61,324 nucleotides of DNA from an uncultured Ruminiclostridium sp. Lineage in GTDB: Bacteria; Bacillota; Clostridia; Oscillospirales; Ruminococcaceae. How positions within the stretch are numbered: position 1 is the first letter of the stretch; every line of letters starts with the position of its first letter. Under the pieces are notes generated by a model. That model was not told the DNA's origin and did no database searches. It saw only the letters and a list, made by a program, of their open reading frames with translations. The translations under genes were made by a program, and so were the position numbers. Below are positions 1 to 61,324 of this stretch, piece by piece. Location of the stretch: assembly GCA_949878745.1 (NCBI GenBank), contig CATLBH010000009.1:1-61324 (forward strand), read 5' to 3'.

Positions 1-222
1 TGTGGTATCCGGCGTTGTTTCCTCGGGAGGTGTTGTCACGGGCGTACTTTCGGGTGTTGTTTCTTCGGGGGCACTTGTGACGGGTGTGGTATCCGGTGTT
101 GTTTCCTCGGGAGGTGTCGTCACAGACGTACTTTCGGGTGTTGTCTCTTCGGGTTCGCTTGTCTCGGACGTGCTATCGGACGTTGTCTCTTCGGGTTCAC
201 TTGTCTCAGAGTCGCTTTCCGA
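1..222 (-). repeat. 42-bp coding tandem repeats (Thr/Glu/Pro-rich stalk)
   Basis: The 3' visible part of the first gene is made of 42-bp units encoding 14-residue blocks of the form PEETTPxSTxVTxP. At least five units are seen before the window edge, the outer ones diverged to SEPEETTSDSTSET. Such repeats often change copy number between strains. Confidence 0.8.
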
Positions 223-1707
223 TGTAGTTTCCTCTGTTGTCTCCTCCGTAGTAGTCTCCTGCGTCTCCTCATAGAAATATGCGTCATATGTATGGTTAAA
301 CGCACGATAAGTCGCCATATGAAGCTCACCGTTTGCAATAGAGAGCTGAGAAGTATACACCGCTCCGCAGATTGTAGCGCCTATACTTACTCTTGCGTTA
401 GGCGCAAGTATTGTTCCTCTGAAACCGTCAGATATGCTAATATGCGTATCTCTGACATTACCGCCGATAAAATTAAACACAATTCGAGAGGAAGTGTTTA
501 CATCGGTAAGAGATACATCTCTGCTGTTAAGTCCGATAGTATTCTCACCCTTGTTAAGGTATACGTTTACTAACAGTGAATAATCGGGATGTTCTTTTAC
601 AAACTTATATTTATCAAGTATAGCGTAAGCAGTGGGAGTATCCGAATACACACTTCCGTGAACCTCATGATAGAGAACCTTTTCGCTTGCGCTATCGGAA
701 TTTACGGAAGCAAGGGCAGCAGAAGCGCTCTGCATATTGTCAATCAAAGCCTGAACGTCTTCGTGAGCGGTAGGCAGCAATTCAAAACTGTTGGTGTTAT
801 TGGCAATTACGGTTGATCCTCTGTAACGCTGGTTACCGTCCGCATCAAATTTAGGTATTTTCTCCCAGTAATTGCTTTCCGGATTCTGTACCCATTCATA
901 ATCGGGAATACTGTTATACCAATATCTTCCGTCGCTTTCTTTTATAATATTTTTATAAATCTCCGGCCCCACATATACGGTCTTATTACTTGCAAACATT
1001 TCGGTAGAAATGTCAAGGCTATCGGCGATAATGGTTTTTCCGTTAAGAACAAGCAATTCCTCTTCACTGTTCGCGTACGGATACAAAAGAACGCCTTCGT
1101 CAATTTTATCTAACTTTCCTTTTCCTTCTTCGTTTACTGTACATTCGAGCTTATGTATACAAACCGTCTTATACTTATACTCGGGAGGTATAGTAAATGT
1201 AAAAGTACGAGTCCCCGGCTCATCAAATTTCAAGGCGATTATGCCTCTCTTTATCCCCTCGCCGTTATCATTGGACTGATCCGACAAATTGTCAGTATTA
1301 TCCGTATTGCTTGCATAGTCTATATCAATCAATTCCCCGTTGTCGCCATAAACGCCGAGATAGCAAAACTTTTCTTTTCCGGCACCAATATCGCCGTCGG
1401 CAGTGACAGTGCAGCTTACCGTACGGTTTTTCCCGCTTACAAAGTTGCTTACATCGTAATTATTATTGAGCTTAAGATTTTGCACGGCAAAATTCGACTC
1501 AAAATGTGAACTTGTCATCATATCTGCCGCGACAATGCCATAATCAGACAGATTCCCAAGAGCCTCGCTTATAAAATCGGGACTCGCCGAATTGGCGCTC
1601 GCCGCCACCGCCAACCCCGTAACGGTCATTGACAGCGCGGTAAACGCAGAGATTATTTTAGTAATCTTCATTCGCCGAAGCCGTATCATTTTCTCGTAGC
1701 CGTTCAT
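1..1707 (-). CDS. Choice-of-anchor A surface protein, C-terminus cut off by window edge
   Basis: An open frame runs from an ATG at 1707 (preceded by AAAGGGGAAAA) to the window edge without a stop, so at least 569 residues are visible and the C-terminus is missing. Residues 1-40 form a signal peptide with a hydrophobic core ending in VAASANS. Residues about 43-460 resemble the choice-of-anchor A domain found in exported surface proteins: it starts SPDFISEALGNLSDYGI and ends with a beta-rich block containing GFRGTILAPNARVSIGA. From about residue 478 the protein becomes a Thr/Glu/Pro/Ser tail of 14-residue repeats built on PEETTPxSTxVT, probably a wall-spanning stalk; a sorting signal or membrane anchor would lie beyond the window. 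The internal ATG at 1671 lacks a ribosome site. The ligand and role are unknown; adhesion or envelope structure is an inference. Confidence 0.75.
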   Translation of the reverse strand, partial: MNGYEKMIRLRRMKITKIISAFTALSMTVTGLAVAASANSASPDFISEALGNLSDYGIVAADMMTSSHFESNFAVQNLKLNNNYDVSNFVSGKNRTVSCTVTADGDIGAGKEKFCYLGVYGDNGELIDIDYASNTDNTDNLSDQSNDNGEGIKRGIIALKFDEPGTRTFTFTIPPEYKYKTVCIHKLECTVNEEGKGKLDKIDEGVLLYPYANSEEELLVLNGKTIIADSLDISTEMFASNKTVYVGPEIYKNIIKESDGRYWYNSIPDYEWVQNPESNYWEKIPKFDADGNQRYRGSTVIANNTNSFELLPTAHEDVQALIDNMQSASAALASVNSDSASEKVLYHEVHGSVYSDTPTAYAILDKYKFVKEHPDYSLLVNVYLNKGENTIGLNSRDVSLTDVNTSSRIVFNFIGGNVRDTHISISDGFRGTILAPNARVSIGATICGAVYTSQLSIANGELHMATYRAFNHTYDAYFYEETQETTTEETTEETTSESDSETSEPEETTSDSTSETSEPEETTPESTSVTTPPEETTPDTTPVTSAPEETTPESTPVTTPPEETTPDTT

Positions 1708-2113
1708 ATTTTTCCCCTTTTCCTGACCCTTGCGGCGTTTTAATTTCGCCCATCAACCCATAAAAAACGCCCGATCATATCTTCGACAGCACAGCCGTAA
1801 ACTTCGGCCGATTCTTTTAGCACCCGTAGAAAAAAGTATGATTAAATGATGGTGTGACTTATGAATACATTCCTTTGTTTTTGCCGTTTGTGCCCGTTAA
1901 CCCTTTAAGGCACCGCTGACGACGAATATCATTTCTTCTATTACGAATTCTACTCTTATATGGTTACAAAACGGTTACATTACGTTAAAAAAAAGCTCTT
2001 TTTTATAAGTTTTTAAATTTCAGCTTTTTGCACAAATATAGTGCTTGTTTTTTTGCTAAATTGTCACCTCTTACTATTTATTGCTTTAAAACGCTGTTTT
2101 GAATTTTTTTATG
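1708..2113. other. AT-rich intergenic region between divergent genes
   Basis: No gene is seen here. The stretch separates the minus-strand surface protein from the plus-strand SCP2 gene. It holds a direct repeat, GGTTACAAAACGGTTAC, at 1962-1978 that resembles sites in front of other genes in this window. On the minus strand this reads TGTAAC followed 17 bases later by CGTA, which is ECF-promoter-like but unproven. Confidence 0.5.
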
Positions 2114-2142
2114 TTGCAAAAAGAATAGCTTTGTGTTATACT
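2114..2142 (+). promoter_or_regulatory. Promoter of the SCP2-domain gene
   Basis: TTGCAA at 2114-2119 and TATACT at 2137-2142 are separated by 17 bases, a good housekeeping sigma match about 140 bases upstream of the start codon. Confidence 0.65.
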
Positions 2143-2284
2143 ATTAATTGGTTAAAGTTGTAAATACGCTTTATCAAAAACCACCGGATGGATAAATGGG
2201 AAATCCTTTTCTATACTTTTTTATTGTTCCCAATATCTGAGCGCAACAACATTGCATATACTGCAAATGAAAAGAGGAAAAAAT

Positions 2285-2788
2285 ATGACTTACGAAAAAA
2301 TCTTCAGCGAAATTCAAAAGTACTTTAAAAAAGCAAAGATTAGTGATTTCACCGGCGAATTTGCTTTTCAGTTCAACATCACCGGAGAAGGAGAAGGAAT
2401 TTTTTACGCCGCTTACAAAAACGGAGTCCTTTCCATCGAGCCTTACGATTACAAAGACAACGACGTGATTTTCACCGCCGACGGCAAAACTCTTACCGCC
2501 ATCGCAGCGGGAAAGCTCGAGCCGATTGATGCCATAAACAACGGAAAGCTTTTTATAGACGGAAACCGCGAGCTTGCAAAGGAATTGATGCTCCTTATTG
2601 ATCATGAGAAAAAATCTGCTCCCAAAACCGAAAAAAGCGAAATAAAGCCTGAAGCAAAGGCTGAGGAAAAACCCGAACCCATCGTTACCGAAACGAAATC
2701 GGCGGAAGCCGAAACCGCAAAGCCCGCCGCCGCCAAAAAGGAGACAAAGCCACAGTCTAAGGGCAAACCCAACGGTTCAAAAAAATAA
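2285..2788 (+). CDS. SCP2 sterol-binding domain protein
   Basis: A 167-residue soluble protein. The ATG at 2285 is chosen because AAGAGGAAAA lies just upstream; an in-frame ATG at 2252 has no such site. Residues 1-105 match the SCP2 (sterol carrier) fold as found in small clostridial proteins: an N-terminal helix MTYEKIFSEIQKYF, beta strands around FAFQFNITGEGEGIFY, and the typical DVIFTADGKTLTAIAAGK and IDAINNGKLFIDGN segments. Residues about 115-167 are a disordered Lys/Glu/Pro/Ala tail. The domain binds lipid-like ligands in other organisms; the ligand here is unknown. It is a single-gene unit with its own promoter and a terminator shared with the converging gene. Confidence 0.75.
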   Translation: MTYEKIFSEIQKYFKKAKISDFTGEFAFQFNITGEGEGIFYAAYKNGVLSIEPYDYKDNDVIFTADGKTLTAIAAGKLEPIDAINNGKLFIDGNRELAKELMLLIDHEKKSAPKTEKSEIKPEAKAEEKPEPIVTETKSAEAETAKPAAAKKETKPQSKGKPNGSKK

Positions 2789-2814
2789 TAACCTACATAA
2801 ATTTACAATAACAT

Positions 2815-2846
2815 AAAAACACCCCGCTGTTATACGGGGTGTTTTT
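2815..2846. terminator. Bidirectional intrinsic terminator
   Basis: A GC-rich stem (ACACCCCG paired with CGGGGTGT) is flanked by A and T runs on both sides. It lies between two converging genes and can end transcription from either strand. Confidence 0.85.
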
Positions 2847-2860
2847 ATGTTATTCAATTG

Positions 2861-3271
2861 TCACTCTTCCTCGTCCTCAAGTGCGCTGAGATCAAACTCC
2901 AACGGCTCTCCGCAGTTGGGACAAAGAATACCGCCGGCCGCGATCACGTCAAAATCAACGGTAATGCTGTTGTTGCACTTAGGGCAGGTGATCTCATACA
3001 GATCATCGTCGTCCTCACAGCCGCAGTCGCATTCCTCATCGTCGTACTCGTCGCCGTAGAAGTCGTCCTCCAGATCCATAACCGCCTCGTCAATATCGGA
3101 AACCACATCGGTAAGATCGGCAAGATCCATATCCATTTCGTCAACCTGGTGGGCAATATCGTCAAGAGCGTCGATAACGGCCGCCAGAAGCTTGCCCTCC
3201 TTTGTGGTTTCGTCAAGGCTCAGTCCTTCGGCCAGTCCCTTGATATAAGAAACCTTTTCCGTAATATTCAT
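2861..3271 (-). CDS. CD1247-like zinc-ribbon protein
   Basis: A 136-residue acidic protein starting at the ATG at 3271, which has GGAAAGGTGG upstream; the frame extends further but without a ribosome site. The N-terminal 65 residues (MNITEKVSYIKGLAEG...) match the conserved N-terminal domain of the clostridial CD1247-like family. A very acidic middle (DDEECDCGCEDDDD) is followed by a zinc-ribbon-like pair, CPKC and CPNC, and an acidic end. The function is unknown in the family; binding of zinc is an inference from the two Cys pairs. It lies 75 bases downstream of efp on the same strand and is probably cotranscribed with it. Confidence 0.7.
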   Translation of the reverse strand: MNITEKVSYIKGLAEGLSLDETTKEGKLLAAVIDALDDIAHQVDEMDMDLADLTDVVSDIDEAVMDLEDDFYGDEYDDEECDCGCEDDDDLYEITCPKCNNSITVDFDVIAAGGILCPNCGEPLEFDLSALEDEEE

Positions 3272-3346
3272 ATTATACCACCTTTCCAAAAGCAAACCGC
3301 CGTTTTTCGGCCGAAAGCCTTTATTCCAAAATAAAAAGCAAAACCG

Positions 3347-3910
3347 TTACTTGTTTGCGCGCTCCATATATTCACCGGTTCTGGTGTCAATACGAACAAC
3401 CTCGCCCACATCGATAAAGAGAGGAACTCTTATCTCCGCGCCCGTTTCCAGTGTGGCGGGCTTTGTGGCGTTAGTGGCGGTATCGCCCTTAAATCCGGGC
3501 TCCGTATCCGTGATCTCCAACTCAACAAAGTTAGGTGGTTCAACACCGAACACGTTTCCCTTATAGCTTAGGATCTTGCACACCATATTTTCCTTTACGA
3601 AACGGAAATTATCCCCTAAATCCTTTTTGTTTATGGGCACCTGTTCGTAGGTTTCGCTGTCCATAAAATAATAAAGATCGCCGTCGCTGTAGGAATATTC
3701 CATATCCTTTCTTTCAATGAAAGCGGCGGGGAATTTAGCGGTGGGGTTGTAGGATTTTTCAACCACCGCGCCCGTAATGACATTCTTTGTCTTTGTGCGC
3801 ACAAACGCGGAACCCTTGCCGGGCTTAACGTGCTGGAACTCAACAACCTGCACTACGTTTCCGTCCTCTTCAAAGGTAACGCCGTTTCTGAAATCGCCTG
3901 CTGAAATCAT
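3347..3910 (-). CDS. efp: Translation elongation factor P
   Basis: A 187-residue EF-P, full length for the family. The factor enters the E site of ribosomes stalled at polyproline stretches and stimulates peptide bond formation. The three beta-barrel domains are present: the KOW-like N-terminal domain with the modification loop KPGKG at residues 29-33 (Lys32 at the tip, the site that carries 5-aminopentanol in Bacillus), an OB domain, and a C-terminal OB domain ending [11 protein letters not shown]. The start has GGAGGTTTATTT directly upstream. A promoter lies at 3963-3991. The downstream CD1247-like gene is probably in the same transcript. Confidence 0.98.
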
Positions 3911-3962
3911 AAATAAACCTCCGGAATTTTATTCAAAACGATACTGTTTCATTATCTATATT

Positions 3963-3991
3963 ATTGTAGCTTATTTTCGTCCATTTTTCAA
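3963..3991 (-). promoter_or_regulatory. Promoter of efp
   Basis: On the minus strand TTGAAA (3991-3986) and TACAAT (3968-3963) are spaced by 17 bases, about 55 bases upstream of the efp start codon. Confidence 0.65.
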
Positions 3992-4049
3992 GGGGTTTTT
4001 GAAAAAAAATAAAAAAAGTTTAAAAGAAACGATAAAAGAACAATATTAT

Positions 4050-4208
4050 GGCTTGTTTGAAAAATCAGAAACGTCCTCTTTTCGCCCCCAAACGGTCATC
4101 TTCTGCGTCAGAAAGCCTCGTCAAACGACGGTTTGACTGCGTTTTTTTCCTTGAAGCTAACCATTTGGGGTCAACAATCCGCCATTTCCTCTATTTTCAA
4201 ACAAGCCC
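4050..4208. repeat. Imperfect palindromic element of about 160 bp
   Basis: The outer 15 bases (GGCTTGTTTGAAAA at 4050 and its complement ending at 4208) are nearly perfect inverted repeats. Similarity continues inward over roughly 45 bases per arm, to CCCCCAAACGG and its partner near 4165. It lies between efp and a plus-strand gene. The form is that of a small non-coding mobile element or its remnant. No coding content was seen, and no second copy was noticed in the window. Confidence 0.6.
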
Positions 4209-4231
4209 CAGAACGTAACATATGAAATGTA

Positions 4232-4260
4232 TTGACCGAATCGATTATTTATGATATAAT
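4232..4260 (+). promoter_or_regulatory. Promoter of the interrupted kinase gene
   Basis: TTGACC at 4232-4237 and a perfect TATAAT at 4255-4260 are spaced by 17 bases, about 97 bases before the ATG. The promoter is intact although the gene is interrupted. Confidence 0.75.
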
Positions 4261-4356
4261 GTTTCACAATAAACAATTCGGTTATCAAAAAACGTAATAT
4301 ACAAAATGCCGTTCTCTCTACGGCTCTCGGATATTTCTGAAAAAGGGGGTTAACCC

Positions 4357-4902
4357 ATGTCAAAGGGAAGAATGATTGTAATTACCGGCTCTCCGGGAAC
4401 CGGAAAAACTACCGTATCCTCTGCGATCGCGAAAGAATCCGATATGAATAAATCCGTCCACTTACATACGGACGATTTTTATCATTGTCTTTCAAAAGGA
4501 GCAATCCCGCCACATCTGCCGTAGTCTGACGAGCAAAATCTTATTGTGATTGAGGCTTTTTTAGAGGCGGCAAAGCGCTATGCTCGCGGCGGATACGATG
4601 TAATAGTTGACGGAATAATCGGCCCATGGTTTTTGGAACCGTGGCTAAGCGCCGCAGAAGAGGGTTATGAAATACATTATATTATTTTGAGAGCCGAAAA
4701 AGCCGAAACCTTGAAGCGAGCGACGGAACGCGCCAAATTGGATAAAAAAACGAATACGGCGTTAGTTGAAGCTATGTGGGAACAGTTTCACAACACGGGA
4801 GGCTATGAAAAAAACGTGATAGATACAACGACTCTTTTCTCCGCGGATACCGTTTCCGAAATAAAAAGAAAAATCGCCGCCGGAACGGCGCTGCTTGAAT
4901 AA
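4357..4902 (+). pseudogene. P-loop (zeta-toxin/phosphotransferase-like) kinase gene with one in-frame TAG
   Basis: The reading frame from the ATG at 4357 (with AAAAGGGGG upstream) encodes a small P-loop nucleotide kinase: Walker A ITGSPGTGKTT at residues 9-19, HTDDFYH at 37-43 as the usual base or substrate segment, DVIVDGIIGPW, and a C-terminal IDTTTLFSADTVSEIK. The frame is 181 codons, full length for AAA-type small-molecule kinases of this class. Codon 56 (4522-4524) is TAG, after IPPHLP, and the frame continues without any shift to a TAA at 4902. TAG is a real stop in rpsK of this window, so the simplest reading is a recent nonsense mutation or a sequencing error. Restart at GTG or ATG codons downstream would lack the P loop. 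The substrate is unknown. It converges on rsmA, 7 bases away. Confidence 0.75.
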
Positions 4903-4909
4903 ACAAGCA

Positions 4910-5767
4910 TTATTTAAAATAATAAACCGCATCGCATAAGGCCGCAAGCTGATTCATATCCAATTCCTCCGCCCGTGCTGTGGCTCGTGCTCCAACCGTC
5001 TCTAAAATTTCCGCCAGCTTTTCCTTGGGTATTTTCAGCTCAGCCGACAAAGGATTTATCATCTGCTTCCTCCTTTGAGAGAACGCGGCTCTTACCATAC
5101 GAAAAAACAGCTTTTCATCACGTACGGAGCATTTGTTTTCCCGTGCAATATCCAGCCTTATCACCGCCGAATCCACATTGGGGCTTGGAGCAAAGCTGCC
5201 TCTGGACACCCCGAAAAGCTTTTTCGGGGTACTGTAATAATTTACCGCCACCGTCAGCGCTCCGCTTTCCCGACTCCCCACCTTGGCACATATACGCTCC
5301 GCCGCTTCCTTCTGCACCATAACCGTTACGGAACTGATGGGAAGCCGTTCTTCCAAAAGCCGCATTATAACCGGCGAGGTTATATAATATGGGAGATTAG
5401 CGCAGACTACCACCTCTTCCCCCTGAAATTTCTCCCGAAAAAGCTTTTTCAGATCAATCTCCGTTATATCACCGAAAACGATCTCAACATTGGACAAATC
5501 GGAAAGGGTTTCCGTCAAAATAGGCTCTAGCCCCCTGTCTATCTCCACCGCAACGGTTTTTTTCGTTCGTATGGCCAGCTCCCTTGTCAGAACGCCTACC
5601 CCCGTTCCTATTTCAAGGGCGCATACGTTTTCGCCGCACCCTCCCATCTCGGCTATTTTTGGACACACGGAGGGATTTATGAGAAAATTCTGACCCAGTG
5701 ATTTTGTAAAGGAAAACCCATGACGGGAAAACAAGTCTCTGATTGTTCCAAGATCGGTGAGCTGCAT
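4910..5767 (-). CDS. rsmA: 16S rRNA (adenine1518-N6/adenine1519-N6)-dimethyltransferase
   Basis: A 285-residue RsmA/KsgA enzyme of normal length. It uses S-adenosylmethionine to dimethylate two adjacent adenines in the 3' terminal helix of 16S rRNA during late 30S assembly. Visible motifs are the start of the fold FTKSLGQNFLINP, SAM motif I ALEIGTGVGVLT (about residues 49-60), the acidic loop VAVEID, DITEID, and the catalytic motif IV NLPYYI. The C-terminal helical domain contains the usual FSQRRKQMINPLS. AAAGGA precedes the ATG. It has its own promoter and converges with the interrupted kinase gene. Confidence 0.97.
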   Translation of the reverse strand: MQLTDLGTIRDLFSRHGFSFTKSLGQNFLINPSVCPKIAEMGGCGENVCALEIGTGVGVLTRELAIRTKKTVAVEIDRGLEPILTETLSDLSNVEIVFGDITEIDLKKLFREKFQGEEVVVCANLPYYITSPVIMRLLEERLPISSVTVMVQKEAAERICAKVGSRESGALTVAVNYYSTPKKLFGVSRGSFAPSPNVDSAVIRLDIARENKCSVRDEKLFFRMVRAAFSQRRKQMINPLSAELKIPKEKLAEILETVGARATARAEELDMNQLAALCDAVYYFK

Positions 5768-5803
5768 AAAAAAATCCTTTCATCCAAATAGCGTAATATT
5801 ATT

Positions 5804-5832
5804 ATTGTATCATAACTTAGCCCTAATGTCCA
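5804..5832 (-). promoter_or_regulatory. Promoter of rsmA
   Basis: On the minus strand TGGACA (5832-5827) and TACAAT (5809-5804) are separated by 17 bases, 37 bases upstream of the rsmA start. Confidence 0.6.
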
Positions 5833-5935
5833 CACCTCCGAAAAAGAAATGGCAAAAAGGGGAATTGACCCAAAAGCGTCGGCCTGTCGAAAATCCGACC
5901 ATATCCGACCATAAGAGGTTTTTCGGCAAGCCGAC

Positions 5936-5972
5936 AAAAACAGCCTTCGTATCCTCGAAGGCTGTTTCTGTT
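5936..5972 (-). terminator. Intrinsic terminator of the chemoreceptor gene
   Basis: A stem ACAGCCTTCG paired with CGAAGGCTGT, with a short loop, is followed by TTTTTG on the minus strand, about 65 bases past the chemoreceptor stop codon. Confidence 0.8.
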
Positions 5973-6036
5973 ATTTATTTTTCAAAAAAGGAGAACCGAT
6001 TTGAAAATTTCAAGTAATGGAATATCCGACTTTCGG

Positions 6037-8067
6037 TTAAACAAGTTCGATTTCGGATTCCTCCGTGCTGATTTCAAAACGTCCCACAAGATTCTTAAGC
6101 AGCTGAGCCTGGCTGTTCAGTTCCTCGGACGCCGCCGCGCTTTCTTCGGCGGTAGCGGAGTTGTTCTGTACGACTGAAGAAATCTGATCGATGCCTATGG
6201 TTACCTGCTGAACCGAAGTGGCCTGCATATCGCTTGCTTCCGCTACCTTAGACACAATGTCGATAACATCGCGGGAAGCTTCCAGTACCTTTTCGAGAGT
6301 AGCTGCTGTTTCGCCCGAAATTCTTATACCCTCCTGAACAGCGTTGCTGGATTCCCCGATAAGAGAAGCCGTGCTCTTTACAGCGTCCTGAGACTTGGCA
6401 GCGAGGTTTCTTACCTCTTCCGCAACTACCGCGAAGCCCTTGCCGGCTTCACCCGCCTTAGCCGCCTCAACTGCGGCGTTAAGAGCGAGTATGTTGGTCT
6501 GGAACGCGATATCTTCAATGGCCTTAATAATCTTTACGATGTTGTCGGAGGCGTTGCTTATTCTGCCCATCGTGTCGGTCATGCTCTGCATCTGATTGTT
6601 GGCGTCCTGCAACAAACGAGCCGTTTCGTCAACGCAATCCTTGGCCTTGATACAGTCTGCAAGGTTTTCGTCGGTCTTGGAGGAAATTTCGGTGATCGTG
6701 GCCGCAAGCTCTTCTATGGAAGAAGCCTGCTCCGTTGCGCCCTGAGAAAGTCCCTGCGCACCTGAGGAAACCTGATCTGAGCCGGAGGATACCTGATCCG
6801 CGGCCACCTCGATCTTGCCCATTGCGTTGCTGAGTTCTCTGTTTATCCTTTTTACCGCCGCAATAAGCTCTGAGAAATCGCCCACGTAAGCGGCGGAGTT
6901 TGTCTCTGTATCTACGTTAAGCTTACCCTCCGCCATAGCGGTAAGAATACGCTCGATATCGCCTATCATTCGGTTAAGGTTCTTTACAAGATCTATAGTG
7001 GATTTGGAAAGGACACCTGTCTCATCCTTAGCGTTTGTTTCATATGTAGGAGAAGAAAGATCGCCCAAAGCAAGAGTTCTGATACGATCGCTGCATGCTT
7101 TAATGGGCTTTACAATCTGTCCGCTGACAAATATCGCTACCATTGTACCCACAACCACGAATACAACAACCATAATCAATGTAATAATAACTGTTGTAAT
7201 AAGATTGGTCATGAAATGTGCCTTTGGCACTTCTGTTACTATTGACCAACCATTGGAGTTTGTATCAATAGGAGCATAAGCTATAAGCATCTGCTCATTT
7301 TCCTGAGTACTGTAATACTCACTGTTTCCGGTTTCACCCTTGACAGCTTCGGAGATTACTCTGCTGTAATCCGCGAGAGCACTGTCGGATTTGGCTTGTT
7401 CAATTACATTATATTGAGATTCGACCACACTGTTATTTTCAGGATCGGCTGAAGGATAAGCTACGATGGTACCCTCTTTATTGATTACGTATCCTCTGCC
7501 GATTCCGCCCACATTAATGTCCTCGACCACTTCGCTAAGAAGCTTGGGAGGCGCTTCAAAACGCACCACTCCTATTATTTCAGAGCCCACAACGCCGCCC
7601 TTCCACAAAGGAGCAGAAAATATGACAGTAAAATTGCCTGTCGCAAGGGACATCATCGGATCCGAAACAAAGCTTTCACCTTGCATCGCTCTTATAAAAT
7701 ACTCTCTGTCGCTGTAATTGTTGCCGTCATAGCGGCTTATACCGTTTGCATCAAGAATATTAGCAGCTTCAAGTCCCTGTCTTTTGGCAATACCATCAAT
7801 TATTTCCTTCTGTCGATCAAAATCGTCCGGGAAATCGGCAAAAGTAAGATCAAATGTTGAACCGCCAACCTCTGTCACATTCAAATAAGATTCAAGACGA
7901 TTTCTCAGTCTCTTGGAAGAATCATTGCAAAGAGTGTCCATTTCCGATTCAGCTGAGCTCATATTGGTTTGGTACGACATCATTGCAGATACTGTGCCGA
8001 TCGAAATTGCCGGAACCACAGATAAGATAATGATCCATAAAAGGATCTTGGTTTTAATAGATTTCAT
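6037..8067 (-). CDS. Methyl-accepting chemotaxis protein with double-Cache sensor
   Basis: A 676-residue transmembrane chemoreceptor. Residues about 8-30 are the first membrane segment and about 283-313 the second. Between them lies an extracellular region of about 250 residues of the dCache_1 type ([23 protein letters not shown], then VIFSAPLW). A HAMP linker ([19 protein letters not shown]) follows, then a long coiled-coil signalling domain with the conserved hairpin tip around [18 protein letters not shown] (about residue 530), which contacts CheA and CheW. No pentapeptide tether for CheR is seen at the end. The ligand is unknown. It is monocistronic, with its own promoter and terminator. 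The ribosome site AGAGGA directly abuts the ATG, which is unusually close. A CheW-like gene lies 4 kb away, but cheA is not in the window. Confidence 0.95.
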
Positions 8068-8153
8068 TCCTCTGGTAATGCTTCATCCGAAGCAAACTCC
8101 TTTCAATTTTTCTTGAACAGCAAAAGCAAATAAAAAATCTACTTATAACAAAT

Positions 8154-8182
8154 ATTATACCAACTTTTATCGACAATTTCAA
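8154..8182 (-). promoter_or_regulatory. Promoter of the chemoreceptor gene
   Basis: On the minus strand TTGAAA (8182-8177) and TATAAT (8159-8154) are spaced by 17 bases, about 87 bases before the start codon. It looks like a housekeeping promoter rather than a sigma-D type. Confidence 0.7.
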
Positions 8183-8510
8183 GTAGAAATGCAAAATTAA
8201 GCATATTTATTAAAATTGAACACCTTTTTTTGTTACTTTTTTTCATAAATCACATACAATACTAATCCTGCCGAAGATATTAAAGCACAGCTTATACAAA
8301 CCGCCGGAATTGCGAAGCAATTCCGCCTAAGAAGAGTGGTACACCCACCAGCGGTTAGAAGAATGGTGTGCGGATTTTCGAGCATATTTTGTTGATGACA
8401 AGGCAAAAATCCGCAGGCGGGCAGCTTACGCGATAAGCCCGTCAAGGATTTTTAACACAGTCAGCGGCAAAATAGCCAATTCCTATTGAAACAGTTTCTT
8501 ATATTCGATC
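8183..8510. other. Intergenic stretch with hairpins, no gene
   Basis: Between the response regulator and the chemoreceptor promoter. A 9-bp stem with GAA loop lies at 8305-8325 (CGGAATTGC and its complement), followed by a GC-richer segment around 8326-8440 that has the look of a dispersed intergenic repeat. A short frame on the minus strand (8233-8445) has no recognizable protein features and is not called as a gene. Confidence 0.4.
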
Positions 8511-9146
8511 CTAATTCTTTATATGCTTGCAGTAAAACACCGCCAGCCCTGTCCTGTCCCTTATATTCAGCTTAAGCAGTATCCCGCTGATATAGTTTCT
8601 CACCGTTCCCTCGCTAAGATAAAGCCGACCCGCTATCTCCTTATTGGAAAGTCCGCTGCCCACCATTTTGATGATCTCCATCTCCTTTTCCCCCAGGTCG
8701 TGGCTAACCAAGTCAAAGTCGCTTTCCTTCGGCATAAAAGCGGCTATTTTTTCCACCACGTCGGAACAGAACACCGTCTTTCCCCTGAGCACCGCTTTTA
8801 ATGCGGGAACTATCCCCTCATAGTCCTGCTTTAATATATACCCTTTAGCGCCTATCTTAAGCGCCTCCACTATATAATCGTCGTCGGAAAAGGTCGTGAG
8901 AAACAGTATACGCCCCTCGGGAAATTCCCCGAGGATTTTTTTTGCGGCGTCGATACCGCTGATTTCCCCCATTCTTATGTCCATAAGAAGAACGTCCGGG
9001 GAAAGACGGCGAAAAAGCTCTACCGCTTCGCTTCCGCCATTGGCCGTACCCAGAATATTCACCTCGCCGCTTGCCTCGAGTATGATCTTAAGGGAAGCCG
9101 TTACGACGGGGTCGTCGTCCGCTAAAAGAATGTTCATTTTTTTCAT
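8511..9146 (-). CDS. NarL/FixJ-type response regulator
   Basis: A 211-residue two-domain transcription regulator. The N-terminal receiver domain has the acidic pocket LLADDD, the phosphoacceptor Asp in VLLMDIRMG, the Thr in LFLTTF and the Lys in GYILKQ. The C-terminal LuxR-type helix-turn-helix reads GLSNKEIAGRLYLSEGTVRNYISGIL, so it binds DNA on phosphorylation. The ATG at 9146 lies 3 bases after the protease stop codon and has no clear ribosome site; the alternative ATG at 9137 is no better, so coupling to the upstream gene is likely. It is the last gene of the cheW-like/protease/regulator operon. No histidine kinase gene is nearby, so the partner kinase is unknown. Confidence 0.93.
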   Translation of the reverse strand: MKKMNILLADDDPVVTASLKIILEASGEVNILGTANGGSEAVELFRRLSPDVLLMDIRMGEISGIDAAKKILGEFPEGRILFLTTFSDDDYIVEALKIGAKGYILKQDYEGIVPALKAVLRGKTVFCSDVVEKIAAFMPKESDFDLVSHDLGEKEMEIIKMVGSGLSNKEIAGRLYLSEGTVRNYISGILLKLNIRDRTGLAVFYCKHIKN

Positions 9147-9149
9147 GGC

Positions 9150-11435
9150 TTAATAATAAAACAGCTCCACATAACCGCTTTCGTCGGTTTCCATACCGAA
9201 CATAACAAAGTCGGTGTAAACGGCGTTTCCGTAATAATCGTATATTTCAAAAGAATAATAATAGTCGCCGTCATAAAGATAGTCGTAATCTATCTCTAAC
9301 TCGTCCCCACATACATAAGCGTCGCCGTAGAAATCAAAAGCGTACTCCAGCGTTTCCGAGTCGTAGGCGTAATAACAGGGTTCGATCACGTCTCCCGCCT
9401 CCAACCGATAAACGTCTCTTGAAGCGCTTCCGCTTTCGCTGATGCCGTCCCATACACCGAGAACGGAGGTGACGGAGGTTTCCCCCGAATAATCCTGCAT
9501 TATTCTGAGATTGGTATATTCTCCGTTAAGATAAATCGGCGCGGTGTAAATATTGTAAAAGGCGTCCTCTTCATAAGAGCTTTCAACCAGAAACGCGCAT
9601 ATCGGCTGCCCGTCGGGAAGAGCGAACCACATACCGTCAAACAGATCCCTGCATTCCCCCGTGTCGTAATCAAGATCAACGTAATCGTCGGTACCCAAAT
9701 CCAGCATATATTCCCGTCCGTCCTCTTCGTCCCAATAGCTGAGCATTACGTTGCAGTAAACGGTGTCAAGGTTGTACAGACTGTCCTCGGTCAAAGTGAA
9801 ACCGTAAATACCGTCCTCATTGACAGACGGCTCCGAAGCGAAGGAAATCGCGGTGGCTCCGCTGTCGGAATTGAGTGAGGTGCCTGTGCTTTCGTCCCAG
9901 TACCCGAAATCGGAAGAGGAAAAATCGGAATCAGACCAGAATCCCGAGTCCTCACCCAGCCACAGATCGGTGCCGTAGCCGTCTATGCTTCCGTTCTCGC
10001 TGCTGCCGAAGGCGCAGATGTCCGCTATGCTTATATAATAAGGACTGACGCAGATTTCCCTGAAGCTTTCCAGCTCTCGGCTTCCCTGAACGCTGAGAGG
10101 ATAATAAACGTTAAGTCCCCCCGCCCCGAAGGAGCGTTCCCCGTTCCGAACGTAATATACACAGTCCTCCAGAAGCTCGGCGGTCTCCTCCCCGTTTTCG
10201 GAAAATTGAAGGGTACCTAAGATAAAACCGTACAGATCCACCATATTGGTGTAACCCTCGCTTCGGTTATTGCCGCCGAAATTCAAGGCGGACTTTGCGG
10301 CTATTATCACGTCGGTAAGCCCGTTTCCCTCGCATATATGAGAGTAAACATCCTTACAGTGTTCGTTGAAGGCAACGAGAAATCGGTCAAGCTTGGTCAG
10401 ATCGATAACCGACAGGGTGGCTTCCTTCTCTTCGCCGCTTCTCGTACAGCTTTCATAGTATCCTCGGCATATACTTTCGCCCACCTGGCCGCCGTTTTCC
10501 GCTCCGCCGTTCACCGCCTCCGCAAAGGAAGTGTAATCCCAGCCGTAGCCCGATTCAAGATCCTGCGAAGCCACCATATAATTTCCGTAGGTGGCGAGAA
10601 TGTTGGCGAATTCCACCGTGCCCATAAGACACGCATCGCTTCCTATCAGCTCGAAGGGTCCCGCCATATTTCCGATAACGGAGGAAAGCGCGGTATCTAT
10701 TTCCTTAAGGCTAAGCGAATCGTCCCCGTGAAGTTCGTCAAAGCAAACGCCGCTAATGCTTCCCCCTCCGTGGTTCCAAAAATCCAGAACGTTATGGCGG
10801 GAGCCGTATTCCGACAGTCCCCATTTAAGAAAATCCGCCAAGGTATCCGAATCGCCCATATTGGTGGATTCTCCGCTGTACAAAAGCTCACATCCGCCCC
10901 CGCTTATCAGGAGCCTTTGCTTTTTCCCGCTTTCGCACATATCGTTCCACCATTCCTCCGCCCCGTCCGCCTCGACTACGAAGCGAAGCGCGGAACAAAG
11001 CTCGGTGGCGGACTGCATCTCCATAAGGTCGTCGGTAGCGGAGCCGTCCACGGACTCGAGATCGCTCCCGCACATATAGACAAATACCGTCCAAATATCC
11101 TCTCCGCCGTTTTCTCCGCTTACGGACATACGGTTTATTTTAAGCTCGTTCCCCTCTTTAAGAGAAAGCATTGTTCCTCTTCCCCCGGGTATTTCTTCGG
11201 AACCATCTCCCCGATTTTCGGGAGCAGTCACACTGTTTTCGGAATCCGACTCTTCCGTTTTTTCCGATGTCTCAGGAGCCTTAACCTCGGCGGCCGAACC
11301 GTTTTTCGCCGACGACGAGGTCTGCAACGTATCCGAAGCGGGTTCCCCGCAGCCGCACAACGCAAGCCCCATCGCCGCGATAACCGCCGCGGTTTTTAAA
11401 ATTTTTATATATATTTTCGATGATTTTCTTTTCAT
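9150..11435 (-). CDS. Clostripain-type (C11 family) cysteine protease, lipoprotein
   Basis: A 761-residue exported protein. The N-terminal signal peptide ends in a lipobox (GLALCGC at about residues 22-28), so it is probably lipid-anchored outside the membrane. An acidic Ser/Thr/Glu linker leads to the C11 peptidase domain beginning IWTVFVYMCGSDLES. The catalytic His is in FWNHGGG and the nucleophilic Cys in IGSDACLMG, both intact. C11 enzymes usually cleave after Arg or Lys and self-activate. The C-terminal about 250 residues are a Tyr/Asp-rich beta region without a known name, perhaps for binding. The ATG overlaps the stop of the CheW-like gene by 4 bases (ATGA), showing translational coupling, and the response regulator gene follows after 3 bases. 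The target is unknown. Confidence 0.9.
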   Translation of the reverse strand: MKRKSSKIYIKILKTAAVIAAMGLALCGCGEPASDTLQTSSSAKNGSAAEVKAPETSEKTEESDSENSVTAPENRGDGSEEIPGGRGTMLSLKEGNELKINRMSVSGENGGEDIWTVFVYMCGSDLESVDGSATDDLMEMQSATELCSALRFVVEADGAEEWWNDMCESGKKQRLLISGGGCELLYSGESTNMGDSDTLADFLKWGLSEYGSRHNVLDFWNHGGGSISGVCFDELHGDDSLSLKEIDTALSSVIGNMAGPFELIGSDACLMGTVEFANILATYGNYMVASQDLESGYGWDYTSFAEAVNGGAENGGQVGESICRGYYESCTRSGEEKEATLSVIDLTKLDRFLVAFNEHCKDVYSHICEGNGLTDVIIAAKSALNFGGNNRSEGYTNMVDLYGFILGTLQFSENGEETAELLEDCVYYVRNGERSFGAGGLNVYYPLSVQGSRELESFREICVSPYYISIADICAFGSSENGSIDGYGTDLWLGEDSGFWSDSDFSSSDFGYWDESTGTSLNSDSGATAISFASEPSVNEDGIYGFTLTEDSLYNLDTVYCNVMLSYWDEEDGREYMLDLGTDDYVDLDYDTGECRDLFDGMWFALPDGQPICAFLVESSYEEDAFYNIYTAPIYLNGEYTNLRIMQDYSGETSVTSVLGVWDGISESGSASRDVYRLEAGDVIEPCYYAYDSETLEYAFDFYGDAYVCGDELEIDYDYLYDGDYYYSFEIYDYYGNAVYTDFVMFGMETDESGYVELFYY

Positions 11436-12268
11436 ATGTATTCAAGCCCGTTCTTACTGCCCGCCATTTTCGTTTCCTCAACGCTTTTGTTATAGACGTG
11501 AACCATCTTCACAATTTCCTTGTCGTCGGCAATAAGAATCTCTCCCTTTATTTTTTCGTTATGCGCCACTCCGCTTATATAACCCGACATATACAGACAG
11601 CGATTGCCGTTTTTCTTTTCTATCATCTCCAACTCGTCTACCGCCCTGACCTTATCCACCACGAAACATAGACAAGCCTCTACGGAACCCGGCACATCGC
11701 TTAAAAAAATCAGCATCTTATAGGAATCGTCGATTATCTTTTCGTGAGCGGAATTTAACGCGCGTATCAGCTTCTTGCCGCAGCTTTCGGCTTCCCGAAG
11801 CTTCTCCGGCGCGGATTTCGCCTCGCCTATCTTTTTCAGAAGCTCGGCCTCCAGCGTCTGCGCCTCGGCGATATGGTCGGATACCTCGCTTCTGTCGCTG
11901 ATAAACGCCTTGTCAAATTTATCCCCGAAGAAAACATCGGTATCGGAAACACAGAATTCCTCCTTCGCCTTTAAGCATCGGCTGATTTCCTTGACATACT
12001 CCGTCATTCCCTCTATTTTTTTGGCAAGCAGCTTGGCCGCTTTTGCCGTCTCTTCCCTGTTATCGCTTAAATTGAGCAGTTTTTTAAGATCAAGCACGGG
12101 AGTAACGTTCCCCCTTATGCTCGTAACGCCCAGAAACTCGGGAGGAGCGTTGGGAACAAATGTCAGTGAGGGCATCTGCGCTATGCCGGTCACCCTTGCG
12201 GTGCTGACGGCGTAAAGCTGCTGTTGAAGCTCGAATATTATCCAGGGCAGGCTGTTTGTAGGTTCCAT
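11432..12268 (-). CDS. CheW-like protein with a helical insertion
   Basis: A 278-residue cytoplasmic protein. Residues about 8-70 (WIIFELQQQLYAVSTARVTGI, then FLGVTSIRGNVTPVLDL) and about 195-270 (CLCFVVDKVRAVDEL, then YISGVAHNEKIKGEILIADD) together make the two halves of a CheW/SH3-like fold, which links chemoreceptors to CheA. Between them is a helical insert of about 110 residues. Part of it, DTDVFFGDKFDKAF with a later SAHEKI, is faintly like a chemoreceptor zinc-binding (CZB) domain, but the usual Cys and first His are not clearly present. AAGGAGC precedes the ATG. It is the first gene of a three-gene operon, with a promoter at 12347-12375 and a leader hairpin. Ordinary CheW is about 150 residues, so this is an atypical scaffold. 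Confidence 0.8.
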   Translation of the reverse strand: MEPTNSLPWIIFELQQQLYAVSTARVTGIAQMPSLTFVPNAPPEFLGVTSIRGNVTPVLDLKKLLNLSDNREETAKAAKLLAKKIEGMTEYVKEISRCLKAKEEFCVSDTDVFFGDKFDKAFISDRSEVSDHIAEAQTLEAELLKKIGEAKSAPEKLREAESCGKKLIRALNSAHEKIIDDSYKMLIFLSDVPGSVEACLCFVVDKVRAVDELEMIEKKNGNRCLYMSGYISGVAHNEKIKGEILIADDKEIVKMVHVYNKSVEETKMAGSKNGLEYI

Positions 12269-12294
12269 ATACTATTGCTCCTTCCAGAAATCAG

Positions 12295-12327
12295 AAAACC
12301 CGCCGACCGATACGACGATCGGACGGG
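12295..12327 (-). promoter_or_regulatory. Hairpin plus U-run in the leader of the CheW-like operon
   Basis: On the transcribed strand CCCGTCCGAT and ATCGGTCGGCGGG form an interrupted stem followed by TTTT, between the promoter and the start codon. It resembles a weak terminator and could attenuate the operon. No known riboswitch class was recognized. Confidence 0.45.
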
Positions 12328-12346
12328 AAATAATTCTATTAAAATA

Positions 12347-12375
12347 AGTATAACACATTTTCGCTTAATTTTCAA
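12347..12375 (-). promoter_or_regulatory. Promoter of the CheW-like/protease/regulator operon
   Basis: On the minus strand TTGAAA (12375-12370) and TATACT (12352-12347) are spaced by 17 bases, about 80 bases upstream of the first ATG. Confidence 0.7.
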
Positions 12376-12407
12376 CCGGATTGGCGGTATTTATTTTCAA
12401 AAATAAC

Positions 12408-12465
12408 GGGACTGTAAAAAACAATCAATTCTTTTTTCGCTTCCTTTTTGTGATACAAAAGGAAG
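12408..12465. repeat. Dispersed hairpin repeat, copy 1
   Basis: A 58-base sequence beginning GGGACTGTAAA and ending in the hairpin CTTCCTTTTTGTGATACAAAAGGAAG. It is about 90 percent identical to the stretch at 60839-60896. Both copies are intergenic. Confidence 0.75.
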
Positions 12466-12740
12466 AAGAATTGTTGTGCGATGATATAACCTTCTCAATG
12501 GCACGAAAAGGGTATGATTTAAGCGAGCATTGTCATCTCTGGGACGATGATAAGGCATATAATACTTTTATGGAGTTGTTTGTTGTTTGAAGATGAAATG
12601 AAAAATTTTGCTTAAATAAAAAAACAAAATTGCTTAAAATATGTTTCTAAAAAAAACATAGCGTCAAATCCTTGCTTTACCCTCAGAAGCATTGTCATCT
12701 TACCGAAAGTTCTACCAATGAGAGTTTTTTGGACAAGACA
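12466..12740. other. Intergenic, possible coding remnant
   Basis: A short plus-strand frame ending at 12590 carries a protein-like C-terminus (DDITFSMARKGYDLSEHC, then HLWDDDKAYNTF) but has no ribosome site or recognizable start and begins within the dispersed repeat. It may be the tail of a lost gene. The rest, to 12740, shows nothing clear. Confidence 0.3.
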
Positions 12741-12768
12741 AACGGGCTGCCACAACCGGCAGCCCGTT
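12741..12768 (-). terminator. Stem-loop after the giant surface-protein gene
   Basis: A perfect 11-bp stem (AACGGGCTGCC and its complement) with a 6-base loop begins 13 bases past the stop codon. The U-run on the minus strand is weak (TTTGTCTTG), so termination may be partial. Confidence 0.65.
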
Positions 12769-12781
12769 AACCTTATAATTT

Positions 12782-15700
12782 TTAATTCTTCGCTTTCGCC
12801 TTCCTACTCCCCTGTATACCCTCGATACCCTGATAATAAAGCGTTACGAGGAATATCAGCGGAATGGCGATATATTTCTGCAATTTGCCCTTTTTGCCGA
12901 AGGCCACAAGCCTTGCGATCTTCTTTCTTCTTTCTTCTTCAAACTCAACGTCGGAGACGTGGTTGAAATAAATCATTCCCACCGCCGTAAGACCCGAAGC
13001 CATTGTCACGAAGATAAAGGCCGAAATTCCGGGATCGCCCGTGGGCATGGGCGGGTCGTAATCGTCGCTTACGCTGATGGAATCCGTGTAAGCTATCGCG
13101 TAGGGTGAGAAGCGGTCTGTGGAGATAGTTACGGTGTTCGCACCGTTGTCAAGGTCGCGGAGAACCGCCGCCTTTCCCTCGTGAGCCCTTATTACCCTGA
13201 ATCTCCTTCCGCTGTTCCTTAAGCCGTTGGGTATGTCGATGGTTATGGTTATGGGAGCACTTGTGTGGGTTATACGCTCCCTGACTCCGTCCACCACCTT
13301 AAACAGGCTTATGTCCAGATACTCGCCTAACTTGTATTCGCCGAGAGCCGCGCTGATTATCGCCCTATCGCGGAGACTGACCGTGCCGTCCCCTTCGGTA
13401 ACGGAAAGGATTATCCTGATATCGGAGGTTCCATTTATCATTTTGTCCCGCTCTTCTTCGGTAAGCACTGCTTTTATTAGGCTTGAATCACTGTCCGCAA
13501 CGGTCGCGTTAAGTGAATTGCTTCCCTTTTCCACCTCGAAGCCGTATTTACCGTTAAAATCGTCCACGTCGGGAATATTATCCGAGGGAGGATTGGTGAC
13601 GGGCGGTTTTTCGGTGCCTTCGGTTTCCCAAGGCTGAGGCGGGTAAGTGGTTGTGCCGCCGCCGTTGTTTCCACTGCCGCTGCCGCCGTTTCCTCCGCTT
13701 CCATCGCCGGGAGCGGGCGGCTTAGTGGTTCCTCCGTCGTTTGATGTAGTTGCGGGAGGAGGAACAAATCCGCCGCCGGTATTGTCGGTTACGGGAGGAT
13801 TGGGGTTGTCGGGGCCGGGATCAACCGAGGAATCAACCAGCTTTTCTCTTTCGCATTCGGAACAGCGGTAAACAATTTTTCCGTCCCGCTTTTCGCCGGT
13901 ATTTACCCAATCGTGGTCGCCGTATTCGCTTCCGTCGATGTTACCGTCTCTGATAGGATCGTAATCGCCTCTTTCACAGTCGTGCCAGTGGCTGTTCTCG
14001 TCGCTGTTCCAGCCGTCCTCCCAAATATGGTTATAGGTTACTTTTCCGCAAATAACGCACTCGCTTTCGCCGTGCTCTTCGCCGTAATCGTGTACATGGC
14101 CGTCGTTCTGATCCACGTATTTTCTGAATTCCTTTTCAACGCTCTTTACGGGAAGATTGTAAATGGTTTTGGGGAGAGATATTTTTGTCTTTCCGTCGGG
14201 GAGATCGATTCTCGTTACCTCTACCCACGTCTTGTCTTCGCTTCTCTTATAGGTTACCTTTTCGATATCCTTTCCGAAAAGCTCGGCCTTTAAGCCGCTG
14301 GGAATGTACATTCTGCGTATTTCACAGCCCGCGAAAACATTGTCGCCCACCGATTTTATTCCGGGAGGAAGAGTAATTTCGTCAAAGCTTCCCATATTGA
14401 CAAACGCGTTGTCGCCGATATAGGTTACGCCTTCATTTATATAGATTGAATCTGTCAGCTCGGCGTACTGAGTCCAAGGGGCGTTTTTGCCGCCGTCCAC
14501 ATTGTAATCGTACATTTCCCCGTTGCCTTCGATAACAAGCCGCTTGTTTTTCTCGTCAATATACCATGTTACTTTATCGCCGCATTCGCCGCTGATTATA
14601 TCGCAGATTGTGCAGCGGCTGTCGCCTTCATTGTGATAATGAGTGTGAGTATCGGTATTGACATACTTTCTGTATTCCTTAGCTACTTCCACTACCTGAT
14701 GCTTGAGAATTTCATTGGGCACGTCAACCGATTTTTCACCGGAAATCTCGATTTTGGTTATCCTTGCGCGTGCGCCGTCTATAAAGCTGTACTTAATAAC
14801 CGCGGTATCTTCGGGTACGTTAAGCGCCTCGGCTGTGCTGTCGGAAAGAATAATCTTCTTAATGGACGTACAGCCCGCGAACGCTCCGGGAGCGACCGTC
14901 TTTACGTTTTCATCAAGTATAAGCGTCCTGCCGTTATCCGAATTGCCCGCAAGAGAGGTACAGTTTTCAAAGGCCTTTTCGCCGATTTTAACAAGACTTT
15001 CGGGGAAAGCTTCGCTTATGTCGGAGAGAGACGTTAAGCCGGAGAACGCGTAAGTGCCCAAAGATATAACGCCGTCTCTGATCACTAATTTTTTAACGGA
15101 ATCCCTATGTTCGTTAAACCAAGGGGCGGGGTTCGACGGAGAGTAATCGTACATCTCGCCGGTATCCGCTTCTCTGGCCGTTAAGCCCTCGCGAAGCTTG
15201 ATTTCAAGAGTATCTCCGTTTAATTTCCATACCACGCCCACACCGCAAAGTCCGCCGTCGTCGTTGCAGAGAACGCATACGCCCTCGTTATAGCAATGTT
15301 CGTGATTGTCGATATCCAGATATACGCCTAAGGCTTCTATTTCCTCGACGTTGATATTGGTTCTGCCCTCGCCTAATTTTGCCGCCGCGATATAGTCTCT
15401 GCCGTCGGCTCGGCGCTCGTAGTATACAAGATTTGCCGTTTTGGTATAGCCGCGGTTGTCAATAACCTTTCTCGGCGTGAGTATAAAGTCAAGGTTTTCA
15501 CATTCGGAGAAAACGTAGTTGCCTATGCTCTCGATTCCAAGAGGAAGCTTTACGGTTTCAAGCGCGCCGCAGCCGGAGAAAGCATATTCGCCTATTGATT
15601 TAAGACTGTTTTTGAATATCAGTTCTTTTATACCGCACCCGCTGAATGCGTTATTTCTTATCGTCTCAAGAGAATTCGGGAGCGAAAGACTGAACAGATT

Positions 15701-18700
15701 CTCACAGCCCGCAAAGGCTTCGTCATAAATTTCCGTTACGCCTTCGGGAATTGAAACAAATCGGATATTTTTGGGATCGTTGCCGTTTATTACATTGTTA
15801 TAACCATATCCGCCAATGGCTTTTACGGGAATTCCGCCTATGGAAGCGGGGAATTTCAATTCCCTGTTATTGCCCAGCTTAGCGTTAACTATCCTTGCGG
15901 CAGATTCATTGTCAAGCAGATAAGTAAATCTGTTATAGGAAGTTGTTTCGGCTGTAATTACCGTTCCTACAGGCAATGCAATATAATCAAGGCTGTCGTC
16001 AAAGGCGCTTTTATCAATAAAGATATCGTGCCCCGCCGCGGGAAGCTCCACATACTTAAGAGAAGCACAGCCCGCAAAAGCCCCCGCTTCAATTTTTTCA
16101 ACAGACTTGGGCAGATTGATCTCCTTTAACTGCCCGCAATCCTTAAAGGTGTTTTCGCGAATAATTGTCACGCCCTCCGGTACGGTCAGGGAAGTAAGCG
16201 CCGTATTTCCAACAAAGGCATTGCTCCCTATTTTAACAAGAGTAGAAGGAAGCTTTACAGAAGTCACCTTTTCGCAATTCATAAAGGCGTTTGCGGAAAT
16301 TCCCGTTATTCCGTCGTGTACCTCGATATTGGCAATAAAGTCGTTCCATTTAAGCCAAGGCGCAACATCGCTGCCGGTGTAGTCCTTCATTTTCCCTTTG
16401 CCTGTGATATGGAGCGTTTTCGTTTCTCTGTCGATGTACCATGTGGCATTGGAGTTGCCGTTTATATCCTCTTCGCTGCCGCAGTTTCCGCCCGCAAAGT
16501 TGCAAAGTACGCAGAATCCCTTGTACAGACAGTGTTCATGGTCGGAAGCTATCTTCATATAGTCTTCAAAGCCGGTGATGGCGTTTTGTCCGTTTCCGAG
16601 CTTTCCTTCGGTAACCCACTTATTTCCATTTACGTCAACACGATACACAACGTAACCGCAATTGTCTTTTCTGAAATCATAGCTGCCCGTGTTTCCGGCA
16701 TGGCTGTCGTCATAGCGCTTCGCCAGCTTCTGAGGAATGGCTATCAAGGCGTTGTCGGCAATATTTCCGAATACGCTTGTTCCCATTTCGGAAACGGTGC
16801 TTGGTATAATTACAAAAGCTCTGTTGAAGCCGCAGTTTGCGAACGCCTCGGTGCCTATTGACAACAGACCCTCGTAAATGGGGATATTCTTTAGCTTTCC
16901 GCAGCCGAAAAACGCCTTCTCCCCTATTCTCTGTACGGAAGAGGGAAGCCCCGCTTCTTCAAGAGAAGTACAGCCCTCGAATGCGGATTTTCCTATGGAA
17001 ACGATCTTGTTATTCTTTACAATAAGCTTCTGAAGGTCGGTTCTGTCCTTAAAGGCGTCGTTGCCTATCTCCGTAAGAAGCGAATTTTCGGGTATCGTTA
17101 CGGTAACAAGACCCTGCTGCTCCTGTCCTTCCTCGGATAAAGCCGCAAAATTGCGCGCGGAGGTACGTGTAAACGCTCCGTCGCCTATCGCCACCACGGG
17201 AAGCCCCGCTATCTCGGTGGGAATGATAAGATGATGCACATTTGCCCCGGGTCGGGCATAGGTTATTCTTACACCCACGCCTTCGGGAGCGTATTTGAAA
17301 TAGGTTGCGTTGGGGAACTCGTTCTCGTTAAAGGTATATCTGCACCCTTCGGGAGCAACTATATAAGTAAGATTCGTACAGTCGCTGAACGCGTCCTCGG
17401 AAACTTTTTTCGTATCCACGGGCAGTTCTATTGAAGTAAGGTTAATGCACCCGCTGAACGCCCCTTCACTCACATAACGAAGGTCGGCGGGAAGCTTTAT
17501 TGTTTCCAGAGTGCGGCAGCCCTTAAAGGTGTCCTTCTTAAGCTCGCTTATACTCTTGGGGAGCTCCACGTTCTTAAGATTTATATCGTCCTTGAACACT
17601 CCCTCTCCGAGATTGATAATACCGTCAGGAAGGTCGATGCTGATAAGTGAGATACAATCACTGAACGCGTAGTCCTCCACCGTTTCAAGGCTCTCCGGAA
17701 GAGTTACCGACTGGAGACGGAGACAATGCTCAAAAGCGCCGCTGTCAATAAGGGTAATTCCTTCATCAATCTCAATTGTGTAAATTCTGTCCTTAAATTC
17801 GGTCCAGGTTCCGAAGTACTCCGCGGCGTCATGATCGATCACGCTTTCCGCGCCTTCTTCGATAACGGTAATTTTAAGATTACCCCCTTCGTCCAGCGTC
17901 CATTCCGCCATAGGCCCGCACTGTCCACCCCTGTCACCGCAGAGAATACACTGGTTGTGGATATTGAAGCAATGGAAATGAGCCGGGTTCTCTCTTATCC
18001 TAAAGCCAGTGGGACAACCGAGAACGGTTTCATAAGTACTCATACCGTTGTCGGAGGTGCCGTCCTTTACCTTGAATATCTGTTTGTCTTGGTCATAAAC
18101 CGCTATGCGAAGATTATAAGCTTCCGCGTCAGCGTCGGATATTATCGATTCAAAGTATTTACCGTCTTCTCCGTCCTTATAATCGATATCGTCCTCAGTG
18201 GGAGCGAAAATCGCCGCCAAATCGCCGCAGCCGTCAAACGCTGTGAGATCCACACTGCCGTTTCTCAAGGATTTGGGCAATACCACATATTCAAGCACAG
18301 AGCAGTCCTCAAACGCCAGCGCGTCTATTTTCTTTACATTTTCGGGAACAACCGCCGCTTTCAGCGAAGAACAGCCGTAAAAAGTCAGCTTCTCAATAGT
18401 ATTGAGCCCGTTCGACAGCTTAACCTCTTCAAGGGCGGTACACATATTGAAAGCTTCCATACCCAATTGTGTTACGGAATCAGGTATTTCTATTTTCTTA
18501 AGCGAAGTACAGCCCTGAAACGCCTGTTTTCCTATCGAAGCAAGAGCTCCGCCGGGAACGGTTATTTCGCTTAGCATGGTACAGCCTTTAAAAGCGGAAT
18601 CGTTTATTGCGGTGAGCGTAGAAGGGAGAATCACTCCGAAAGGCTTGTTTGCGGTAAAGGAATTAAAAGCGCCGCCGGCTATTTTTCTTACCGGAGCCCC

Positions 18701-21700
18701 TATAATATAGTCGGGTACAGTAAGCGCAAAGTCTTCCCCCACATATTTAACTTTTGTTATAACCCTTATGCCTTTTTCGCCCTCCGGCGGAACGGCGTAT
18801 TTGATAAGCGTAACAAAAGCCTCGTTGTCAAAGTTATCCTTTTCGTTAAAGTCGCTGGGAACTACCGCGTAGGTAAGCTTGGTACAGCCGGCGAATATGC
18901 TTTTTCCGAATGAATTTACGGAATCGCTGCACATGGAAAGTTCTATTGCGGTAAGGCTTACACAGTTGGTGAAAGCCCCGCTCCCTACCGAAGTGAGAAG
19001 CTGCGGAAGCTTAACCGAAGCAAGATTTGTACATCCCGCAAAGGCGTTTGCGCCTATTACCGCGTTTCCGCAGGAAATTACGATTTCGCGAAGTCCTGTA
19101 CATCCGCTGAAGGATTCGTTTCCTATGTTCCTGAGTGAAGCTGGGAACAAAGCGGTGCTTTTTTCGCCTATACTCGTCAGCTGACCGCAATTTTTAAAAG
19201 CGCCTTCTTCAATAGTCATAAGGCTGCTTCCGTCCGCTATTTCCACCGTGCTGAGACCTGTGGAGGAAAATGCTTTGGCGCCGATTTTTTCAAGAGAGGC
19301 AGGAAGATAAACGGCGGAAAGCTCGGAACGGTCGGCGAACGCATTGGCACCGATGGTCTTCATTCCCTCTTTTACTATAACCGTTTCTATTTCGCTGCTG
19401 AGTTCACCCCACATTTCCTGATAATGATTATCTCCGGATATCAGATCCCACATTACCCCGTCTCCGCCGTTGGCGTTGATAATGATAGTGTGGGTAAGCT
19501 TATCGTATACCCAAACGGCTTTTTCACCGCACATACCTCCCTGCTGTTCGCAAAGAACACACTGACGGTCGTCGTTAAAGCAGTGTCTGTGACCGTCCCA
19601 TACAAGAAGCCAATCGTCTATGCGTACTTTTCCGTCTTCGTCCTGCTGTCTCCTGCCCTCCCAGTTCTGTTCGTTGCCGTAAACGGCGGAGACAATATAG
19701 TATGCGGATTTTTCATTCACCGTAAGATATTTGTAAACTATAACCGTGGTAGTACTGTTGCCCAGTACGTCATATACCGCCATTATCTCGGAAGAAACAT
19801 TTTCCGGAATTTCCACAATGGCAAGCTTGTCGCACCCATCAAAAATATTGCCGCTTACGGTATTTTTTAAGGAATCGGGAAGCACTACCTTTGTTAACGC
19901 CTCACAGCCGTTGAATACAAACTTTCCTATCGTTTCAAGGGTCGACAGATACCCCACGGTGTCCATAAAGGACGCTTCCTTAATAGCCGAACAGCCGGCG
20001 AAAGCGGTGTCTCCCACAATGCGTATCGAAGTATTTCCGAGATATATTCCGGTCTTGTCGGTGATATCTGCGGTTTTTAACGATAGAAGCTTGTTACAGG
20101 AGGCAAAAGCTTCATTGCCTATTTCGGTGAGCGAGGGAGAAACGGTTACGCTTTCCAGCTGTTGACAGTCATAAAAAACTCTGTAATTTATAACTGTAAC
20201 TCCCGAAGGAAGCGTTATATTTTGAACCGCGGAACCGCTGAACGCCTCGCTGCCGATAGATGTTACGGAATCGGGTATATTGATTTCAAGTCCGCCGCCG
20301 GCGCTGCCAAATCCCTTAAAAGCGCTCTCTCCGATAGTGTTAACCGTATCGGGAATAATCACCCGGCTGACCGTTTCCGTATTAGTGTTATAATCTCCTT
20401 TAACGGTATTTACGGAAACACCGTCAAGAACCTCGGAAGGTATATCCACCTCCACGCCCGTTTTTCCGGCTGGAACGCGGATTCCCAAAACGGCGCTTCC
20501 GTCATTGCTGTAAACCAGTACTGCGGCGTTCTGACCGGAAAGGTTTATAGGGGGGTTGTTTTCGGCAAAGCTTTCGCTTATCATAAGATTTGTAAGCCCG
20601 TTGCAGCCGTTGAAAGCGTTTTCTCCTACGGCTGAGACATTGGAGGGAATTATCACTCTCCCGTATAATCCGCTGCCTGAAAACGCGTTGTCCCCGATAG
20701 AATTAAGCTGAGATCCTGCCTCGAATTCAAGGGAAGAAAGATTAACGCAGTCCTTAAATGCGTCTTCGCAAATGCTTGTTACACCGTTTCCCACAAAAAC
20801 GCTTGTTATAGTGCCCTGATAATTATCCTGCCAAGGGTTAACAGCCACCACGCCGTTTCCGGTTATGGATATTTCGCCCGTATCTCTGTTAAGTGCCCAC
20901 TTTGTCTCCGTGGGATTCTTATCTGGGCCGCAGTTTCCTCCTACGGTGCCGCAGAGGATACAGATATTTTCCTTGTTGAAGCAATGCTCGTGTCCCTTAG
21001 CCACGGGGTAGGTCAACTCTCCGCTTTCGAGTCTGTCGCGGCTGTACCCGTTGGTAAGAACGGCCCCGGTAATCTGCCTGCCTTCGTCCGTATCGCTGTA
21101 CAGCATAAGAACCGCTTGTGTTTTCTTGGGATCGTTCTCGTCGGAAGTGATGAAACTGTACTCATATTGCTCATATAGAGATTGTTTCAAAGTAATATGA
21201 GGATACTGTATTGTATTTAACCCATCGGGAACGGATATTGAATTGGTGTTATAGAACACGTCCTCTCCCAACACCTTTACGGAATCTGGAATAGTTACTT
21301 TTCCGTATTCTCCGCAGCCCTCAAAAGCATGATAACCAATTTCTTCCAGACTGTCTAAAGGATACTCAACCGTTTCCAAAGACTTAGCGTTTACGAAAGC
21401 GTATTCACCTATATTAACTATCCCCTCTTTAATTACAACCTTGTTGATCATATGCATATTACTATGCCAAGGGGGGTTATCGGTATTGCTGAAATTTTTC
21501 ATTCTTGCGGGTGTTCCGTCACTGCTCCAGACAGTCAGAATGCCGTCACGGAATTCCCACTCAACCTTTCCGTCCTTATTTTCACCGGCGTCGCCCTTTA
21601 CCTTTCCGCACACGGGACAAGTATTGGTGACGGTGTCAATATAAAAGTGGTCGCAGTCGTCCTTGTTCACAAGCTCGTGATAATTTTCGTCCACCTTTGC

Positions 21701-24511
21701 CACATCCTTGCCACAAATCTGCTTCGGCATGGATATAAGAGTATTCAAGCGGCCGGGAATTATTTTGGTGACTTCCACCTTATCAAGGTCGGAAGCGGAG
21801 GTTTTATACTCCAGCTTGAAAACCTGATTGGGTATTTCCGCGTTTACTATGGTAGCTGAAAATTTATCGGGATAAGCCGCATAATTCAACTCTGTACAGC
21901 CGGCAAAAGCGTCCTCGCCAATATTGTCCACGCTTTCGGGAATTTCCACAAAAGTACGGTTTCCGCCGCCGTTAAAGTTTATGTTATAGAAAGCCATCGC
22001 TCCTATTGTCTTAACGCCGTTCGAAATTACAAGTTTTGTCACTGCGCGGCAATCTTCAAACGCACCGTTTCCGATATCGGTAACGACGGAAGGAATGTTT
22101 ATCTCTTTTAAGGAGTTCAAATCATAAAACGCATAGTCACCGATGGAAGTAACGCCGCCGTCAAACACCAGATCGGTTATTACAGCGTTTTCATCGTTTT
22201 TAAGCTTTATAAAGGGATTCTTGTTTTCGCCTTTGTCATAATTTTTAATGGGAGCGTCGGTTATGGCAGTATTGTTAGAATCTTTCTTGGTGCATATGTA
22301 CACGGTGCCATCGTCGGGCGACCAATACCAGGTTACTTTATCGTCGGCGGGAGCGGAAGCGTCATCGCCTGTTTTGCCTATGTTGCCGCCGATTACCGCT
22401 TCACATATGGTACACTGGCCGTATTCGGAGTCAAATTTGTGGTCGCAGTCCTTAGCGACAACGCGCTTTTCAACGCCGTTGATAATTACGGTTTTGGGAT
22501 ATCTGTATGTACCCGTAAAGCCGTCCTTATCCACTTTTATAATGCTTACCGTATCGCCGTCTTCTTTATAAAAAGCTCTGACTGTGTTTGCGGGAAGAGC
22601 TCCCAGCATAATTTCATTCGGATAAAGTATAAGATCAACATCGGTGCCTTTAAAAACTTCCGACCCTATATTTTCCACCATAGGAGGAAGGAACACGGTT
22701 CTTGTACCGGTATCGGTTCCGTCAGGCAAAGTATCGGGTTTGAGCGTACTTATTTCGCTGAAAGCACCCTGTCCTATATTCTTAACCGACGAAGGTATTA
22801 TGATCTTATCAATGGAAAGACCCTTGAAAGCATTGTCGCCGATACTTATAACACCCTCTTTTATTTCAAGCGCGGATATGGTCTTTCCGCTCCAAGGGCG
22901 AACGTCGTTACCAGAAGGGTAATTTTCCATTTTGCCCTTTATATTGTCGTTTGCAGTTTCTACCGCGCTTATAATAAGAGTGCCGTTATCCGTAACCGCC
23001 CACGTGGTTCCTTTGCTCTCGCCGCAGTCAAGATTACATAGAGTACATTTACCCGAGGAATCGGGGATATGACTGTGATTCTGAGATATCTTATCCCGAT
23101 AACCGGGATCCACCTCTGTCAAGCGAAGATTTATACCGTTTTCGCTGCCGTCGTGAAGCACAAGATATGTAGGCAAATTCACAAGCTCACCCGCGTCTTC
23201 TCCGCTTTCGATAGAAGTTATTTTAGCGGTGGGATCATTCGGGTCAGCGAAATTATCCTGATATATAATTTTGTATGTTGTTCTCAAAACCAGATTGGTA
23301 ATCGTATCTCCGTCGGGCGCCTTGGTATTCTGAGAAATAAAAAGATTTTTCAGGCTGCCGCAGCTGTTAAAGGCGTAATCGCCTATAACGGAAACGTTGG
23401 GAGGCAAAACCACATCGGTAAGTGCCACGCATCCGGAAAACGCACTTTCACCAATGATAATATTATCGGCGTCACTATTGTCTGTGTTTCTGTAAGGGAT
23501 TTTAAGCTCTGTCAGACCTGTACCAGCAAAAGCGCCTTCGCCTATTTCCTTGATATTTTTCCCAAAATCAAATCTTGTTAAGGACGTGTCCTGCGAGAAC
23601 ATTCCTTTGCTGATTGCTTCCAGTCCGTCCGGCAGCTTTACTCCCACAAGCGACTTACATTCCGCAAAAACCCCCTCGCCCATAGATGTTACCGTATCGG
23701 GTATAACGGCGTTTTCAACGCCCGAACCCATAAAAGCATAAGAACCTATGGAAACGGTCTCTTTCAAAAAGCTTGTATTTTTTAAGCTTGAACACCCCGC
23801 AAATGTATAAGCGACTATATCTTTGATTGCTTGCTTAGTCTTACCGTCTGATTGAGGAATGTCAAAATTTACCTTATTGAGATCACTACAGTTCTGAAAC
23901 GCGCCTTCGCCGAGATTCCAAAGACTGTTTGCTTCCTTGAATTCTACCGTCTGAATACCCGAATTCTCAAATGCTCCGGCTCCTATTGAAGTAACGGAGC
24001 TGCCGGGGGAAAGCGTTTTTATGGCTTGACAATTTTTAAAAGCGCCTTCTTCGATCTTTTTTACCGACAAATATCCGGTTAACGCCCCGGCAGGGGCAGA
24101 GCCGGTAGAGTCACCTTCAAAACTTATACACCCGTCAAAAGCATGCTTGCCTATTCGCTCACGTATGGGTAAAAAATTGATACCCCGCAATTTTTCACAT
24201 CCGTAAAATGCATAATCACCAATCGAAAGATAATTGTCAACCTTGACTGTTTCTATATCCTGACGCAAATGAGACCAGGGCGCGGCATTAAAACCTTCTG
24301 CCTCAAAATCCGGCATAGTATGCGGCTGTAGTGGGCTACTTTGTGAATCAAATATATGCAGTTCGCCGTTTTTAAACTCCCAGGTCATATCAGCTTCCGG
24401 GCATTGTATGATTCCGCTTGTATTCTGCGCTTCGTCTTCCGCCGCCACCTGCACGCAAATAAAATTAAAAGCAATAGCAAATGCCACAAACAAAGAAATA
24501 AACTTTTTCAT
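12782..24511 (-). CDS. Giant BspA-type leucine-rich-repeat surface protein (3909 residues)
   Basis: One uninterrupted frame of 3910 codons. The ATG at 24511 is chosen (GGAAAGGAAAGG upstream); a TTG precedes it. Residues 1-25 are a signal peptide (FISLFVAFAIAFNFICVQVAA). The body to about residue 3500 holds scores of BspA/LRR_5 repeats of the form IPxSVTxIGxxAFxGCxxL, grouped into about ten modules. Each module opens with a His/Cys linker (HEHC, then CxLCxxxGGxCG), a beta hairpin W-x-L-x-I-x-G, and a PW dipeptide. Linkers lie near residues 480, 695, 960, 1180, 1650, 2185, 2665, 3080, 3300 and 3480. A Pro/Gly/Thr stalk (about 3560-3647), a beta domain, and two hydrophobic segments (near 3830-3850 and 3878-3895) end the protein, so it is membrane-anchored. 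Such proteins usually mediate adhesion to host or other bacteria; this role is inferred. Confidence 0.9.
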   Translation of the reverse strand: MKKFISLFVAFAIAFNFICVQVAAEDEAQNTSGIIQCPEADMTWEFKNGELHIFDSQSSPLQPHTMPDFEAEGFNAAPWSHLRQDIETVKVDNYLSIGDYAFYGCEKLRGINFLPIRERIGKHAFDGCISFEGDSTGSAPAGALTGYLSVKKIEEGAFKNCQAIKTLSPGSSVTSIGAGAFENSGIQTVEFKEANSLWNLGEGAFQNCSDLNKVNFDIPQSDGKTKQAIKDIVAYTFAGCSSLKNTSFLKETVSIGSYAFMGSGVENAVIPDTVTSMGEGVFAECKSLVGVKLPDGLEAISKGMFSQDTSLTRFDFGKNIKEIGEGAFAGTGLTELKIPYRNTDNSDADNIIIGESAFSGCVALTDVVLPPNVSVIGDYAFNSCGSLKNLFISQNTKAPDGDTITNLVLRTTYKIIYQDNFADPNDPTAKITSIESGEDAGELVNLPTYLVLHDGSENGINLRLTEVDPGYRDKISQNHSHIPDSSGKCTLCNLDCGESKGTTWAVTDNGTLIISAVETANDNIKGKMENYPSGNDVRPWSGKTISALEIKEGVISIGDNAFKGLSIDKIIIPSSVKNIGQGAFSEISTLKPDTLPDGTDTGTRTVFLPPMVENIGSEVFKGTDVDLILYPNEIMLGALPANTVRAFYKEDGDTVSIIKVDKDGFTGTYRYPKTVIINGVEKRVVAKDCDHKFDSEYGQCTICEAVIGGNIGKTGDDASAPADDKVTWYWSPDDGTVYICTKKDSNNTAITDAPIKNYDKGENKNPFIKLKNDENAVITDLVFDGGVTSIGDYAFYDLNSLKEINIPSVVTDIGNGAFEDCRAVTKLVISNGVKTIGAMAFYNINFNGGGNRTFVEIPESVDNIGEDAFAGCTELNYAAYPDKFSATIVNAEIPNQVFKLEYKTSASDLDKVEVTKIIPGRLNTLISMPKQICGKDVAKVDENYHELVNKDDCDHFYIDTVTNTCPVCGKVKGDAGENKDGKVEWEFRDGILTVWSSDGTPARMKNFSNTDNPPWHSNMHMINKVVIKEGIVNIGEYAFVNAKSLETVEYPLDSLEEIGYHAFEGCGEYGKVTIPDSVKVLGEDVFYNTNSISVPDGLNTIQYPHITLKQSLYEQYEYSFITSDENDPKKTQAVLMLYSDTDEGRQITGAVLTNGYSRDRLESGELTYPVAKGHEHCFNKENICILCGTVGGNCGPDKNPTETKWALNRDTGEISITGNGVVAVNPWQDNYQGTITSVFVGNGVTSICEDAFKDCVNLSSLEFEAGSQLNSIGDNAFSGSGLYGRVIIPSNVSAVGENAFNGCNGLTNLMISESFAENNPPINLSGQNAAVLVYSNDGSAVLGIRVPAGKTGVEVDIPSEVLDGVSVNTVKGDYNTNTETVSRVIIPDTVNTIGESAFKGFGSAGGGLEINIPDSVTSIGSEAFSGSAVQNITLPSGVTVINYRVFYDCQQLESVTVSPSLTEIGNEAFASCNKLLSLKTADITDKTGIYLGNTSIRIVGDTAFAGCSAIKEASFMDTVGYLSTLETIGKFVFNGCEALTKVVLPDSLKNTVSGNIFDGCDKLAIVEIPENVSSEIMAVYDVLGNSTTTVIVYKYLTVNEKSAYYIVSAVYGNEQNWEGRRQQDEDGKVRIDDWLLVWDGHRHCFNDDRQCVLCEQQGGMCGEKAVWVYDKLTHTIIINANGGDGVMWDLISGDNHYQEMWGELSSEIETVIVKEGMKTIGANAFADRSELSAVYLPASLEKIGAKAFSSTGLSTVEIADGSSLMTIEEGAFKNCGQLTSIGEKSTALFPASLRNIGNESFSGCTGLREIVISCGNAVIGANAFAGCTNLASVKLPQLLTSVGSGAFTNCVSLTAIELSMCSDSVNSFGKSIFAGCTKLTYAVVPSDFNEKDNFDNEAFVTLIKYAVPPEGEKGIRVITKVKYVGEDFALTVPDYIIGAPVRKIAGGAFNSFTANKPFGVILPSTLTAINDSAFKGCTMLSEITVPGGALASIGKQAFQGCTSLKKIEIPDSVTQLGMEAFNMCTALEEVKLSNGLNTIEKLTFYGCSSLKAAVVPENVKKIDALAFEDCSVLEYVVLPKSLRNGSVDLTAFDGCGDLAAIFAPTEDDIDYKDGEDGKYFESIISDADAEAYNLRIAVYDQDKQIFKVKDGTSDNGMSTYETVLGCPTGFRIRENPAHFHCFNIHNQCILCGDRGGQCGPMAEWTLDEGGNLKITVIEEGAESVIDHDAAEYFGTWTEFKDRIYTIEIDEGITLIDSGAFEHCLRLQSVTLPESLETVEDYAFSDCISLISIDLPDGIINLGEGVFKDDINLKNVELPKSISELKKDTFKGCRTLETIKLPADLRYVSEGAFSGCINLTSIELPVDTKKVSEDAFSDCTNLTYIVAPEGCRYTFNENEFPNATYFKYAPEGVGVRITYARPGANVHHLIIPTEIAGLPVVAIGDGAFTRTSARNFAALSEEGQEQQGLVTVTIPENSLLTEIGNDAFKDRTDLQKLIVKNNKIVSIGKSAFEGCTSLEEAGLPSSVQRIGEKAFFGCGKLKNIPIYEGLLSIGTEAFANCGFNRAFVIIPSTVSEMGTSVFGNIADNALIAIPQKLAKRYDDSHAGNTGSYDFRKDNCGYVVYRVDVNGNKWVTEGKLGNGQNAITGFEDYMKIASDHEHCLYKGFCVLCNFAGGNCGSEEDINGNSNATWYIDRETKTLHITGKGKMKDYTGSDVAPWLKWNDFIANIEVHDGITGISANAFMNCEKVTSVKLPSTLVKIGSNAFVGNTALTSLTVPEGVTIIRENTFKDCGQLKEINLPKSVEKIEAGAFAGCASLKYVELPAAGHDIFIDKSAFDDSLDYIALPVGTVITAETTSYNRFTYLLDNESAARIVNAKLGNNRELKFPASIGGIPVKAIGGYGYNNVINGNDPKNIRFVSIPEGVTEIYDEAFAGCENLFSLSLPNSLETIRNNAFSGCGIKELIFKNSLKSIGEYAFSGCGALETVKLPLGIESIGNYVFSECENLDFILTPRKVIDNRGYTKTANLVYYERRADGRDYIAAAKLGEGRTNINVEEIEALGVYLDIDNHEHCYNEGVCVLCNDDGGLCGVGVVWKLNGDTLEIKLREGLTAREADTGEMYDYSPSNPAPWFNEHRDSVKKLVIRDGVISLGTYAFSGLTSLSDISEAFPESLVKIGEKAFENCTSLAGNSDNGRTLILDENVKTVAPGAFAGCTSIKKIILSDSTAEALNVPEDTAVIKYSFIDGARARITKIEISGEKSVDVPNEILKHQVVEVAKEYRKYVNTDTHTHYHNEGDSRCTICDIISGECGDKVTWYIDEKNKRLVIEGNGEMYDYNVDGGKNAPWTQYAELTDSIYINEGVTYIGDNAFVNMGSFDEITLPPGIKSVGDNVFAGCEIRRMYIPSGLKAELFGKDIEKVTYKRSEDKTWVEVTRIDLPDGKTKISLPKTIYNLPVKSVEKEFRKYVDQNDGHVHDYGEEHGESECVICGKVTYNHIWEDGWNSDENSHWHDCERGDYDPIRDGNIDGSEYGDHDWVNTGEKRDGKIVYRCSECEREKLVDSSVDPGPDNPNPPVTDNTGGGFVPPPATTSNDGGTTKPPAPGDGSGGNGGSGSGNNGGGTTTYPPQPWETEGTEKPPVTNPPSDNIPDVDDFNGKYGFEVEKGSNSLNATVADSDSSLIKAVLTEEERDKMINGTSDIRIILSVTEGDGTVSLRDRAIISAALGEYKLGEYLDISLFKVVDGVRERITHTSAPITITIDIPNGLRNSGRRFRVIRAHEGKAAVLRDLDNGANTVTISTDRFSPYAIAYTDSISVSDDYDPPMPTGDPGISAFIFVTMASGLTAVGMIYFNHVSDVEFEEERRKKIARLVAFGKKGKLQKYIAIPLIFLVTLYYQGIEGIQGSRKAKAKN

Positions 24512-24687
24512 CAAAAATAACCTTTCCTTTCCCTATCGGCTTTTTTTGCCGTAAGGTAAATTTGACACCGACAAGTCGGTGAAAAGCCCCGCTTTTATGT
24601 CTTAACCCAATCACGTTTTAAACCGACGAAACACTCCCGATTTAAAATGTATCGGTTTTATTCCGCCGCGGGGAGGTTATGCCGGAA
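24512..24687 (-). other. Leader of the giant surface-protein gene
   Basis: The spacer holds two small perfect hairpins, CACCGAC/GTCGGTG at 24566-24581 and CGGC-A7-GCCG at 24538-24552, between asnS and the giant gene. No convincing promoter was found, so the gene may be read from asnS or from a weak promoter. Confidence 0.35.
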
Positions 24688-26079
24688 TTAATACTCCGCG
24701 TTCCCCACCGTTCTGGGAAACGGAATAACATCACGTATGTTGCCCACCGCGGTGATATACATTATAAGGCGCTCGAAGCCGAGACCGAAGCCCGCGTGCT
24801 TTGTGCCGCCGTATCTTCTGAGATCCAGGTACCAGCTGTAATCCTCTTCCATCAGACCCAGCTCCTTCATTCTTGACAGAAGCACGTCGAGTCTCTCCTC
24901 GCGCTGGCTTCCGCCGATTATCTCCCCCACTCCGGGAACCAGAAGGTCAACCGCCGCCACGGTCTTTCCATCGTCGTTAAGGCGCATATAGAACGCCTTT
25001 ATCTCCTTGGGATAATCGGTGACGAAAAGCGGCTTTTTAAATACTTGCTCGGTGAGAAATCTTTCGTGCTCCGTCTGAAGATCCGCTCCCCAGTAAACGG
25101 GATATTTGAATTGATCCTTGTGTTTTTCCAGAATTTCCACCGCCTCGGTGTAAGTCACCTTAGCGAAATCGCTGTTTATTATATCCTTAAGCCTTTGTAT
25201 AAGCTCCTTGTCGTAAAAGTCGTTAAAGAACTTCATCTCGTCTGGACAGGCGTTTAACACCTCGTTCAGCACATATTTTATCATATCCCGGGCAAGATCC
25301 ATATCGTCCTGAAGATCGGCGAAGGCTATTTCCGGCTCTATCATCCAGAATTCCGCCGCGTGTCGGGTGGTGTTGGAGTTCTCCGCGCGGAAGGTGGGAC
25401 CGAAGGTGTATATCTGACCGAAGGCCATGGCCATGGCCTCCCCCTCTAGCTGTCCCGATACGGTAAGGGAAGCGGGCTTACCGAAAAAGTCCTTGGTGTA
25501 GTCTATCGCCCCATCCTCCGTTCTGGGGGGATCGGCGGGGTCAAGCGTGGATACTCTGAACATTTCTCCCGCCCCCTCACAGTCGCTGGCTGTAATTATG
25601 GGAGTGTTCACGTACACAAAGCCCCTTTGATTGAAAAAGCTGTGTATGGCGTAAGCGGCCACGCTTCTTACCCTAAGCACCGCTCCTATCGTGTTGGTTC
25701 TGGCTCTTAAATGAGAAATTGTGCGCAAATACTCCAAAGTATGGCGCTTTTTCTGCAAAGGATAATCGGAGGGAGCCAAGCCCGCTATCTCAACCTTATC
25801 GGCGTGTATCTCAAAGGGCTGTTTGGCTTCGGGGGTAAGAAGAAGCGTTCCCGAAACGTTAACCGCGCTGCCTACACCCAGCTTGCTCAATTCCTTGAAG
25901 TTGTCGGCCTTTTCCTCCTCAAAAACCACCTGAACGCCCTTAAAGCCGCTGCCGTCGGAAAGCTCCATAAAGCCGAACGCCTTGCTTCCCCTGACCGTCC
26001 TTACCCAGCCGCTTACCTCTAACTTCGCGCCGTTTTCGGGAGTATTTTTATATAACTCCGATATCAGAATCCTTGACAT
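24688..26079 (-). CDS. asnS: Asparaginyl-tRNA synthetase
   Basis: A 463-residue class IIb synthetase of normal length that charges tRNA-Asn with asparagine using ATP. The N-terminal OB fold ([19 protein letters not shown]) binds the anticodon. The catalytic core has the motif 2 region [21 protein letters not shown] and the motif 3 arginine in [13 protein letters not shown], and ends [18 protein letters not shown] and the lack of the AspRS insertion favour AsnRS over AspRS. AGAAAGGAAAAAC precedes the ATG. The neighbouring giant surface-protein gene lies 176 bases downstream on the same strand. Confidence 0.97.
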
Positions 26080-26220
26080 TTTGTTTTTCCTTTCTCTTTA
26101 TACGGTTATAATTTGCCCGAATGTCATGCTTTCCCATAATGGAAATTTATACTTAAGTTTATTATAACACCTTTAATGTCAAAATGCAATATTTTTACGT
26201 ATTTTTTTGACAATTTCCTG

Positions 26221-26249
26221 TTGACTATACTCAAAAAATGTTTTATAAT
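26221..26249 (+). promoter_or_regulatory. Promoter of the beta-mannosidase gene
   Basis: TTGACT at 26221-26226 and a perfect TATAAT at 26244-26249 with a 17-base spacer, about 70 bases upstream of the start. No catabolite operator was clearly seen. Confidence 0.8.
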
Positions 26250-26319
26250 TCAAGTATGGAAATTATTTCCTTTTAAATTTAAAAGTAAACCCTGAAGTAA
26301 ACCCGAAAGGACTACCGCC

Positions 26320-28791
26320 ATGCTGCTCAACAGAAACTGGAAAATGCTTTTTAACGGAGAAATTCTCCCCTGCCGCGGGTTTCCCGTATCAATGTACCGC
26401 ACGCTGCTGGCCAACGGAAGGATTGACGATCCCTATTACGGCGAAAATCAATATGAAATGCCGGAGCTTAGCCGAAACGGCTGCGAATTTATCTGCGAAT
26501 TTGAGCCCGAAGGTGAAATTTTTGCGGAGGACAAGGTGTTTTTGCGCTTCTACGGCATAGACACCCTGTCGGAGGTATATCTTAACGGCAATATTCTTTT
26601 CGGCACCGACAATATGTTCGTAACCTACGAATACGAGGTGAGAGGGCTTCTTAAGCGGGGAATGAACACCGTTAGAATAAAAATATCCTCTCCCCTGGAA
26701 TACGCCGAAAAGAAATTTGCCGAGCGCCCTTTGTACGGAGTGGAAGGCACCGTTCCGGGATATCAGCATATCCGCAAGGCGCACTATATGTACGGCTGGG
26801 ATTGGGGAATCCCCCTTCCCGATATGGGCGTGTGGCGAAAAGCGGAGCTGGTGGGAAAATCGGTGTGCGAAATAAGCGGAGCGTATTACAGACAGGAATT
26901 CGGGGACAAATACCGCCGCCTTAAGCTGACCGTTATACCGGAGCTGAGACCTTTTGTGATTAGACCCGTGGAATTGCTCACGGAAATAGAGCTTTCGGAC
27001 GGAAGAAGCCTTATTTCAAGAAACCCCGTTCATAAATGCGAAAAACTGACCTTCGAGGTGGAAAATCCCCCCCTCTGGTGGGTAAGAGGCTACGGAAAAC
27101 AAGCTCTTCAAAGAGTGCGCTTTACTTTGATAGAGGACGGAAAGGTGATTGACAGGTACGAGGAGCGCATAGGCTTTAGGGAATTGACGGTAAGGAACGA
27201 CGAAAAAGAGGGTAAATTCTGCTTCGTCTGCAACGGTACCGAAATATTCGCCATGGGCGCCAACATTATCCCGGAGGATCAGATTCTCCCCTCCGTAAGC
27301 GAAAAACGCACCGATTATATGCTGAGACAGTGCGCGAAAGCCAACTTTAACTGTGTAAGAGTATGGGGCGGCGGAGTGTATCCGAGCGACCACTTTTTAA
27401 AGCGCTGCGACGAGCTGGGCTTCGTACTGTGGCAGGATTTTATGTTCGCCTGCGCGGCCTACAGGCTCACCCCACAGATGGCGGCTTCCGTAAAAAGGGA
27501 GCTTAAGGACAATATAAAAAGAATCCGTAACCACCCCTGTTTGGGGCTGTGGTGCGGCAACAACGAAATAGAAAGTATGTGGGAGGGCTGGGGAGTGCCC
27601 AAAGATGAGGAAGCCAAGGCGGACTATGTAGAACTTTTCGAAAAAATTATTCCCGCCGCCCTGAAAGAGGACGACCCCGACAGATTCTACTGGCCCTCTT
27701 CCCCCTCTTCCGGCGGTGGACTGTACGGAGGAAAATGTTTTGCGGGCAGCTCGGACAACCACAGAGGAGATCAGCATTTCTGGGCGGTCTGGCACGGCTT
27801 TAAACCGCTGGAGGAATTTCGGCGGTTCGATTTCCCCTTCTGCTCGGAATTCGGTTTCGAATCGCTGCCCTCTCTGAAAACCGCGGAAACCTTCGCTCGG
27901 AGTAAGGATATGGATTTATGCTCCCCCGTTATGGAGGCGCACCAGAAATGCACCCTGGGAAATGAAAAGCTTCTGTTTTATGTGACGCAAATGTGCCGCG
28001 CACCGAAAAGCTTTGAAGAGCTTATTTATGCCACCCAGCTGGTGCAGGCGGAATCCATACGCCTTAATGTAGAGCATATGCGCCGAAAAAGAGGAAAATG
28101 TATGGGAAGCCTGTATTGGCAGTTCAACGACAGCAATCCCGTGATCTCCTGGTCGGCGATAGACTATTTCGGAAGAGAAAAAGCCCTTTATTACGCAACC
28201 AAACGGTTTTACGCCCCTATATTGGTTTCCTGTCTCGAAGAAAACCTGAACGACGTTCAACTCCATATTTCCAACGAAACGACCGAGAAAATAAAGGGTA
28301 ATCTTAAGTGGTCACTGAGAAAAAACACCGGCGGAAAAATCCTTAACGGGGAAAAAGAGGTGGAACAGGAACCTCTTTCCTCCCGTCTGGCGATTTCTCT
28401 CGACCTGTCACGGCAGCTCAATACAAGAGAAGAACTGAGAAGCTGTTTCCTTGAATATTCCTTAGTTATAGAGGGAAAAGAGAGGTCGAAGGGTTGTACC
28501 ATTTTCGTGAAGCCGAAATCCTTCGAGTTTTTGCCCCCCGATCTTTCCCTTAATATCGAGGAAACCGGGAGAAGCTATATACTTAAGCTTAAGAGCAGGG
28601 CATTTGCTAAAGGGGTAATGTTGGATTTAAAGGATTGTGACTGTGTTTTTTCCGATAACTTTTTCGATTTCAGCGGGAATTATACGGTTGAGGTGGAAAA
28701 GGATTCCCTTACCAAGCCGTTGACGGCGGACGGGTTCAGAAGGAGAATGGGGGTTATGAGCTGCTTTGATTTGGGGATGAACGGGCGATAA
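26320..28791 (+). CDS. Beta-mannosidase, glycoside hydrolase family 2
   Basis: An 823-residue intracellular enzyme without a signal peptide that removes terminal beta-mannose from manno-oligosaccharides with retention. The GH2 layout is present: N-terminal jelly roll with LRFYGIDTLSEVYLNG, the HYMYGWDWGIPLPDMGVWR segment typical of beta-mannosidases, an immunoglobulin-like domain, and a TIM barrel with VRVWGGGVYP. The acid/base is Glu416 in WCGNNEIESM and the nucleophile Glu510 in CSEFGFES. The C-terminal domain is beta-rich. GAAAGGAC precedes the ATG. It stands alone with its own promoter and terminator, so the oligosaccharide transporter must be encoded elsewhere. It implies use of mannan or N-glycan fragments. 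Confidence 0.93.
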   Translation: MLLNRNWKMLFNGEILPCRGFPVSMYRTLLANGRIDDPYYGENQYEMPELSRNGCEFICEFEPEGEIFAEDKVFLRFYGIDTLSEVYLNGNILFGTDNMFVTYEYEVRGLLKRGMNTVRIKISSPLEYAEKKFAERPLYGVEGTVPGYQHIRKAHYMYGWDWGIPLPDMGVWRKAELVGKSVCEISGAYYRQEFGDKYRRLKLTVIPELRPFVIRPVELLTEIELSDGRSLISRNPVHKCEKLTFEVENPPLWWVRGYGKQALQRVRFTLIEDGKVIDRYEERIGFRELTVRNDEKEGKFCFVCNGTEIFAMGANIIPEDQILPSVSEKRTDYMLRQCAKANFNCVRVWGGGVYPSDHFLKRCDELGFVLWQDFMFACAAYRLTPQMAASVKRELKDNIKRIRNHPCLGLWCGNNEIESMWEGWGVPKDEEAKADYVELFEKIIPAALKEDDPDRFYWPSSPSSGGGLYGGKCFAGSSDNHRGDQHFWAVWHGFKPLEEFRRFDFPFCSEFGFESLPSLKTAETFARSKDMDLCSPVMEAHQKCTLGNEKLLFYVTQMCRAPKSFEELIYATQLVQAESIRLNVEHMRRKRGKCMGSLYWQFNDSNPVISWSAIDYFGREKALYYATKRFYAPILVSCLEENLNDVQLHISNETTEKIKGNLKWSLRKNTGGKILNGEKEVEQEPLSSRLAISLDLSRQLNTREELRSCFLEYSLVIEGKERSKGCTIFVKPKSFEFLPPDLSLNIEETGRSYILKLKSRAFAKGVMLDLKDCDCVFSDNFFDFSGNYTVEVEKDSLTKPLTADGFRRRMGVMSCFDLGMNGR

Positions 28792-28906
28792 TGTTGCAAA
28801 GTGTTTTACTAAATGTATAGAACTACATTGAATATACGATAAGTCGTGAAATAATATAGTTACAGGTGGAACATCTTTCGGTAATGTTTATTAAAATTTT
28901 TCTCCC

Positions 28907-28941
28907 GAGAACGGCGCTATGCGCTGTTCTCTTAATTTTCT
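28907..28941 (+). terminator. Terminator after the beta-mannosidase gene
   Basis: An 11-bp stem (GAGAACGGCGC with GCGCTGTTCTC, one G-U pair) with loop TAT, followed by TTAATTTTC, about 115 bases past the stop. Confidence 0.6.
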
Positions 28942-29544
28942 TCAAAGGGTGGCGGGTTTTCATAAAAGAGCAAGCCTTATTAGGAGCAATTACATAAAAA
29001 ACACAACATACTGCGGGAGCAGTCCAGCACAGCCCGTGCAAAAATAAATTGTAAAAAGGAACCGACTTTCAATAAAATCCTTTGTCTCAATATGTTTAAC
29101 TTATTTCAAAAAAATAACGCACACATACCGACAATCCAAATCGCAATAGCCGGACTATCCACTCTCACTGATACTAATCTTTGGCCAGATTATAGACAAA
29201 AAAATGTTGACCAAAGATTAGTATGAGCGACAGCCCGCTTTTATTATCACTCCCGCTATGCGCGATTTGTCTTTACCGCTATATGTCGCGTTATTTTTAC
29301 AAGCTGTTATAAAAATGTCTATAAAAAAACTGCTATCAAGCAATAAAAAGCGCTGAAAACAACCTTTTTACAGCCTATATAGACCCTTAATTTCCTTATT
29401 TAAGCTTTTTTATGTCTGACCCCGTGCATTTTGGGGACTTTGTCCCCGTCCTTCGGACTCCCCTACTTCCCTTTCGGTGTCCGAAAGGGAAGCGGAAAGG
29501 ACATTGCGTCGCTTCGCTCCTTTTTTCTTTTTTTTGGATTGCCG
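28942..29544. other. Intergenic region with repeats only
   Basis: No gene is supported. The stretch contains the single-hairpin palindromic element at 29171-29224 and, at about 29430-29494, two short hairpins (GGGGACTTTGTCCCC, and CTTCCCTTTCGG with its complement CCGAAAGGGAAG) that match a hairpin repeat also seen near 58285. Short frames across it look accidental. Confidence 0.5.
29171..29224. repeat. ATACTAATC palindromic element, single-hairpin copy (54 bp)
   Basis: The ends ATACTAATCTTTGG and CCAAAGATTAGTAT are perfect inverted repeats around a loop containing TTATAGACAAA. It is the shortest member of the family described at 31424, 51824 and 61029 and equals only the first hairpin of those. 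Confidence 0.85.
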
Positions 29545-29916
29545 TCAGCTCATTTTGTCACCGCGCTTAAAGCATCTCGCCACAATAAGGCCGAACACCA
29601 CCGCCGCCGTAAGTCCGGCGGCTCCCGCAGTAAAACCGCCTGTAAACGCGCCTAACAATCCGTCCTCCTGAACTGCCTGCTTTACCCCCTTAGCCAATGT
29701 ATAACCGAATCCCGTCAAGGGTACCGTCGCGCCCGCCCCCGCAAAATCCACAAGCGGCTCATATACTCCGCATCCGCCCAATACCACGCCCGCCATTACG
29801 TAAGTTACAAGAATACGCGCGGGAGTAAGCTTTGTAAGATCAATAAGAAGCTGCCCTATAAGACAGAACCCCCCGCCTATCACAAAGGCCCAGAAATATT
29901 CCATAAATGTTTCCAT
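29545..29916 (-). CDS. spoVAE: Stage V sporulation protein AE
   Basis: A 123-residue membrane protein (start ATG at 29916; a TTG at 29928 directly abuts AAAGGA and is less likely). Hydrophobic segments WAFVIGGGFCLIGQLLIDL and ILVTYVMAGVVLGG, the conserved GAGATVPLTGFGYTLAKGV, and a final segment AGLTAAVVFGLIVA match SpoVAE. With SpoVAC and SpoVAD it belongs to the channel complex that moves dipicolinic acid into the forespore and releases it at germination. It is the last gene of the spoVACDE cluster; spoVAD ends 23 bases before. Confidence 0.93.
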   Translation of the reverse strand: METFMEYFWAFVIGGGFCLIGQLLIDLTKLTPARILVTYVMAGVVLGGCGVYEPLVDFAGAGATVPLTGFGYTLAKGVKQAVQEDGLLGAFTGGFTAGAAGLTAAVVFGLIVARCFKRGDKMS

Positions 29917-29939
29917 ATTTATAACCAATCCTTTCTGTT

Positions 29940-30950
29940 TTAAAACGCCGAAATATGCACAGCGTGGCTTATACCGGGAATACTTTCCCCCTGCTGCACT
30001 ATGGTCGGGGACATCAGCGCGCCGGTAGCCGCGAATAAAACGTTTTTCAGATTACCCTTGGCAATCTGCGGCAGAATGTATCCGCAAAGCACCGATGCGC
30101 TGCACCCGCAGCCCGATCCACCCGCGTGTACGTCCTGTTTTTTCAGGTCGTACAGCATAAGTCCGCAGTCATTGTGCTTTTCCGATATATCCACATTCTC
30201 TTTCCGGAACAATTCTATCAGAATGTCGCTGCCCACTTTCCCCAAATCACCCGTCAATATAAGATCAAAAGCCTCTATACTCTGCCCCATATTGGCAAGG
30301 TGGCGGGAAATCGTGTCGTGAGCGGCTTCCGCCATGGCGGCGCCCATATTGTTGGCGTCGGTAACGCCCATATCCTTGATTTTCCCCACCGTTACCGCTT
30401 TTACATAAGGCGGTGCTCCGTGAGGGGATACTATTGCGCAGCCCGCGGCCGTGGCTGTCCACTGAGCGGTGGGAGTGCGCTGTCCGCCGTAGTTAACGGG
30501 AAGCCTGAACTGTCTTTCGGCGGAACAGAAATGGGAGGAAGTCACCGCCGCCGCGTTTATCGCCGCCCCGCTGTCCACAAAAACGGAAGCCAGGCCAAGG
30601 CTTTCCGCCATGGTTGAACATGCTCCGAATAAGCCGAAAAACGGTATACTGGTGTCCCGCGCCCCGTAAGCGGAAGCTACGCATTGATTCAAAAGGTCGC
30701 CCGCAAACATAAAATCCATATCGCTTTCCGAAAAATTCCCCTTGCTGAGGGCATTGGTGAAGGCGTACTGCTGAAGCTTGCTCTCGCTTTTTTCCCAGCT
30801 GCTTTCCCCCAAGGTCACGTCCTCGGAAATATAGTCGAAGTATTCCGCCAAAGGCCCTTCCCCCTCCTTTTTACCTACCGCGGAAGCGTAAGAGGAGATG
30901 GTCGGAGCGGACTGAAGGTTTATCGTACCGTCTTTTATAATATTTGCCAT
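29940..30950 (-). CDS. spoVAD: Stage V sporulation protein AD
   Basis: A 336-residue soluble protein with the thiolase-like fold of SpoVAD, the subunit that binds dipicolinic acid at the inner spore membrane. Typical segments are GPLAEYFDYISEDVTLGE, FAGDLLNQCVASAYGAR, FFGLFGACSTMAESL and GSGCGCSASVLCGYILP. AAAGGAGCTAAACA precedes the ATG. It sits between spoVAC (12 bases upstream) and spoVAE on the minus strand. Expression in the forespore under sigma-G is expected from other spore-formers but no sigma-G box was identified with confidence. Confidence 0.95.
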   Translation of the reverse strand: MANIIKDGTINLQSAPTISSYASAVGKKEGEGPLAEYFDYISEDVTLGESSWEKSESKLQQYAFTNALSKGNFSESDMDFMFAGDLLNQCVASAYGARDTSIPFFGLFGACSTMAESLGLASVFVDSGAAINAAAVTSSHFCSAERQFRLPVNYGGQRTPTAQWTATAAGCAIVSPHGAPPYVKAVTVGKIKDMGVTDANNMGAAMAEAAHDTISRHLANMGQSIEAFDLILTGDLGKVGSDILIELFRKENVDISEKHNDCGLMLYDLKKQDVHAGGSGCGCSASVLCGYILPQIAKGNLKNVLFAATGALMSPTIVQQGESIPGISHAVHISAF

Positions 30951-30962
30951 TGTTTAGCTCCT

Positions 30963-31409
30963 TTACTGCATTATTTGAAAAATATAAAGAATTATCCCGT
31001 AAACCACAGAGGTAAGAATTCCGTATACTATTACGGGCCCCGCTATAATGAACATTTTTGCGGCGGTGCCCAATATAAAGCCCTCGGTTTTGAATTCGAG
31101 AGCGGGAGCGACCACGGAGTTGGCAAAGCCCGTTATGGGCACTAAGGTTCCCGCGCCGCCGTGCTTTGCTATTTTGTCGTAAAGCTTAAGTCCCGTGAGA
31201 AGCGCGCTCAGAAAAACAAGGGTTATGGAGGTTACGGAACGGGCATGAAGCTCGGTCATACCCAAATAGGTGTAGAGATTAAAAAGGGCCTGTCCCAGAC
31301 AGCAGATCAAGCCGCCTATAACAAAGGCTTTGGGTAAGGTTAGATACATCTTTGTGTTAGGCGAATATTTTTTGGTTAATTTATCGTATTCGTTATTGGT
31401 CATTTTCAT
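30963..31409 (-). CDS. spoVAC: Stage V sporulation protein AC
   Basis: A 148-residue integral membrane protein. The N-terminal DKLTKKYSPNTKMYLTLPKAFVIGG and the central GGAGTLVPITGFANSVVAPALEFKTEGF are diagnostic for SpoVAC, which forms the mechanosensitive dipicolinate channel in the spore inner membrane. Four or five hydrophobic segments are visible. The start at 31409 has AAAGGATACGATT upstream; an ATG two codons later is possible. It is the first gene of spoVACDE. Its upstream region is occupied by nested palindromic elements, starting only 15 bases before the ATG. Confidence 0.95.
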   Translation of the reverse strand: MKMTNNEYDKLTKKYSPNTKMYLTLPKAFVIGGLICCLGQALFNLYTYLGMTELHARSVTSITLVFLSALLTGLKLYDKIAKHGGAGTLVPITGFANSVVAPALEFKTEGFILGTAAKMFIIAGPVIVYGILTSVVYGIILYIFQIMQ

Positions 31410-31423
31410 AATCGTATCCTTTC

Positions 31424-31631
31424 ATACTAATCTTTAATCATATTTTAGACGAAGTCTGAAATATGATTAATACTAATCCCTTTTAAAACTGTTGTATTAG
31501 TGCTTTGGGTGCAATCCCTTTTTAATCTGTGTGTATTTCGTCAGTTTAAAAAGGGATTGGTATAAAGATTACACCCGAAACACTAATCTTTGGTCAACAT
31601 TTTTGTCTATAATCCGACCAAAGATTAGTAT
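31424..31631. repeat. ATACTAATC palindromic element interrupted by a second copy
   Basis: The outer element has terminal inverted repeats ATACTAATCTTTAATCA at 31424 and TGACCAAAGATTAGTAT-type at 31631. Without the insert it would be 114 bases, the same size as the copy at 61029-61142 and closely similar in sequence. It consists of two hairpins joined by a linker that reads GATTAGTGTTTCGGGTG on the minus strand. It fills most of the gap between spoVAC and rplQ. Confidence 0.85.
31470..31563. mobile_element. Nested 94-bp palindromic element
   Basis: A second element with 22-base terminal inverted repeats (ATACTAATCCCTTTT and AAAAGGGATTGGTAT at the ends) is inserted into the left hairpin of the outer element, between ATGATTA and AAAGATTACACCC. 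The insertion point is next to a TA dinucleotide. It carries the same linker, GTGCTTTGGGTGCAATC. No coding sequence is present, so movement would need an enzyme supplied in trans. Confidence 0.75.
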
Positions 31632-31711
31632 CACATATATTTCTGTAAAATCGACTTTTATCATATTTTTTCTTTTTTTTCCCCAAATATACTACATACA
31701 AGAAAACATAT

Positions 31712-31751
31712 AAAAAAACAGACCGCCTTTTTTTCAAAAGCAGTCCGTTTT
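31712..31751 (-). terminator. Terminator of the ribosomal superoperon
   Basis: On the minus strand ACGGACTGCTTTT pairs with AAAAGGCGGTCTGT and is followed by a run of seven T. It lies 15 bases past the rplQ stop codon. Confidence 0.85.
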
Positions 31752-31765
31752 TCTTTTTAAACCAA

Positions 31766-32098
31766 TTAAACCAACTCAATAATAGCCATCTCGGCTGCGT
31801 CGCCGCGGCGGGGACCCGTCTTGATTATCCTTGTATATCCGCCGTTAACGTCCTTATACTTGGGAGAAATTTCGTCAAACAGCTTTTTGCTGACTTCCTC
31901 CTTGGTAATGTAAGCGAATACCTGGCGCTTGCTGTGAAGGTCGGTGTTCTTTCCGAGGGTTATCATCTTCTCGGCTTCGCTTTTTACTTCCTTGGCTCTG
32001 GTAACAGTGGTCTCTATCTTGCCGTTTTCCAGCAAAAATGTCACCATCGCTCTGAGCATCGCTTTTCTATGATCGCTGGTTCTTCCCAGTTTTCTCAT
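31766..32098 (-). CDS. rplQ: 50S ribosomal protein L17
   Basis: A 110-residue L17, beginning [20 protein letters not shown] as in nearly all bacteria and ending [10 protein letters not shown]. It binds domain III of 23S rRNA near the tunnel exit. It is the last gene of the alpha operon, 85 bases after rpoA, and is followed by a strong terminator. Confidence 0.98.
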
Positions 32099-32183
32099 TG
32101 GCTTATACTCCTTTCCGTACAGAGTTTGTTTCCCTCACCGGCGCGTCTTTTTTCACGCACCCCTCGGAAAACCTGATCGTAGG

Positions 32184-33140
32184 TCATTCCTCCGGCTCCG
32201 CAAGGTCAAAGCCCAGTGAATTAAGCTTTGCTCTCACCTCGTCAAAGGATTTCTTGCCTAAGTTGCGTACCTTCATCATCTCGTCGGGGGACTTGGTGAT
32301 AAGATCCTCAACCGTATTGATGTTGGCGCGCTTAAGGCAGTTGAAGGAACGCACCGAAAGCTCCAGATCCTCGATGGTCATTTCGAGAACCTTGTCCTTG
32401 CTCTTGTCGTCCTTTTCAACCATAAGCTCGGGCTGGTTAGCCTCGTCGGACAGCTCGACAAATAGCTGCAAATGCTCGCAAAGTACCTTTGCCGCATAGC
32501 TTACCGCTTCCTTGGCGGAAATGGTTCCGTCCGTCCACACCTCTATGATGAGCTTGTCAAAGTCGGTGCGCTGTCCCACACGGGTGTTTTCAACAGAATA
32601 GTTTACCTTAAGAACAGGTGTGTAAATGCTGTCAACCGCAATTATTCCTATGGGCGGCTGTACCATTTTAGACTTGTTCTTTTCAGCACTTACATAACCT
32701 CTGCCTCTGTCAAAAGTAAGCTCCATATAGAGCTTGGCGCCTGCCGTGAGGGTGGCGATGTGCATTCCGGGATCGAGTATCTCTATCTCGCTGTCCGTCT
32801 TAATATCTCCTGCCAGTACCTCACATTCGCCGTTTGCCTCAATGTACACCGTCTTGGGGCTTTCGCCGTACATTTTGGCTATTAAACCTTTAATATTCAG
32901 AATTATTTCGGTTACGTCTTCCTTAACTCCGGGGATAGTGGAAAATTCATGCTGAACCCCGTCGATTTTCACGCTCGTAACCGCGACTCCGGGCAAAGAG
33001 GAGAGCAATACACGCCTCAGGCTGTTGCCCAGCGTGTTGCCGAAACCGCATTCCAACGGCTCTAAGGTAAACATTCCGTATTTACCGTCGGGCTTGAGCT
33101 TCACGGTTTCTATTTCCGGCTTTTCAATTCTTTCAAGCAT
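32184..33140 (-). CDS. rpoA: RNA polymerase alpha subunit
   Basis: A 318-residue alpha subunit. The start at 33140 has AGGAGGGTTACAGT just upstream; the frame continues 20 codons further without family similarity. The N-terminal domain (about 1-228) dimerizes and starts polymerase assembly ([30 protein letters not shown]). A flexible linker leads to the C-terminal domain (about 245-310), which has the helix-hairpin-helix [19 protein letters not shown] used for UP elements and activators. It is preceded by a 250-base gap after rpsD. Confidence 0.97.
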
Positions 33141-33370
33141 ACTGTAACCCTCCTGCTGTTCGGGATCCTCCGCCTCGAAGAACCGAAACGGGAGAATCAT
33201 ATATTGTTTTGCTCAGGGGCTTCCGCCTTAACGCGTCTCACAAAACGCGCAAGTGACAGAAAATATCGGGCGTTTCCGCCCCGATTAATTTTAAATTACG
33301 ATAACTCGATTGTAAATTAAAAATAACCGCACCATAGTTATTCTCGTCCGTTTCCCGCTGTTTTCCGAAA

Positions 33371-33393
33371 AATAGCGTTTTTTCCGCGCTATT
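33371..33393 (-). terminator. Weak terminator-like hairpin between rpsD and rpoA
   Basis: On the minus strand AATAGCG, a 9-base loop and CGCTATT are followed by TTT. The hairpin overlaps the rpsD stop codon and could lower transcription into rpoA. The stem is short, so the call is tentative. Confidence 0.35.
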
Positions 33394-33988
33394 ACTTGGA
33401 ATACAATTCGATTACGAGCTGCTCTTCGATCTCGAAGTCAAGCTCGTCTCTCTGAGGAAGGCGAGTAACAACCGCGCTGGAGGCTTCCTTGTTAAGGTCC
33501 AACCAAACGGGAATAAGTCTGCCGTTGGTAGCTTCCGCGATCTGAGCAAATTTGGGGCTCTTCTTGCTTTTTTCGGAAAGAGCCACAACATCGCCGGGCT
33601 TTACTCTGTAGGAGGGAATGTCGACTCTCTTGCCGTTTACGGTGAAGTGACCGTGTCCCACAAGCTGACGGGACTCACGGCGGGTGATCGCCAGACCCAT
33701 TCTGAATACAACGTTGTCAAGACGGGATTCGAGAAGCTTTATAAGGTTTTCACCGGCAACGCCGTCTTCCTTGATGGCCATTTCATAATAATGATGGAAC
33801 TGCTTTTCAAGAACGCCGTAAATGAATTTCAGCTTCTGCTTCTCCTTAAGCTGCATTCCGTATTCGGAAACCTTCTTGCGGGGATTTCCGTTGCCCTTTC
33901 TGTTTGTTTCCTTGCTGTAGCCCAAAACCGCGGGGCTTATTCCCAGTGCCTTGCATCTCTTAAGCACAGGTGTTCTATCTACTGCCAT
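33392..33988 (-). CDS. rpsD: 30S ribosomal protein S4
   Basis: A 198-residue S4 starting at MAVDRTPVLKRCKALG (33988, with AAAGAAAGGAATATATA upstream); the frame runs further upstream but without family similarity. The S4 RNA-binding domain is visible at LESRLDNVVFRMGLAITRRESRQ and VNGKRVDIPSYRVKPGD. S4 starts 30S assembly by binding the 5' domain of 16S rRNA. The zinc Cys cluster of some S4 proteins is absent (one Cys only), so this is the C-minus form. Confidence 0.97.
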   Translation of the reverse strand: MAVDRTPVLKRCKALGISPAVLGYSKETNRKGNGNPRKKVSEYGMQLKEKQKLKFIYGVLEKQFHHYYEMAIKEDGVAGENLIKLLESRLDNVVFRMGLAITRRESRQLVGHGHFTVNGKRVDIPSYRVKPGDVVALSEKSKKSPKFAQIAEATNGRLIPVWLDLNKEASSAVVTRLPQRDELDFEIEEQLVIELYSK

Positions 33989-34091
33989 TATATATTCCTT
34001 TCTTTCGCAAAAAACCGAACGGCTCGGTTTTTCCGACGTTTGTTTATGTTGTATCGGTTTTACCGACACCGAGCAACGACGCTCGGTAAAA

Positions 34092-34496
34092 CTATACGCG
34101 TCTTCTCTTGGGAGGACGGCATCCGTTGTGAGGGATGGGGGTTACATCCTTGATCATTCTTACCTCGAGACCTGCCGCGGACAGCGCTCTGATAGCCGCT
34201 TCACGTCCCGCGCCGGGACCCTTTACGTATACCTCAACGGTCTTAAGGCCGTGCACCATTGCCGCCTTTGCCGCCGTTTCGGCCGCCGATTGAGCCGCAT
34301 AGGGGGTGGACTTTCTGTTGCCTCTGAAGCCCAGTCCGCCCGCGCTTGCCCATGAAAGGGTGTTGCCCTGAAGGTCGGTTATAGTAACGATCGTATTGTT
34401 AAAAGTCGACTGGATATGCGCCGAACCGTTTTCGATGTTCTTGCGGTCGCGGCGGCGAAGTCCTGCCTTTTTAACATTAGCTTTGTTCCCTGCCAT
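34092..34496 (-). CDS. rpsK: 30S ribosomal protein S11
   Basis: A 134-residue S11 of the platform. Typical segments are [32 protein letters not shown] and the C-terminal [16 protein letters not shown]. The stop codon is TAG at 34094-34092 and the protein ends exactly where the family ends, which shows that TAG is a real stop in this organism. It lies 24 bases after rpsM. Confidence 0.98.
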
Positions 34497-34520
34497 TTAT
34501 TAGCTTCCTTTCTGTAAAAA

Positions 34521-34889
34521 TTACTTCTTCTTGTTAGCGATGGTCTTTGCGGGACCCTTGCGGGTTCTCGCGTTGGTCTTTGTTCTCTGACCTCTTACGG
34601 GAAGACCCTTGCGGTGACGAACGCCGCGGTAGCAGTTAATTTCAACCAAACGCTTGATGTTGAGAGCGACTTCGCGTCTGAGGTCGCCTTCCACACGATA
34701 GTTCGCGTCGATAACCTCACGGATCTTCGCTTCCTGATCCTCGGTAAGGTCTCTGACGCGGGTATCGGGGTCAACGCCCGCCGCCGCGAGAATGTCATTT
34801 GCGGATTTTCTGCCGATACCGTACACATAGGTCAAGCCGATTTCAACGCGCTTTTCCTTGGGCAGATCCACACCAGCGATTCTTGCCAT
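34521..34889 (-). CDS. rpsM: 30S ribosomal protein S13
   Basis: A 122-residue S13 starting [21 protein letters not shown] and ending in the basic tail [21 protein letters not shown], which contacts the P-site tRNA. The helix-two-turns-helix core [16 protein letters not shown] is present. It follows rpmJ by 57 bases in the alpha operon. Confidence 0.98.
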
Positions 34890-34946
34890 ACTTTAAACCT
34901 TTCCTTTCCTGTGAAGGAGCCGGCTCCTTCAATTATCCAACGGGTC

Positions 34947-35060
34947 TCAGCCCTGTCTTTGTTTATGCTTGGGATCCTTGCAGATCACCATAACTCTGCC
35001 CTTGCGCTTGATTACCTTGCACTTGTCGCACATGGGCTTTACTGAAGGTCTTACTTTCAT
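34947..35060 (-). CDS. rpmJ: 50S ribosomal protein L36
   Basis: A 37-residue L36, starting [20 protein letters not shown] and ending HKQRQG. It has the zinc-binding pattern C-x2-C-x12-C-x4-H, so it is the zinc-containing form. It lies between infA and rpsM, the usual place. Confidence 0.97.
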
Positions 35061-35100
35061 TTCGTTACATCCTTTCTGACACGCCAACGGTTTTCGGGTT

Positions 35101-35319
35101 TTACTTGGCTCTCCATGTAATTCTGCCCTTGGTCAGGTCGTAAGGCGACATTTCGATGGTTACCTTATCGCCGGGAAGAATGCGGATGTAATTCATACGC
35201 AGCTTACCGCTTACATGAGCTAAAATAACATGACCGTTGGAAAGCTTAACATTGAACATTGCGTTGGGCAACGCTTCCTGTATTATGCCTTCTACTTCGA
35301 TTACATCTTCTTTGGACAA
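35101..35319 (-). CDS. infA: Translation initiation factor IF-1 (TTG start)
   Basis: A 72-residue IF-1, an OB-fold protein that occupies the A site during initiation. The family begins [11 protein letters not shown]; here the matching codon is TTG at 35319, with AGGAAAGGA 11 bases upstream. No in-frame ATG gives the right length: the frame upstream lacks similarity and the next ATG is inside the fold. The rest ([30 protein letters not shown]) is typical. IF-1 is highly expressed, so a TTG start is notable. Confidence 0.93.
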
Positions 35320-35378
35320 GCTATGATCATTCCTTTCCTGTGGGTTGTTAAGCCGCATCTTCTAAAGTAATCGTATCA

Positions 35379-35387
35379 ATTATAACA
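35379..35387 (-). promoter_or_regulatory. Possible extended -10 promoter before infA
   Basis: On the minus strand TGTTATAAT gives an extended -10 (TGn plus TATAAT) 60 bases before infA. No good -35 is present. It could be an internal promoter for the alpha operon. Confidence 0.35.
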
Positions 35388-35462
35388 CGTCCGCTTCAAA
35401 AAATTTGCCGTATTTTGCGGCTTGATCATTTCCGTGGTGATGTTATTATCGGATTTCGGCTC

Positions 35463-35708
35463 TTAAGATTTCTTAAGGTCGCTTAAGAATCTTCTCAGCT
35501 TTTTATCCGTCAGCTGCTCCAAATCAATTTTATAATTGGTTTTTTGCAGATGCTTTGGATTCTTGCGTTTCGGTCTGTCAAGGGGACGCTCTTTTCCGTC
35601 GGCCACGATAACGAAATCCTTTTCCTCGTCGGTATCCGTAACGGCCATATAATAACCTTTGTCGCGCCCCGCCCTGCTTATGACCACATATCCTTTTTCA
35701 AATTCCAT
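35463..35708 (-). CDS. KOW-domain RNA-binding protein (L14e/L27e-like)
   Basis: An 81-residue basic protein. The first 35 residues (GYVVISRAGRDKGYYMAVTDT) form a KOW motif as in eukaryotic-type L14e/L27e proteins. The basic C-terminus (RPKRKNPKHLQKTNYKI) suits RNA binding. Clostridia commonly keep this gene between map and infA. A role in ribosome assembly or in control of the operon is plausible but unproven. It lies 38 bases after map. Confidence 0.85.
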   Translation of the reverse strand: MEFEKGYVVISRAGRDKGYYMAVTDTDEEKDFVIVADGKERPLDRPKRKNPKHLQKTNYKIDLEQLTDKKLRRFLSDLKKS

Positions 35709-35746
35709 ATGATTTTCGCCCGGACAATCACTTTCTCTTCGCTTTC

Positions 35747-36502
35747 TCAGTGTCTCGGAAGAGTCAGTATCATCGGCTCCCCTTCGGTAATAAGAACGGT
35801 GTGTTCAAAATGCGCCGACATTTTTCCGTTGCCTTCCACCACCGTCCATTTATCCTCCAGAATATTGACGCTCTCCGTGGACTGGTTCACCATAGGCTCG
35901 ATGGCGATGGTCATTCCGGGAATAAGTCTCGGACCCCTTCCTGGCTTTCCGAAGTTCGGCACTTCGGGATCCTCGTGCATTTCACGTCCCACGCCGTGGC
36001 CGATATACTTTTTTACCACATGGTAACCGGCCGACTCAACGCAGGTCTGCACCGCATAACCGATATCGCCGACTCTGTTGCCCTTGACCGCCTGAGCTAT
36101 TCCTTTATAAAGGGCTTCCTCGGTGGTTCGAAGCAAAAGCTCCTTTTCCTCGCTGACCGCGCCTATTCTGAAAGTTCTGGTATTGTCTCCCATATAACCG
36201 TCCAGCTCGGCGACTATGTCGCAGGAGATTATGTCGCCCTCTTTGAGAATTTTCTTTTTGGAAGGTATTCCGTGGATAAGCTCCGCGTTAACCGAAAAAC
36301 AGTTGTGCCCCGGAAATCCTCCGTAGCCCTTACAGGGGGAGTGACCGCCTTTTGAAACGACGTAATCGTTCACTATTCTGTCAAGCTCCCATGTGGAAAT
36401 ACCCGCCACGGCGTTCTTGCCCGCAAGCTCCAAAGCCTGTGCCGCAAGCTCTCCCGCCTTTATCATCTTCGGGATCTCCTTAACGGATTTTACCTGTATC
36501 AT
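35747..36502 (-). CDS. map: Methionine aminopeptidase type I
   Basis: A 251-residue enzyme that removes the initiator Met from new proteins. The five metal ligands of the pita-bread fold are present: two Asp in CDIVAELDGYMGDNTR, His in GHGVGREMHEDP, Glu in IAIEPM and Glu in AHFEHTVLITEGEP. There is no N-terminal zinc-finger extension. The start is one base after the adk stop (TAAGATG), so the two are coupled. Confidence 0.97.
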   Translation of the reverse strand: MIQVKSVKEIPKMIKAGELAAQALELAGKNAVAGISTWELDRIVNDYVVSKGGHSPCKGYGGFPGHNCFSVNAELIHGIPSKKKILKEGDIISCDIVAELDGYMGDNTRTFRIGAVSEEKELLLRTTEEALYKGIAQAVKGNRVGDIGYAVQTCVESAGYHVVKKYIGHGVGREMHEDPEVPNFGKPGRGPRLIPGMTIAIEPMVNQSTESVNILEDKWTVVEGNGKMSAHFEHTVLITEGEPMILTLPRH

Positions 36503-36503
36503 C

Positions 36504-37136
36504 TTAACCTTCTATCGCGGCTAAGGTAAGCTTGGAGGTTTCGGCTATCTCATCCTGACCGATTACCGTTTTGAGCATACCCTTGTTTTCATAATAGCCC
36601 TTTAAAGGAGCCGTTTTTTCGCGGTAGGTCTCAAGTCTTGAAAGCACAGTCTCGGGCTTGTCGTCTACGCGCTGCACCACCTTGGCACCGCAGGAATCGC
36701 AGATTCCCTCGGTCTTTGTGGGCTTAAAGTCCACATGATAGGAAGCGCCGCAGCCTTCGCACACTCTTCTTCCCGAAAGACGCGCAATGATCTTTTCGTC
36801 GGGAACGCTGATCTCGATAACCTTATCGATCTTAACGCCCATCTTCTCAAGAGCCTCCGCCTGCTCCACCGTTCTGGGGAAGCCGTCAAGGATAAACCCG
36901 TTTTTACAGTCGTCCTGCGCGATCCTGTCCTTCAGAATACCGATAACGATATCGTCGGGCACCAGATCGCCCTTATCCATACGCTCTTTCGCGGCAAGAC
37001 CCGCGGGAGTGCCGTTTTTTACGGCCTCACGGAGCATATTGCCGGTGGATATGGCGGGAATTCCCAGCTTATCGCATACGAATTCCGCCTGCGTTCCTTT
37101 TCCCGCTCCGGGAGCGCCTAAAAATATAAGATTCAT
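36504..37136 (-). CDS. adk: Adenylate kinase with zinc-type LID
   Basis: A 210-residue enzyme (ATP + AMP to 2 ADP). The ATG at 37136 has AAGGAG 8 bases upstream. The P loop GAPGAGKGTQ is at residues 7-16, the AMP-site DGFPRTVEQAEAL follows, and the LID carries two Cys pairs, CEGC and CDSC, typical of the zinc-stabilized Gram-positive form. It lies 35 bases after secY, as in most Firmicutes. Confidence 0.97.
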   Translation of the reverse strand: MNLIFLGAPGAGKGTQAEFVCDKLGIPAISTGNMLREAVKNGTPAGLAAKERMDKGDLVPDDIVIGILKDRIAQDDCKNGFILDGFPRTVEQAEALEKMGVKIDKVIEISVPDEKIIARLSGRRVCEGCGASYHVDFKPTKTEGICDSCGAKVVQRVDDKPETVLSRLETYREKTAPLKGYYENKGMLKTVIGQDEIAETSKLTLAAIEG

Positions 37137-37171
37137 TTGCAATACTCCTTTTTAAATAACCTGTTGTCGGT

Positions 37172-38485
37172 TTATTCCAGGAATCCTTTATGATGACGCA
37201 TCATCATCTGGCTTTCCAGCGAGCGTACTGTTTCAAGCGAAACGCCGACTACGATAAGAATCGTGGTGCCGCCCAGGGAAAGTCCCTGTATGCCGCTGAG
37301 ATTCTGGAAAATGATCGGGAAAATTGCTATGAAGCCGAGGAAGATAGCGCCGATAAGCGTAACCTTCGACAGCGAATTGTTGATAAAGTCCGCCGTGGGC
37401 TGTCCGGGTCTGTAGCCGGGGATAGCTCCGTTGTTCTTCTTAAGATCGTTGGCGATTTGAATGGGGTTATACTGAATAGCCACATAGAAGTAGTTGAAGC
37501 CGATTATCAAAAGGAAGTAAAGAACCGCGTAAAGCCAGCTCGAAGTGCTGAACAGTCTTACGAAGCCTTCCCAGAAATCATGGCCGCTGGTACCGTCGCC
37601 GCTGATTCCGAAGAAAAAGCAGATTGTGGAAGGAAGAGACATAATGGACATGGCAAAGATTATCGGCATAACGCCCGACATTGCCACCTTAATGGGAATA
37701 TAAGAGGACTGTCCTCCGTACATCTTTCTTCCCACAACGCGCTTGGCGTACTGAACGGGGATTTTTCTCTCGGCGTTTGTCATTAAAACAACCAGAGTGA
37801 TCATTCCCACATAAATAATAAGAATAATGGGGACGAGAATGGCGTTCTTCATACCTCCCGCGGAAATGGTTCTGAACAAACCGATCACGTCGCCGGGAAT
37901 ACGGGATACGATACCCGCGAAAAGTATCATTGAAATACCGTTTCCGATGCCCTTTTCGCTTATCTGATCGCCTAACCAGATAATCAGCGACGCGCCCGCC
38001 ACGAAGCAGCCGACTATTACTATCGCCGAAATAACGCCGTCAAAGCCATTGGTATACTTTACAACACCGCCGTTTCTGAGGGTGATGTAAAACGCCACCG
38101 CCTGGAATATAGCCAAACCGAGAGCAACCAGCTTGTTGATCTTGTTCAGCTTCTTCCTTCCTTCGTCGCCCTCCTTGGCGAGCCTCTCCAGCGGTTTAAT
38201 GGCAACCGTCAGGAGCTGGATAATGATTGACGCGTTAATATAAGGTGTGATCGACATTGCGAACAAGGTACCGTTGCTGAGCGAACCGCCGGTCATCTGA
38301 TCCCAGTAGGAAAAGAGGTTTCCGCCCCCCTGATCCATACCCAGAACCGTGGATATCTTGTCTGTGTCTAAGAACGGAACGAAGATACTTGCTCCCAAAC
38401 GGAAAATCAATATGATAAAAAGCGTGTAGAGGATCTTTTTTCTTAAGTCAGCGAGCTTCCAAGCGTTTCGGAAAACTTCAAACAT
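37172..38485 (-). CDS. secY: Protein translocase subunit SecY
   Basis: A 437-residue polytopic membrane protein with ten membrane segments, the channel for secreted and membrane proteins. Diagnostic stretches are MTGGSLSNGTLFAMSITPY, GDQISEKGIGNGISMI, the cytoplasmic loop with AKRVVGRKMYGGQSSYIPI, and AIPGYRPGQPT. Its ATG overlaps the rplO stop (TGATG), so translation is coupled. secE and secG are not in this window. Confidence 0.97.
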   Translation of the reverse strand: MFEVFRNAWKLADLRKKILYTLFIILIFRLGASIFVPFLDTDKISTVLGMDQGGGNLFSYWDQMTGGSLSNGTLFAMSITPYINASIIIQLLTVAIKPLERLAKEGDEGRKKLNKINKLVALGLAIFQAVAFYITLRNGGVVKYTNGFDGVISAIVIVGCFVAGASLIIWLGDQISEKGIGNGISMILFAGIVSRIPGDVIGLFRTISAGGMKNAILVPIILIIYVGMITLVVLMTNAERKIPVQYAKRVVGRKMYGGQSSYIPIKVAMSGVMPIIFAMSIMSLPSTICFFFGISGDGTSGHDFWEGFVRLFSTSSWLYAVLYFLLIIGFNYFYVAIQYNPIQIANDLKKNNGAIPGYRPGQPTADFINNSLSKVTLIGAIFLGFIAIFPIIFQNLSGIQGLSLGGTTILIVVGVSLETVRSLESQMMMRHHKGFLE

Positions 38486-38931
38486 CAGATCACCTCAGCC
38501 TTTCCGCCTGCGCTCTCAATCTTGGATTTTGCGCTCTCGGAAAACTTGGCTGCCTTAACTGTCAGGGACTTGGTGATCTCGCCTCTGCCGAGAACCTTTA
38601 CACCGTCGAAGGTCTTCTTGAGAAGTCCCGCTTCTACAATAGCCGCTTCGTCAATTACCGCGCCGTTATCAAACTTCGCTTCCAGATCGGATACGTTTAC
38701 GGTAGCGTAAACGGTGGCGAAGTTCTTGTTATTGAATCCGCGCTTCGGGATACGCATGGCAAGCTTGGTCTGACCGCCTTCGAAGCCCGGCTTTACGCCG
38801 CCGCCCGAACGAGCCCACTGACCCTTGTGTCCCTTGCCCGATGTCTTGCCCCAGCCTGAGCCGTGTCCGCGACCGATGCGCTTTACTTCTCTGTTTGAAC
38901 CGGGCGCGGGGGATAATTCGTGTAGCTTCAT
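38485..38931 (-). CDS. rplO: 50S ribosomal protein L15
   Basis: A 148-residue L15 with the Gly-rich N-terminus [19 protein letters not shown] and the [20 protein letters not shown] segment. It binds late in 50S assembly. It ends in a 1-base overlap with secY and follows rpmD by 28 bases. Confidence 0.98.
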
Positions 38932-38959
38932 TTATAAGCTCTCCTTTCCGGTAAATTTA

Positions 38960-39136
38960 TTATTCGTCTGTAACCTCAAGCAAATAGCTTATGGTCTTGA
39001 TTTTGCCGTTGGTTGCCGCATTGTCGGGCTGTACGGTGGTATCGCCGATCTTTCGAAGACCGAGGGAATTTGCGGTGGCGATGTGACTGTCCTTGCGACC
39101 GATCAATGATTTAACCAGCTTTATTTTCTTTGACAT
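38960..39136 (-). CDS. rpmD: 50S ribosomal protein L30
   Basis: A 58-residue L30 beginning MSKKIKLVKSLIGRKDSH and ending SYLLEVTDE, with the conserved LGLRKIGDTTVQPDN. It is present in the usual slot between rpsE and rplO, 19 bases after rpsE. Confidence 0.97.
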   Translation of the reverse strand: MSKKIKLVKSLIGRKDSHIATANSLGLRKIGDTTVQPDNAATNGKIKTISYLLEVTDE

Positions 39137-39155
39137 TTCGGTGCTCTCCTTTCAA

Positions 39156-39656
39156 TCAGTTGAAGATTTCCTTGACAGTCTTGCCTCTTAAAGCCGCAAC
39201 CTGCTCGGCATCTCTGAGAGATGTAAGTCCCGCCATTGTAGCTCTTACTACGTTGCAGGGATTATTGGAACGAAGAGACTTTGTTCTGATATTCTTGATA
39301 CCTGCCATTTCGATAACGGCACGAACGGGGCCGCCCGCGATAACGCCGGTACCTTCGGGAGCGGGCTTCATAAGAACAGCGCCCGCGCCGAACTTGCCTA
39401 CTACCTCGTGGGGGATCGTTGTGCCCCTAAGGGAAATTTTAACAAGATTTTTCTTAGCGTCCTCGATTCCCTTGCGGATAGCGTCGGGAACTTCGTTGGA
39501 CTTACCCATTCCAAAGCCTACGATTCCGTTTCCGTCGCCTACGACAACGAGCGCGCTGAACTTCATTACGCGTCCGCCCTGAACGGTCTTGCTGACTCTG
39601 TTAATGGCAACGACTTTTTCGGAAAGCTCTAATTTTGATGCGTCTATAAGTGCCAA
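39156..39656 (-). CDS. rpsE: 30S ribosomal protein S5
   Basis: A 166-residue S5. The double-stranded-RNA-like N-terminal domain contains [21 protein letters not shown] and the C-terminal domain [20 protein letters not shown] and [15 protein letters not shown]. It shapes decoding accuracy at the mRNA entry tunnel. Spacing to rplR is 16 bases. Confidence 0.98.
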
Positions 39657-39672
39657 AATTTTTTCCTCCTTC

Positions 39673-40032
39673 TTAGAAATTCAGTCCGCCTTCGCGCGCG
39701 CCGTCTGCCAGCGCCGCTACTCTGCCGTGATATACGTAGCCGGAACGGTCGAATACTACGTCGGCAATTCCCTTTGCCTTTGCCTTTTCCGCAAGCGCGA
39801 GGCCTACCTTCTTCGCGGCCTCCGCGTTTCCGCCAAAGCCCTCGAAGCCCTTTTCAAGGGTAGAAGCGGAGCAAAGAGTAACGCCCGCCACGTCGTCGAT
39901 AAGCTGCGCGTATATATGCTTCGCGGAACGGAAAACGTTAAGACGGGGGCAAGAGGAGGTTCCGCTCACCTTGGCGCGGACTCTCTTATGACGCTTGATT
40001 CTGTTTTCCTTTTTATCTATGATCTTTTTCAT
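39673..40032 (-). CDS. rplR: 50S ribosomal protein L18
   Basis: A 119-residue L18, which carries 5S rRNA to the 50S subunit. Conserved parts are [13 protein letters not shown] (with KRH here), [18 protein letters not shown] and the end [26 protein letters not shown]. It follows rplF by 15 bases. Confidence 0.98.
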
Positions 40033-40047
40033 TTATTCACGCCTCCC

Positions 40048-40593
40048 TTACTTCTTGCCCTTAGCGGCTTTGCCTTCCTTGCGGCGGATAACTTCGTTGG
40101 CGTACTTTATGCCCTTGCCCTTATAAGGTTCGGGGGGACGTATGCCTCTTACCTCCGCGGCAAACTGGCCTACCTTCTGCTTGTCTATGCCCTTGATAAT
40201 GATCTGGTTGGGCTGGGGGGATTCGATGGTGATATCCTCGTTGTCGGATACCACAACGGGGTGGGAGAAGCCGAGAGTGAGGTTAAGATCCTTGCCCTGC
40301 TTCTGACATCTGTAGCCGACGCCGTTGATTTCCAGCGTCTTGGAAAATCCGTTGGTAACGCCCTCGATCATATTGGCGATAAGGGTTCTCGTAAGTCCGT
40401 GAAGCGCGCGGTTTTCCGCTTCGTCGTCGGGACGGGTAACATGTACCTCCGCGCCGTCAACGGTCACGGTCATCTGAGGCTTAAACTCCTTAGTAAGTGT
40501 GCCCTTGGGGCCTTTTACAGTAACCACGCTGCCGTCAATCTTGACCTCAACGCCCGCGGGAACAGCAATAGGCTTTCTTCCGATTCTTGACAT
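40048..40593 (-). CDS. rplF: 50S ribosomal protein L6
   Basis: A 181-residue L6 starting [20 protein letters not shown] (40593, with AGGAGGAACAGGAT upstream). The two duplicated domains and the C-terminal [20 protein letters not shown]-type segment (here [18 protein letters not shown]) are present. It lies near the factor-binding site. The spacer to rpsH is 13 bases. Confidence 0.98.
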
Positions 40594-40606
40594 ATCCTGT
40601 TCCTCC

Positions 40607-41005
40607 TTACCATACAAACGCAAGGACTTCGCCGCCAACGTGAGCCGCTCTCGCCGCTCTGTCGGTCATAACGCCCTTGGAGGTGGAAACGATCGCGATT
40701 CCGAGACCCTTCATTACCTTGGGCATATCCTTGCTGTTTGAATAAATTCTCAGGCCGGGCTTGCTGACTCTGCGAAGTCCCGTAATTACCTGCTGCTTGT
40801 TTTCGGTGTATTTAAGTGTGATCCTGATGATACCCTGCTTGTTGTCCTCGATAACGCGGAAATTCTTGATGTAGCCTTCGTCGGCGAGGATCTGAGCTAT
40901 CTGCTTTTTCATATTGGAGCAGGGGATATCAACAGAGGGGTGCTTCGCGGAATTTGCGTTGCGAATTCTTGTAAGCATATCCGCGATCGTATCGGTGATC
41001 TGCAT
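40607..41005 (-). CDS. rpsH: 30S ribosomal protein S8
   Basis: A 132-residue S8 starting [21 protein letters not shown] and ending with the conserved [26 protein letters not shown]. It binds helix 21 of 16S rRNA and, in other bacteria, represses the spc operon by binding its mRNA. The gap to rpsZ is 148 bases, larger than its neighbours. Confidence 0.98.
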
Positions 41006-41153
41006 CTTTATGCGTCCTCCTGTATAATAGAGATAGGAAATCGGTAGTCAGCGGCCGCGGCTTTTCGGATAACAGGGCGTTTTTTAAACAATCCCCCGTC
41101 CGCGTCGTGGTAAAATCCCGCCGCATCGCTCTTGCCGTTTCATGGGTTAATAC

Positions 41154-41339
41154 TTACCAGCTTGCCTTCTTGACGCCGGGAATCTGACCCTTGTAAGCAA
41201 GCTCTCTAAAGCAAATTCTGCAAATGCCATACTTACGGAGATAAGCATGAGGTCTTCCGCAGAGCTTACATCTGTTGTAGGCTCTGGTGGAGAACTTTGC
41301 AGGACGCTGCTGCTTTGCAATCATTGATTTCTTTGCCAT
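41154..41339 (-). CDS. rpsZ: 30S ribosomal protein S14, zinc-binding short form
   Basis: A 61-residue S14 with two zinc Cys pairs, CKLC and CRIC ([21 protein letters not shown]), the short C-plus type usual in Gram-positives. It ends [11 protein letters not shown]. It stands in its normal slot between rplE and rpsH. Confidence 0.98.
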
Positions 41340-41368
41340 TTATAAGCTTCCTTTCACATAGCTTTGGA

Positions 41369-41908
41369 TTACTTGGAGAAGGGTGCGCCCATAAGGGACA
41401 GCAGCTCTCTCGCTTCCTCGTCCGTTTTGGCGGTGGTTACGAAATTGATGTCCATTCCGCGGATCTGATCAATTTTTTCGTAATCTATTTCGGGGAAAAT
41501 AAGCTGTTCCTTAACGCCCACGCTGTAATTTCCTCTTCCGTCGAAGCTGTTGGGGTTAATACCTCTGAAGTCGCGTACGCGAGGGAGCGCCACATTGAAG
41601 AAACGGTCGAGGAATTCGTACATCGTCTCGCCTCTCAGGGTTACCTTCACGCCGATTATGTTGCCCTCGCGGAGCTTAAAGTTGGCGATAGCCTTTTTCG
41701 CCTTGCAGATAACGGGCTTCTGACCAGTTATCGCGGAAAGATCCGCCATTATCGCGTCAACCTTCTTGTGGTCGTCCTTGGCTTCGCCGCAGGCTACGTT
41801 TACAACGATCTTGTCAAGCTTCGGAATCTGCATTACGCTCTTATAGCCGAACTTCTTGAACAAAGCGGGAGCAACGTTTTCCTTATAATAGGTTTTCATT
41901 GTTGACAT
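41369..41908 (-). CDS. rplE: 50S ribosomal protein L5
   Basis: A 179-residue L5 that binds 5S rRNA and touches the P-site tRNA. Typical stretches are [40 protein letters not shown] and [21 protein letters not shown]. The first ATG (41908) is followed by another three codons on (41899); the first has AAGGAG at the right distance. Confidence 0.98.
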
Positions 41909-42002
41909 AATTTTTTCTCCTTACTGCGGGTGACAGCAGGAAGTTACCTTATCCTGCCCCTCCACCTGAGTTTATTTAAAGAATCCGATATAGCGGGAGC
42001 CA

Positions 42003-42317
42003 TTAAAGCTGCGCGCCGCAGTGCTTGCAGATTCTTACCTTTTTGTCGCCTTCGGTCTTGTGTCCGACTCTGGTCGCTTTATTGCACTTGGGGCAAACAG
42101 GCATAACCTTGCAGGCGTAAAGGGGGCCTTCCGCCTTTACTATGCCGCCCAGCTCGCCCTGTCTTCTGGGCTTAACATGTTTAGTCACCATGTTTCTGCC
42201 CTCGACGATTACCTTGCCCTCGGAGGGGGAAACTTCCAGCACCTTACCCTTTTTGCCCTTGTCCTTGCCGGAAATAATCATTACCTCGTCGCCTTTTTTA
42301 ACGTGTAAAGTGTTCAT
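42003..42317 (-). CDS. rplX: 50S ribosomal protein L24
   Basis: A 104-residue L24 with a KOW motif ([20 protein letters not shown]) that starts 50S assembly. The C-terminal half has [14 protein letters not shown] and CKHCG, the usual Cys pairs of this end. It is separated from rplN by 12 bases. Confidence 0.98.
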
Positions 42318-42329
42318 TCCTGCTCCTCC

Positions 42330-42698
42330 TTAAAGTACTTCGGGAGCAAGGGACAGGATCTTCATGTATTCCTTGTCACGAAGCTCTCTGGCCACAGGTC
42401 CGAAAATACGGGTTCCTCTGGGGTTCTTGTCTTCCTTGATCAAAACAGCCGCGTTTTCGTCAAAACGAATATAAGTGCCGTCGTCGCGTCTTACGCCTGT
42501 GGCGCTGCGAACGATAACGCATTTTACAACGTCACCCTTCTTTACGGTGCCGCCGGGAGCTGCTTTTTTAACGGAAGCCACAACTACGTCGCCGATATTG
42601 GCGTACTTTCTGCGTGTGCCGCCTAACACTCTGATACACATAAGCTCTTTGGCTCCTGTGTTGTCAGCCACTTTAAGGCGTGTCTGCATTTGTATCAT
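42330..42698 (-). CDS. rplN: 50S ribosomal protein L14
   Basis: A 122-residue L14 beginning [19 protein letters not shown] and ending [13 protein letters not shown], full length. It forms an intersubunit bridge and is the landing site of the silencing factor RsfS. Spacing to rpsQ is 21 bases. Confidence 0.98.
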
Positions 42699-42719
42699 TG
42701 GTTTTTACTCCTTCCGTTA

Positions 42720-42980
42720 TTACTTGCTTCTTTCAAGCACTTCAACAAGTCTCCATCTCTTATCCTTGGAAAGAGGTCTTGTTTCCATAATCTTTACCTT
42801 GTCGCCTACGTTGCAGGTGTTTTCCTCATCGTGAGCCTTAAGCTTGATGGTGCGCTTGATGATCTTCTTGTACAAGGGGTGGCGAACATTGTCCTTCAGC
42901 GCAACCACGATGGTTTTGTCCATCTTGTTGCTTACTACAACGCCAACTCTTGTTTTTCTGAGGTTCCTTGTGTTTTCCAA
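42720..42980 (-). CDS. rpsQ: 30S ribosomal protein S17 (TTG start)
   Basis: An 86-residue S17. The family starts M-E-N/R-x-LRKTRVG; here the matching first codon is TTG at 42980, with GGGGAGG 8 bases upstream. A GTG seven codons further up overlaps the ribosome site and is unlikely. Conserved parts are [29 protein letters not shown] and [18 protein letters not shown]. It follows rpmC by 17 bases. Confidence 0.93.
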
Positions 42981-42997
42981 AGTTCGTTCCTCCCCTC

Positions 42998-43201
42998 TCA
43001 CTTATTCGCTTCGATTTCGCGCTGGCGGCGAATCGTTTTGACAACTGCGATTTCTTTTTTAACCGCTTTGATCCTCATGGGATTCTCAAGACGGTTTACG
43101 GCAAGCTGAAAACGGAGGTTGAACAGTTCCTGTTTAAGCTCGGTTTCTCTTGTGTTAAGCTCCGCCTCGCTCAGCTCTCTGATTTCCTTGGTAGCCTTCA
43201 T
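42998..43201 (-). CDS. rpmC: 50S ribosomal protein L29
   Basis: A 67-residue, two-helix L29 beginning [21 protein letters not shown], with [20 protein letters not shown]. It sits at the tunnel exit beside the signal-recognition-particle site. Its ATG overlaps the rplP stop (TAATG). Confidence 0.98.
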
Positions 43202-43626
43202 TACTGCTCGCCTCCTTCTTCTTTCTTCATCACAAACTTACACTTGATGGGCAGCTTGTGCATGGCGAGACGCATAGCCTCTCTCGCCACTTCTTCGCTT
43301 ACTCCCGCGATCTCGAACATTACTCTTCCGGGCTTTACAACCGCTACCCAGTATTCGGGAGCGCCCTTACCGGAACCCATACGAGTGCCCATAGGCTTTT
43401 TTGTTACGGGCATATCGGGGAATATCTTGATCCAGACCTGACCGCCACGCTTGATGTAACGGGTCATGGCGATACGAGCCGCCTCAATCTGGTTGCTGGT
43501 GATCCATGCGGGCTCCAAAGCCTGCAAGCCGTAGTCGCCGTAGCATACTACGTTGCCGCGTGTTGCCTTACCGGTCATGCGGCCTCTCTGCACTCTGCGG
43601 TGCTTTACTCTCTTAGGAAGCAGCAT
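43201..43626 (-). CDS. rplP: 50S ribosomal protein L16
   Basis: A 141-residue L16 beginning [21 protein letters not shown], with [16 protein letters not shown] and [21 protein letters not shown]. It organizes the A-site end of the peptidyl transferase centre. Its ATG overlaps the rpsC stop (TGATG) by one base. Confidence 0.98.
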
Positions 43627-44423
43627 CAGTCGTTACCTCCTTCTTTTTTCTCTGCTCTGGGGGCGAAATTTCTTCTTTCGCCGCGGTTTGCGCGGTCTCC
43701 GCGGTTGGCGCGGTCGCCTCTGTCGCGGTTATCGCGGTTGTCTCTGGCTCTTCTGGCGGGCTTTTCGGTTCTCTTTTCCTTACCGATTTCACCCTTAAGA
43801 ACTTCGCCCTTGTACAGCCAAACCTTTACGCCGATAATGCCGTAGGTGGTGCTGGCTCTGGCTACGCCGTAGTCGATGTCGGCGCGGAGGGTCTGAAGGG
43901 GAATGGTGCCCTCGTGATAGCTTTCGGTGCGGGCGATTTCCGCGCCGCCGAGTCTTCCGCTTACCTGAGTCTTGATACCCTTGGCGCCGCACTTCATTGT
44001 GCGTCCGATACAGGTCTTCATGGCTCTTCTGAAGCTTACGCGACCCTCAAGCTGAGAAGCGATGTTCTCGGCGATAAGCTGCGCGTTCATATCGCGGTTC
44101 TTTACCTCGATAATGTTGATGTTGACGGGCTTGCCGTTTGTCATCTTTTCAAGCTCGGTTCTGAGCTTTTCGATCTCCGCGCCCTTCTGTCCGATAACCA
44201 TGCCGGGCTGTGCGCAGTGAATGTGAATCTTTACTCTCGCGGCGTCACGCTCGATCTCGATGTCGGGAATTCCGGCCTTGTAGAGCTTTTTCTTAAGATA
44301 CTCACGAATCTTAAAGTCTTCAACCAATGTGTCGCCGAAGGTTGCCTTACCCGCATACCAGCGAGAATCCCAATCCTTGATAACACCCACTCTAAGACCG
44401 TGTGGATTAACCTTTTGTCCCAT
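43626..44423 (-). CDS. rpsC: 30S ribosomal protein S3 with a repeat-rich tail
   Basis: A 265-residue S3, longer than the common 215-230. The KH domain ([24 protein letters not shown], about residues 60-85) and the C-terminal S3 domain ending [13 protein letters not shown] are normal. Residues about 215-265 form an extra tail of Arg/Asp/Asn/Gly repeats (RDNRDN, then [17 protein letters not shown]). S3 guards the mRNA entry site and helps unwind mRNA; a basic, disordered tail could add RNA contacts. The tail DNA (43640-43760) is made of short repeats and may vary between strains. Confidence 0.96.
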
Positions 44424-44435
44424 TGTTATCCTCCC

Positions 44436-44771
44436 TTATTCTGCTTCCTTGACAACCAAAACGATGTTGGATGTTCTTTTTAAAATGCGGTGAGCGCTTC
44501 CCTTTGCGGCGGGTCTTATTCTCTTGAGAGTAACACCCTCCCCGCACCAGCACTCGGAAACGTAGCAGCTTCCGACGTCCATATTGTGGTTGTTCTCCGC
44601 GTTGGCCATAGCGGACTTGAGAAGCTTCATAAGCGGCTCGCTGGCTGCCTTGGGCGTCAGCTTTAACGTGGCCATGGCCACGTCGCAGGGCTTGTTTCTG
44701 ATAAGATCAAGCACGATCTTCACCTTGCGGGGCGAAATACGAACGTGTTTGAGTTCTGCTCTTGCCTCCAT
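44436..44771 (-). CDS. rplV: 50S ribosomal protein L22
   Basis: A 111-residue L22 with the start MEARAELKHVRISPRKVKIV and the tunnel loop near CWCGEGVTLKRIRPAAKGSA. The loop lines the nascent chain tunnel and is where macrolide-resistance changes arise; nothing unusual is seen. It follows rpsS by 13 bases. Confidence 0.98.
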   Translation of the reverse strand: MEARAELKHVRISPRKVKIVLDLIRNKPCDVAMATLKLTPKAASEPLMKLLKSAMANAENNHNMDVGSCYVSECWCGEGVTLKRIRPAAKGSAHRILKRTSNIVLVVKEAE

Positions 44772-44784
44772 ACGTTACTCCTCC

Positions 44785-45060
44785 TTACTTCTTGGTGGTC
44801 TTGCTTCCAACGTGACCCTTGAAGGTTCTTGTGGGAGCAAATTCGCCCAGCTTATGACCTACCATATCCTCGGTAACATAAACGGGAATGTGTTTTCTGC
44901 CGTCGTGAACTGCGAAGGTGTGTCCTACGAAATCGGGGAATATAGTGCTCGAGCGGCTCCAGGTCTTAAGAACCTTCTTCTCGCCGGACTCGTTCATGGC
45001 AAGCACTCTCTTGTAGAGTGCTTCCTGCACGTATGGTCCCTTCTTTATGCTTCTGCTCAT
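44785..45060 (-). CDS. rpsS: 30S ribosomal protein S19
   Basis: A 91-residue S19 beginning [19 protein letters not shown], with [19 protein letters not shown] and ending [10 protein letters not shown]. It forms a complex with S13 at the 30S head. The upstream gap to rplB is 271 bases and filled with hairpins, which is unusual for this position. Confidence 0.98.
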
Positions 45061-45090
45061 ATATTTGTTATCCTTTCAATTGCAAGTTAA

Positions 45091-45272
45091 GTACTTTGCC
45101 GCTTTGCGGCAAAGTACGCCTATTTCGCTTTTCGGTCGGAGCGACCGAAATTTTGCTTCGCAAAAGCGCTTCATAGGCACGTTTGTGCCTTCAATAAACG
45201 CCGCTTCGCAAAATTTTTCAAAAACGTTTTTTTGGCTTACGCTTGTTCTTGCGCCGCTGTCAGCCGCTGACA
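45091..45272. repeat. String of five short hairpins between rplB and rpsS
   Basis: Within 182 bases there are perfect inverted repeats at 45091-45117 (11-bp stem), 45130-45150 (9-bp stem), 45151-45165 (6-bp stem), 45176-45189 (5-bp stem) and 45258-45272 (6-bp stem), nearly all with 3-5 base loops. No gene is supported here; a short minus-strand frame has no family match. They lie inside the S10 operon transcript. Confidence 0.8.
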
Positions 45273-45331
45273 AACGCTTATTAACAATTGCGGTAATATT
45301 GTGATTGAGGTTTTTATTACCGAAGAGCGGC

Positions 45332-46165
45332 TTACTTGCCGTTTCTTCTCTTGACAATGAACTTGTCTGTGCTGTTCTTTGTCTTGCGGGTCTTGTAACC
45401 CATTGCGGGCTTGCCCCAAGGGGTTACGGGGCCGGGACGTCCTACGGGAGATTTGCCTTCGCCGCCGCCGTGAGGGTGGTCGTTGGGGTTCATTACGGAA
45501 CCTCTTACGGTGGGTCTTATGCCCATATGACGGGTGCGGCCGGCTTTACCGATATTTACGTTGGAGTGATCCGCGTTGGAAACAACGCCGATTGTCGCCA
45601 TACAGTTATCGGGAACGTTGCGAAGCTCGCCGCTGGGAAGTCTTACCATCGCGTAGCCGTTTTCTTTAGCCATAAGCTGAGCCATATTTCCGGCGGAGCG
45701 CACAAGCTGCGCGCCCTTTCCGGGGTGAAGCTCAACGTTGTGAATAACGGTACCTACGGGAATGTTAACCATAGGAAGCGCGTTTCCGGGCTTGATGTCC
45801 GCGTCCGCGCCCGCTCTTATCTTGTCGCCCACGTTAAGACCTTCGGGAGCGATGATATATCTCTTCTCGCCGTCCTCGTATTTTACGAGAGCGATGAAAG
45901 CGGTTCTGTTGGGATCGTATTCAAGGGTCATAACCTCGGCGTCCATGCCCAGCTTATTTCTCTTGAAGTCGATTATTCTGTACTTTCTCCTGTTTCCGCC
46001 GCCCTTGTGTCTTACGGTGATTCTGCCGTAGCTGTTGCGGCCCGAGTGCTTCTTGATTGTTTCAAGCAGACTCTTTTCGGGAGCAACCTTTGACAAACCG
46101 CTGTAATCAATAACAGTCATGCCTCTGCGACCGGGGGTCACGGGCTTATAGGTTTTTATAGCCAT
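45332..46165 (-). CDS. rplB: 50S ribosomal protein L2
   Basis: A 277-residue L2, near the peptidyl transferase centre and needed for subunit joining. Conserved stretches include [56 protein letters not shown] and [18 protein letters not shown] with the essential His. It follows rplW by 18 bases. The 3' gap to rpsS holds the hairpin string. Confidence 0.98.
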
Positions 46166-46183
46166 TGTATTTCAACTCCTTAC

Positions 46184-46483
46184 TTAAATCATGCCGTCGA
46201 AGAACTCGATGGTTTTGGAATCGGGGGTTATAGTAACGATAGCCTTTTTCCACGCGGTGGTATAGCCTTCGTTTCTTCCCATTCTCTTCTTTCTTCCGCG
46301 GACGTTCATGGTGTTGACCTTCTCAACCTTTACGTCCTTGAAAAGCTGCTCAACCGCTTTCTTGATCTCGATCTTGTTGGCGGTCTTGGCTACCTTGAAG
46401 GTATACTTTCTGTCAGCCAGCGCATCCATGGAAGCTTCTGTGATAATGGGACGGATAATGATGTCCTGTACTGTTTTTTCCAT
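46184..46483 (-). CDS. rplW: 50S ribosomal protein L23
   Basis: A 99-residue L23, the tunnel-exit docking site for trigger factor and SRP. Typical parts are [20 protein letters not shown]-type start, [20 protein letters not shown] and [19 protein letters not shown]. Its ATG overlaps the rplD stop (TAATG). Confidence 0.98.
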
Positions 46484-47106
46484 TACGCATATACCTCCTC
46501 GATCTTGGCTACGGCGTCCTTTACCACAACAAACTTGCTGTAATTAAGGATATCGTATACGTTAAGAGTGTTTACCTGAGTCGTCTTAACGCCGGGAATG
46601 TTGGCGGCGCTCTTTATAACCTGCTGATCCACGGTGTCAAGGACGATAAGCGCCTTTCCGTCAACCTTAAGCGCCTTAAGCATATTCACGATGGACTTTG
46701 TCTTAAAGCCGTCGGTCTTTATGCTGTCAACAACTATCACTTCGTTTTCCTGTACCTTAGAGGACAGAGCGGAAAGGAGAGCCAGTCTCTTTACCTTTTT
46801 ATTAAGCGTATAGGTGTAGCTTCTGGGCTTGGGGCCGAGAGCGATTCCGCCGTGACGCCACTGGGGGCTTCTTGTGGAACCCTGTCTCGCGTGACCGGTG
46901 CCCTTTTGTCTCCAGGGCTTTCTTCCGCCGCCGCTTACCTCTGTTCTGGTAAGAGTGGACTGCGTGCCCTGACGCTGATTCGCCAGATAGTTTACAACCG
47001 CCTGGTGCATAGCGTACTCGCTGGGCTCGATGCCGAATACCGCGTCGTTAAGCTCAAGCTCGGAGACTGCGTTGCCGTTCATATCGTAAACCGATACCTT
47101 TGCCAT
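46483..47106 (-). CDS. rplD: 50S ribosomal protein L4
   Basis: A 207-residue L4 starting [19 protein letters not shown] at 47106 (GGGAGGAGGATTTATA upstream); the frame upstream of it has no similarity. The long tunnel loop reads [35 protein letters not shown]. In Escherichia coli L4 represses its own operon; whether it does so here is not known. Confidence 0.97.
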
Positions 47107-47122
47107 TATAAATCCTCCTCCC

Positions 47123-47755
47123 TTAAGCCTTGACCGCGTCGGTGATGCAGACAAGTCCGCCCTTGGGACCGGGAACCGCACCTTTGATCGCGATAAGATT
47201 GTTTTCCGCGTCTACCTTTACCACTACCAGATTCTGAACGGTAACGGTTTCCGCGCCCATATGTCCTGCCATTCCCTTGCCCTTGAAAATTCTCGAAGGG
47301 CTGGAGCAGGCGCCCATGGAACCCGCCTGTCTCGCGACGGGGCCGGAACCGTGGGTTTCTTTAAGTCTGTGTTGATTGTGACGTTTGATGGCGCCCTGGA
47401 AGCCCTTGCCCTTGCTGGTGCCCTTAACGTCGATAACGTCGCCGGCGGCGAAGGTATCGGCCTTAAGAATGTCTCCCACGTTTACGGAGCCGATGTCGTT
47501 CAGTCTGAATTCCTTTAAGAATCTCTTGAACGGAACGTCGTTCTTCTTGAAATGTCCCTGTTCGGGCTTGTTAACGCCCTTGGGGGAAATGTCGCCGAAG
47601 CCGAGCTGAACCGCCTCATAGCCGTCGTTCTCGACAGTCTTCTTCTGAACGACGACGCAGGGGCCCGCTTCAACGACCGTTACGGGAACGACCTTGCCGT
47701 TCTCGTCGAAAATCTGGGTCATGCCGATTTTCTTAGCGATTAAACCTTTTGTCAT
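47123..47755 (-). CDS. rplC: 50S ribosomal protein L3
   Basis: A 210-residue L3 that nucleates 50S assembly. Typical parts are [37 protein letters not shown] and the loop reaching the peptidyl transferase centre, [20 protein letters not shown], where the usual Ala-Ser pair is Ala-Cys. It lies 180 bases after rpsJ; that gap contains a hairpin at 47859-47877 (8-bp stem TTTTGAAC and its complement). Confidence 0.98.
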
Positions 47756-47858
47756 TTTTGACCTTTCCTTCCATGGTTATTGGTTGCTCAGAGCAACTTG
47801 ACCAAGTGCAGCGTATCTGCCCCGGTCAGAGGTAAGCGGCTTTTTTCTCTCCCCGACC

Positions 47859-47877
47859 TTTTGAACAACGTTCAAAA
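47859..47877. promoter_or_regulatory. Hairpin in the rpsJ-rplC gap
   Basis: A perfect 8-bp stem TTTTGAAC/GTTCAAAA with a 3-base loop in the 180-base gap between rpsJ and rplC. It could tune the ratio of the two messages; its role is unknown. Confidence 0.35.
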
Positions 47878-47935
47878 AAATCACGGAATTTGCCGATTAC
47901 TTAACGCTTTTCTTGAAATTTCGTAAGGTCCTTTT

Positions 47936-48247
47936 TCAGATGTCCATTGAAATTTCAACGCCTGCGGGAAGTTCGAGACTCTGGAGGGCTTCAATGGTCT
48001 TATTGGTGGGTCTGATGACGTCAATAAGGCGCTTGTGAGTTCTCTGCTCAAACTGTTCGCGGCTGTCCTTGTACTTGTGTACGGCGCGGAGAATGGTAAC
48101 AACTTCCTTATCCGTGGGAAGGGGAACGGGTCCCGCTACTCTCGAGCCTGTGCGCTTGGCGGTCTCGACGATCTTGGCCGCGGCCGAGTCAACGACGGTG
48201 TGATCATAGCCTTTTACCTTAACTCTTACTTTTTCCTTAACTGCCAC
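47936..48247 (-). CDS. rpsJ: 30S ribosomal protein S10 (GTG start)
   Basis: A 103-residue S10, also part of transcription antitermination with NusB. It reads [20 protein letters not shown], then [20 protein letters not shown] and [16 protein letters not shown]. The first codon is GTG at 48247 with AAGGAG 9 bases upstream. It opens the superoperon, about 375 bases downstream of the promoter at 48623-48651. Confidence 0.97.
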
Positions 48248-48622
48248 TTTCGTAAACTCCTTTCTAAGTGTTATGAAAGCACCTGCATAAATGCAGTACG
48301 GAGCGTGTTTTCCATTTACACGGTGCCGAGTGTTTCACCTTATCCCGTAAAACGCGTTCGGGCTCTTCACATCGGGGGGTATCCGCCTCTGACGAACCCT
48401 TCCCCGTTCTCCCGAACGAAGCGATTATTTAAGTACGCGTAAGTACACGGAATACATAAAACGCCAAACGCCGCGGCAATTAACACGTTCTTTCGCCCGA
48501 TTTAAAACCGAACATACTCCGCCGAAATTCCCGATTTTTTCAACCGCAACCTTCGGCATCAACGCATTGTCAAGCAGCTGCCGCACATACTCGGACAAGA
48601 AGTCCGCAGTCGTGCAGTAATT
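48248..48622 (-). promoter_or_regulatory. Long leader of the S10 superoperon
   Basis: About 370 bases of transcribed leader precede rpsJ. It contains inverted repeats CGTTCGGG (48355-48362) and CCCGAACG (48411-48418) that close a loop of about 48 bases. No gene is seen. A regulatory structure for feedback by a ribosomal protein is plausible, but no known leader class was recognized. Confidence 0.45.
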
Positions 48623-48651
48623 ATTATACTACAAGCGAGCCTATATTACAA
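48623..48651 (-). promoter_or_regulatory. Main promoter of the S10-spc-alpha superoperon
   Basis: On the minus strand TTGTAA (48651-48646) and a perfect TATAAT (48628-48623) are spaced by 17 bases. Confidence 0.8.
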
Positions 48652-48845
48652 GGAAAAACGAGGAATTTTTTTAAAAATATGCGTAGATTTTTTAGGCTTT
48701 TTTAAGCGTTCTTTTGTATATTTTTAACAAATTTTTAAGTAAAAGTAATTTTTTTAAAAAAAGCTGTAACAAAACAGTCAAATTTATGGTTTAATATAAT
48801 AGAGACCTTATTATCTATTATATTTAAAAGGGATGAACACCGAAA

Positions 48846-49376
48846 ATGAGTATCAAAAAAATAATAGCCATATCAATACTTTCCCTGATCCTGCTGTTTC
48901 TCGCCGCCGTCTATTTTATACCCCCGAACGTGACGGAAATTACGGATACCAAGCGCTTATACAACGTGGATTCGGTTCATTTCGAAGGTTTTTCCGACGA
49001 CACCCCTTTCGAAAAAATAAACGGCAAATACATAAACGTCAAATTTGACCTTAAGGTTACCAAAAGGTTTTTCTGGATTTATATGGAAGGGTCAATAACA
49101 ATCGGGGAGAAAGAGTATTACCCCCACCTCTACGATCATAAAAGGGCCTCGGTAATCATACCCGCATTCGGGGGAGGGCCGGGCAGCCCCGACAACTCTT
49201 TTATGTACATTTCCGAGGACTTGTCCCACATTATGCTGCTCATATCCAAAGACCTGGGCAAGGAAACGGAGGGGGTATGGCTTAACTGTACGGATCTGGC
49301 GGATTTTAAAAAGGGAATGTCGGCCTTAAATCCTTCTATATCTTTTGAGTGGGAACACGACAATAACGGCAAATAA
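48846..49376 (+). CDS. Membrane-anchored protein of unknown function
   Basis: A 176-residue protein with an N-terminal membrane segment (IIAISILSLILLFLAAVYF, about residues 6-24) and an outside domain of about 150 residues, rich in Tyr, Phe and beta structure. I recognize no family. The ATG follows AAAGGGATGAACACCG. A TATAAT lies at 48795-48800 without a good -35, and just upstream is a TGTAACAAAACAGTC box shared with the next plus-strand gene. The signal-anchor lacks a lipobox, so it is held as a single-pass protein. It is divergent from the S10 promoter and ends in its own terminator. Confidence 0.75.
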   Translation: MSIKKIIAISILSLILLFLAAVYFIPPNVTEITDTKRLYNVDSVHFEGFSDDTPFEKINGKYINVKFDLKVTKRFFWIYMEGSITIGEKEYYPHLYDHKRASVIIPAFGGGPGSPDNSFMYISEDLSHIMLLISKDLGKETEGVWLNCTDLADFKKGMSALNPSISFEWEHDNNGK

Positions 49377-49483
49377 ATCCTCGTTTTGCGCCTATACTCA
49401 GAACCTGTCCACACAAAAATTCAACGAATACAAGCTTTTATAAATTTATTTTCGAATTACTTATCGCAACGCTTTGACAAAAT

Positions 49484-49527
49484 ATATCCGCGCCTTGGGG
49501 AAGGAGCGGATATGTTTTTTTATTTTT
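49484..49527 (+). terminator. Terminator of the membrane-anchored protein gene
   Basis: ATATCCGC pairs with GCGGATAT, with an inner CTT/AAG pair, and is followed by TGTTTTTTT, about 110 bases past the stop codon. Confidence 0.85.
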
Positions 49528-49782
49528 AATAGTACTATCCTATTTAAACTATCCGATCCCCCTTAAAACAAACAGGTAATTTTAAACAAAAACAAACTTT
49601 TTTTATATGCACATCTAACAAAAATCCCTTTTCCCCTAATTTTTTTTAAAAAAACCCGTAACAAAATGTCGTTTTTTGGATTTTATTATAGTAAGCTATA
49701 ATCATATCCGCCCACGGGAAAGACCCGCAAAATAAAGGCGGATGAACGCCGAATTTTCGGCTAAAAGAAAGGCAGGTAAAAT
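49528..49782 (+). other. Leader region of the secreted 143-residue protein
   Basis: An AT-rich spacer. It carries TTTTTTAAAAAAA then CGTAACAAAATGTC at about 49657, similar in content to the region upstream of the gene at 48846, and a TATAAT at 49697-49702 with only a poor -35. No gene is present. Confidence 0.45.
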
Positions 49783-50214
49783 ATGAAAAAAATTATTTCA
49801 CTTCTGATGGCGGCAGTTATGATGACATCGGCTTTGCCCATGGACGTTTACGCGGAGGGAAATAACCCCAACGAAGGAATTATGCCGTTGTACAATTGCT
49901 TTAGTAAAGCCATATCCGCCGTAATCGCCAACGGAAACAGCGTAGAGTGCAAAAGCAATATAGTGGTGTACTCAGGCGAAGAATGGGTGTCTGTAACACA
50001 GACCATAGAAAAGAAATCATCATCGGGAAGTTGGACATCGACCAAATATACATGGTCAAAAAACGCTGATAACCCGACAATTGGCTATATTTACACGAAT
50101 ACAACCACCATATCTGACGGCGGAACATACAGACTCAGAAGTGACTTGGTTGTAAAAACATCAAGCGGTACCAAAGAAACGGTTACAAGCTATAGCGGTA
50201 CTTTTACAATTTAA
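49783..50214 (+). CDS. Small secreted beta-rich protein of unknown function
   Basis: A 143-residue protein with a clear signal peptide (MKKIISLLMAAVMMTSALPM DVYAEG, cleavage near residue 25) and a mature part of about 118 residues rich in Ser, Thr, Tyr and alternating beta pattern (VTQTIEKKSSSGSWTSTKYT, then GGTYRLRSDLVVKT). Two Cys residues at positions 39 and 57 could form a disulfide. I recognize no family. GAAAGGCAGG precedes the ATG. It ends 3 bases before the stop of the converging DUF4367 gene, so the ECF operon and this gene face each other. Confidence 0.8.
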   Translation: MKKIISLLMAAVMMTSALPMDVYAEGNNPNEGIMPLYNCFSKAISAVIANGNSVECKSNIVVYSGEEWVSVTQTIEKKSSSGSWTSTKYTWSKNADNPTIGYIYTNTTTISDGGTYRLRSDLVVKTSSGTKETVTSYSGTFTI

Positions 50215-50217
50215 CTT

Positions 50218-50943
50218 TTATTCCTTTTGTACCATTTCAGCCAATCTTATAAGCTCATTCTTATCAGCACCTCTTCCACCAATTTCCAGCACATATCCGT
50301 CGTGTATCCACATTACTAAAATATCATTTTTAGAATTCTCTTCACGATGGGTTAAAACAAATCCTGTATCACCATTTATATCAATCTCGGAAATATCCGA
50401 ATTTTCTGTATTTACCATAATATTTTCTACGTAAAAAACGGTATACTGTGAGAGAATTACACTCATATTATTACATTCATACACAAAGTTATTAACTGTA
50501 CTATCCATAACTTCACTAATAAGCTTATACCCGCTGTCCTCCGGCAGCCGATAAACTTCCTCAATCGTATCCTTAATGTCATACACGGAAAAATCCACGC
50601 TCACATTGGAATGCGTATCTTGCACATCAAACAGAAAACCCCGCGCGCCGAAATAAACCGCTCCCGCCGCTGCGGTGAGCAGCACCGCCGAAACCACAAC
50701 GGACATAGTCACGGCAAGCTTTTTCAGCGGCATATACGCCTTGGCTTCGGCATTGTTTTTATCGGAACGGCAGAGGAAAGAAGACTTTCCTTTTTTGCCC
50801 GCCAGCCGTTCAATGTTTTTTCTTCTGAGACGGTACGCGAAAGAAAAACGGTGAGGCTCTTCATCGTCGGGAATGTCATAGCGGGAGAAATATTCCTCGG
50901 CATATTCGATAAGCGCTTTTTTTAATGAGTCATTTTGTATCAT
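50218..50943 (-). CDS. DUF4367-type membrane protein, likely partner of the ECF sigma factor
   Basis: A 241-residue single-pass protein. Residues 1-75 are cytoplasmic and basic, about 76-100 form a membrane helix (LAVTMSVVVSAVLLTAAAGAVYFGA), and the outside part ends with a DUF4367-like beta domain (VMWIHDGYVLEIGGRGADKNELIRLAEMV). The gene overlaps the end of the sigma gene by 14 bases, the arrangement usual for anti-sigma factors of ECF systems, so it probably holds the sigma factor at the membrane until a signal arrives. The signal is unknown. No zinc anti-sigma motif (HxxxCxxC) is seen. Confidence 0.8.
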   Translation of the reverse strand: MIQNDSLKKALIEYAEEYFSRYDIPDDEEPHRFSFAYRLRRKNIERLAGKKGKSSFLCRSDKNNAEAKAYMPLKKLAVTMSVVVSAVLLTAAAGAVYFGARGFLFDVQDTHSNVSVDFSVYDIKDTIEEVYRLPEDSGYKLISEVMDSTVNNFVYECNNMSVILSQYTVFYVENIMVNTENSDISEIDINGDTGFVLTHREENSKNDILVMWIHDGYVLEIGGRGADKNELIRLAEMVQKE

Positions 50944-51487
50944 TTGCAGTTTCCTCCTGATTTAACAATTTTTTGAGTCTTTTTCTTGCTCTGAAAATTC
51001 GTTGGCGAACCGCGTTTTCGGCTATGCCCAAGCGTTCGGCGATATCGGCCGAGGAATGCTCCAGAACCGCGGATTCATAAAGCAATTCAAAATCCCCCGG
51101 CGGGAGCTTTGACAAAGCCTCTTTGATCTTTTCCGATTCATATTCGGAAAAAGTCGAATCCTCCGCCGAAACGCCCCCTTCAACGGAAAGAAGATCGTCA
51201 ATGTTTTCTCCGCTGTTTTTACGGCGAAAATTGTAACATCTTAAAGAGGCGTTTTTCACGGTTACGATAAGATAAGCTTTTATTTCGCCCGGCCCCAGCT
51301 TTTTAAGCTCGGCTATACGGTCTTTTCGGATAATACTCAAAAAGGCTTCGTGAACGGAATCCTCCGCGTCATACCTATCCTTTAAGATATTAAACGCTAT
51401 TCCGTACATCATCTGCTGATACCTTGTGTACAGTTCTATAAGAAAAGCTTTATCCTCGGGAGCGTCAATATCCGACAAATAAAACAC
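50930..51487 (-). CDS. ECF-type RNA polymerase sigma factor (GTG start)
   Basis: A 185-residue sigma-70 family factor with only regions 2 and 4. Region 2 is YGIAFNILKDRYDAEDSVHEAFLS and region 4 LSKLPPGDFELLYESAVLEHSS followed by IAERLGIAENAVRQRIFRARKRL. The start is GTG at 51487 with AGAGAGGTG upstream. Its promoter (51537-51565) is of the housekeeping type, so the system is not obviously self-activated. The downstream, overlapping DUF4367 gene is the likely anti-sigma factor. Target genes are not known. Confidence 0.92.
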   Translation of the reverse strand: MFYLSDIDAPEDKAFLIELYTRYQQMMYGIAFNILKDRYDAEDSVHEAFLSIIRKDRIAELKKLGPGEIKAYLIVTVKNASLRCYNFRRKNSGENIDDLLSVEGGVSAEDSTFSEYESEKIKEALSKLPPGDFELLYESAVLEHSSADIAERLGIAENAVRQRIFRARKRLKKLLNQEETANDTK

Positions 51488-51536
51488 TTTTTTGCACCTC
51501 TCTTTTCGGTAATGTGTTTATTGGGGATTTAATGAC

Positions 51537-51565
51537 AGTATACCATATTGTGGAGCATAAGTCAA
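51537..51565 (-). promoter_or_regulatory. Promoter of the ECF sigma operon
   Basis: On the minus strand TTGACT (51565-51560) and TATACT (51542-51537) are spaced by 17 bases, about 50 bases before the GTG start. Confidence 0.8.
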
Positions 51566-51686
51566 TAGATTTTTCGTAATATAAAAAATTTTATTAAATA
51601 TTACGAAATTTATTGAAGAGGAAAATATTTGTCGAATTTATTGATTTTTGGGTTGAAATGTAATGGTAAATTGAAAAATTGAGCTG

Positions 51687-51728
51687 AAAAAAACATAACG
51701 GCACCGTCATTTTGGCGGCGCCGTTATG
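51687..51728 (-). terminator. Intrinsic terminator
   Basis: CATAACGGCGCCG pairs with CGGTGCCGTTATG and is followed by seven T on the minus strand. It lies about 310 bases past the YunG-like gene and before the ECF promoter. Confidence 0.8.
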
Positions 51729-51823
51729 TTTTGCGGGAATAAACAAAGTTATCGCCGCTTTTTTTGAAAAAACAAAAATTAAAAAATATAATAAAAACTC
51801 GTATTTTGTCGAAAATGCTCATA

Positions 51824-51928
51824 ATACTAATCTTTGGTCAAGTTATAGACAAATAATATGGATGACCAAAGATTAGTGCTTTGGGTGCAATCTTTAATCA
51901 AGTCTACAACTTGATTAAAGATTGGTAT
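51824..51928. repeat. ATACTAATC palindromic element, two-hairpin copy (105 bp)
   Basis: The ends ATACTAATCTTTGGTCAAGTT and (as complement) ATACCAATCTTTAATCAAGTT form an 18 of 21 match. Hairpin 1 (TTTGGTCA...TGACCAAA) and hairpin 2 (TTTAATCAAG...CTTGATTAAA) are joined by the linker GTGCTTTGGGTGCAATC at 51876-51892. Confidence 0.85.
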
Positions 51929-52036
51929 AAAAAGGAAAAAGCCGCGGTTATCTTCCGTTACCCTCTTCATTTTACCGGACTCGGCCGAAAAACAGCTCTT
52001 ATACCGATTAAAAAGGTTCTAACGTTTTTTAGAGTA

Positions 52037-52468
52037 TTACAACCAGTATAAGGCCTTCTTAAGGGTTTCATATCTTCGCCTCTTTTCCTCCTTGGCGAAG
52101 TGAACCTCTCTGAACTGTTCGGGATTGTTTTCGTATACAAGCTCTTTTGCTTTTTCCCCGAACTGCTCGCTTGTCAGGTCGAAACAAACGCCGCCGACAA
52201 CGTTATAACAATGGAAGCTTCCGTCCCCCAAAGGGATCCCGTAAACCTTCCCCCCGAATATATCCTGAGCCAGAAACGCCGTTACGGAACACTGCCCCTT
52301 GGTTTTGTTTTCCTTGCTCCACTCTCCCCTTAATCTGGGAGCGCAGGTTTCGGCGCACCATATTTCCGATAAAGCGCCGTACAAATCGGCGGGCGAAGCT
52401 ATTGAAGGATAGAGATTGTTTATCGGCTTAACGTCCGCGTTTTCATAACCGTAAAAATTATAGCTCAT
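52037..52468 (-). CDS. YunG-like family protein
   Basis: A 143-residue soluble protein. The Cys in WCAETCAPRLRGEWS, the segment TKGQCSVTAFLAQDIFGGKVYGIP, and GSFHCYNVVGGVCFDLTSEQF match the YunG-like family of Firmicutes. Conserved Cys and His residues (QCSVTA, FHCYN) suggest a papain-like or transglutaminase-like fold, but the function is not known. It has no signal peptide. It is a single gene between the palindromic element and ispF, on the minus strand. Confidence 0.75.
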   Translation of the reverse strand: MSYNFYGYENADVKPINNLYPSIASPADLYGALSEIWCAETCAPRLRGEWSKENKTKGQCSVTAFLAQDIFGGKVYGIPLGDGSFHCYNVVGGVCFDLTSEQFGEKAKELVYENNPEQFREVHFAKEEKRRRYETLKKALYWL

Positions 52469-52501
52469 ATTTACCTCGCATTATTATAATATAGAAAAGC
52501 T

Positions 52502-52996
52502 TTATGTGAAAATCCCCCCGAAAATCCCTTCTCCCCCGTTAAGAAGCGCCACGGCGTGAGCGCCCGCCGCCCTTTCACCGAGTCCCGCGCCCTCTTCGGT
52601 GGTCGCCTTTATATTAAGGCGATTCGTCTCGATATTCAAGGCCTTGGAAATATTCTCCTTCATCTTATCCGTATAGCTTCCTATTTTCGGCTTAAGCATA
52701 ATAAGGGTACAGTCGATATTTCCCACCGTGTATCCCAAGGAATAAACCTTATCCCTTGCCGCTTCCAAAAGCTTAAGGCTTGAAATGTCCTTATACCTTT
52801 CGTCGCTGTCGGGAAACTGTTTTCCTATGTCGGGAAGCCCCGCCGCGCCTAAAATCGCGTCGATAACGGCGTGAACCAGAACGTCGGCGTCTGAGTGACC
52901 CTCAAGGCCTTTTTCAAAGGGTATTTCCACGCCCCCCAAAATAAGCCTTCTCCCCTCCTTAAACAAATGAACGTCATATCCGTGTCCAATCCTCAT
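52502..52996 (-). CDS. ispF: 2-C-methyl-D-erythritol 2,4-cyclodiphosphate synthase
   Basis: A 164-residue enzyme of the non-mevalonate isoprenoid pathway that cyclizes CDP-methylerythritol 2-phosphate with release of CMP. The start at MRIGHGYDVHLF (52996) is right for the family. Metal ligands are in GYDVH and GHSDADVLVHAVIDA, and the remaining signature is LPDIGKQFPDSDERYK, plus IKATTEEGAGLGERAAGAHA. Its ATG overlaps the pheA stop by 4 bases (ATGA), so it is coupled to pheA although the pathways differ. Confidence 0.97.
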   Translation of the reverse strand: MRIGHGYDVHLFKEGRRLILGGVEIPFEKGLEGHSDADVLVHAVIDAILGAAGLPDIGKQFPDSDERYKDISSLKLLEAARDKVYSLGYTVGNIDCTLIMLKPKIGSYTDKMKENISKALNIETNRLNIKATTEEGAGLGERAAGAHAVALLNGGEGIFGGIFT

Positions 52997-54144
52997 ACCC
53001 CGCTCTCCTTGTCCAAATCCCTGAAATTTCCCAACACCCTGTAATAGGCGCACTCTTTTTCAAGACTTTTCAGAAGCTTTCCCACCGAAGGGTCGAGAAG
53101 GCTCCCCTCAAAATCAAGGTAAAATATAACCTCGAAGTTCTCCCTGTCGGGCATTAAGGCTTTTATACGGAGCGGCATAGGGCGGCTTTCGATCTTGGTA
53201 AGATTAAGGCCGCAGTAGCTGAATTTCGTCAAAAGCCTGAACAGCGATCCCGAAACATGGGGAAGCGAGAGACAAACGCTTATTGTGTCCGCCTTTTCCT
53301 CCACCCTGAGCTTGTTTGAGATAATGATAAAGCGGGTAAAATTATCGCTGCTGTCCGCTATATTTTTTTTGAGCACTGTCAGGCCGTAAAGCTTGGCGCA
53401 GTGCTCCGAACATATACAAGCGGTATCCCCGCCGTATTCGCTTAACGAAACGTTTCTGGCGGCAATCGAGGTGTTCTCCGCGGCTTCCGTCTCACAGCCC
53501 ATTTCCTTCAGAAAGCCTCTGCATTGATGCAGCGCCTGTTCGTGTGAGATTACCTTTTTTACGGCGCATTCTCCCGTTTTGGCGGCAAGCACATGCTTAA
53601 CGGGTATGGAAAGCCTTTTTTCGATATACATATCGTGCCTTCCCAAAAGGTCATAGGTGCCGTCAACCCCTCCGGCGGTGGAGTTTTCTATGGGTACCAC
53701 GCCGTAATCCGCCTTTCCCTCTTCCACCGCTTCAAACACTTCCCCGAAGGTATCCGAATAAATTATCCGCGCGTTTTTCCCAAATACGCGAAAAGAGGCT
53801 TCCTCCGTATAGCTCCCCCTTATGCCGGGACAGGCTATAACGGGGTTTTCGGCGGGCGCGGCCGTTTTTACGCCTTGGTATTCGGTAAGGCGTTCGGTCT
53901 GAAGACATTTTGATATCTCCATTATCTGGGAAAACAGAAGCCTCGAAGCCGATTTAAGCTTAGGGGCGCTTTTTTCGCCTATCGCGTCAAGCACCTGTTT
54001 TTCCCTCGCTCCCTGAAATACCGCCATACCGTTTTTGGCCTTATATTCCGCCACCTGTTCACAAAGCTCCATTCTTTCCGAAAACAGCTTTAAAAGGCGG
54101 TCGTCCGTTTCGTCGATCTTTTTTCTTATCTCGTCAAGGTTCAT
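52993..54144 (-). CDS. pheA: Bifunctional chorismate mutase/prephenate dehydratase
   Basis: A 383-residue enzyme for the first two steps from chorismate to phenylalanine. The ATG at 54144 has AAAGGAACGGCATAAAT upstream. Residues 1-85 are an AroQ-type chorismate mutase helix (LDEIRKKIDETDDRLLKLFSERMELC). Residues about 110-290 are prephenate dehydratase (GSYTEEASFRVFGK, VPIENSTAGGVDGTYDLL, and the catalytic TRF in DNFTRFIII). Residues about 300-378 are an ACT domain with GSLFRLLTKF and NLTKIESRPMP, the phenylalanine site that gives feedback inhibition. It is coupled to ispF downstream. Confidence 0.96.
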   Translation of the reverse strand: MNLDEIRKKIDETDDRLLKLFSERMELCEQVAEYKAKNGMAVFQGAREKQVLDAIGEKSAPKLKSASRLLFSQIMEISKCLQTERLTEYQGVKTAAPAENPVIACPGIRGSYTEEASFRVFGKNARIIYSDTFGEVFEAVEEGKADYGVVPIENSTAGGVDGTYDLLGRHDMYIEKRLSIPVKHVLAAKTGECAVKKVISHEQALHQCRGFLKEMGCETEAAENTSIAARNVSLSEYGGDTACICSEHCAKLYGLTVLKKNIADSSDNFTRFIIISNKLRVEEKADTISVCLSLPHVSGSLFRLLTKFSYCGLNLTKIESRPMPLRIKALMPDRENFEVIFYLDFEGSLLDPSVGKLLKSLEKECAYYRVLGNFRDLDKESGV

Positions 54145-54214
54145 ATTTATGCCGTTCCTTTCCTCCCGAACCGTTATCCGATAAAAACAAATAAATTTGT
54201 CGGATTGCCGTTTA

Positions 54215-56167
54215 TTATTCAAATATTAAAGGCTGATCGCCGTTATCCTCCGCGGTTTCCGTGCCGCCGTAATCGCCCCCGCCGATATCGGTCTCGGAAG
54301 AGGTTTCCTCACCAACGCCGTCGGTTTCGTCGGTTTCGTCGGTTTCGTCGGTTTCCCATTCCATTGCGTTAAAGGTGGTTGTGGTTTCCTCCGGCTTCAC
54401 GGCGCCGTATACCACTACCTCCTCGCTGGCGGCCACCATAACGTCCTCGCCGATTTCTTTGTTACAGCGGTAAACAAAGCCCTCCTCGATCTCGTCCGTT
54501 ATTTCCTCTTCTATACGGTACTTTATCCCCATATCCGACAGCTCCTTAACGTAATCGTCTACGTTTTTGTCCGTATAATCGGGCAGGGGGAGCTTTTCGG
54601 GGCCTTTGCTGACGACTACGCCGATCTCCGTGCCCGACTGAACCACCGTTCCTTCGGCTACGCTCTGGCTTATAATCTGTCCCGATTTATATTCTCCGCT
54701 GAAGTCGAAGGTGGCTTGGAAAATAAGATAGGAATACTGCGGGTTGGTGCTTACGGTGGTGTAAAAAGCCCCTTGGAAATTCGGGAGCACATAGCCGCCG
54801 CCCGGCACGGAAGCGGTGGTTTCCGAAACGGGTTCGGAAGCCTCCGGGGCGGTTATCTGCGGGGTGGTTGACGGGGGACGCGTGGCGGTTGTCGTCGTTT
54901 CTTCCTCTCCCCCCTCGGAGGAGGTAACGATCATCGCTATGATAAAAGCGAGTATTATTACTCCCAGAACGGAAGAAACCGCGATAAACTTTATCTTGTC
55001 CCTGTCGGTTTTTCTTTTTCTCTTTTTCTGCTTTTTAACGTTTCCCGACGAATGAGGGGAAGAGCTTTTTCTGTTGCTGTTGCCGTTTCCGTTTTTCATC
55101 GGCTCGGAGGAATGCGGCTGTCCGTTATGACCGGCCATACCTCCGCCGCTTTTGGGTGAAGGACGGGGAACGGGCATCGTTATTTCGCTGGAATATTCCT
55201 CGGCGGGAACGGGCTGTTCAAAAAGACGGTCCACAAACTCGGTCACGGTGGAAATCCTTTCCTCCGAGTCAAGTCTCATACCCCTCATTATAACGTCCGA
55301 AACGTTTTTGGGCACATGTCGGCTTATAAGCATCGGGTCGGTAAGAGCGTCCTCAACAAGCCTGTCGGGAGCGGAAGGGGGCGTAACGCCGGTAAGACAG
55401 CGGTAAAGCACCGCCGCAATCCCGTAAACGTCCGTCCAGCTCCCGTTTCTTTTGGAGCTGGAATACAGCTCGGGAGCCGCATAGCCGCCGAAAACCTCAT
55501 AGCCTATATCGCTGTCGGCGGTATGAGCGGCGCTTATGGAAAAGCCTATAAGCTTAAGCTCGTTTTTTTCGCTCACGAAAATGGTTGAAGTGCTTATGCC
55601 GCGGTGGATTATCCCCAGACCGTGAAGCATACTCAAAGCGGTAAGCACGGGCGGGAAAAGCTCCTTCACCTGTTCCCACGTCATTATTTCGCCGCAGTTG
55701 GTGAGATAAGCCTTAAGGCTTATCCCCCCTATATATTCCATTACCGCATAGGCGGTGTTATTCTGGGTGAAAACGTCCAGAACGGGCTGTACACATCGGA
55801 TATTCGACGAGCGCATAAGGGTGGTGTGCAGCTCGATAAATTCCGCAAGATAGGTTTTATAAAGAGGGAGCTTGTTGGAGCGCACCGAAATTATTTCCTC
55901 GTCTCTCTCTCTTACGCAAAGAGTGTCGGGCATATACTCGCGCACGGTCACCTTGCGTCCCGTTTGGGTGTCGAAGCCTATATACAAAGCGGATTCGCCG
56001 CTGTAGCCGATCAGCTTTCCCACTATGTAACGCTCCGCCAGAAACGTTTTGGGAGCAAGATATGAGGAAATGTAGGATTCGGTATCGAACAAGCCGCATA
56101 GGGGACAGGTTCCGTGGTCGTTAAGCTCGCCCATACAGCTCATACACAGATTTGTTTCTTTTCTCAT
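54215..56167 (-). CDS. Zinc-ribbon/kinase-like/PASTA membrane protein, predicted pseudokinase
   Basis: A 650-residue protein built as: Cys4 ribbon (C8, C11, C21, C24), a Ser/Thr kinase-like domain (about 45-320), a basic linker, a membrane helix (about 393-420), two PASTA-like repeats outside, and an acidic tail. The kinase fold is well kept (VMEYIGGISLKAYL, GGYAAPELYS, TDVYGIAAVLYRCLTG), but the catalytic residues are not: the beta-3 Lys is Arg76 (VTVREYMP), the HRD Asp is Gly190 (HRGISTS), and the DFG Asp is Gly208 (LIGFSIS). It is therefore predicted inactive. PASTA repeats bind muropeptides or beta-lactams in PknB-type kinases, so a wall-sensing scaffold is plausible. The tail holds (ETD)n, coded by four 9-base repeats at about 54318-54353. 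A promoter lies at 56202-56230. Confidence 0.9.
   Translation of the reverse strand: MRKETNLCMSCMGELNDHGTCPLCGLFDTESYISSYLAPKTFLAERYIVGKLIGYSGESALYIGFDTQTGRKVTVREYMPDTLCVRERDEEIISVRSNKLPLYKTYLAEFIELHTTLMRSSNIRCVQPVLDVFTQNNTAYAVMEYIGGISLKAYLTNCGEIMTWEQVKELFPPVLTALSMLHGLGIIHRGISTSTIFVSEKNELKLIGFSISAAHTADSDIGYEVFGGYAAPELYSSSKRNGSWTDVYGIAAVLYRCLTGVTPPSAPDRLVEDALTDPMLISRHVPKNVSDVIMRGMRLDSEERISTVTEFVDRLFEQPVPAEEYSSEITMPVPRPSPKSGGGMAGHNGQPHSSEPMKNGNGNSNRKSSSPHSSGNVKKQKKRKRKTDRDKIKFIAVSSVLGVIILAFIIAMIVTSSEGGEEETTTTATRPPSTTPQITAPEASEPVSETTASVPGGGYVLPNFQGAFYTTVSTNPQYSYLIFQATFDFSGEYKSGQIISQSVAEGTVVQSGTEIGVVVSKGPEKLPLPDYTDKNVDDYVKELSDMGIKYRIEEEITDEIEEGFVYRCNKEIGEDVMVAASEEVVVYGAVKPEETTTTFNAMEWETDETDETDETDGVGEETSSETDIGGGDYGGTETAEDNGDQPLIFE
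54318..54353 (-). repeat. 9-bp tandem repeats coding ETD
   Basis: GTCGGTTTC repeats four times, encoding (ETD)4 in the C-terminal tail of the PASTA protein. It may vary in copy number. Confidence 0.75.
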
Positions 56168-56201
56168 ATTTTAATGAAATCTCTTTCCGTTTTTTATTTT
56201 A

Positions 56202-56230
56202 ATTTTACCTCAAAAAACCCCCTCTGTCAA
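56202..56230 (-). promoter_or_regulatory. Promoter of the PASTA pseudokinase gene
   Basis: On the minus strand a perfect TTGACA (56230-56225) and TAAAAT (56207-56202) are spaced by 17 bases, 35 bases before the ATG. Confidence 0.75.
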
Positions 56231-56259
56231 GTAAATAAAATTTCGAAGGGCGATTTTTG

Positions 56260-56288
56260 TTGACAAACAAAGGGTTTGGTGGTATATT
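56260..56288 (+). promoter_or_regulatory. Promoter of the 106-residue protein gene
   Basis: TTGACA at 56260-56265 and TATATT at 56283-56288 are spaced by 17 bases; it is divergent from the pseudokinase promoter. A direct repeat GGTTACAAAATAGTTAC follows at 56342-56358, in the leader. Confidence 0.75.
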
Positions 56289-56377
56289 TATTGTAAAGGC
56301 GAAAATTTTTTGAGGGACTCTTTTTACATAATTATCAAAGTGGTTACAAAATAGTTACAAAAAATCGGGAGGACGGT

Positions 56378-56698
56378 ATGTTTTTTAAAAAGAAAGACAA
56401 AAACTGTATGACCGCCGAACAGCTCAGAGGGCTGGACAAAAGGCAGCTGAAATATGTTACCCAAAGGGATTACGAAAAAGGCGGGGAGAAAAAAATAGGA
56501 GACCAAGGCGCGGTTAACGTAACGGGAAACGATTTCACCATAGTCTGCTTCGGAAAAACGGTTTTCAGCGCGCCCATAAACGAGATAAAAGCGGGCGAGC
56601 TTATGGATCTCTCCGGCTTCACCGCCGCTCATACGGGAAAGGACGGGGAGAAAATATGCGTGGTGGCAAGGTACAGCGAGGGAAAAGTCAAATTATAA
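56378..56698 (+). CDS. Small basic cytoplasmic protein of unknown function
   Basis: A 106-residue protein without signal peptide or membrane segment. It begins MFFKKKDKNCMTAEQLRGLDKRQLKYVT and has a beta-rich C-terminal half (GNDFTIVCFGKTVFSAP, EKICVVARYSEGKVKL). I recognize no family. CGGGAGGACGGT precedes the ATG. Its promoter is back-to-back with that of the PASTA pseudokinase, so the two may be related in function, but this is only an inference from position. Confidence 0.75.
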   Translation: MFFKKKDKNCMTAEQLRGLDKRQLKYVTQRDYEKGGEKKIGDQGAVNVTGNDFTIVCFGKTVFSAPINEIKAGELMDLSGFTAAHTGKDGEKICVVARYSEGKVKL

Positions 56699-56733
56699 CG
56701 ATCAATAAACGGGCAATAAATTCTCGAAATCTA

Positions 56734-56762
56734 TTGACAATCCCTCTTATTTATGATAAAAT
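56734..56762 (+). promoter_or_regulatory. Promoter of metK
   Basis: TTGACA at 56734-56739 and TAAAAT at 56757-56762 are spaced by 17 bases, 50 bases upstream of the riboswitch. Confidence 0.75.
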
Positions 56763-56810
56763 ATTTTTTGTAAGAACATTTTTAAAAAATTTCTTACACA
56801 ACAATTTACG

Positions 56811-56928
56811 ATCCTTATCCAGAGCAGCCGAGTGACAGGCACGTTGACGCTGCAGCAACCGTCCGACCTTTCGGAAAAGGTGCTACTTCCTGCGCCTATG
56901 GAATATTTATAGGCGGAAGATGAGGGGT
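56811..56928 (+). ncRNA. SAM (S-box family) riboswitch
   Basis: The closing stem CTTATC (56814) pairs with GATGAG (56924). Inside are the S-box features: AGAGCAGCCGAGTGACAGGC, CTGCAGCAACC, AAGGTGCTACTTCCTGC and the P4-like hairpin GCCTAT/ATAGGC. The GCAACC and GTGC-x-ACTTCCTGC boxes match SAM-I aptamers. It lies between the promoter and metK and is followed by a terminator, so high SAM should end transcription early. Confidence 0.9.
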
Positions 56929-56937
56929 GCTGAATAT

Positions 56938-56965
56938 CAACGCCCCGATAGGAGGGCGTTTTTTT
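56938..56965 (+). terminator. Riboswitch-controlled terminator
   Basis: AACGCCCC and AGGGCGTT pair and are followed by TTTTTTT, just after the SAM aptamer and 84 bases before metK. It is the expression platform. Confidence 0.85.
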
Positions 56966-57048
56966 GTTGGTACATTTCACGTAGGGGGAAAAGGCAAAGT
57001 CAAAACCCGTTCAATGCCCCCAAAAAAACAGAAAGGAAAGTTTTAAAA

Positions 57049-58230
57049 ATGGCAAAACGTTTATTTACCTCGGAAAGCGTTACCGAGGGTCACCCCGACA
57101 AAATATGCGACAGAATAAGCGACAGCATTCTGGACGAGCTTTTAAGACAGGACCCCATGAGCAGAGTCGCCTGTGAAACCTGTACCACCACCGGTATGGT
57201 TATGGTTATGGGAGAGATCACCACGGAGGGTTATGTGGATATCCCCAAAACCGTAAGAAACGCGGTAAAGGATATAGGCTATGACAACGCCGCTTACGGC
57301 TTCGACTGCAACACCTGTTCCGTCGTCACCTCCATTGACGAACAGTCCGCCGACATCGCCATGGGCGTCGACAACGCTCTCGAGGGAAGAGAGGAAAACA
57401 AGCTGGATACCGGCGCGGGAGATCAGGGAATGATGTTCGGCTACGCCTGCGACGAAACCCCTGAGCTTATGCCTTTGCCCATATCTCTGGCGCACAAGCT
57501 GGCGAAACGTCTCACGGAGTGCAGAAAAAGCGGCGAGATACCTTACATTCTTCCCGACGGAAAATCTCAGGTGACCGTGGAGTACGAGAACGACAAGCCC
57601 GTCCGCGTGGACACCGTGGTAATTTCCACCCAGCATAAGGCAAGCGCGACACTTTTACAGATAAGGGCGGACATTGTGGAAAAGGTAATAAAGCCCACCA
57701 TTCCCGCCAATCTGTTGGACAACGAGACGAAAATATACGTCAACCCCACCGGGCGCTTCGTTATCGGAGGTCCTCAGGGGGACAGCGGCCTCACCGGAAG
57801 AAAGATAATCGTCGACACCTACGGCGGCTACGCGAGACACGGCGGCGGCGCTTTCTCGGGAAAGGATCCCACCAAGGTTGACCGCTCCGCCGCATATGCG
57901 GCGAGACACGTGGCCAAAAACATAGTGGCGGCGGGTCTGGCGAAACGCTGCGAGGTACAATTGGCTTACGCCATAGGCGTGGCCAAGCCCGTTTCCGTAT
58001 TGGTGGACACCTTCGGCACGGGAAAATACGGCGACGACAAAATCGAAAAAGCCGTGGAAAAGGTATTCGACCTGAGACCCGCCGCCATTATCGAAGCCCT
58101 TGAGCTCAGGAAGCCCCAGTACGCCGCCCTTTCCGCCTACGGACATATGGGTCGCGAGGATCTCGGGGTAAAGTGGGAGGAAAGGAATAAGACCGAGGAG
58201 CTGTTGAAGGCGGTTGAAGAGATGGTGTAA
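57049..58230 (+). CDS. metK: S-adenosylmethionine synthetase
   Basis: A 393-residue enzyme that makes SAM from methionine and ATP. The ATG at 57049 has AGAAAGGAAAG upstream; the frame continues into the riboswitch, but that part is not translated. Motifs are [66 protein letters not shown] with catalytic residues, and [20 protein letters not shown] (the P-loop-like phosphate site). It is regulated by the SAM riboswitch and ends in a long hairpin terminator at 58453-58495. Confidence 0.98.
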
Positions 58231-58264
58231 GCTGCAATTAAAAGGCTGTTTAACAAAATAAAAA

Positions 58265-58344
58265 GCGGCGAAGCCGCATAATGTCCTTTTCGCTTCTTTT
58301 TCGGACACCGAAAAGGAAGTGGGGTGTGGGGCGAAGCCCCACTG
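58265..58344. repeat. Cluster of GC-rich hairpin repeats
   Basis: Short perfect hairpins with GAA loops lie at 58265-58277 (GCGGCGAAGCCGC) and about 58328-58344 (GTGGGGC GAA GCCCCAC). Between them is CTTCTTTTTCGGACACCGAAAAGGAAG, the same hairpin type as near 29466 and related to those at 12437 and 60870. Confidence 0.6.
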
Positions 58345-58452
58345 CCACAAGGCGAGAGTAAAAAACAAACTCATAAGTCTGTCGCGTAAAAACAATACGT
58401 TAGAAGCGGGCGAAGCCGCCGCTTCGGGATAAAAACAAAAAACTTACGGTAT

Positions 58453-58495
58453 AAACCCGTTAAATCCGTTTCAAAACGAGATTTGGCGGGTTTTT
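58453..58495 (+). terminator. Terminator downstream of metK
   Basis: AAACCCGTTAAATC pairs with GATTTGGCGGGTTT (two G-U pairs), with an inner CGTTT/AAACG, and is followed by TTTTT. It ends about 260 bases past the metK stop. Confidence 0.75.
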
Positions 58496-58497
58496 AA

Positions 58498-58868
58498 CGT
58501 ATGCTTGTTTTTCTGTACCGAAGCGGCGGCGCAGCCGCGAACGGAGCCGAAGCGATAGCGAAGGCGGAGGGAGCCGACGCGGAGCGATAGCGAAGCGGCG
58601 ACAAATTTTCCGTTAGGAAAATTTGGGCTGCGCCCCCTGCTGTTGGGCAGTTTTGGCGTAGGAGTAGTTTTGACTGATGGGGCGGGTTGCGGAGGGTGAT
58701 AACCGAACATAAGAAAAGTTTTTTATGGGTACGCAATTATTGGCAATAACCGATAGACAATCAAGAAAATGTAACCAAAAAGCTTTATTGGGAGCGGTTA
58801 TACCCTTTGAAAACCCTATTTCCTTTTTGGAGTCCAAAAAAGAAGCAAAATTTTTTTTAAAACGGGTA
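58498..58868. other. Intergenic region with low-complexity repeats
   Basis: Around 58515-58605 GAAGCGATAGCGAAG and GGAGCCGA units recur in GC-rich, imperfect repeats. A short plus-strand frame at 58725-58913 overlaps the promoter region and is probably not a gene. Confidence 0.4.
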
Positions 58869-58897
58869 TTGACAAAGCTGTATAAACTGTATATAAT
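58869..58897 (+). promoter_or_regulatory. Promoter of the GntR/ABC operon
   Basis: Perfect TTGACA (58869-58874) and TATAAT (58892-58897) with a 17-base spacer, 42 bases before the first ATG. Confidence 0.9.
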
Positions 58898-58911
58898 AGA
58901 TATATACAGTT
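58885..58911 (+). promoter_or_regulatory. Inverted-repeat operator overlapping the -10 box
   Basis: An 11-base perfect inverted repeat, AACTGTATATA, five bases, then TATATACAGTT, overlaps the -10 and transcription start. Its position suits self-repression by the GntR-type regulator encoded first in the operon. Confidence 0.8.
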
Positions 58912-58938
58912 GAAATCCAAAAGAAGGGAGGCGGAAGG

Positions 58939-59325
58939 ATGACCGTAATAATCGACAACAAAAGCGGCGCGCCCATATACGACCAAATTTATTCACAGAT
59001 AAAAAACCAGATAATAAGCGGAGCTTTGAAGGAAAACGAAATGCTGCCGTCCATAAGAGGGCTGGCAAAGGATCTGAAAATAAGCTTTGTTACCACCAAG
59101 CGGGCTTATGACGAACTGGAGAGAGAGGGCTTCATATATACGATTCAGGCAAAGGGCTGTTATGTGGCGCCGAAAAACGTCGAACTGCTCCGAGAGGAAA
59201 ACCTGAAACGGATAGAATGTCATATCGAGGAAATAGTACGGCTTTCCGCCGCCTGTAATCTTGTAAAAAACGACATAAAGGAAATGTTGGATTTTGCCTT
59301 TGAAGCGGAAAAAGAGGAGGAATGA
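58939..59325 (+). CDS. GntR-family regulator, YtrA subfamily
   Basis: A 128-residue regulator. Residues 8-75 are the GntR winged helix (SGAPIYDQIYSQIKNQI, LPSIRGLAKDLKISFVTTKR, YDELEREGFIY). The remaining about 45 residues form the short helical C-terminus of the YtrA subfamily, in place of a large ligand domain. The ribosome site is AGGGAGGCGGAAGG. It is the first gene of an operon with the ABC transporter genes, as in other YtrA systems that control exporters answering to cell-wall-active peptides. The inducer is unknown. Confidence 0.9.
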   Translation: MTVIIDNKSGAPIYDQIYSQIKNQIISGALKENEMLPSIRGLAKDLKISFVTTKRAYDELEREGFIYTIQAKGCYVAPKNVELLREENLKRIECHIEEIVRLSAACNLVKNDIKEMLDFAFEAEKEEE

Positions 59326-59327
59326 AA

Positions 59328-60185
59328 ATGACAAACGCTTTGGAAATCAAAAACCTGTCGAAAAGCTTCGGAAGCTTTAAGCTGGACAATGTGAGCCTGA
59401 CGCTGCCAACCGGCTGTATTATGGGACTTATCGGCGAAAACGGAGCGGGAAAGAGCACTCTTATAAAGCTCATTCTCAACATTCTCCATAAGGACAGCGG
59501 AACCGTTACCGTTTTGGGAAGAGACAATACCGACAATATAAGGCTCACAAAAGAGGAAGTGGGTGTAGTCACCGACGAGGTGGGAATCCCCGAATGTCTT
59601 AAGGCGGGACAGGTGGGAAAAATAATGAAGCACACCTTCAAATACTGGGACGAAAAGGCTTTTGAAAATTATCTTATAAAGCTCGACATACCTAAAGACA
59701 AGCAATTCAAGGATTTTTCCCGAGGCAACAAAATGAAGCTGGGAATAGCTGCGGCGCTTTCCCATAACAGCAGGCTTTTGCTGTTGGACGAGGCGACAAG
59801 CGGCCTTGATCCGGTGGTAAGGGACGAGGTGGTGGAAATGCTGAGCGATTTCACCCGCGACGAAGGACATTCCATTCTTATTTCCTCCCACATCGTGAGC
59901 GATCTGGAAAAGCTGTGCGACTATGTTGCCTTCCTTCATAAAGGAAAACTGCTGCTTTGCGAGGAAAAGGACAGACTGACGGAGGAATACTGCGTAGTAC
60001 GCGGCGAAAAAGGAATACTGGCGGGGATCGAGCCCAAGTCAGTGCTCAACAAAAAAGAAACGCCCTATTCGGAAGAGGGGATAGTTTTAAGAAAGGCCGC
60101 CCCGAAAAACGCGTCGGTCAGCCCCGTAAGTATCGAAGAGCTGTTTGTTTATACGGTAAAGGGAGAAAGGAGCGATAGTATATGA
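59328..60185 (+). CDS. ABC transporter ATP-binding protein
   Basis: A 285-residue ATPase. The ATG at 59328 is preferred, since GAGGAGG lies 7 bases upstream; an ATG at 59322 abuts that site. Walker A is GENGAGKSTL, the signature is FSRGNKMKL (degenerate LSGGQ), Walker B LLLLDEATSGLDP, and the H loop ISSHI. The last about 70 residues are an extension of unclear role. It energizes the adjacent ABC-2 type permease, probably for export of a peptide or drug. Its end overlaps the permease start by 4 bases. Confidence 0.93.
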   Translation: MTNALEIKNLSKSFGSFKLDNVSLTLPTGCIMGLIGENGAGKSTLIKLILNILHKDSGTVTVLGRDNTDNIRLTKEEVGVVTDEVGIPECLKAGQVGKIMKHTFKYWDEKAFENYLIKLDIPKDKQFKDFSRGNKMKLGIAAALSHNSRLLLLDEATSGLDPVVRDEVVEMLSDFTRDEGHSILISSHIVSDLEKLCDYVAFLHKGKLLLCEEKDRLTEEYCVVRGEKGILAGIEPKSVLNKKETPYSEEGIVLRKAAPKNASVSPVSIEELFVYTVKGERSDSI

Positions 60186-60805
60186 AAGCGCTTATGCTTA
60201 AGGATTTTTATATGATAAAAAAATACTGCCGTTCTTATTTATTGGTTTTGGCGGTGTTTTCGGCGGTGTCGGTTTTCGATTCCACCTGGCTGCCCTCGGC
60301 GATGTCGCTGCTTTGCGTTATGGCGGCAATGCTGCCCGTTACGCTGATGGCCTATGACGAGCGCAGTCATTGGAACGAGTACTGCGCGGCGCTGCCCTAC
60401 GGAAACGGGGCTTTTGTTTCATCAAAGTATGTTCTGTGCCTTATATGCCAGCTGGCGGTCGCGGCGGTTTTTCTGCTTATCAGAATCATCGGGGGCGGCG
60501 CGGATATGACGGAATTTTTAATAAGCTCCTTCTTAGCAATATGCTGTTCATGCGTTTTCGCTGCGATTACGCTTCCTTTGGTGCTTTGGCTGGGGGTTGA
60601 AAAGGGTCGGGTTCTTTACTATGTGTTCATAGTGATAGGTTTTGCGGCTTCGGGAGCACTTAAGAGCTTGTCAATCAGCGAAAAAGCGGATATAAGAGCG
60701 GTTTTCGACATTCTGGCGGCGGTTCTTCCTATTTTGGCGGCAGCGGCGTTTATTGCGTCCTGGGCAATATCGGTGATTATTTACGGGAAGAAAGAGATAA
60801 GGTAA
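60182..60805 (+). CDS. ABC-2 family transporter permease
   Basis: A 207-residue membrane protein with about six hydrophobic segments (LLVLAVFSAVSVF, AMSLLCVMAAMLPVTLMAY, LICQLAVAAVFLLIRII, FLAICCSCVFAAITLPLVLWL, VLYYVFIVIGFAASGAL, ILAAVLPILAAAAFIASWAISVII). MAYDERSHWNEYCAALP matches ABC-2 permeases found beside YtrA regulators. It starts with AAAGGAG and an ATGA overlap with the ATPase. The substrate is unknown; protection from envelope-active compounds is an inference from the operon type. Confidence 0.88.
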   Translation: MKALMLKDFYMIKKYCRSYLLVLAVFSAVSVFDSTWLPSAMSLLCVMAAMLPVTLMAYDERSHWNEYCAALPYGNGAFVSSKYVLCLICQLAVAAVFLLIRIIGGGADMTEFLISSFLAICCSCVFAAITLPLVLWLGVEKGRVLYYVFIVIGFAASGALKSLSISEKADIRAVFDILAAVLPILAAAAFIASWAISVIIYGKKEIR

Positions 60806-60838
60806 AGCGAAAAACAGCGTATAAGCTCCCCCAACAAA

Positions 60839-60896
60839 GGGACTGTAAATAAACAATCAATTCTGTTTTCGCTTCCTTTTGTGATCCAAAAAGGAA
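60839..60896. repeat. Dispersed hairpin repeat, copy 2
   Basis: About 90 percent identical to 12408-12465: it starts GGGACTGTAAA and ends with the hairpin CTTCCTTTTGTGATCCAAAAAGGAA. It lies just after the ABC operon and may also act as a terminator. Confidence 0.75.
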
Positions 60897-61028
60897 ATAG
60901 GATTACCAAAGAGTCAAAGCCCCTTTGGCAGCTGCCCGTAGAAGTGAAACTCTCGCCGTGGGAGCAAAATTTCGGACGGAGTCCGAAAAGCGTTTGCGTC
61001 GGAGACAGTCGCGAAGCGACAGTCTCTT
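60897..61028. other. Intergenic spacer between repeats
   Basis: GC-richer sequence with short self-complementary pieces (for example GTCGCGAAGCGAC at 61007-61019) but no gene. Confidence 0.4.
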
Positions 61029-61142
61029 ATACTAATCTTTAATCATATTGTAGACGAAGTCGGAAATATAATTAAAGATTACACTCAAAACACTAATCTT
61101 TGGTCAACATTTTTTGTCTATAATCTGACCAAGGATTAGCAT
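61029..61142. repeat. ATACTAATC palindromic element, two-hairpin copy (114 bp)
   Basis: Begins ATACTAATCTTTAATCA and ends GACCAAGGATTAGCAT. It has the same two hairpins and the linker (AGTGTTTTGAGTGTAATC on the minus strand) as 51824-51928 but in the opposite orientation, and closely matches the outer element at 31424-31631. Confidence 0.85.
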
Positions 61143-61291
61143 TAAGCGCCTCCGCAAGTTTTGAAAGAGGGGAAACCCTGAAAGAGAGGGCTTCCCCTGA
61201 GACCCAAACAAATTTTGTGTAAAACAGAATAAAGCACTTCCGATCAGCCAAGACTCAAGTTAAGAAAAAACTGAAAGGAAGTGTTTTAATT

Positions 61292-61324
61292 ATGGAAAAA
61301 ACATCAAAAGAACTGCTTAAGGAA
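61292..61324 (+). CDS. Start of a gene cut off by the window end, possibly a transposase
   Basis: An ATG at 61292 with CTGAAAGGAAGTG upstream opens a frame of 11 codons, MEKTSKELLKE, to the window edge. About 70 bases before it lies TTTTGTGTAAAACAG, which resembles the terminal inverted repeat of IS256-type elements, and AAGCACTTCC pairs with GGAAGTGTTT across the leader. A transposase is therefore possible, but 11 residues do not prove it. Confidence 0.4.
   Translation, partial: MEKTSKELLKE

Follow-up and report, generated by a model that had tools for sequence, protein, structure and literature searches.

A probable new family of two-hairpin MITEs linked to IS630-family transposases in an uncultured Ruminiclostridium

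The short palindromic repeats of an uncultured Ruminiclostridium are very likely MITEs that probably depend for their movement on transposases acting in trans, from an IS630-family lineage belonging to the host and to some of its relatives. They form a new, IS630-linked MITE family. The earlier note had read them as MITE-like, and several observations uphold this: target sites duplicated over 3 bp, sites found empty, one element inserted into another, the non-coding and mostly intergenic nature of the copies, their patchy distribution, and full-size IS630 elements that carry the same tips.

The window, i.e. the whole stretch of 61,324 nt that was analysed, contains five elements at four loci, one element sitting inside another (Table 1). 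The four loci for which common ends had been reported (29171-29224, 31424-31631, 51824-51928 and 61029-61142) all carry them, except that the outermost A of ATACTAATC and T of GATTRGTAT are part of the 3-bp duplication next to the element. The repeat described as a single locus at 31424-31631 is indeed present, but consists of a 92-bp element inserted into a 111-bp one. Locus 29171-29224 belongs to the family, but as a single hairpin lacking the linker, and 61029-61142 is an element as described, but on the minus strand; one of its tips reads TGCT, and its linker has one mismatch. The 21-nt linker pattern matched 4 times in the window at ≤3 mismatches, versus 0.02 in shuffles. The 9-nt end by itself gave 14 matches at ≤1 mismatch versus 12.0 expected, which is not significant. 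Upon folding as single-stranded DNA, four window elements yielded z values of −6.27, −6.19, −10.45 and −6.66. The empty site of the nested element is seen in other type A copies: about 22 distinct unsplit type A host copies (hand count, overlapping loci removed) align over the 31471-31562 insertion junction.

Table 1. Elements and linkers found in the window, with their target site duplications (TSD).
Feature	Position	Strand	TSD	Remarks
Single-hairpin element, 52 bp	29172..29223	+	TGA 29169-29171 / 29224-29226	without linker; box ATAGACAAA present
Type A two-hairpin element, 111 bp minus insert	31425..31630	-	TCA 31422-31424 / 31631-31633	split by element 31471-31562
Type C two-hairpin element, 92 bp	31471..31562	+	TAA 31468-31470 / 31563-31565	nested in 31425..31630
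Linker of nested type C element	31496..31516	+		0 mismatches
Linker of split type A host element	31567..31587	-		0 mismatches
Type B two-hairpin element, 103 bp	51825..51927	+	TAA 51822-51824 / 51928-51930	
Linker of type B element	51872..51892	+		0 mismatches
Type A two-hairpin element, 112 bp	61030..61141	-	TTA 61027-61029 / 61142-61144	left-end tip TGCT
Linker of 61030..61141 element	61077..61097	-		1 mismatch

The similarity extends well beyond four chance loci, as the whole genome contains 209 linker matches and only 3 matches to the reversed pattern. Of 35 elements in a 455-kb sample, 32 were mostly intergenic; 9 of the 35 pairs had no linker, and at least one of these is a chance pair, within an ORF at window position 37848. 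The 99 distinct two-hairpin sequences that were parsed are 66 to 138 nt long (the 138 being a chimeric parse), and their longest stop-free stretch is 40 codons, meaning that they are non-coding. Their tips read TACT...RGTA, and the outer 21 bp match as terminal inverted repeats at about 14 to 20 positions in most pairs listed. The spread of the family is patchy from species to species, with zero linker matches in 51 of 71 genomes of the genus. A scan of genome contigs for the exact linker returned at least 57 stretches; among the matches listed, the one on a Cytophagaceae contig (L163) had no element around it. The same was true of the sequence surrounding linker matches in G047, G059, G014 and G004, and single exact matches in G396, G238, G272 and G203. 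Neither blastn of 31424-31631 against plasmids and phages nor a linker scan over viral contigs gave any result. The repeat is frequently found at contig ends of these draft genomes.

Identical 3-bp TNA duplications flanked 91 of the 111 parsed two-hairpin copies, a tally in which two mis-parsed copies count as non-identical. When only copies with TNA on both sides were considered, 91 of 101 were identical, versus 53.3 expected from shuffled flanks. A comparison of empty sites, as had been suggested, uncovered six, and each fits exactly 3 bp with no gap at the junction: one TGA, one TTA and four TAA-flanked sites, one of the latter reading TAC in its empty copy. Because exactly 3 bp are required, including in the TGA and TTA cases, we rejected the possibility that TNA is a misread TA insertion. 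The duplication departs from the IS630 type, since published IS630 elements duplicate the 2-bp TA, according to PMC2170065. Duplications are intact around linker-less single hairpins as well. These may be deletion products, and would probably arise by deletion between the direct repeats GATTAGTG and GATTRGTA.

Full-size relatives bearing the MITE tips encode IS630-family transposases. The catalytic piece of L189 scored 141.1 bits with the IS630 profile NF033545 (cut-off 100) and also matched DDE_3, while N-terminal pieces scored 51.9 and 63.2 bits, under this whole-protein cut-off. Two elements have the same tips between TNA flanks, namely L194 (1117 bp, TACTAATCTC at both ends, flanks TAA/TAA) and L191 (1113 bp, flanks TTA/TTA). 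In three IS left ends (L067, L189, L192), the tip is accompanied by the box ATAGACAAA at offset 20, and this exact box is present in 21 of the 99 distinct MITEs, always at offset 19-21. In the host genome itself, L067, L072 and L192 are IS left ends that come after TNA, at the start or the end of a contig. The box is absent from types C, D, E and H (best 6 of 9) and from L191, and at the right end its score of 30 was not above all shuffles (maximum 31). The proposal that ends and linker are recognised is only half borne out: tips and, in some subfamilies, the box around bp 21 are common to MITEs and IS, but none of the IS copies read showed the linker. Outside tip and box, no IS end that was seen resembles the MITE arms, and the arms differ between tip and box.

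The N-terminal piece was detected in only 4 of the 71 genus genomes, and of these, G017 and G073 have 1 and 3 linker matches, respectively. Several genomes rich in MITEs yielded no IS, and a PF13358 search of the MITE-carrying G016, G008 and G034 gave no match. L188, the host genome's only long PF13358 gene, is not surrounded by such ends, and for none of the IS copies did an empty site turn up. Of the candidate long elements bracketed by MITE ends, those inspected were MITE pairs, half elements or chance pairs. Further away, two Paraburkholderia plasmid copies of IS630 are flanked by TTA/TTA, compatible with TNA or TA, and one Acidithiobacillus plasmid copy fits TA; clear ends were not found for two Rhizobium plasmid loci. 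Viral contigs contain two related IS pieces, and on one such contig (L213) a terminal tip TACTAAACTC is followed by TTA, as read by eye.

We propose that the transposase would bind around the tip, and also the box in copies that have it, would cut the ends, and would join them to a TNA target cut with a stagger of 3 bp. Each MITE end reads as a transposon-like end and then the inverse of that end, giving two hairpins around a constant linker. The reported covariation of the stems was confirmed, as arm sequences vary among subfamilies yet remain paired. We do not accept paired arms as proof of selection on structure, because template-switch correction of palindromes yields the same pattern. The arms drift yet keep pairing, and we think that upkeep at the DNA level, either by templated arm-to-arm correction or by a need for palindromic ends, is to be favoured over RNA folding as the cause. 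As for the linker, eight Y-combinations account for 80 of the 99 distinct sequences; its constancy is partly built in, because copies were gathered at ≤2 linker mismatches.

Could the repeats instead be maintained because they form a structured RNA or a site to which a protein binds, with the linker as functional core and spread being secondary? Arms that are compensated and a linker that stays constant from one subfamily to the next speak for this, as do gene contexts that were more often convergent (11) than divergent (4). Arm comparison over ten clusters (that of L138 being a mis-parse, and the L071/window one including a chimeric parse) gave 13 GT and 8 AC states. Hairpin 1, with 5 GT, 0 AC and a T.G first pair in 97 of 99 sequences, agrees with an RNA, but hairpin 2 has 8 of each state. 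In tandem gene contexts, orientation was the same in 7 cases and opposite in 6, no Rfam family reached the gathering score (two weak, chance-like matches at one locus, E 0.39 and 0.65), and the linker match is missing from the 51 genus genomes mentioned above. An RNA role, which the earlier note had kept as an alternative in the form of a processed RNA, is thus weakly supported at best, and we consider maintenance as an RNA or protein site quite unlikely.

Other movers were also considered. The IS5/IS1031 group is associated with 3-bp TNA duplications, and the host genome has six PF01609 matches, but TACT/AGTA ends were seen neither around these six loci nor around four others, which came from three of four relatives, and L032 has ends of its own with a 2-bp TA duplication. 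On this evidence, which covers PF01609 matches on contigs of 3 kb or more, DDE_Tnp_1 was rejected as mobiliser, and movement by an IS5/IS1031-type transposase is very unlikely. Two hairpins with a spacer also recall REPINs, moved by a hairpin-reading Y1 (IS200/RAYT) transposase, and in G008 a half element adjoins a Y1 transposase fragment (L105:2393 and 2416-2541). Against this, 3-bp duplications and empty sites are present, and Y1 enzymes are not known to make target duplications. PF01797 had no match in G001, G016 and G034. A Y1 mobiliser was rejected on these grounds, and the REPIN-like reading is extremely improbable.

Several described systems come close to these elements. RUP, the repeat unit of pneumococcus, is a MITE of IS630-Spn1 (PMC2229807, PMC3049150); it resembles our elements in being about 100 bp long, non-coding, present in about 100 copies, and tied by its ends to an IS630-family element. 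RUP is described with TA targets, whereas these elements have a 3-bp TNA duplication, two hairpins and a constant linker. There is a precedent for two arms plus a linker in the CIR repeats of Caulobacter and relatives, which are likewise intergenic and about 110 bp long, and are described as linked to a conserved GANTC site, with no known transposase (PMC2229807). Here, GANTC occurs in only 6 of 99 elements, and tips, duplications and an IS partner are present. Like IS630 and ISY100 (PMC2170065), the partner codes for a transposase of the IS630 family whose N-terminal part has helix-turn-helix domains, but those elements duplicate the 2-bp TA and the MITEs 3 bp. BOX and SPRITE of pneumococcus are short structured repeats too, and BOX is modular, with end repeats and target duplications; it differs in its boxA-boxB(n)-boxC make-up, and was compared with ISSpn2 ends (PMC3049150).

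It is possible, and we suggest it only tentatively, that an IS630/Tc1-mariner lineage switched its target from TA to TNA and its stagger from 2 to 3 bp, and that its MITEs turned into two-hairpin modules in which arm sequence is free, pairing being preserved by templated arm-to-arm correction, with tip, box and invariant linker serving for recognition. If so, a bacterial MITE would here have a new kind of internal site, the linker, for control or recognition. As IS630 and Tc1/mariner are described as bound to TA with 2-bp duplications, a lineage making 3-bp TNA duplications would reveal determinants of target choice and stagger in the IS630/Tc1/mariner superfamily. For annotation, the finding puts a name on a repeat common at contig ends of these drafts. 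Because a single genome offers so many related palindromes, one could separate the co-evolution of arms from template-switch correction and from recognition by the transposase.

Five elements were found at four loci in the window (listed in the table below). All of them start with TACT and end with RGTA (the 61030 copy has TGCT on one side), and a direct 3-bp TNA repeat flanks each. The 21-nt linker joining the two hairpins has 4 matches in the window, for 0.02 expected. The earlier note had read these loci as a MITE-like family and proposed a search beyond them with ends plus linker. In the whole genome (2.67 Mb, 108 contigs), 102+107 matches were obtained at up to 2 mismatches, compared to 1+2 for the reversed pattern, and the end pattern of type C elements gave 100+103 matches (control, 0+0).

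Features of the window
Feature	Position	Strand	Flanks
Element	29172-29223		TGA
Element	31425-31630		TCA
Element, nested in 31425-31630	31471-31562		TAA
Element	51825-51927		TAA
Element	61030-61141		TTA
S10-Clostridia ribosomal protein leader	48490-48570	(-)	
SAM riboswitch	56812-56926	(+)	
3910-aa open reading frame, many short direct repeats	12782-24514	(-)	
Portion of another dispersed repeat, MITE landing site elsewhere in the genome	58298-58524		

At up to 1 mismatch, the linker was detected in 20 of 71 genomes of the genus. Eight had at least 5 hits (183 in the own genome, G000, 116 in G016, 93 in G001, 38 in G060, 30 in G008, 12 in G081, 9 in G093, 5 in G034), and twelve further ones had 1 to 3. 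Linker contexts were inspected in G000, G001, G016, G008 and G034; the counts for G060, G081 and G093 are hits alone. With no mismatch, 6 of 394 genomes of the order matched, G000, G034 and four with a single hit each, and no element was seen in the context around those four single matches.

Insertion was analysed in 111 parsed copies from several genomes that differ in their flanks (99 distinct sequences); 2 parses are wrong, one because it fuses the nested pair of the window into a chimera, and the 61030 copy lies outside the set. The left and right flanking 3-mers were identical in 91 copies. TNA was present on both sides in 101, of which 91 agree, versus 53.3 with right flanks shuffled; at the fourth base, 30 of the 111 agree. 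The flanks of 186 candidate elements were then joined and sought uninterrupted in the fetched DNA. All six alignments examined (84-96% identity, two with single gaps away from the junction) were gap-free at the junction once exactly 3 bp were taken out. Five of the empty sites lie in repeats inside the own genome; the sixth is in another species. The triplet was TGA for L061 versus L066, TTA for L109 (G008) versus L042 (G016), and TAA for the nested window element, L022, L009 (whose empty relative has TAC) and a type F element. The latter (157 bp, L067:4958-5120, TAA/TAA, empty site in L062) has the same tips and a different interior without linker; similar ends occur in L040 and L133. We conclude that the family inserts in a transposition-like manner with a 3-bp duplication. 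Along the linker strand, flanks were TAA/TAA in 65 parsed copies and TTA/TTA in 21, so that one target orientation seems preferred at insertion.

Two-hairpin copies are ordered as follows: TACTA tip, arm 1, loop, arm 1 inverse ending in AGTG, YTTYGGGTG, YAAT, arm 2, loop, arm 2 inverse, ATTRGTA. Average-linkage clustering of the parsed copies gave ten clusters, eight of them without mis-parses. The linker is common to clusters that come from different species and whose arms are unrelated, keeping in mind that it was itself used to collect the copies. Over the first 12 pairs, hairpin 2 of the cluster representatives retains 11-12; hairpin 1 does so in seven of them and retains 9-10 in three (short, type C-like). 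The stem covariation claimed from the sequence holds: pair types swap at one position between clusters (e.g. C-G, T-A, A-T), and distinct non-consensus states within clusters comprise 16 compensated, 13 GT, 8 AC and 17 other. A second palindromic element of ~165 bp (GGAACCGCTGATTAAATC...) was found within these MITEs (L071:734-1016, L073:16480-16742, L068:14241-14462); it enters the conserved CTAA of their inner ends, with an apparent 4-bp duplication CTAA/TTAG.

Hairpin 1, with 5 GT and 0 AC states and T.G as first pair in 97 of 99 sequences, hints weakly at a function of the repeats on one strand, but hairpin 2 has 8 GT and 8 AC states. Gene context was sampled over 455 kb (the window and stretches totalling 393,876 bases), giving 35 pairs with identical TNA flanks. 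Of these, 32 lie less than 30% inside open reading frames (random placements, 14.3%). Flanking genes were -- in 14 cases, ++ in 2, convergent in 11 and divergent in 4, and orientation relative to genes in tandem contexts was the same in 7 and opposite in 6. The arms would be maintained at the DNA level.

Potential mobilisers were sought by looking for element ends that no MITE follows. Two such ends in the own genome, each at the end of a contig (L067, L072), read TNA-TACTAAAAACC and run into the beginning of a reading frame. PF13358 (DDE_3) matched in 2 of 5 genomes tried: the own-genome match (L188) had no MITE-type ends around it, and in G001 (L189) TTA-TACTAATTG precedes the match. The N-terminal piece of L189 matched in 4 of 71 genus genomes and led to an additional own-genome left end, truncated by the contig start (L192); none was seen in L193. 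The catalytic piece matched in 2 of 295 order genomes (L194, L195; E up to 1e-20), and ends were settled for L194 only, which is complete at 1117 bp, carries TACTAATCTC on either end and is flanked by TAA/TAA. L191 measures 1113 bp, with TTA/TTA flanks and one tip base changed. IS relatives with the same tips as the MITEs thus exist. An A7 run marks the junction between the two frames of L189, L191 and L194, suggesting programmed frameshifting. Two other families were rejected as mobilisers: no element with MITE ends was found for PF01609 (DDE_Tnp_1) at six own loci and at four from relatives (three of the four tried), nor at the matches of PF01797 (Y1 transposase). The only Y1 fragment found in G008 adjoins the left half of a type G element (L105:2393-2541).

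ATAGACAAA begins at offset 20 in the IS left ends of L067, L189 and L192. This box is exact in 21 of the 99 MITE sequences, always at offset 19-21, where 35 of 99 have at least 7 of its 9 bases; types C, D, E and H are without it. Over six loose clusters, the left-end score was 36 (shuffle mean 22.7, maximum 32). The right-end score of 30 (mean 23.2) is not clearly above chance, as it falls under the shuffle maximum of 31.

Prokaryotic MITEs are the subject of a 2024 review (PMC10969869). RUP, a MITE of 107 bp with TA targets, is tied to IS630-Spn1 (PMC2229807, PMC3049150), and TA is duplicated by IS630 and ISY100 (PMC2170065). A linker between two arms is also a feature of CIR repeats (PMC2229807). 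In the open literature searched, we recognised no paper that describes this MITE family or reports that IS630 duplicates TNA. The MITE-like reading of the earlier note was correct. This is a new MITE family, whose novel points are that an IS630-type partner goes with TNA duplication, and that its two hairpins have free arms and a fixed linker; on present evidence it does not amount to a new kind of system. This IS630 lineage would move the MITEs in trans, with a 3-bp stagger at the target, and single-hairpin copies would arise by deletion.
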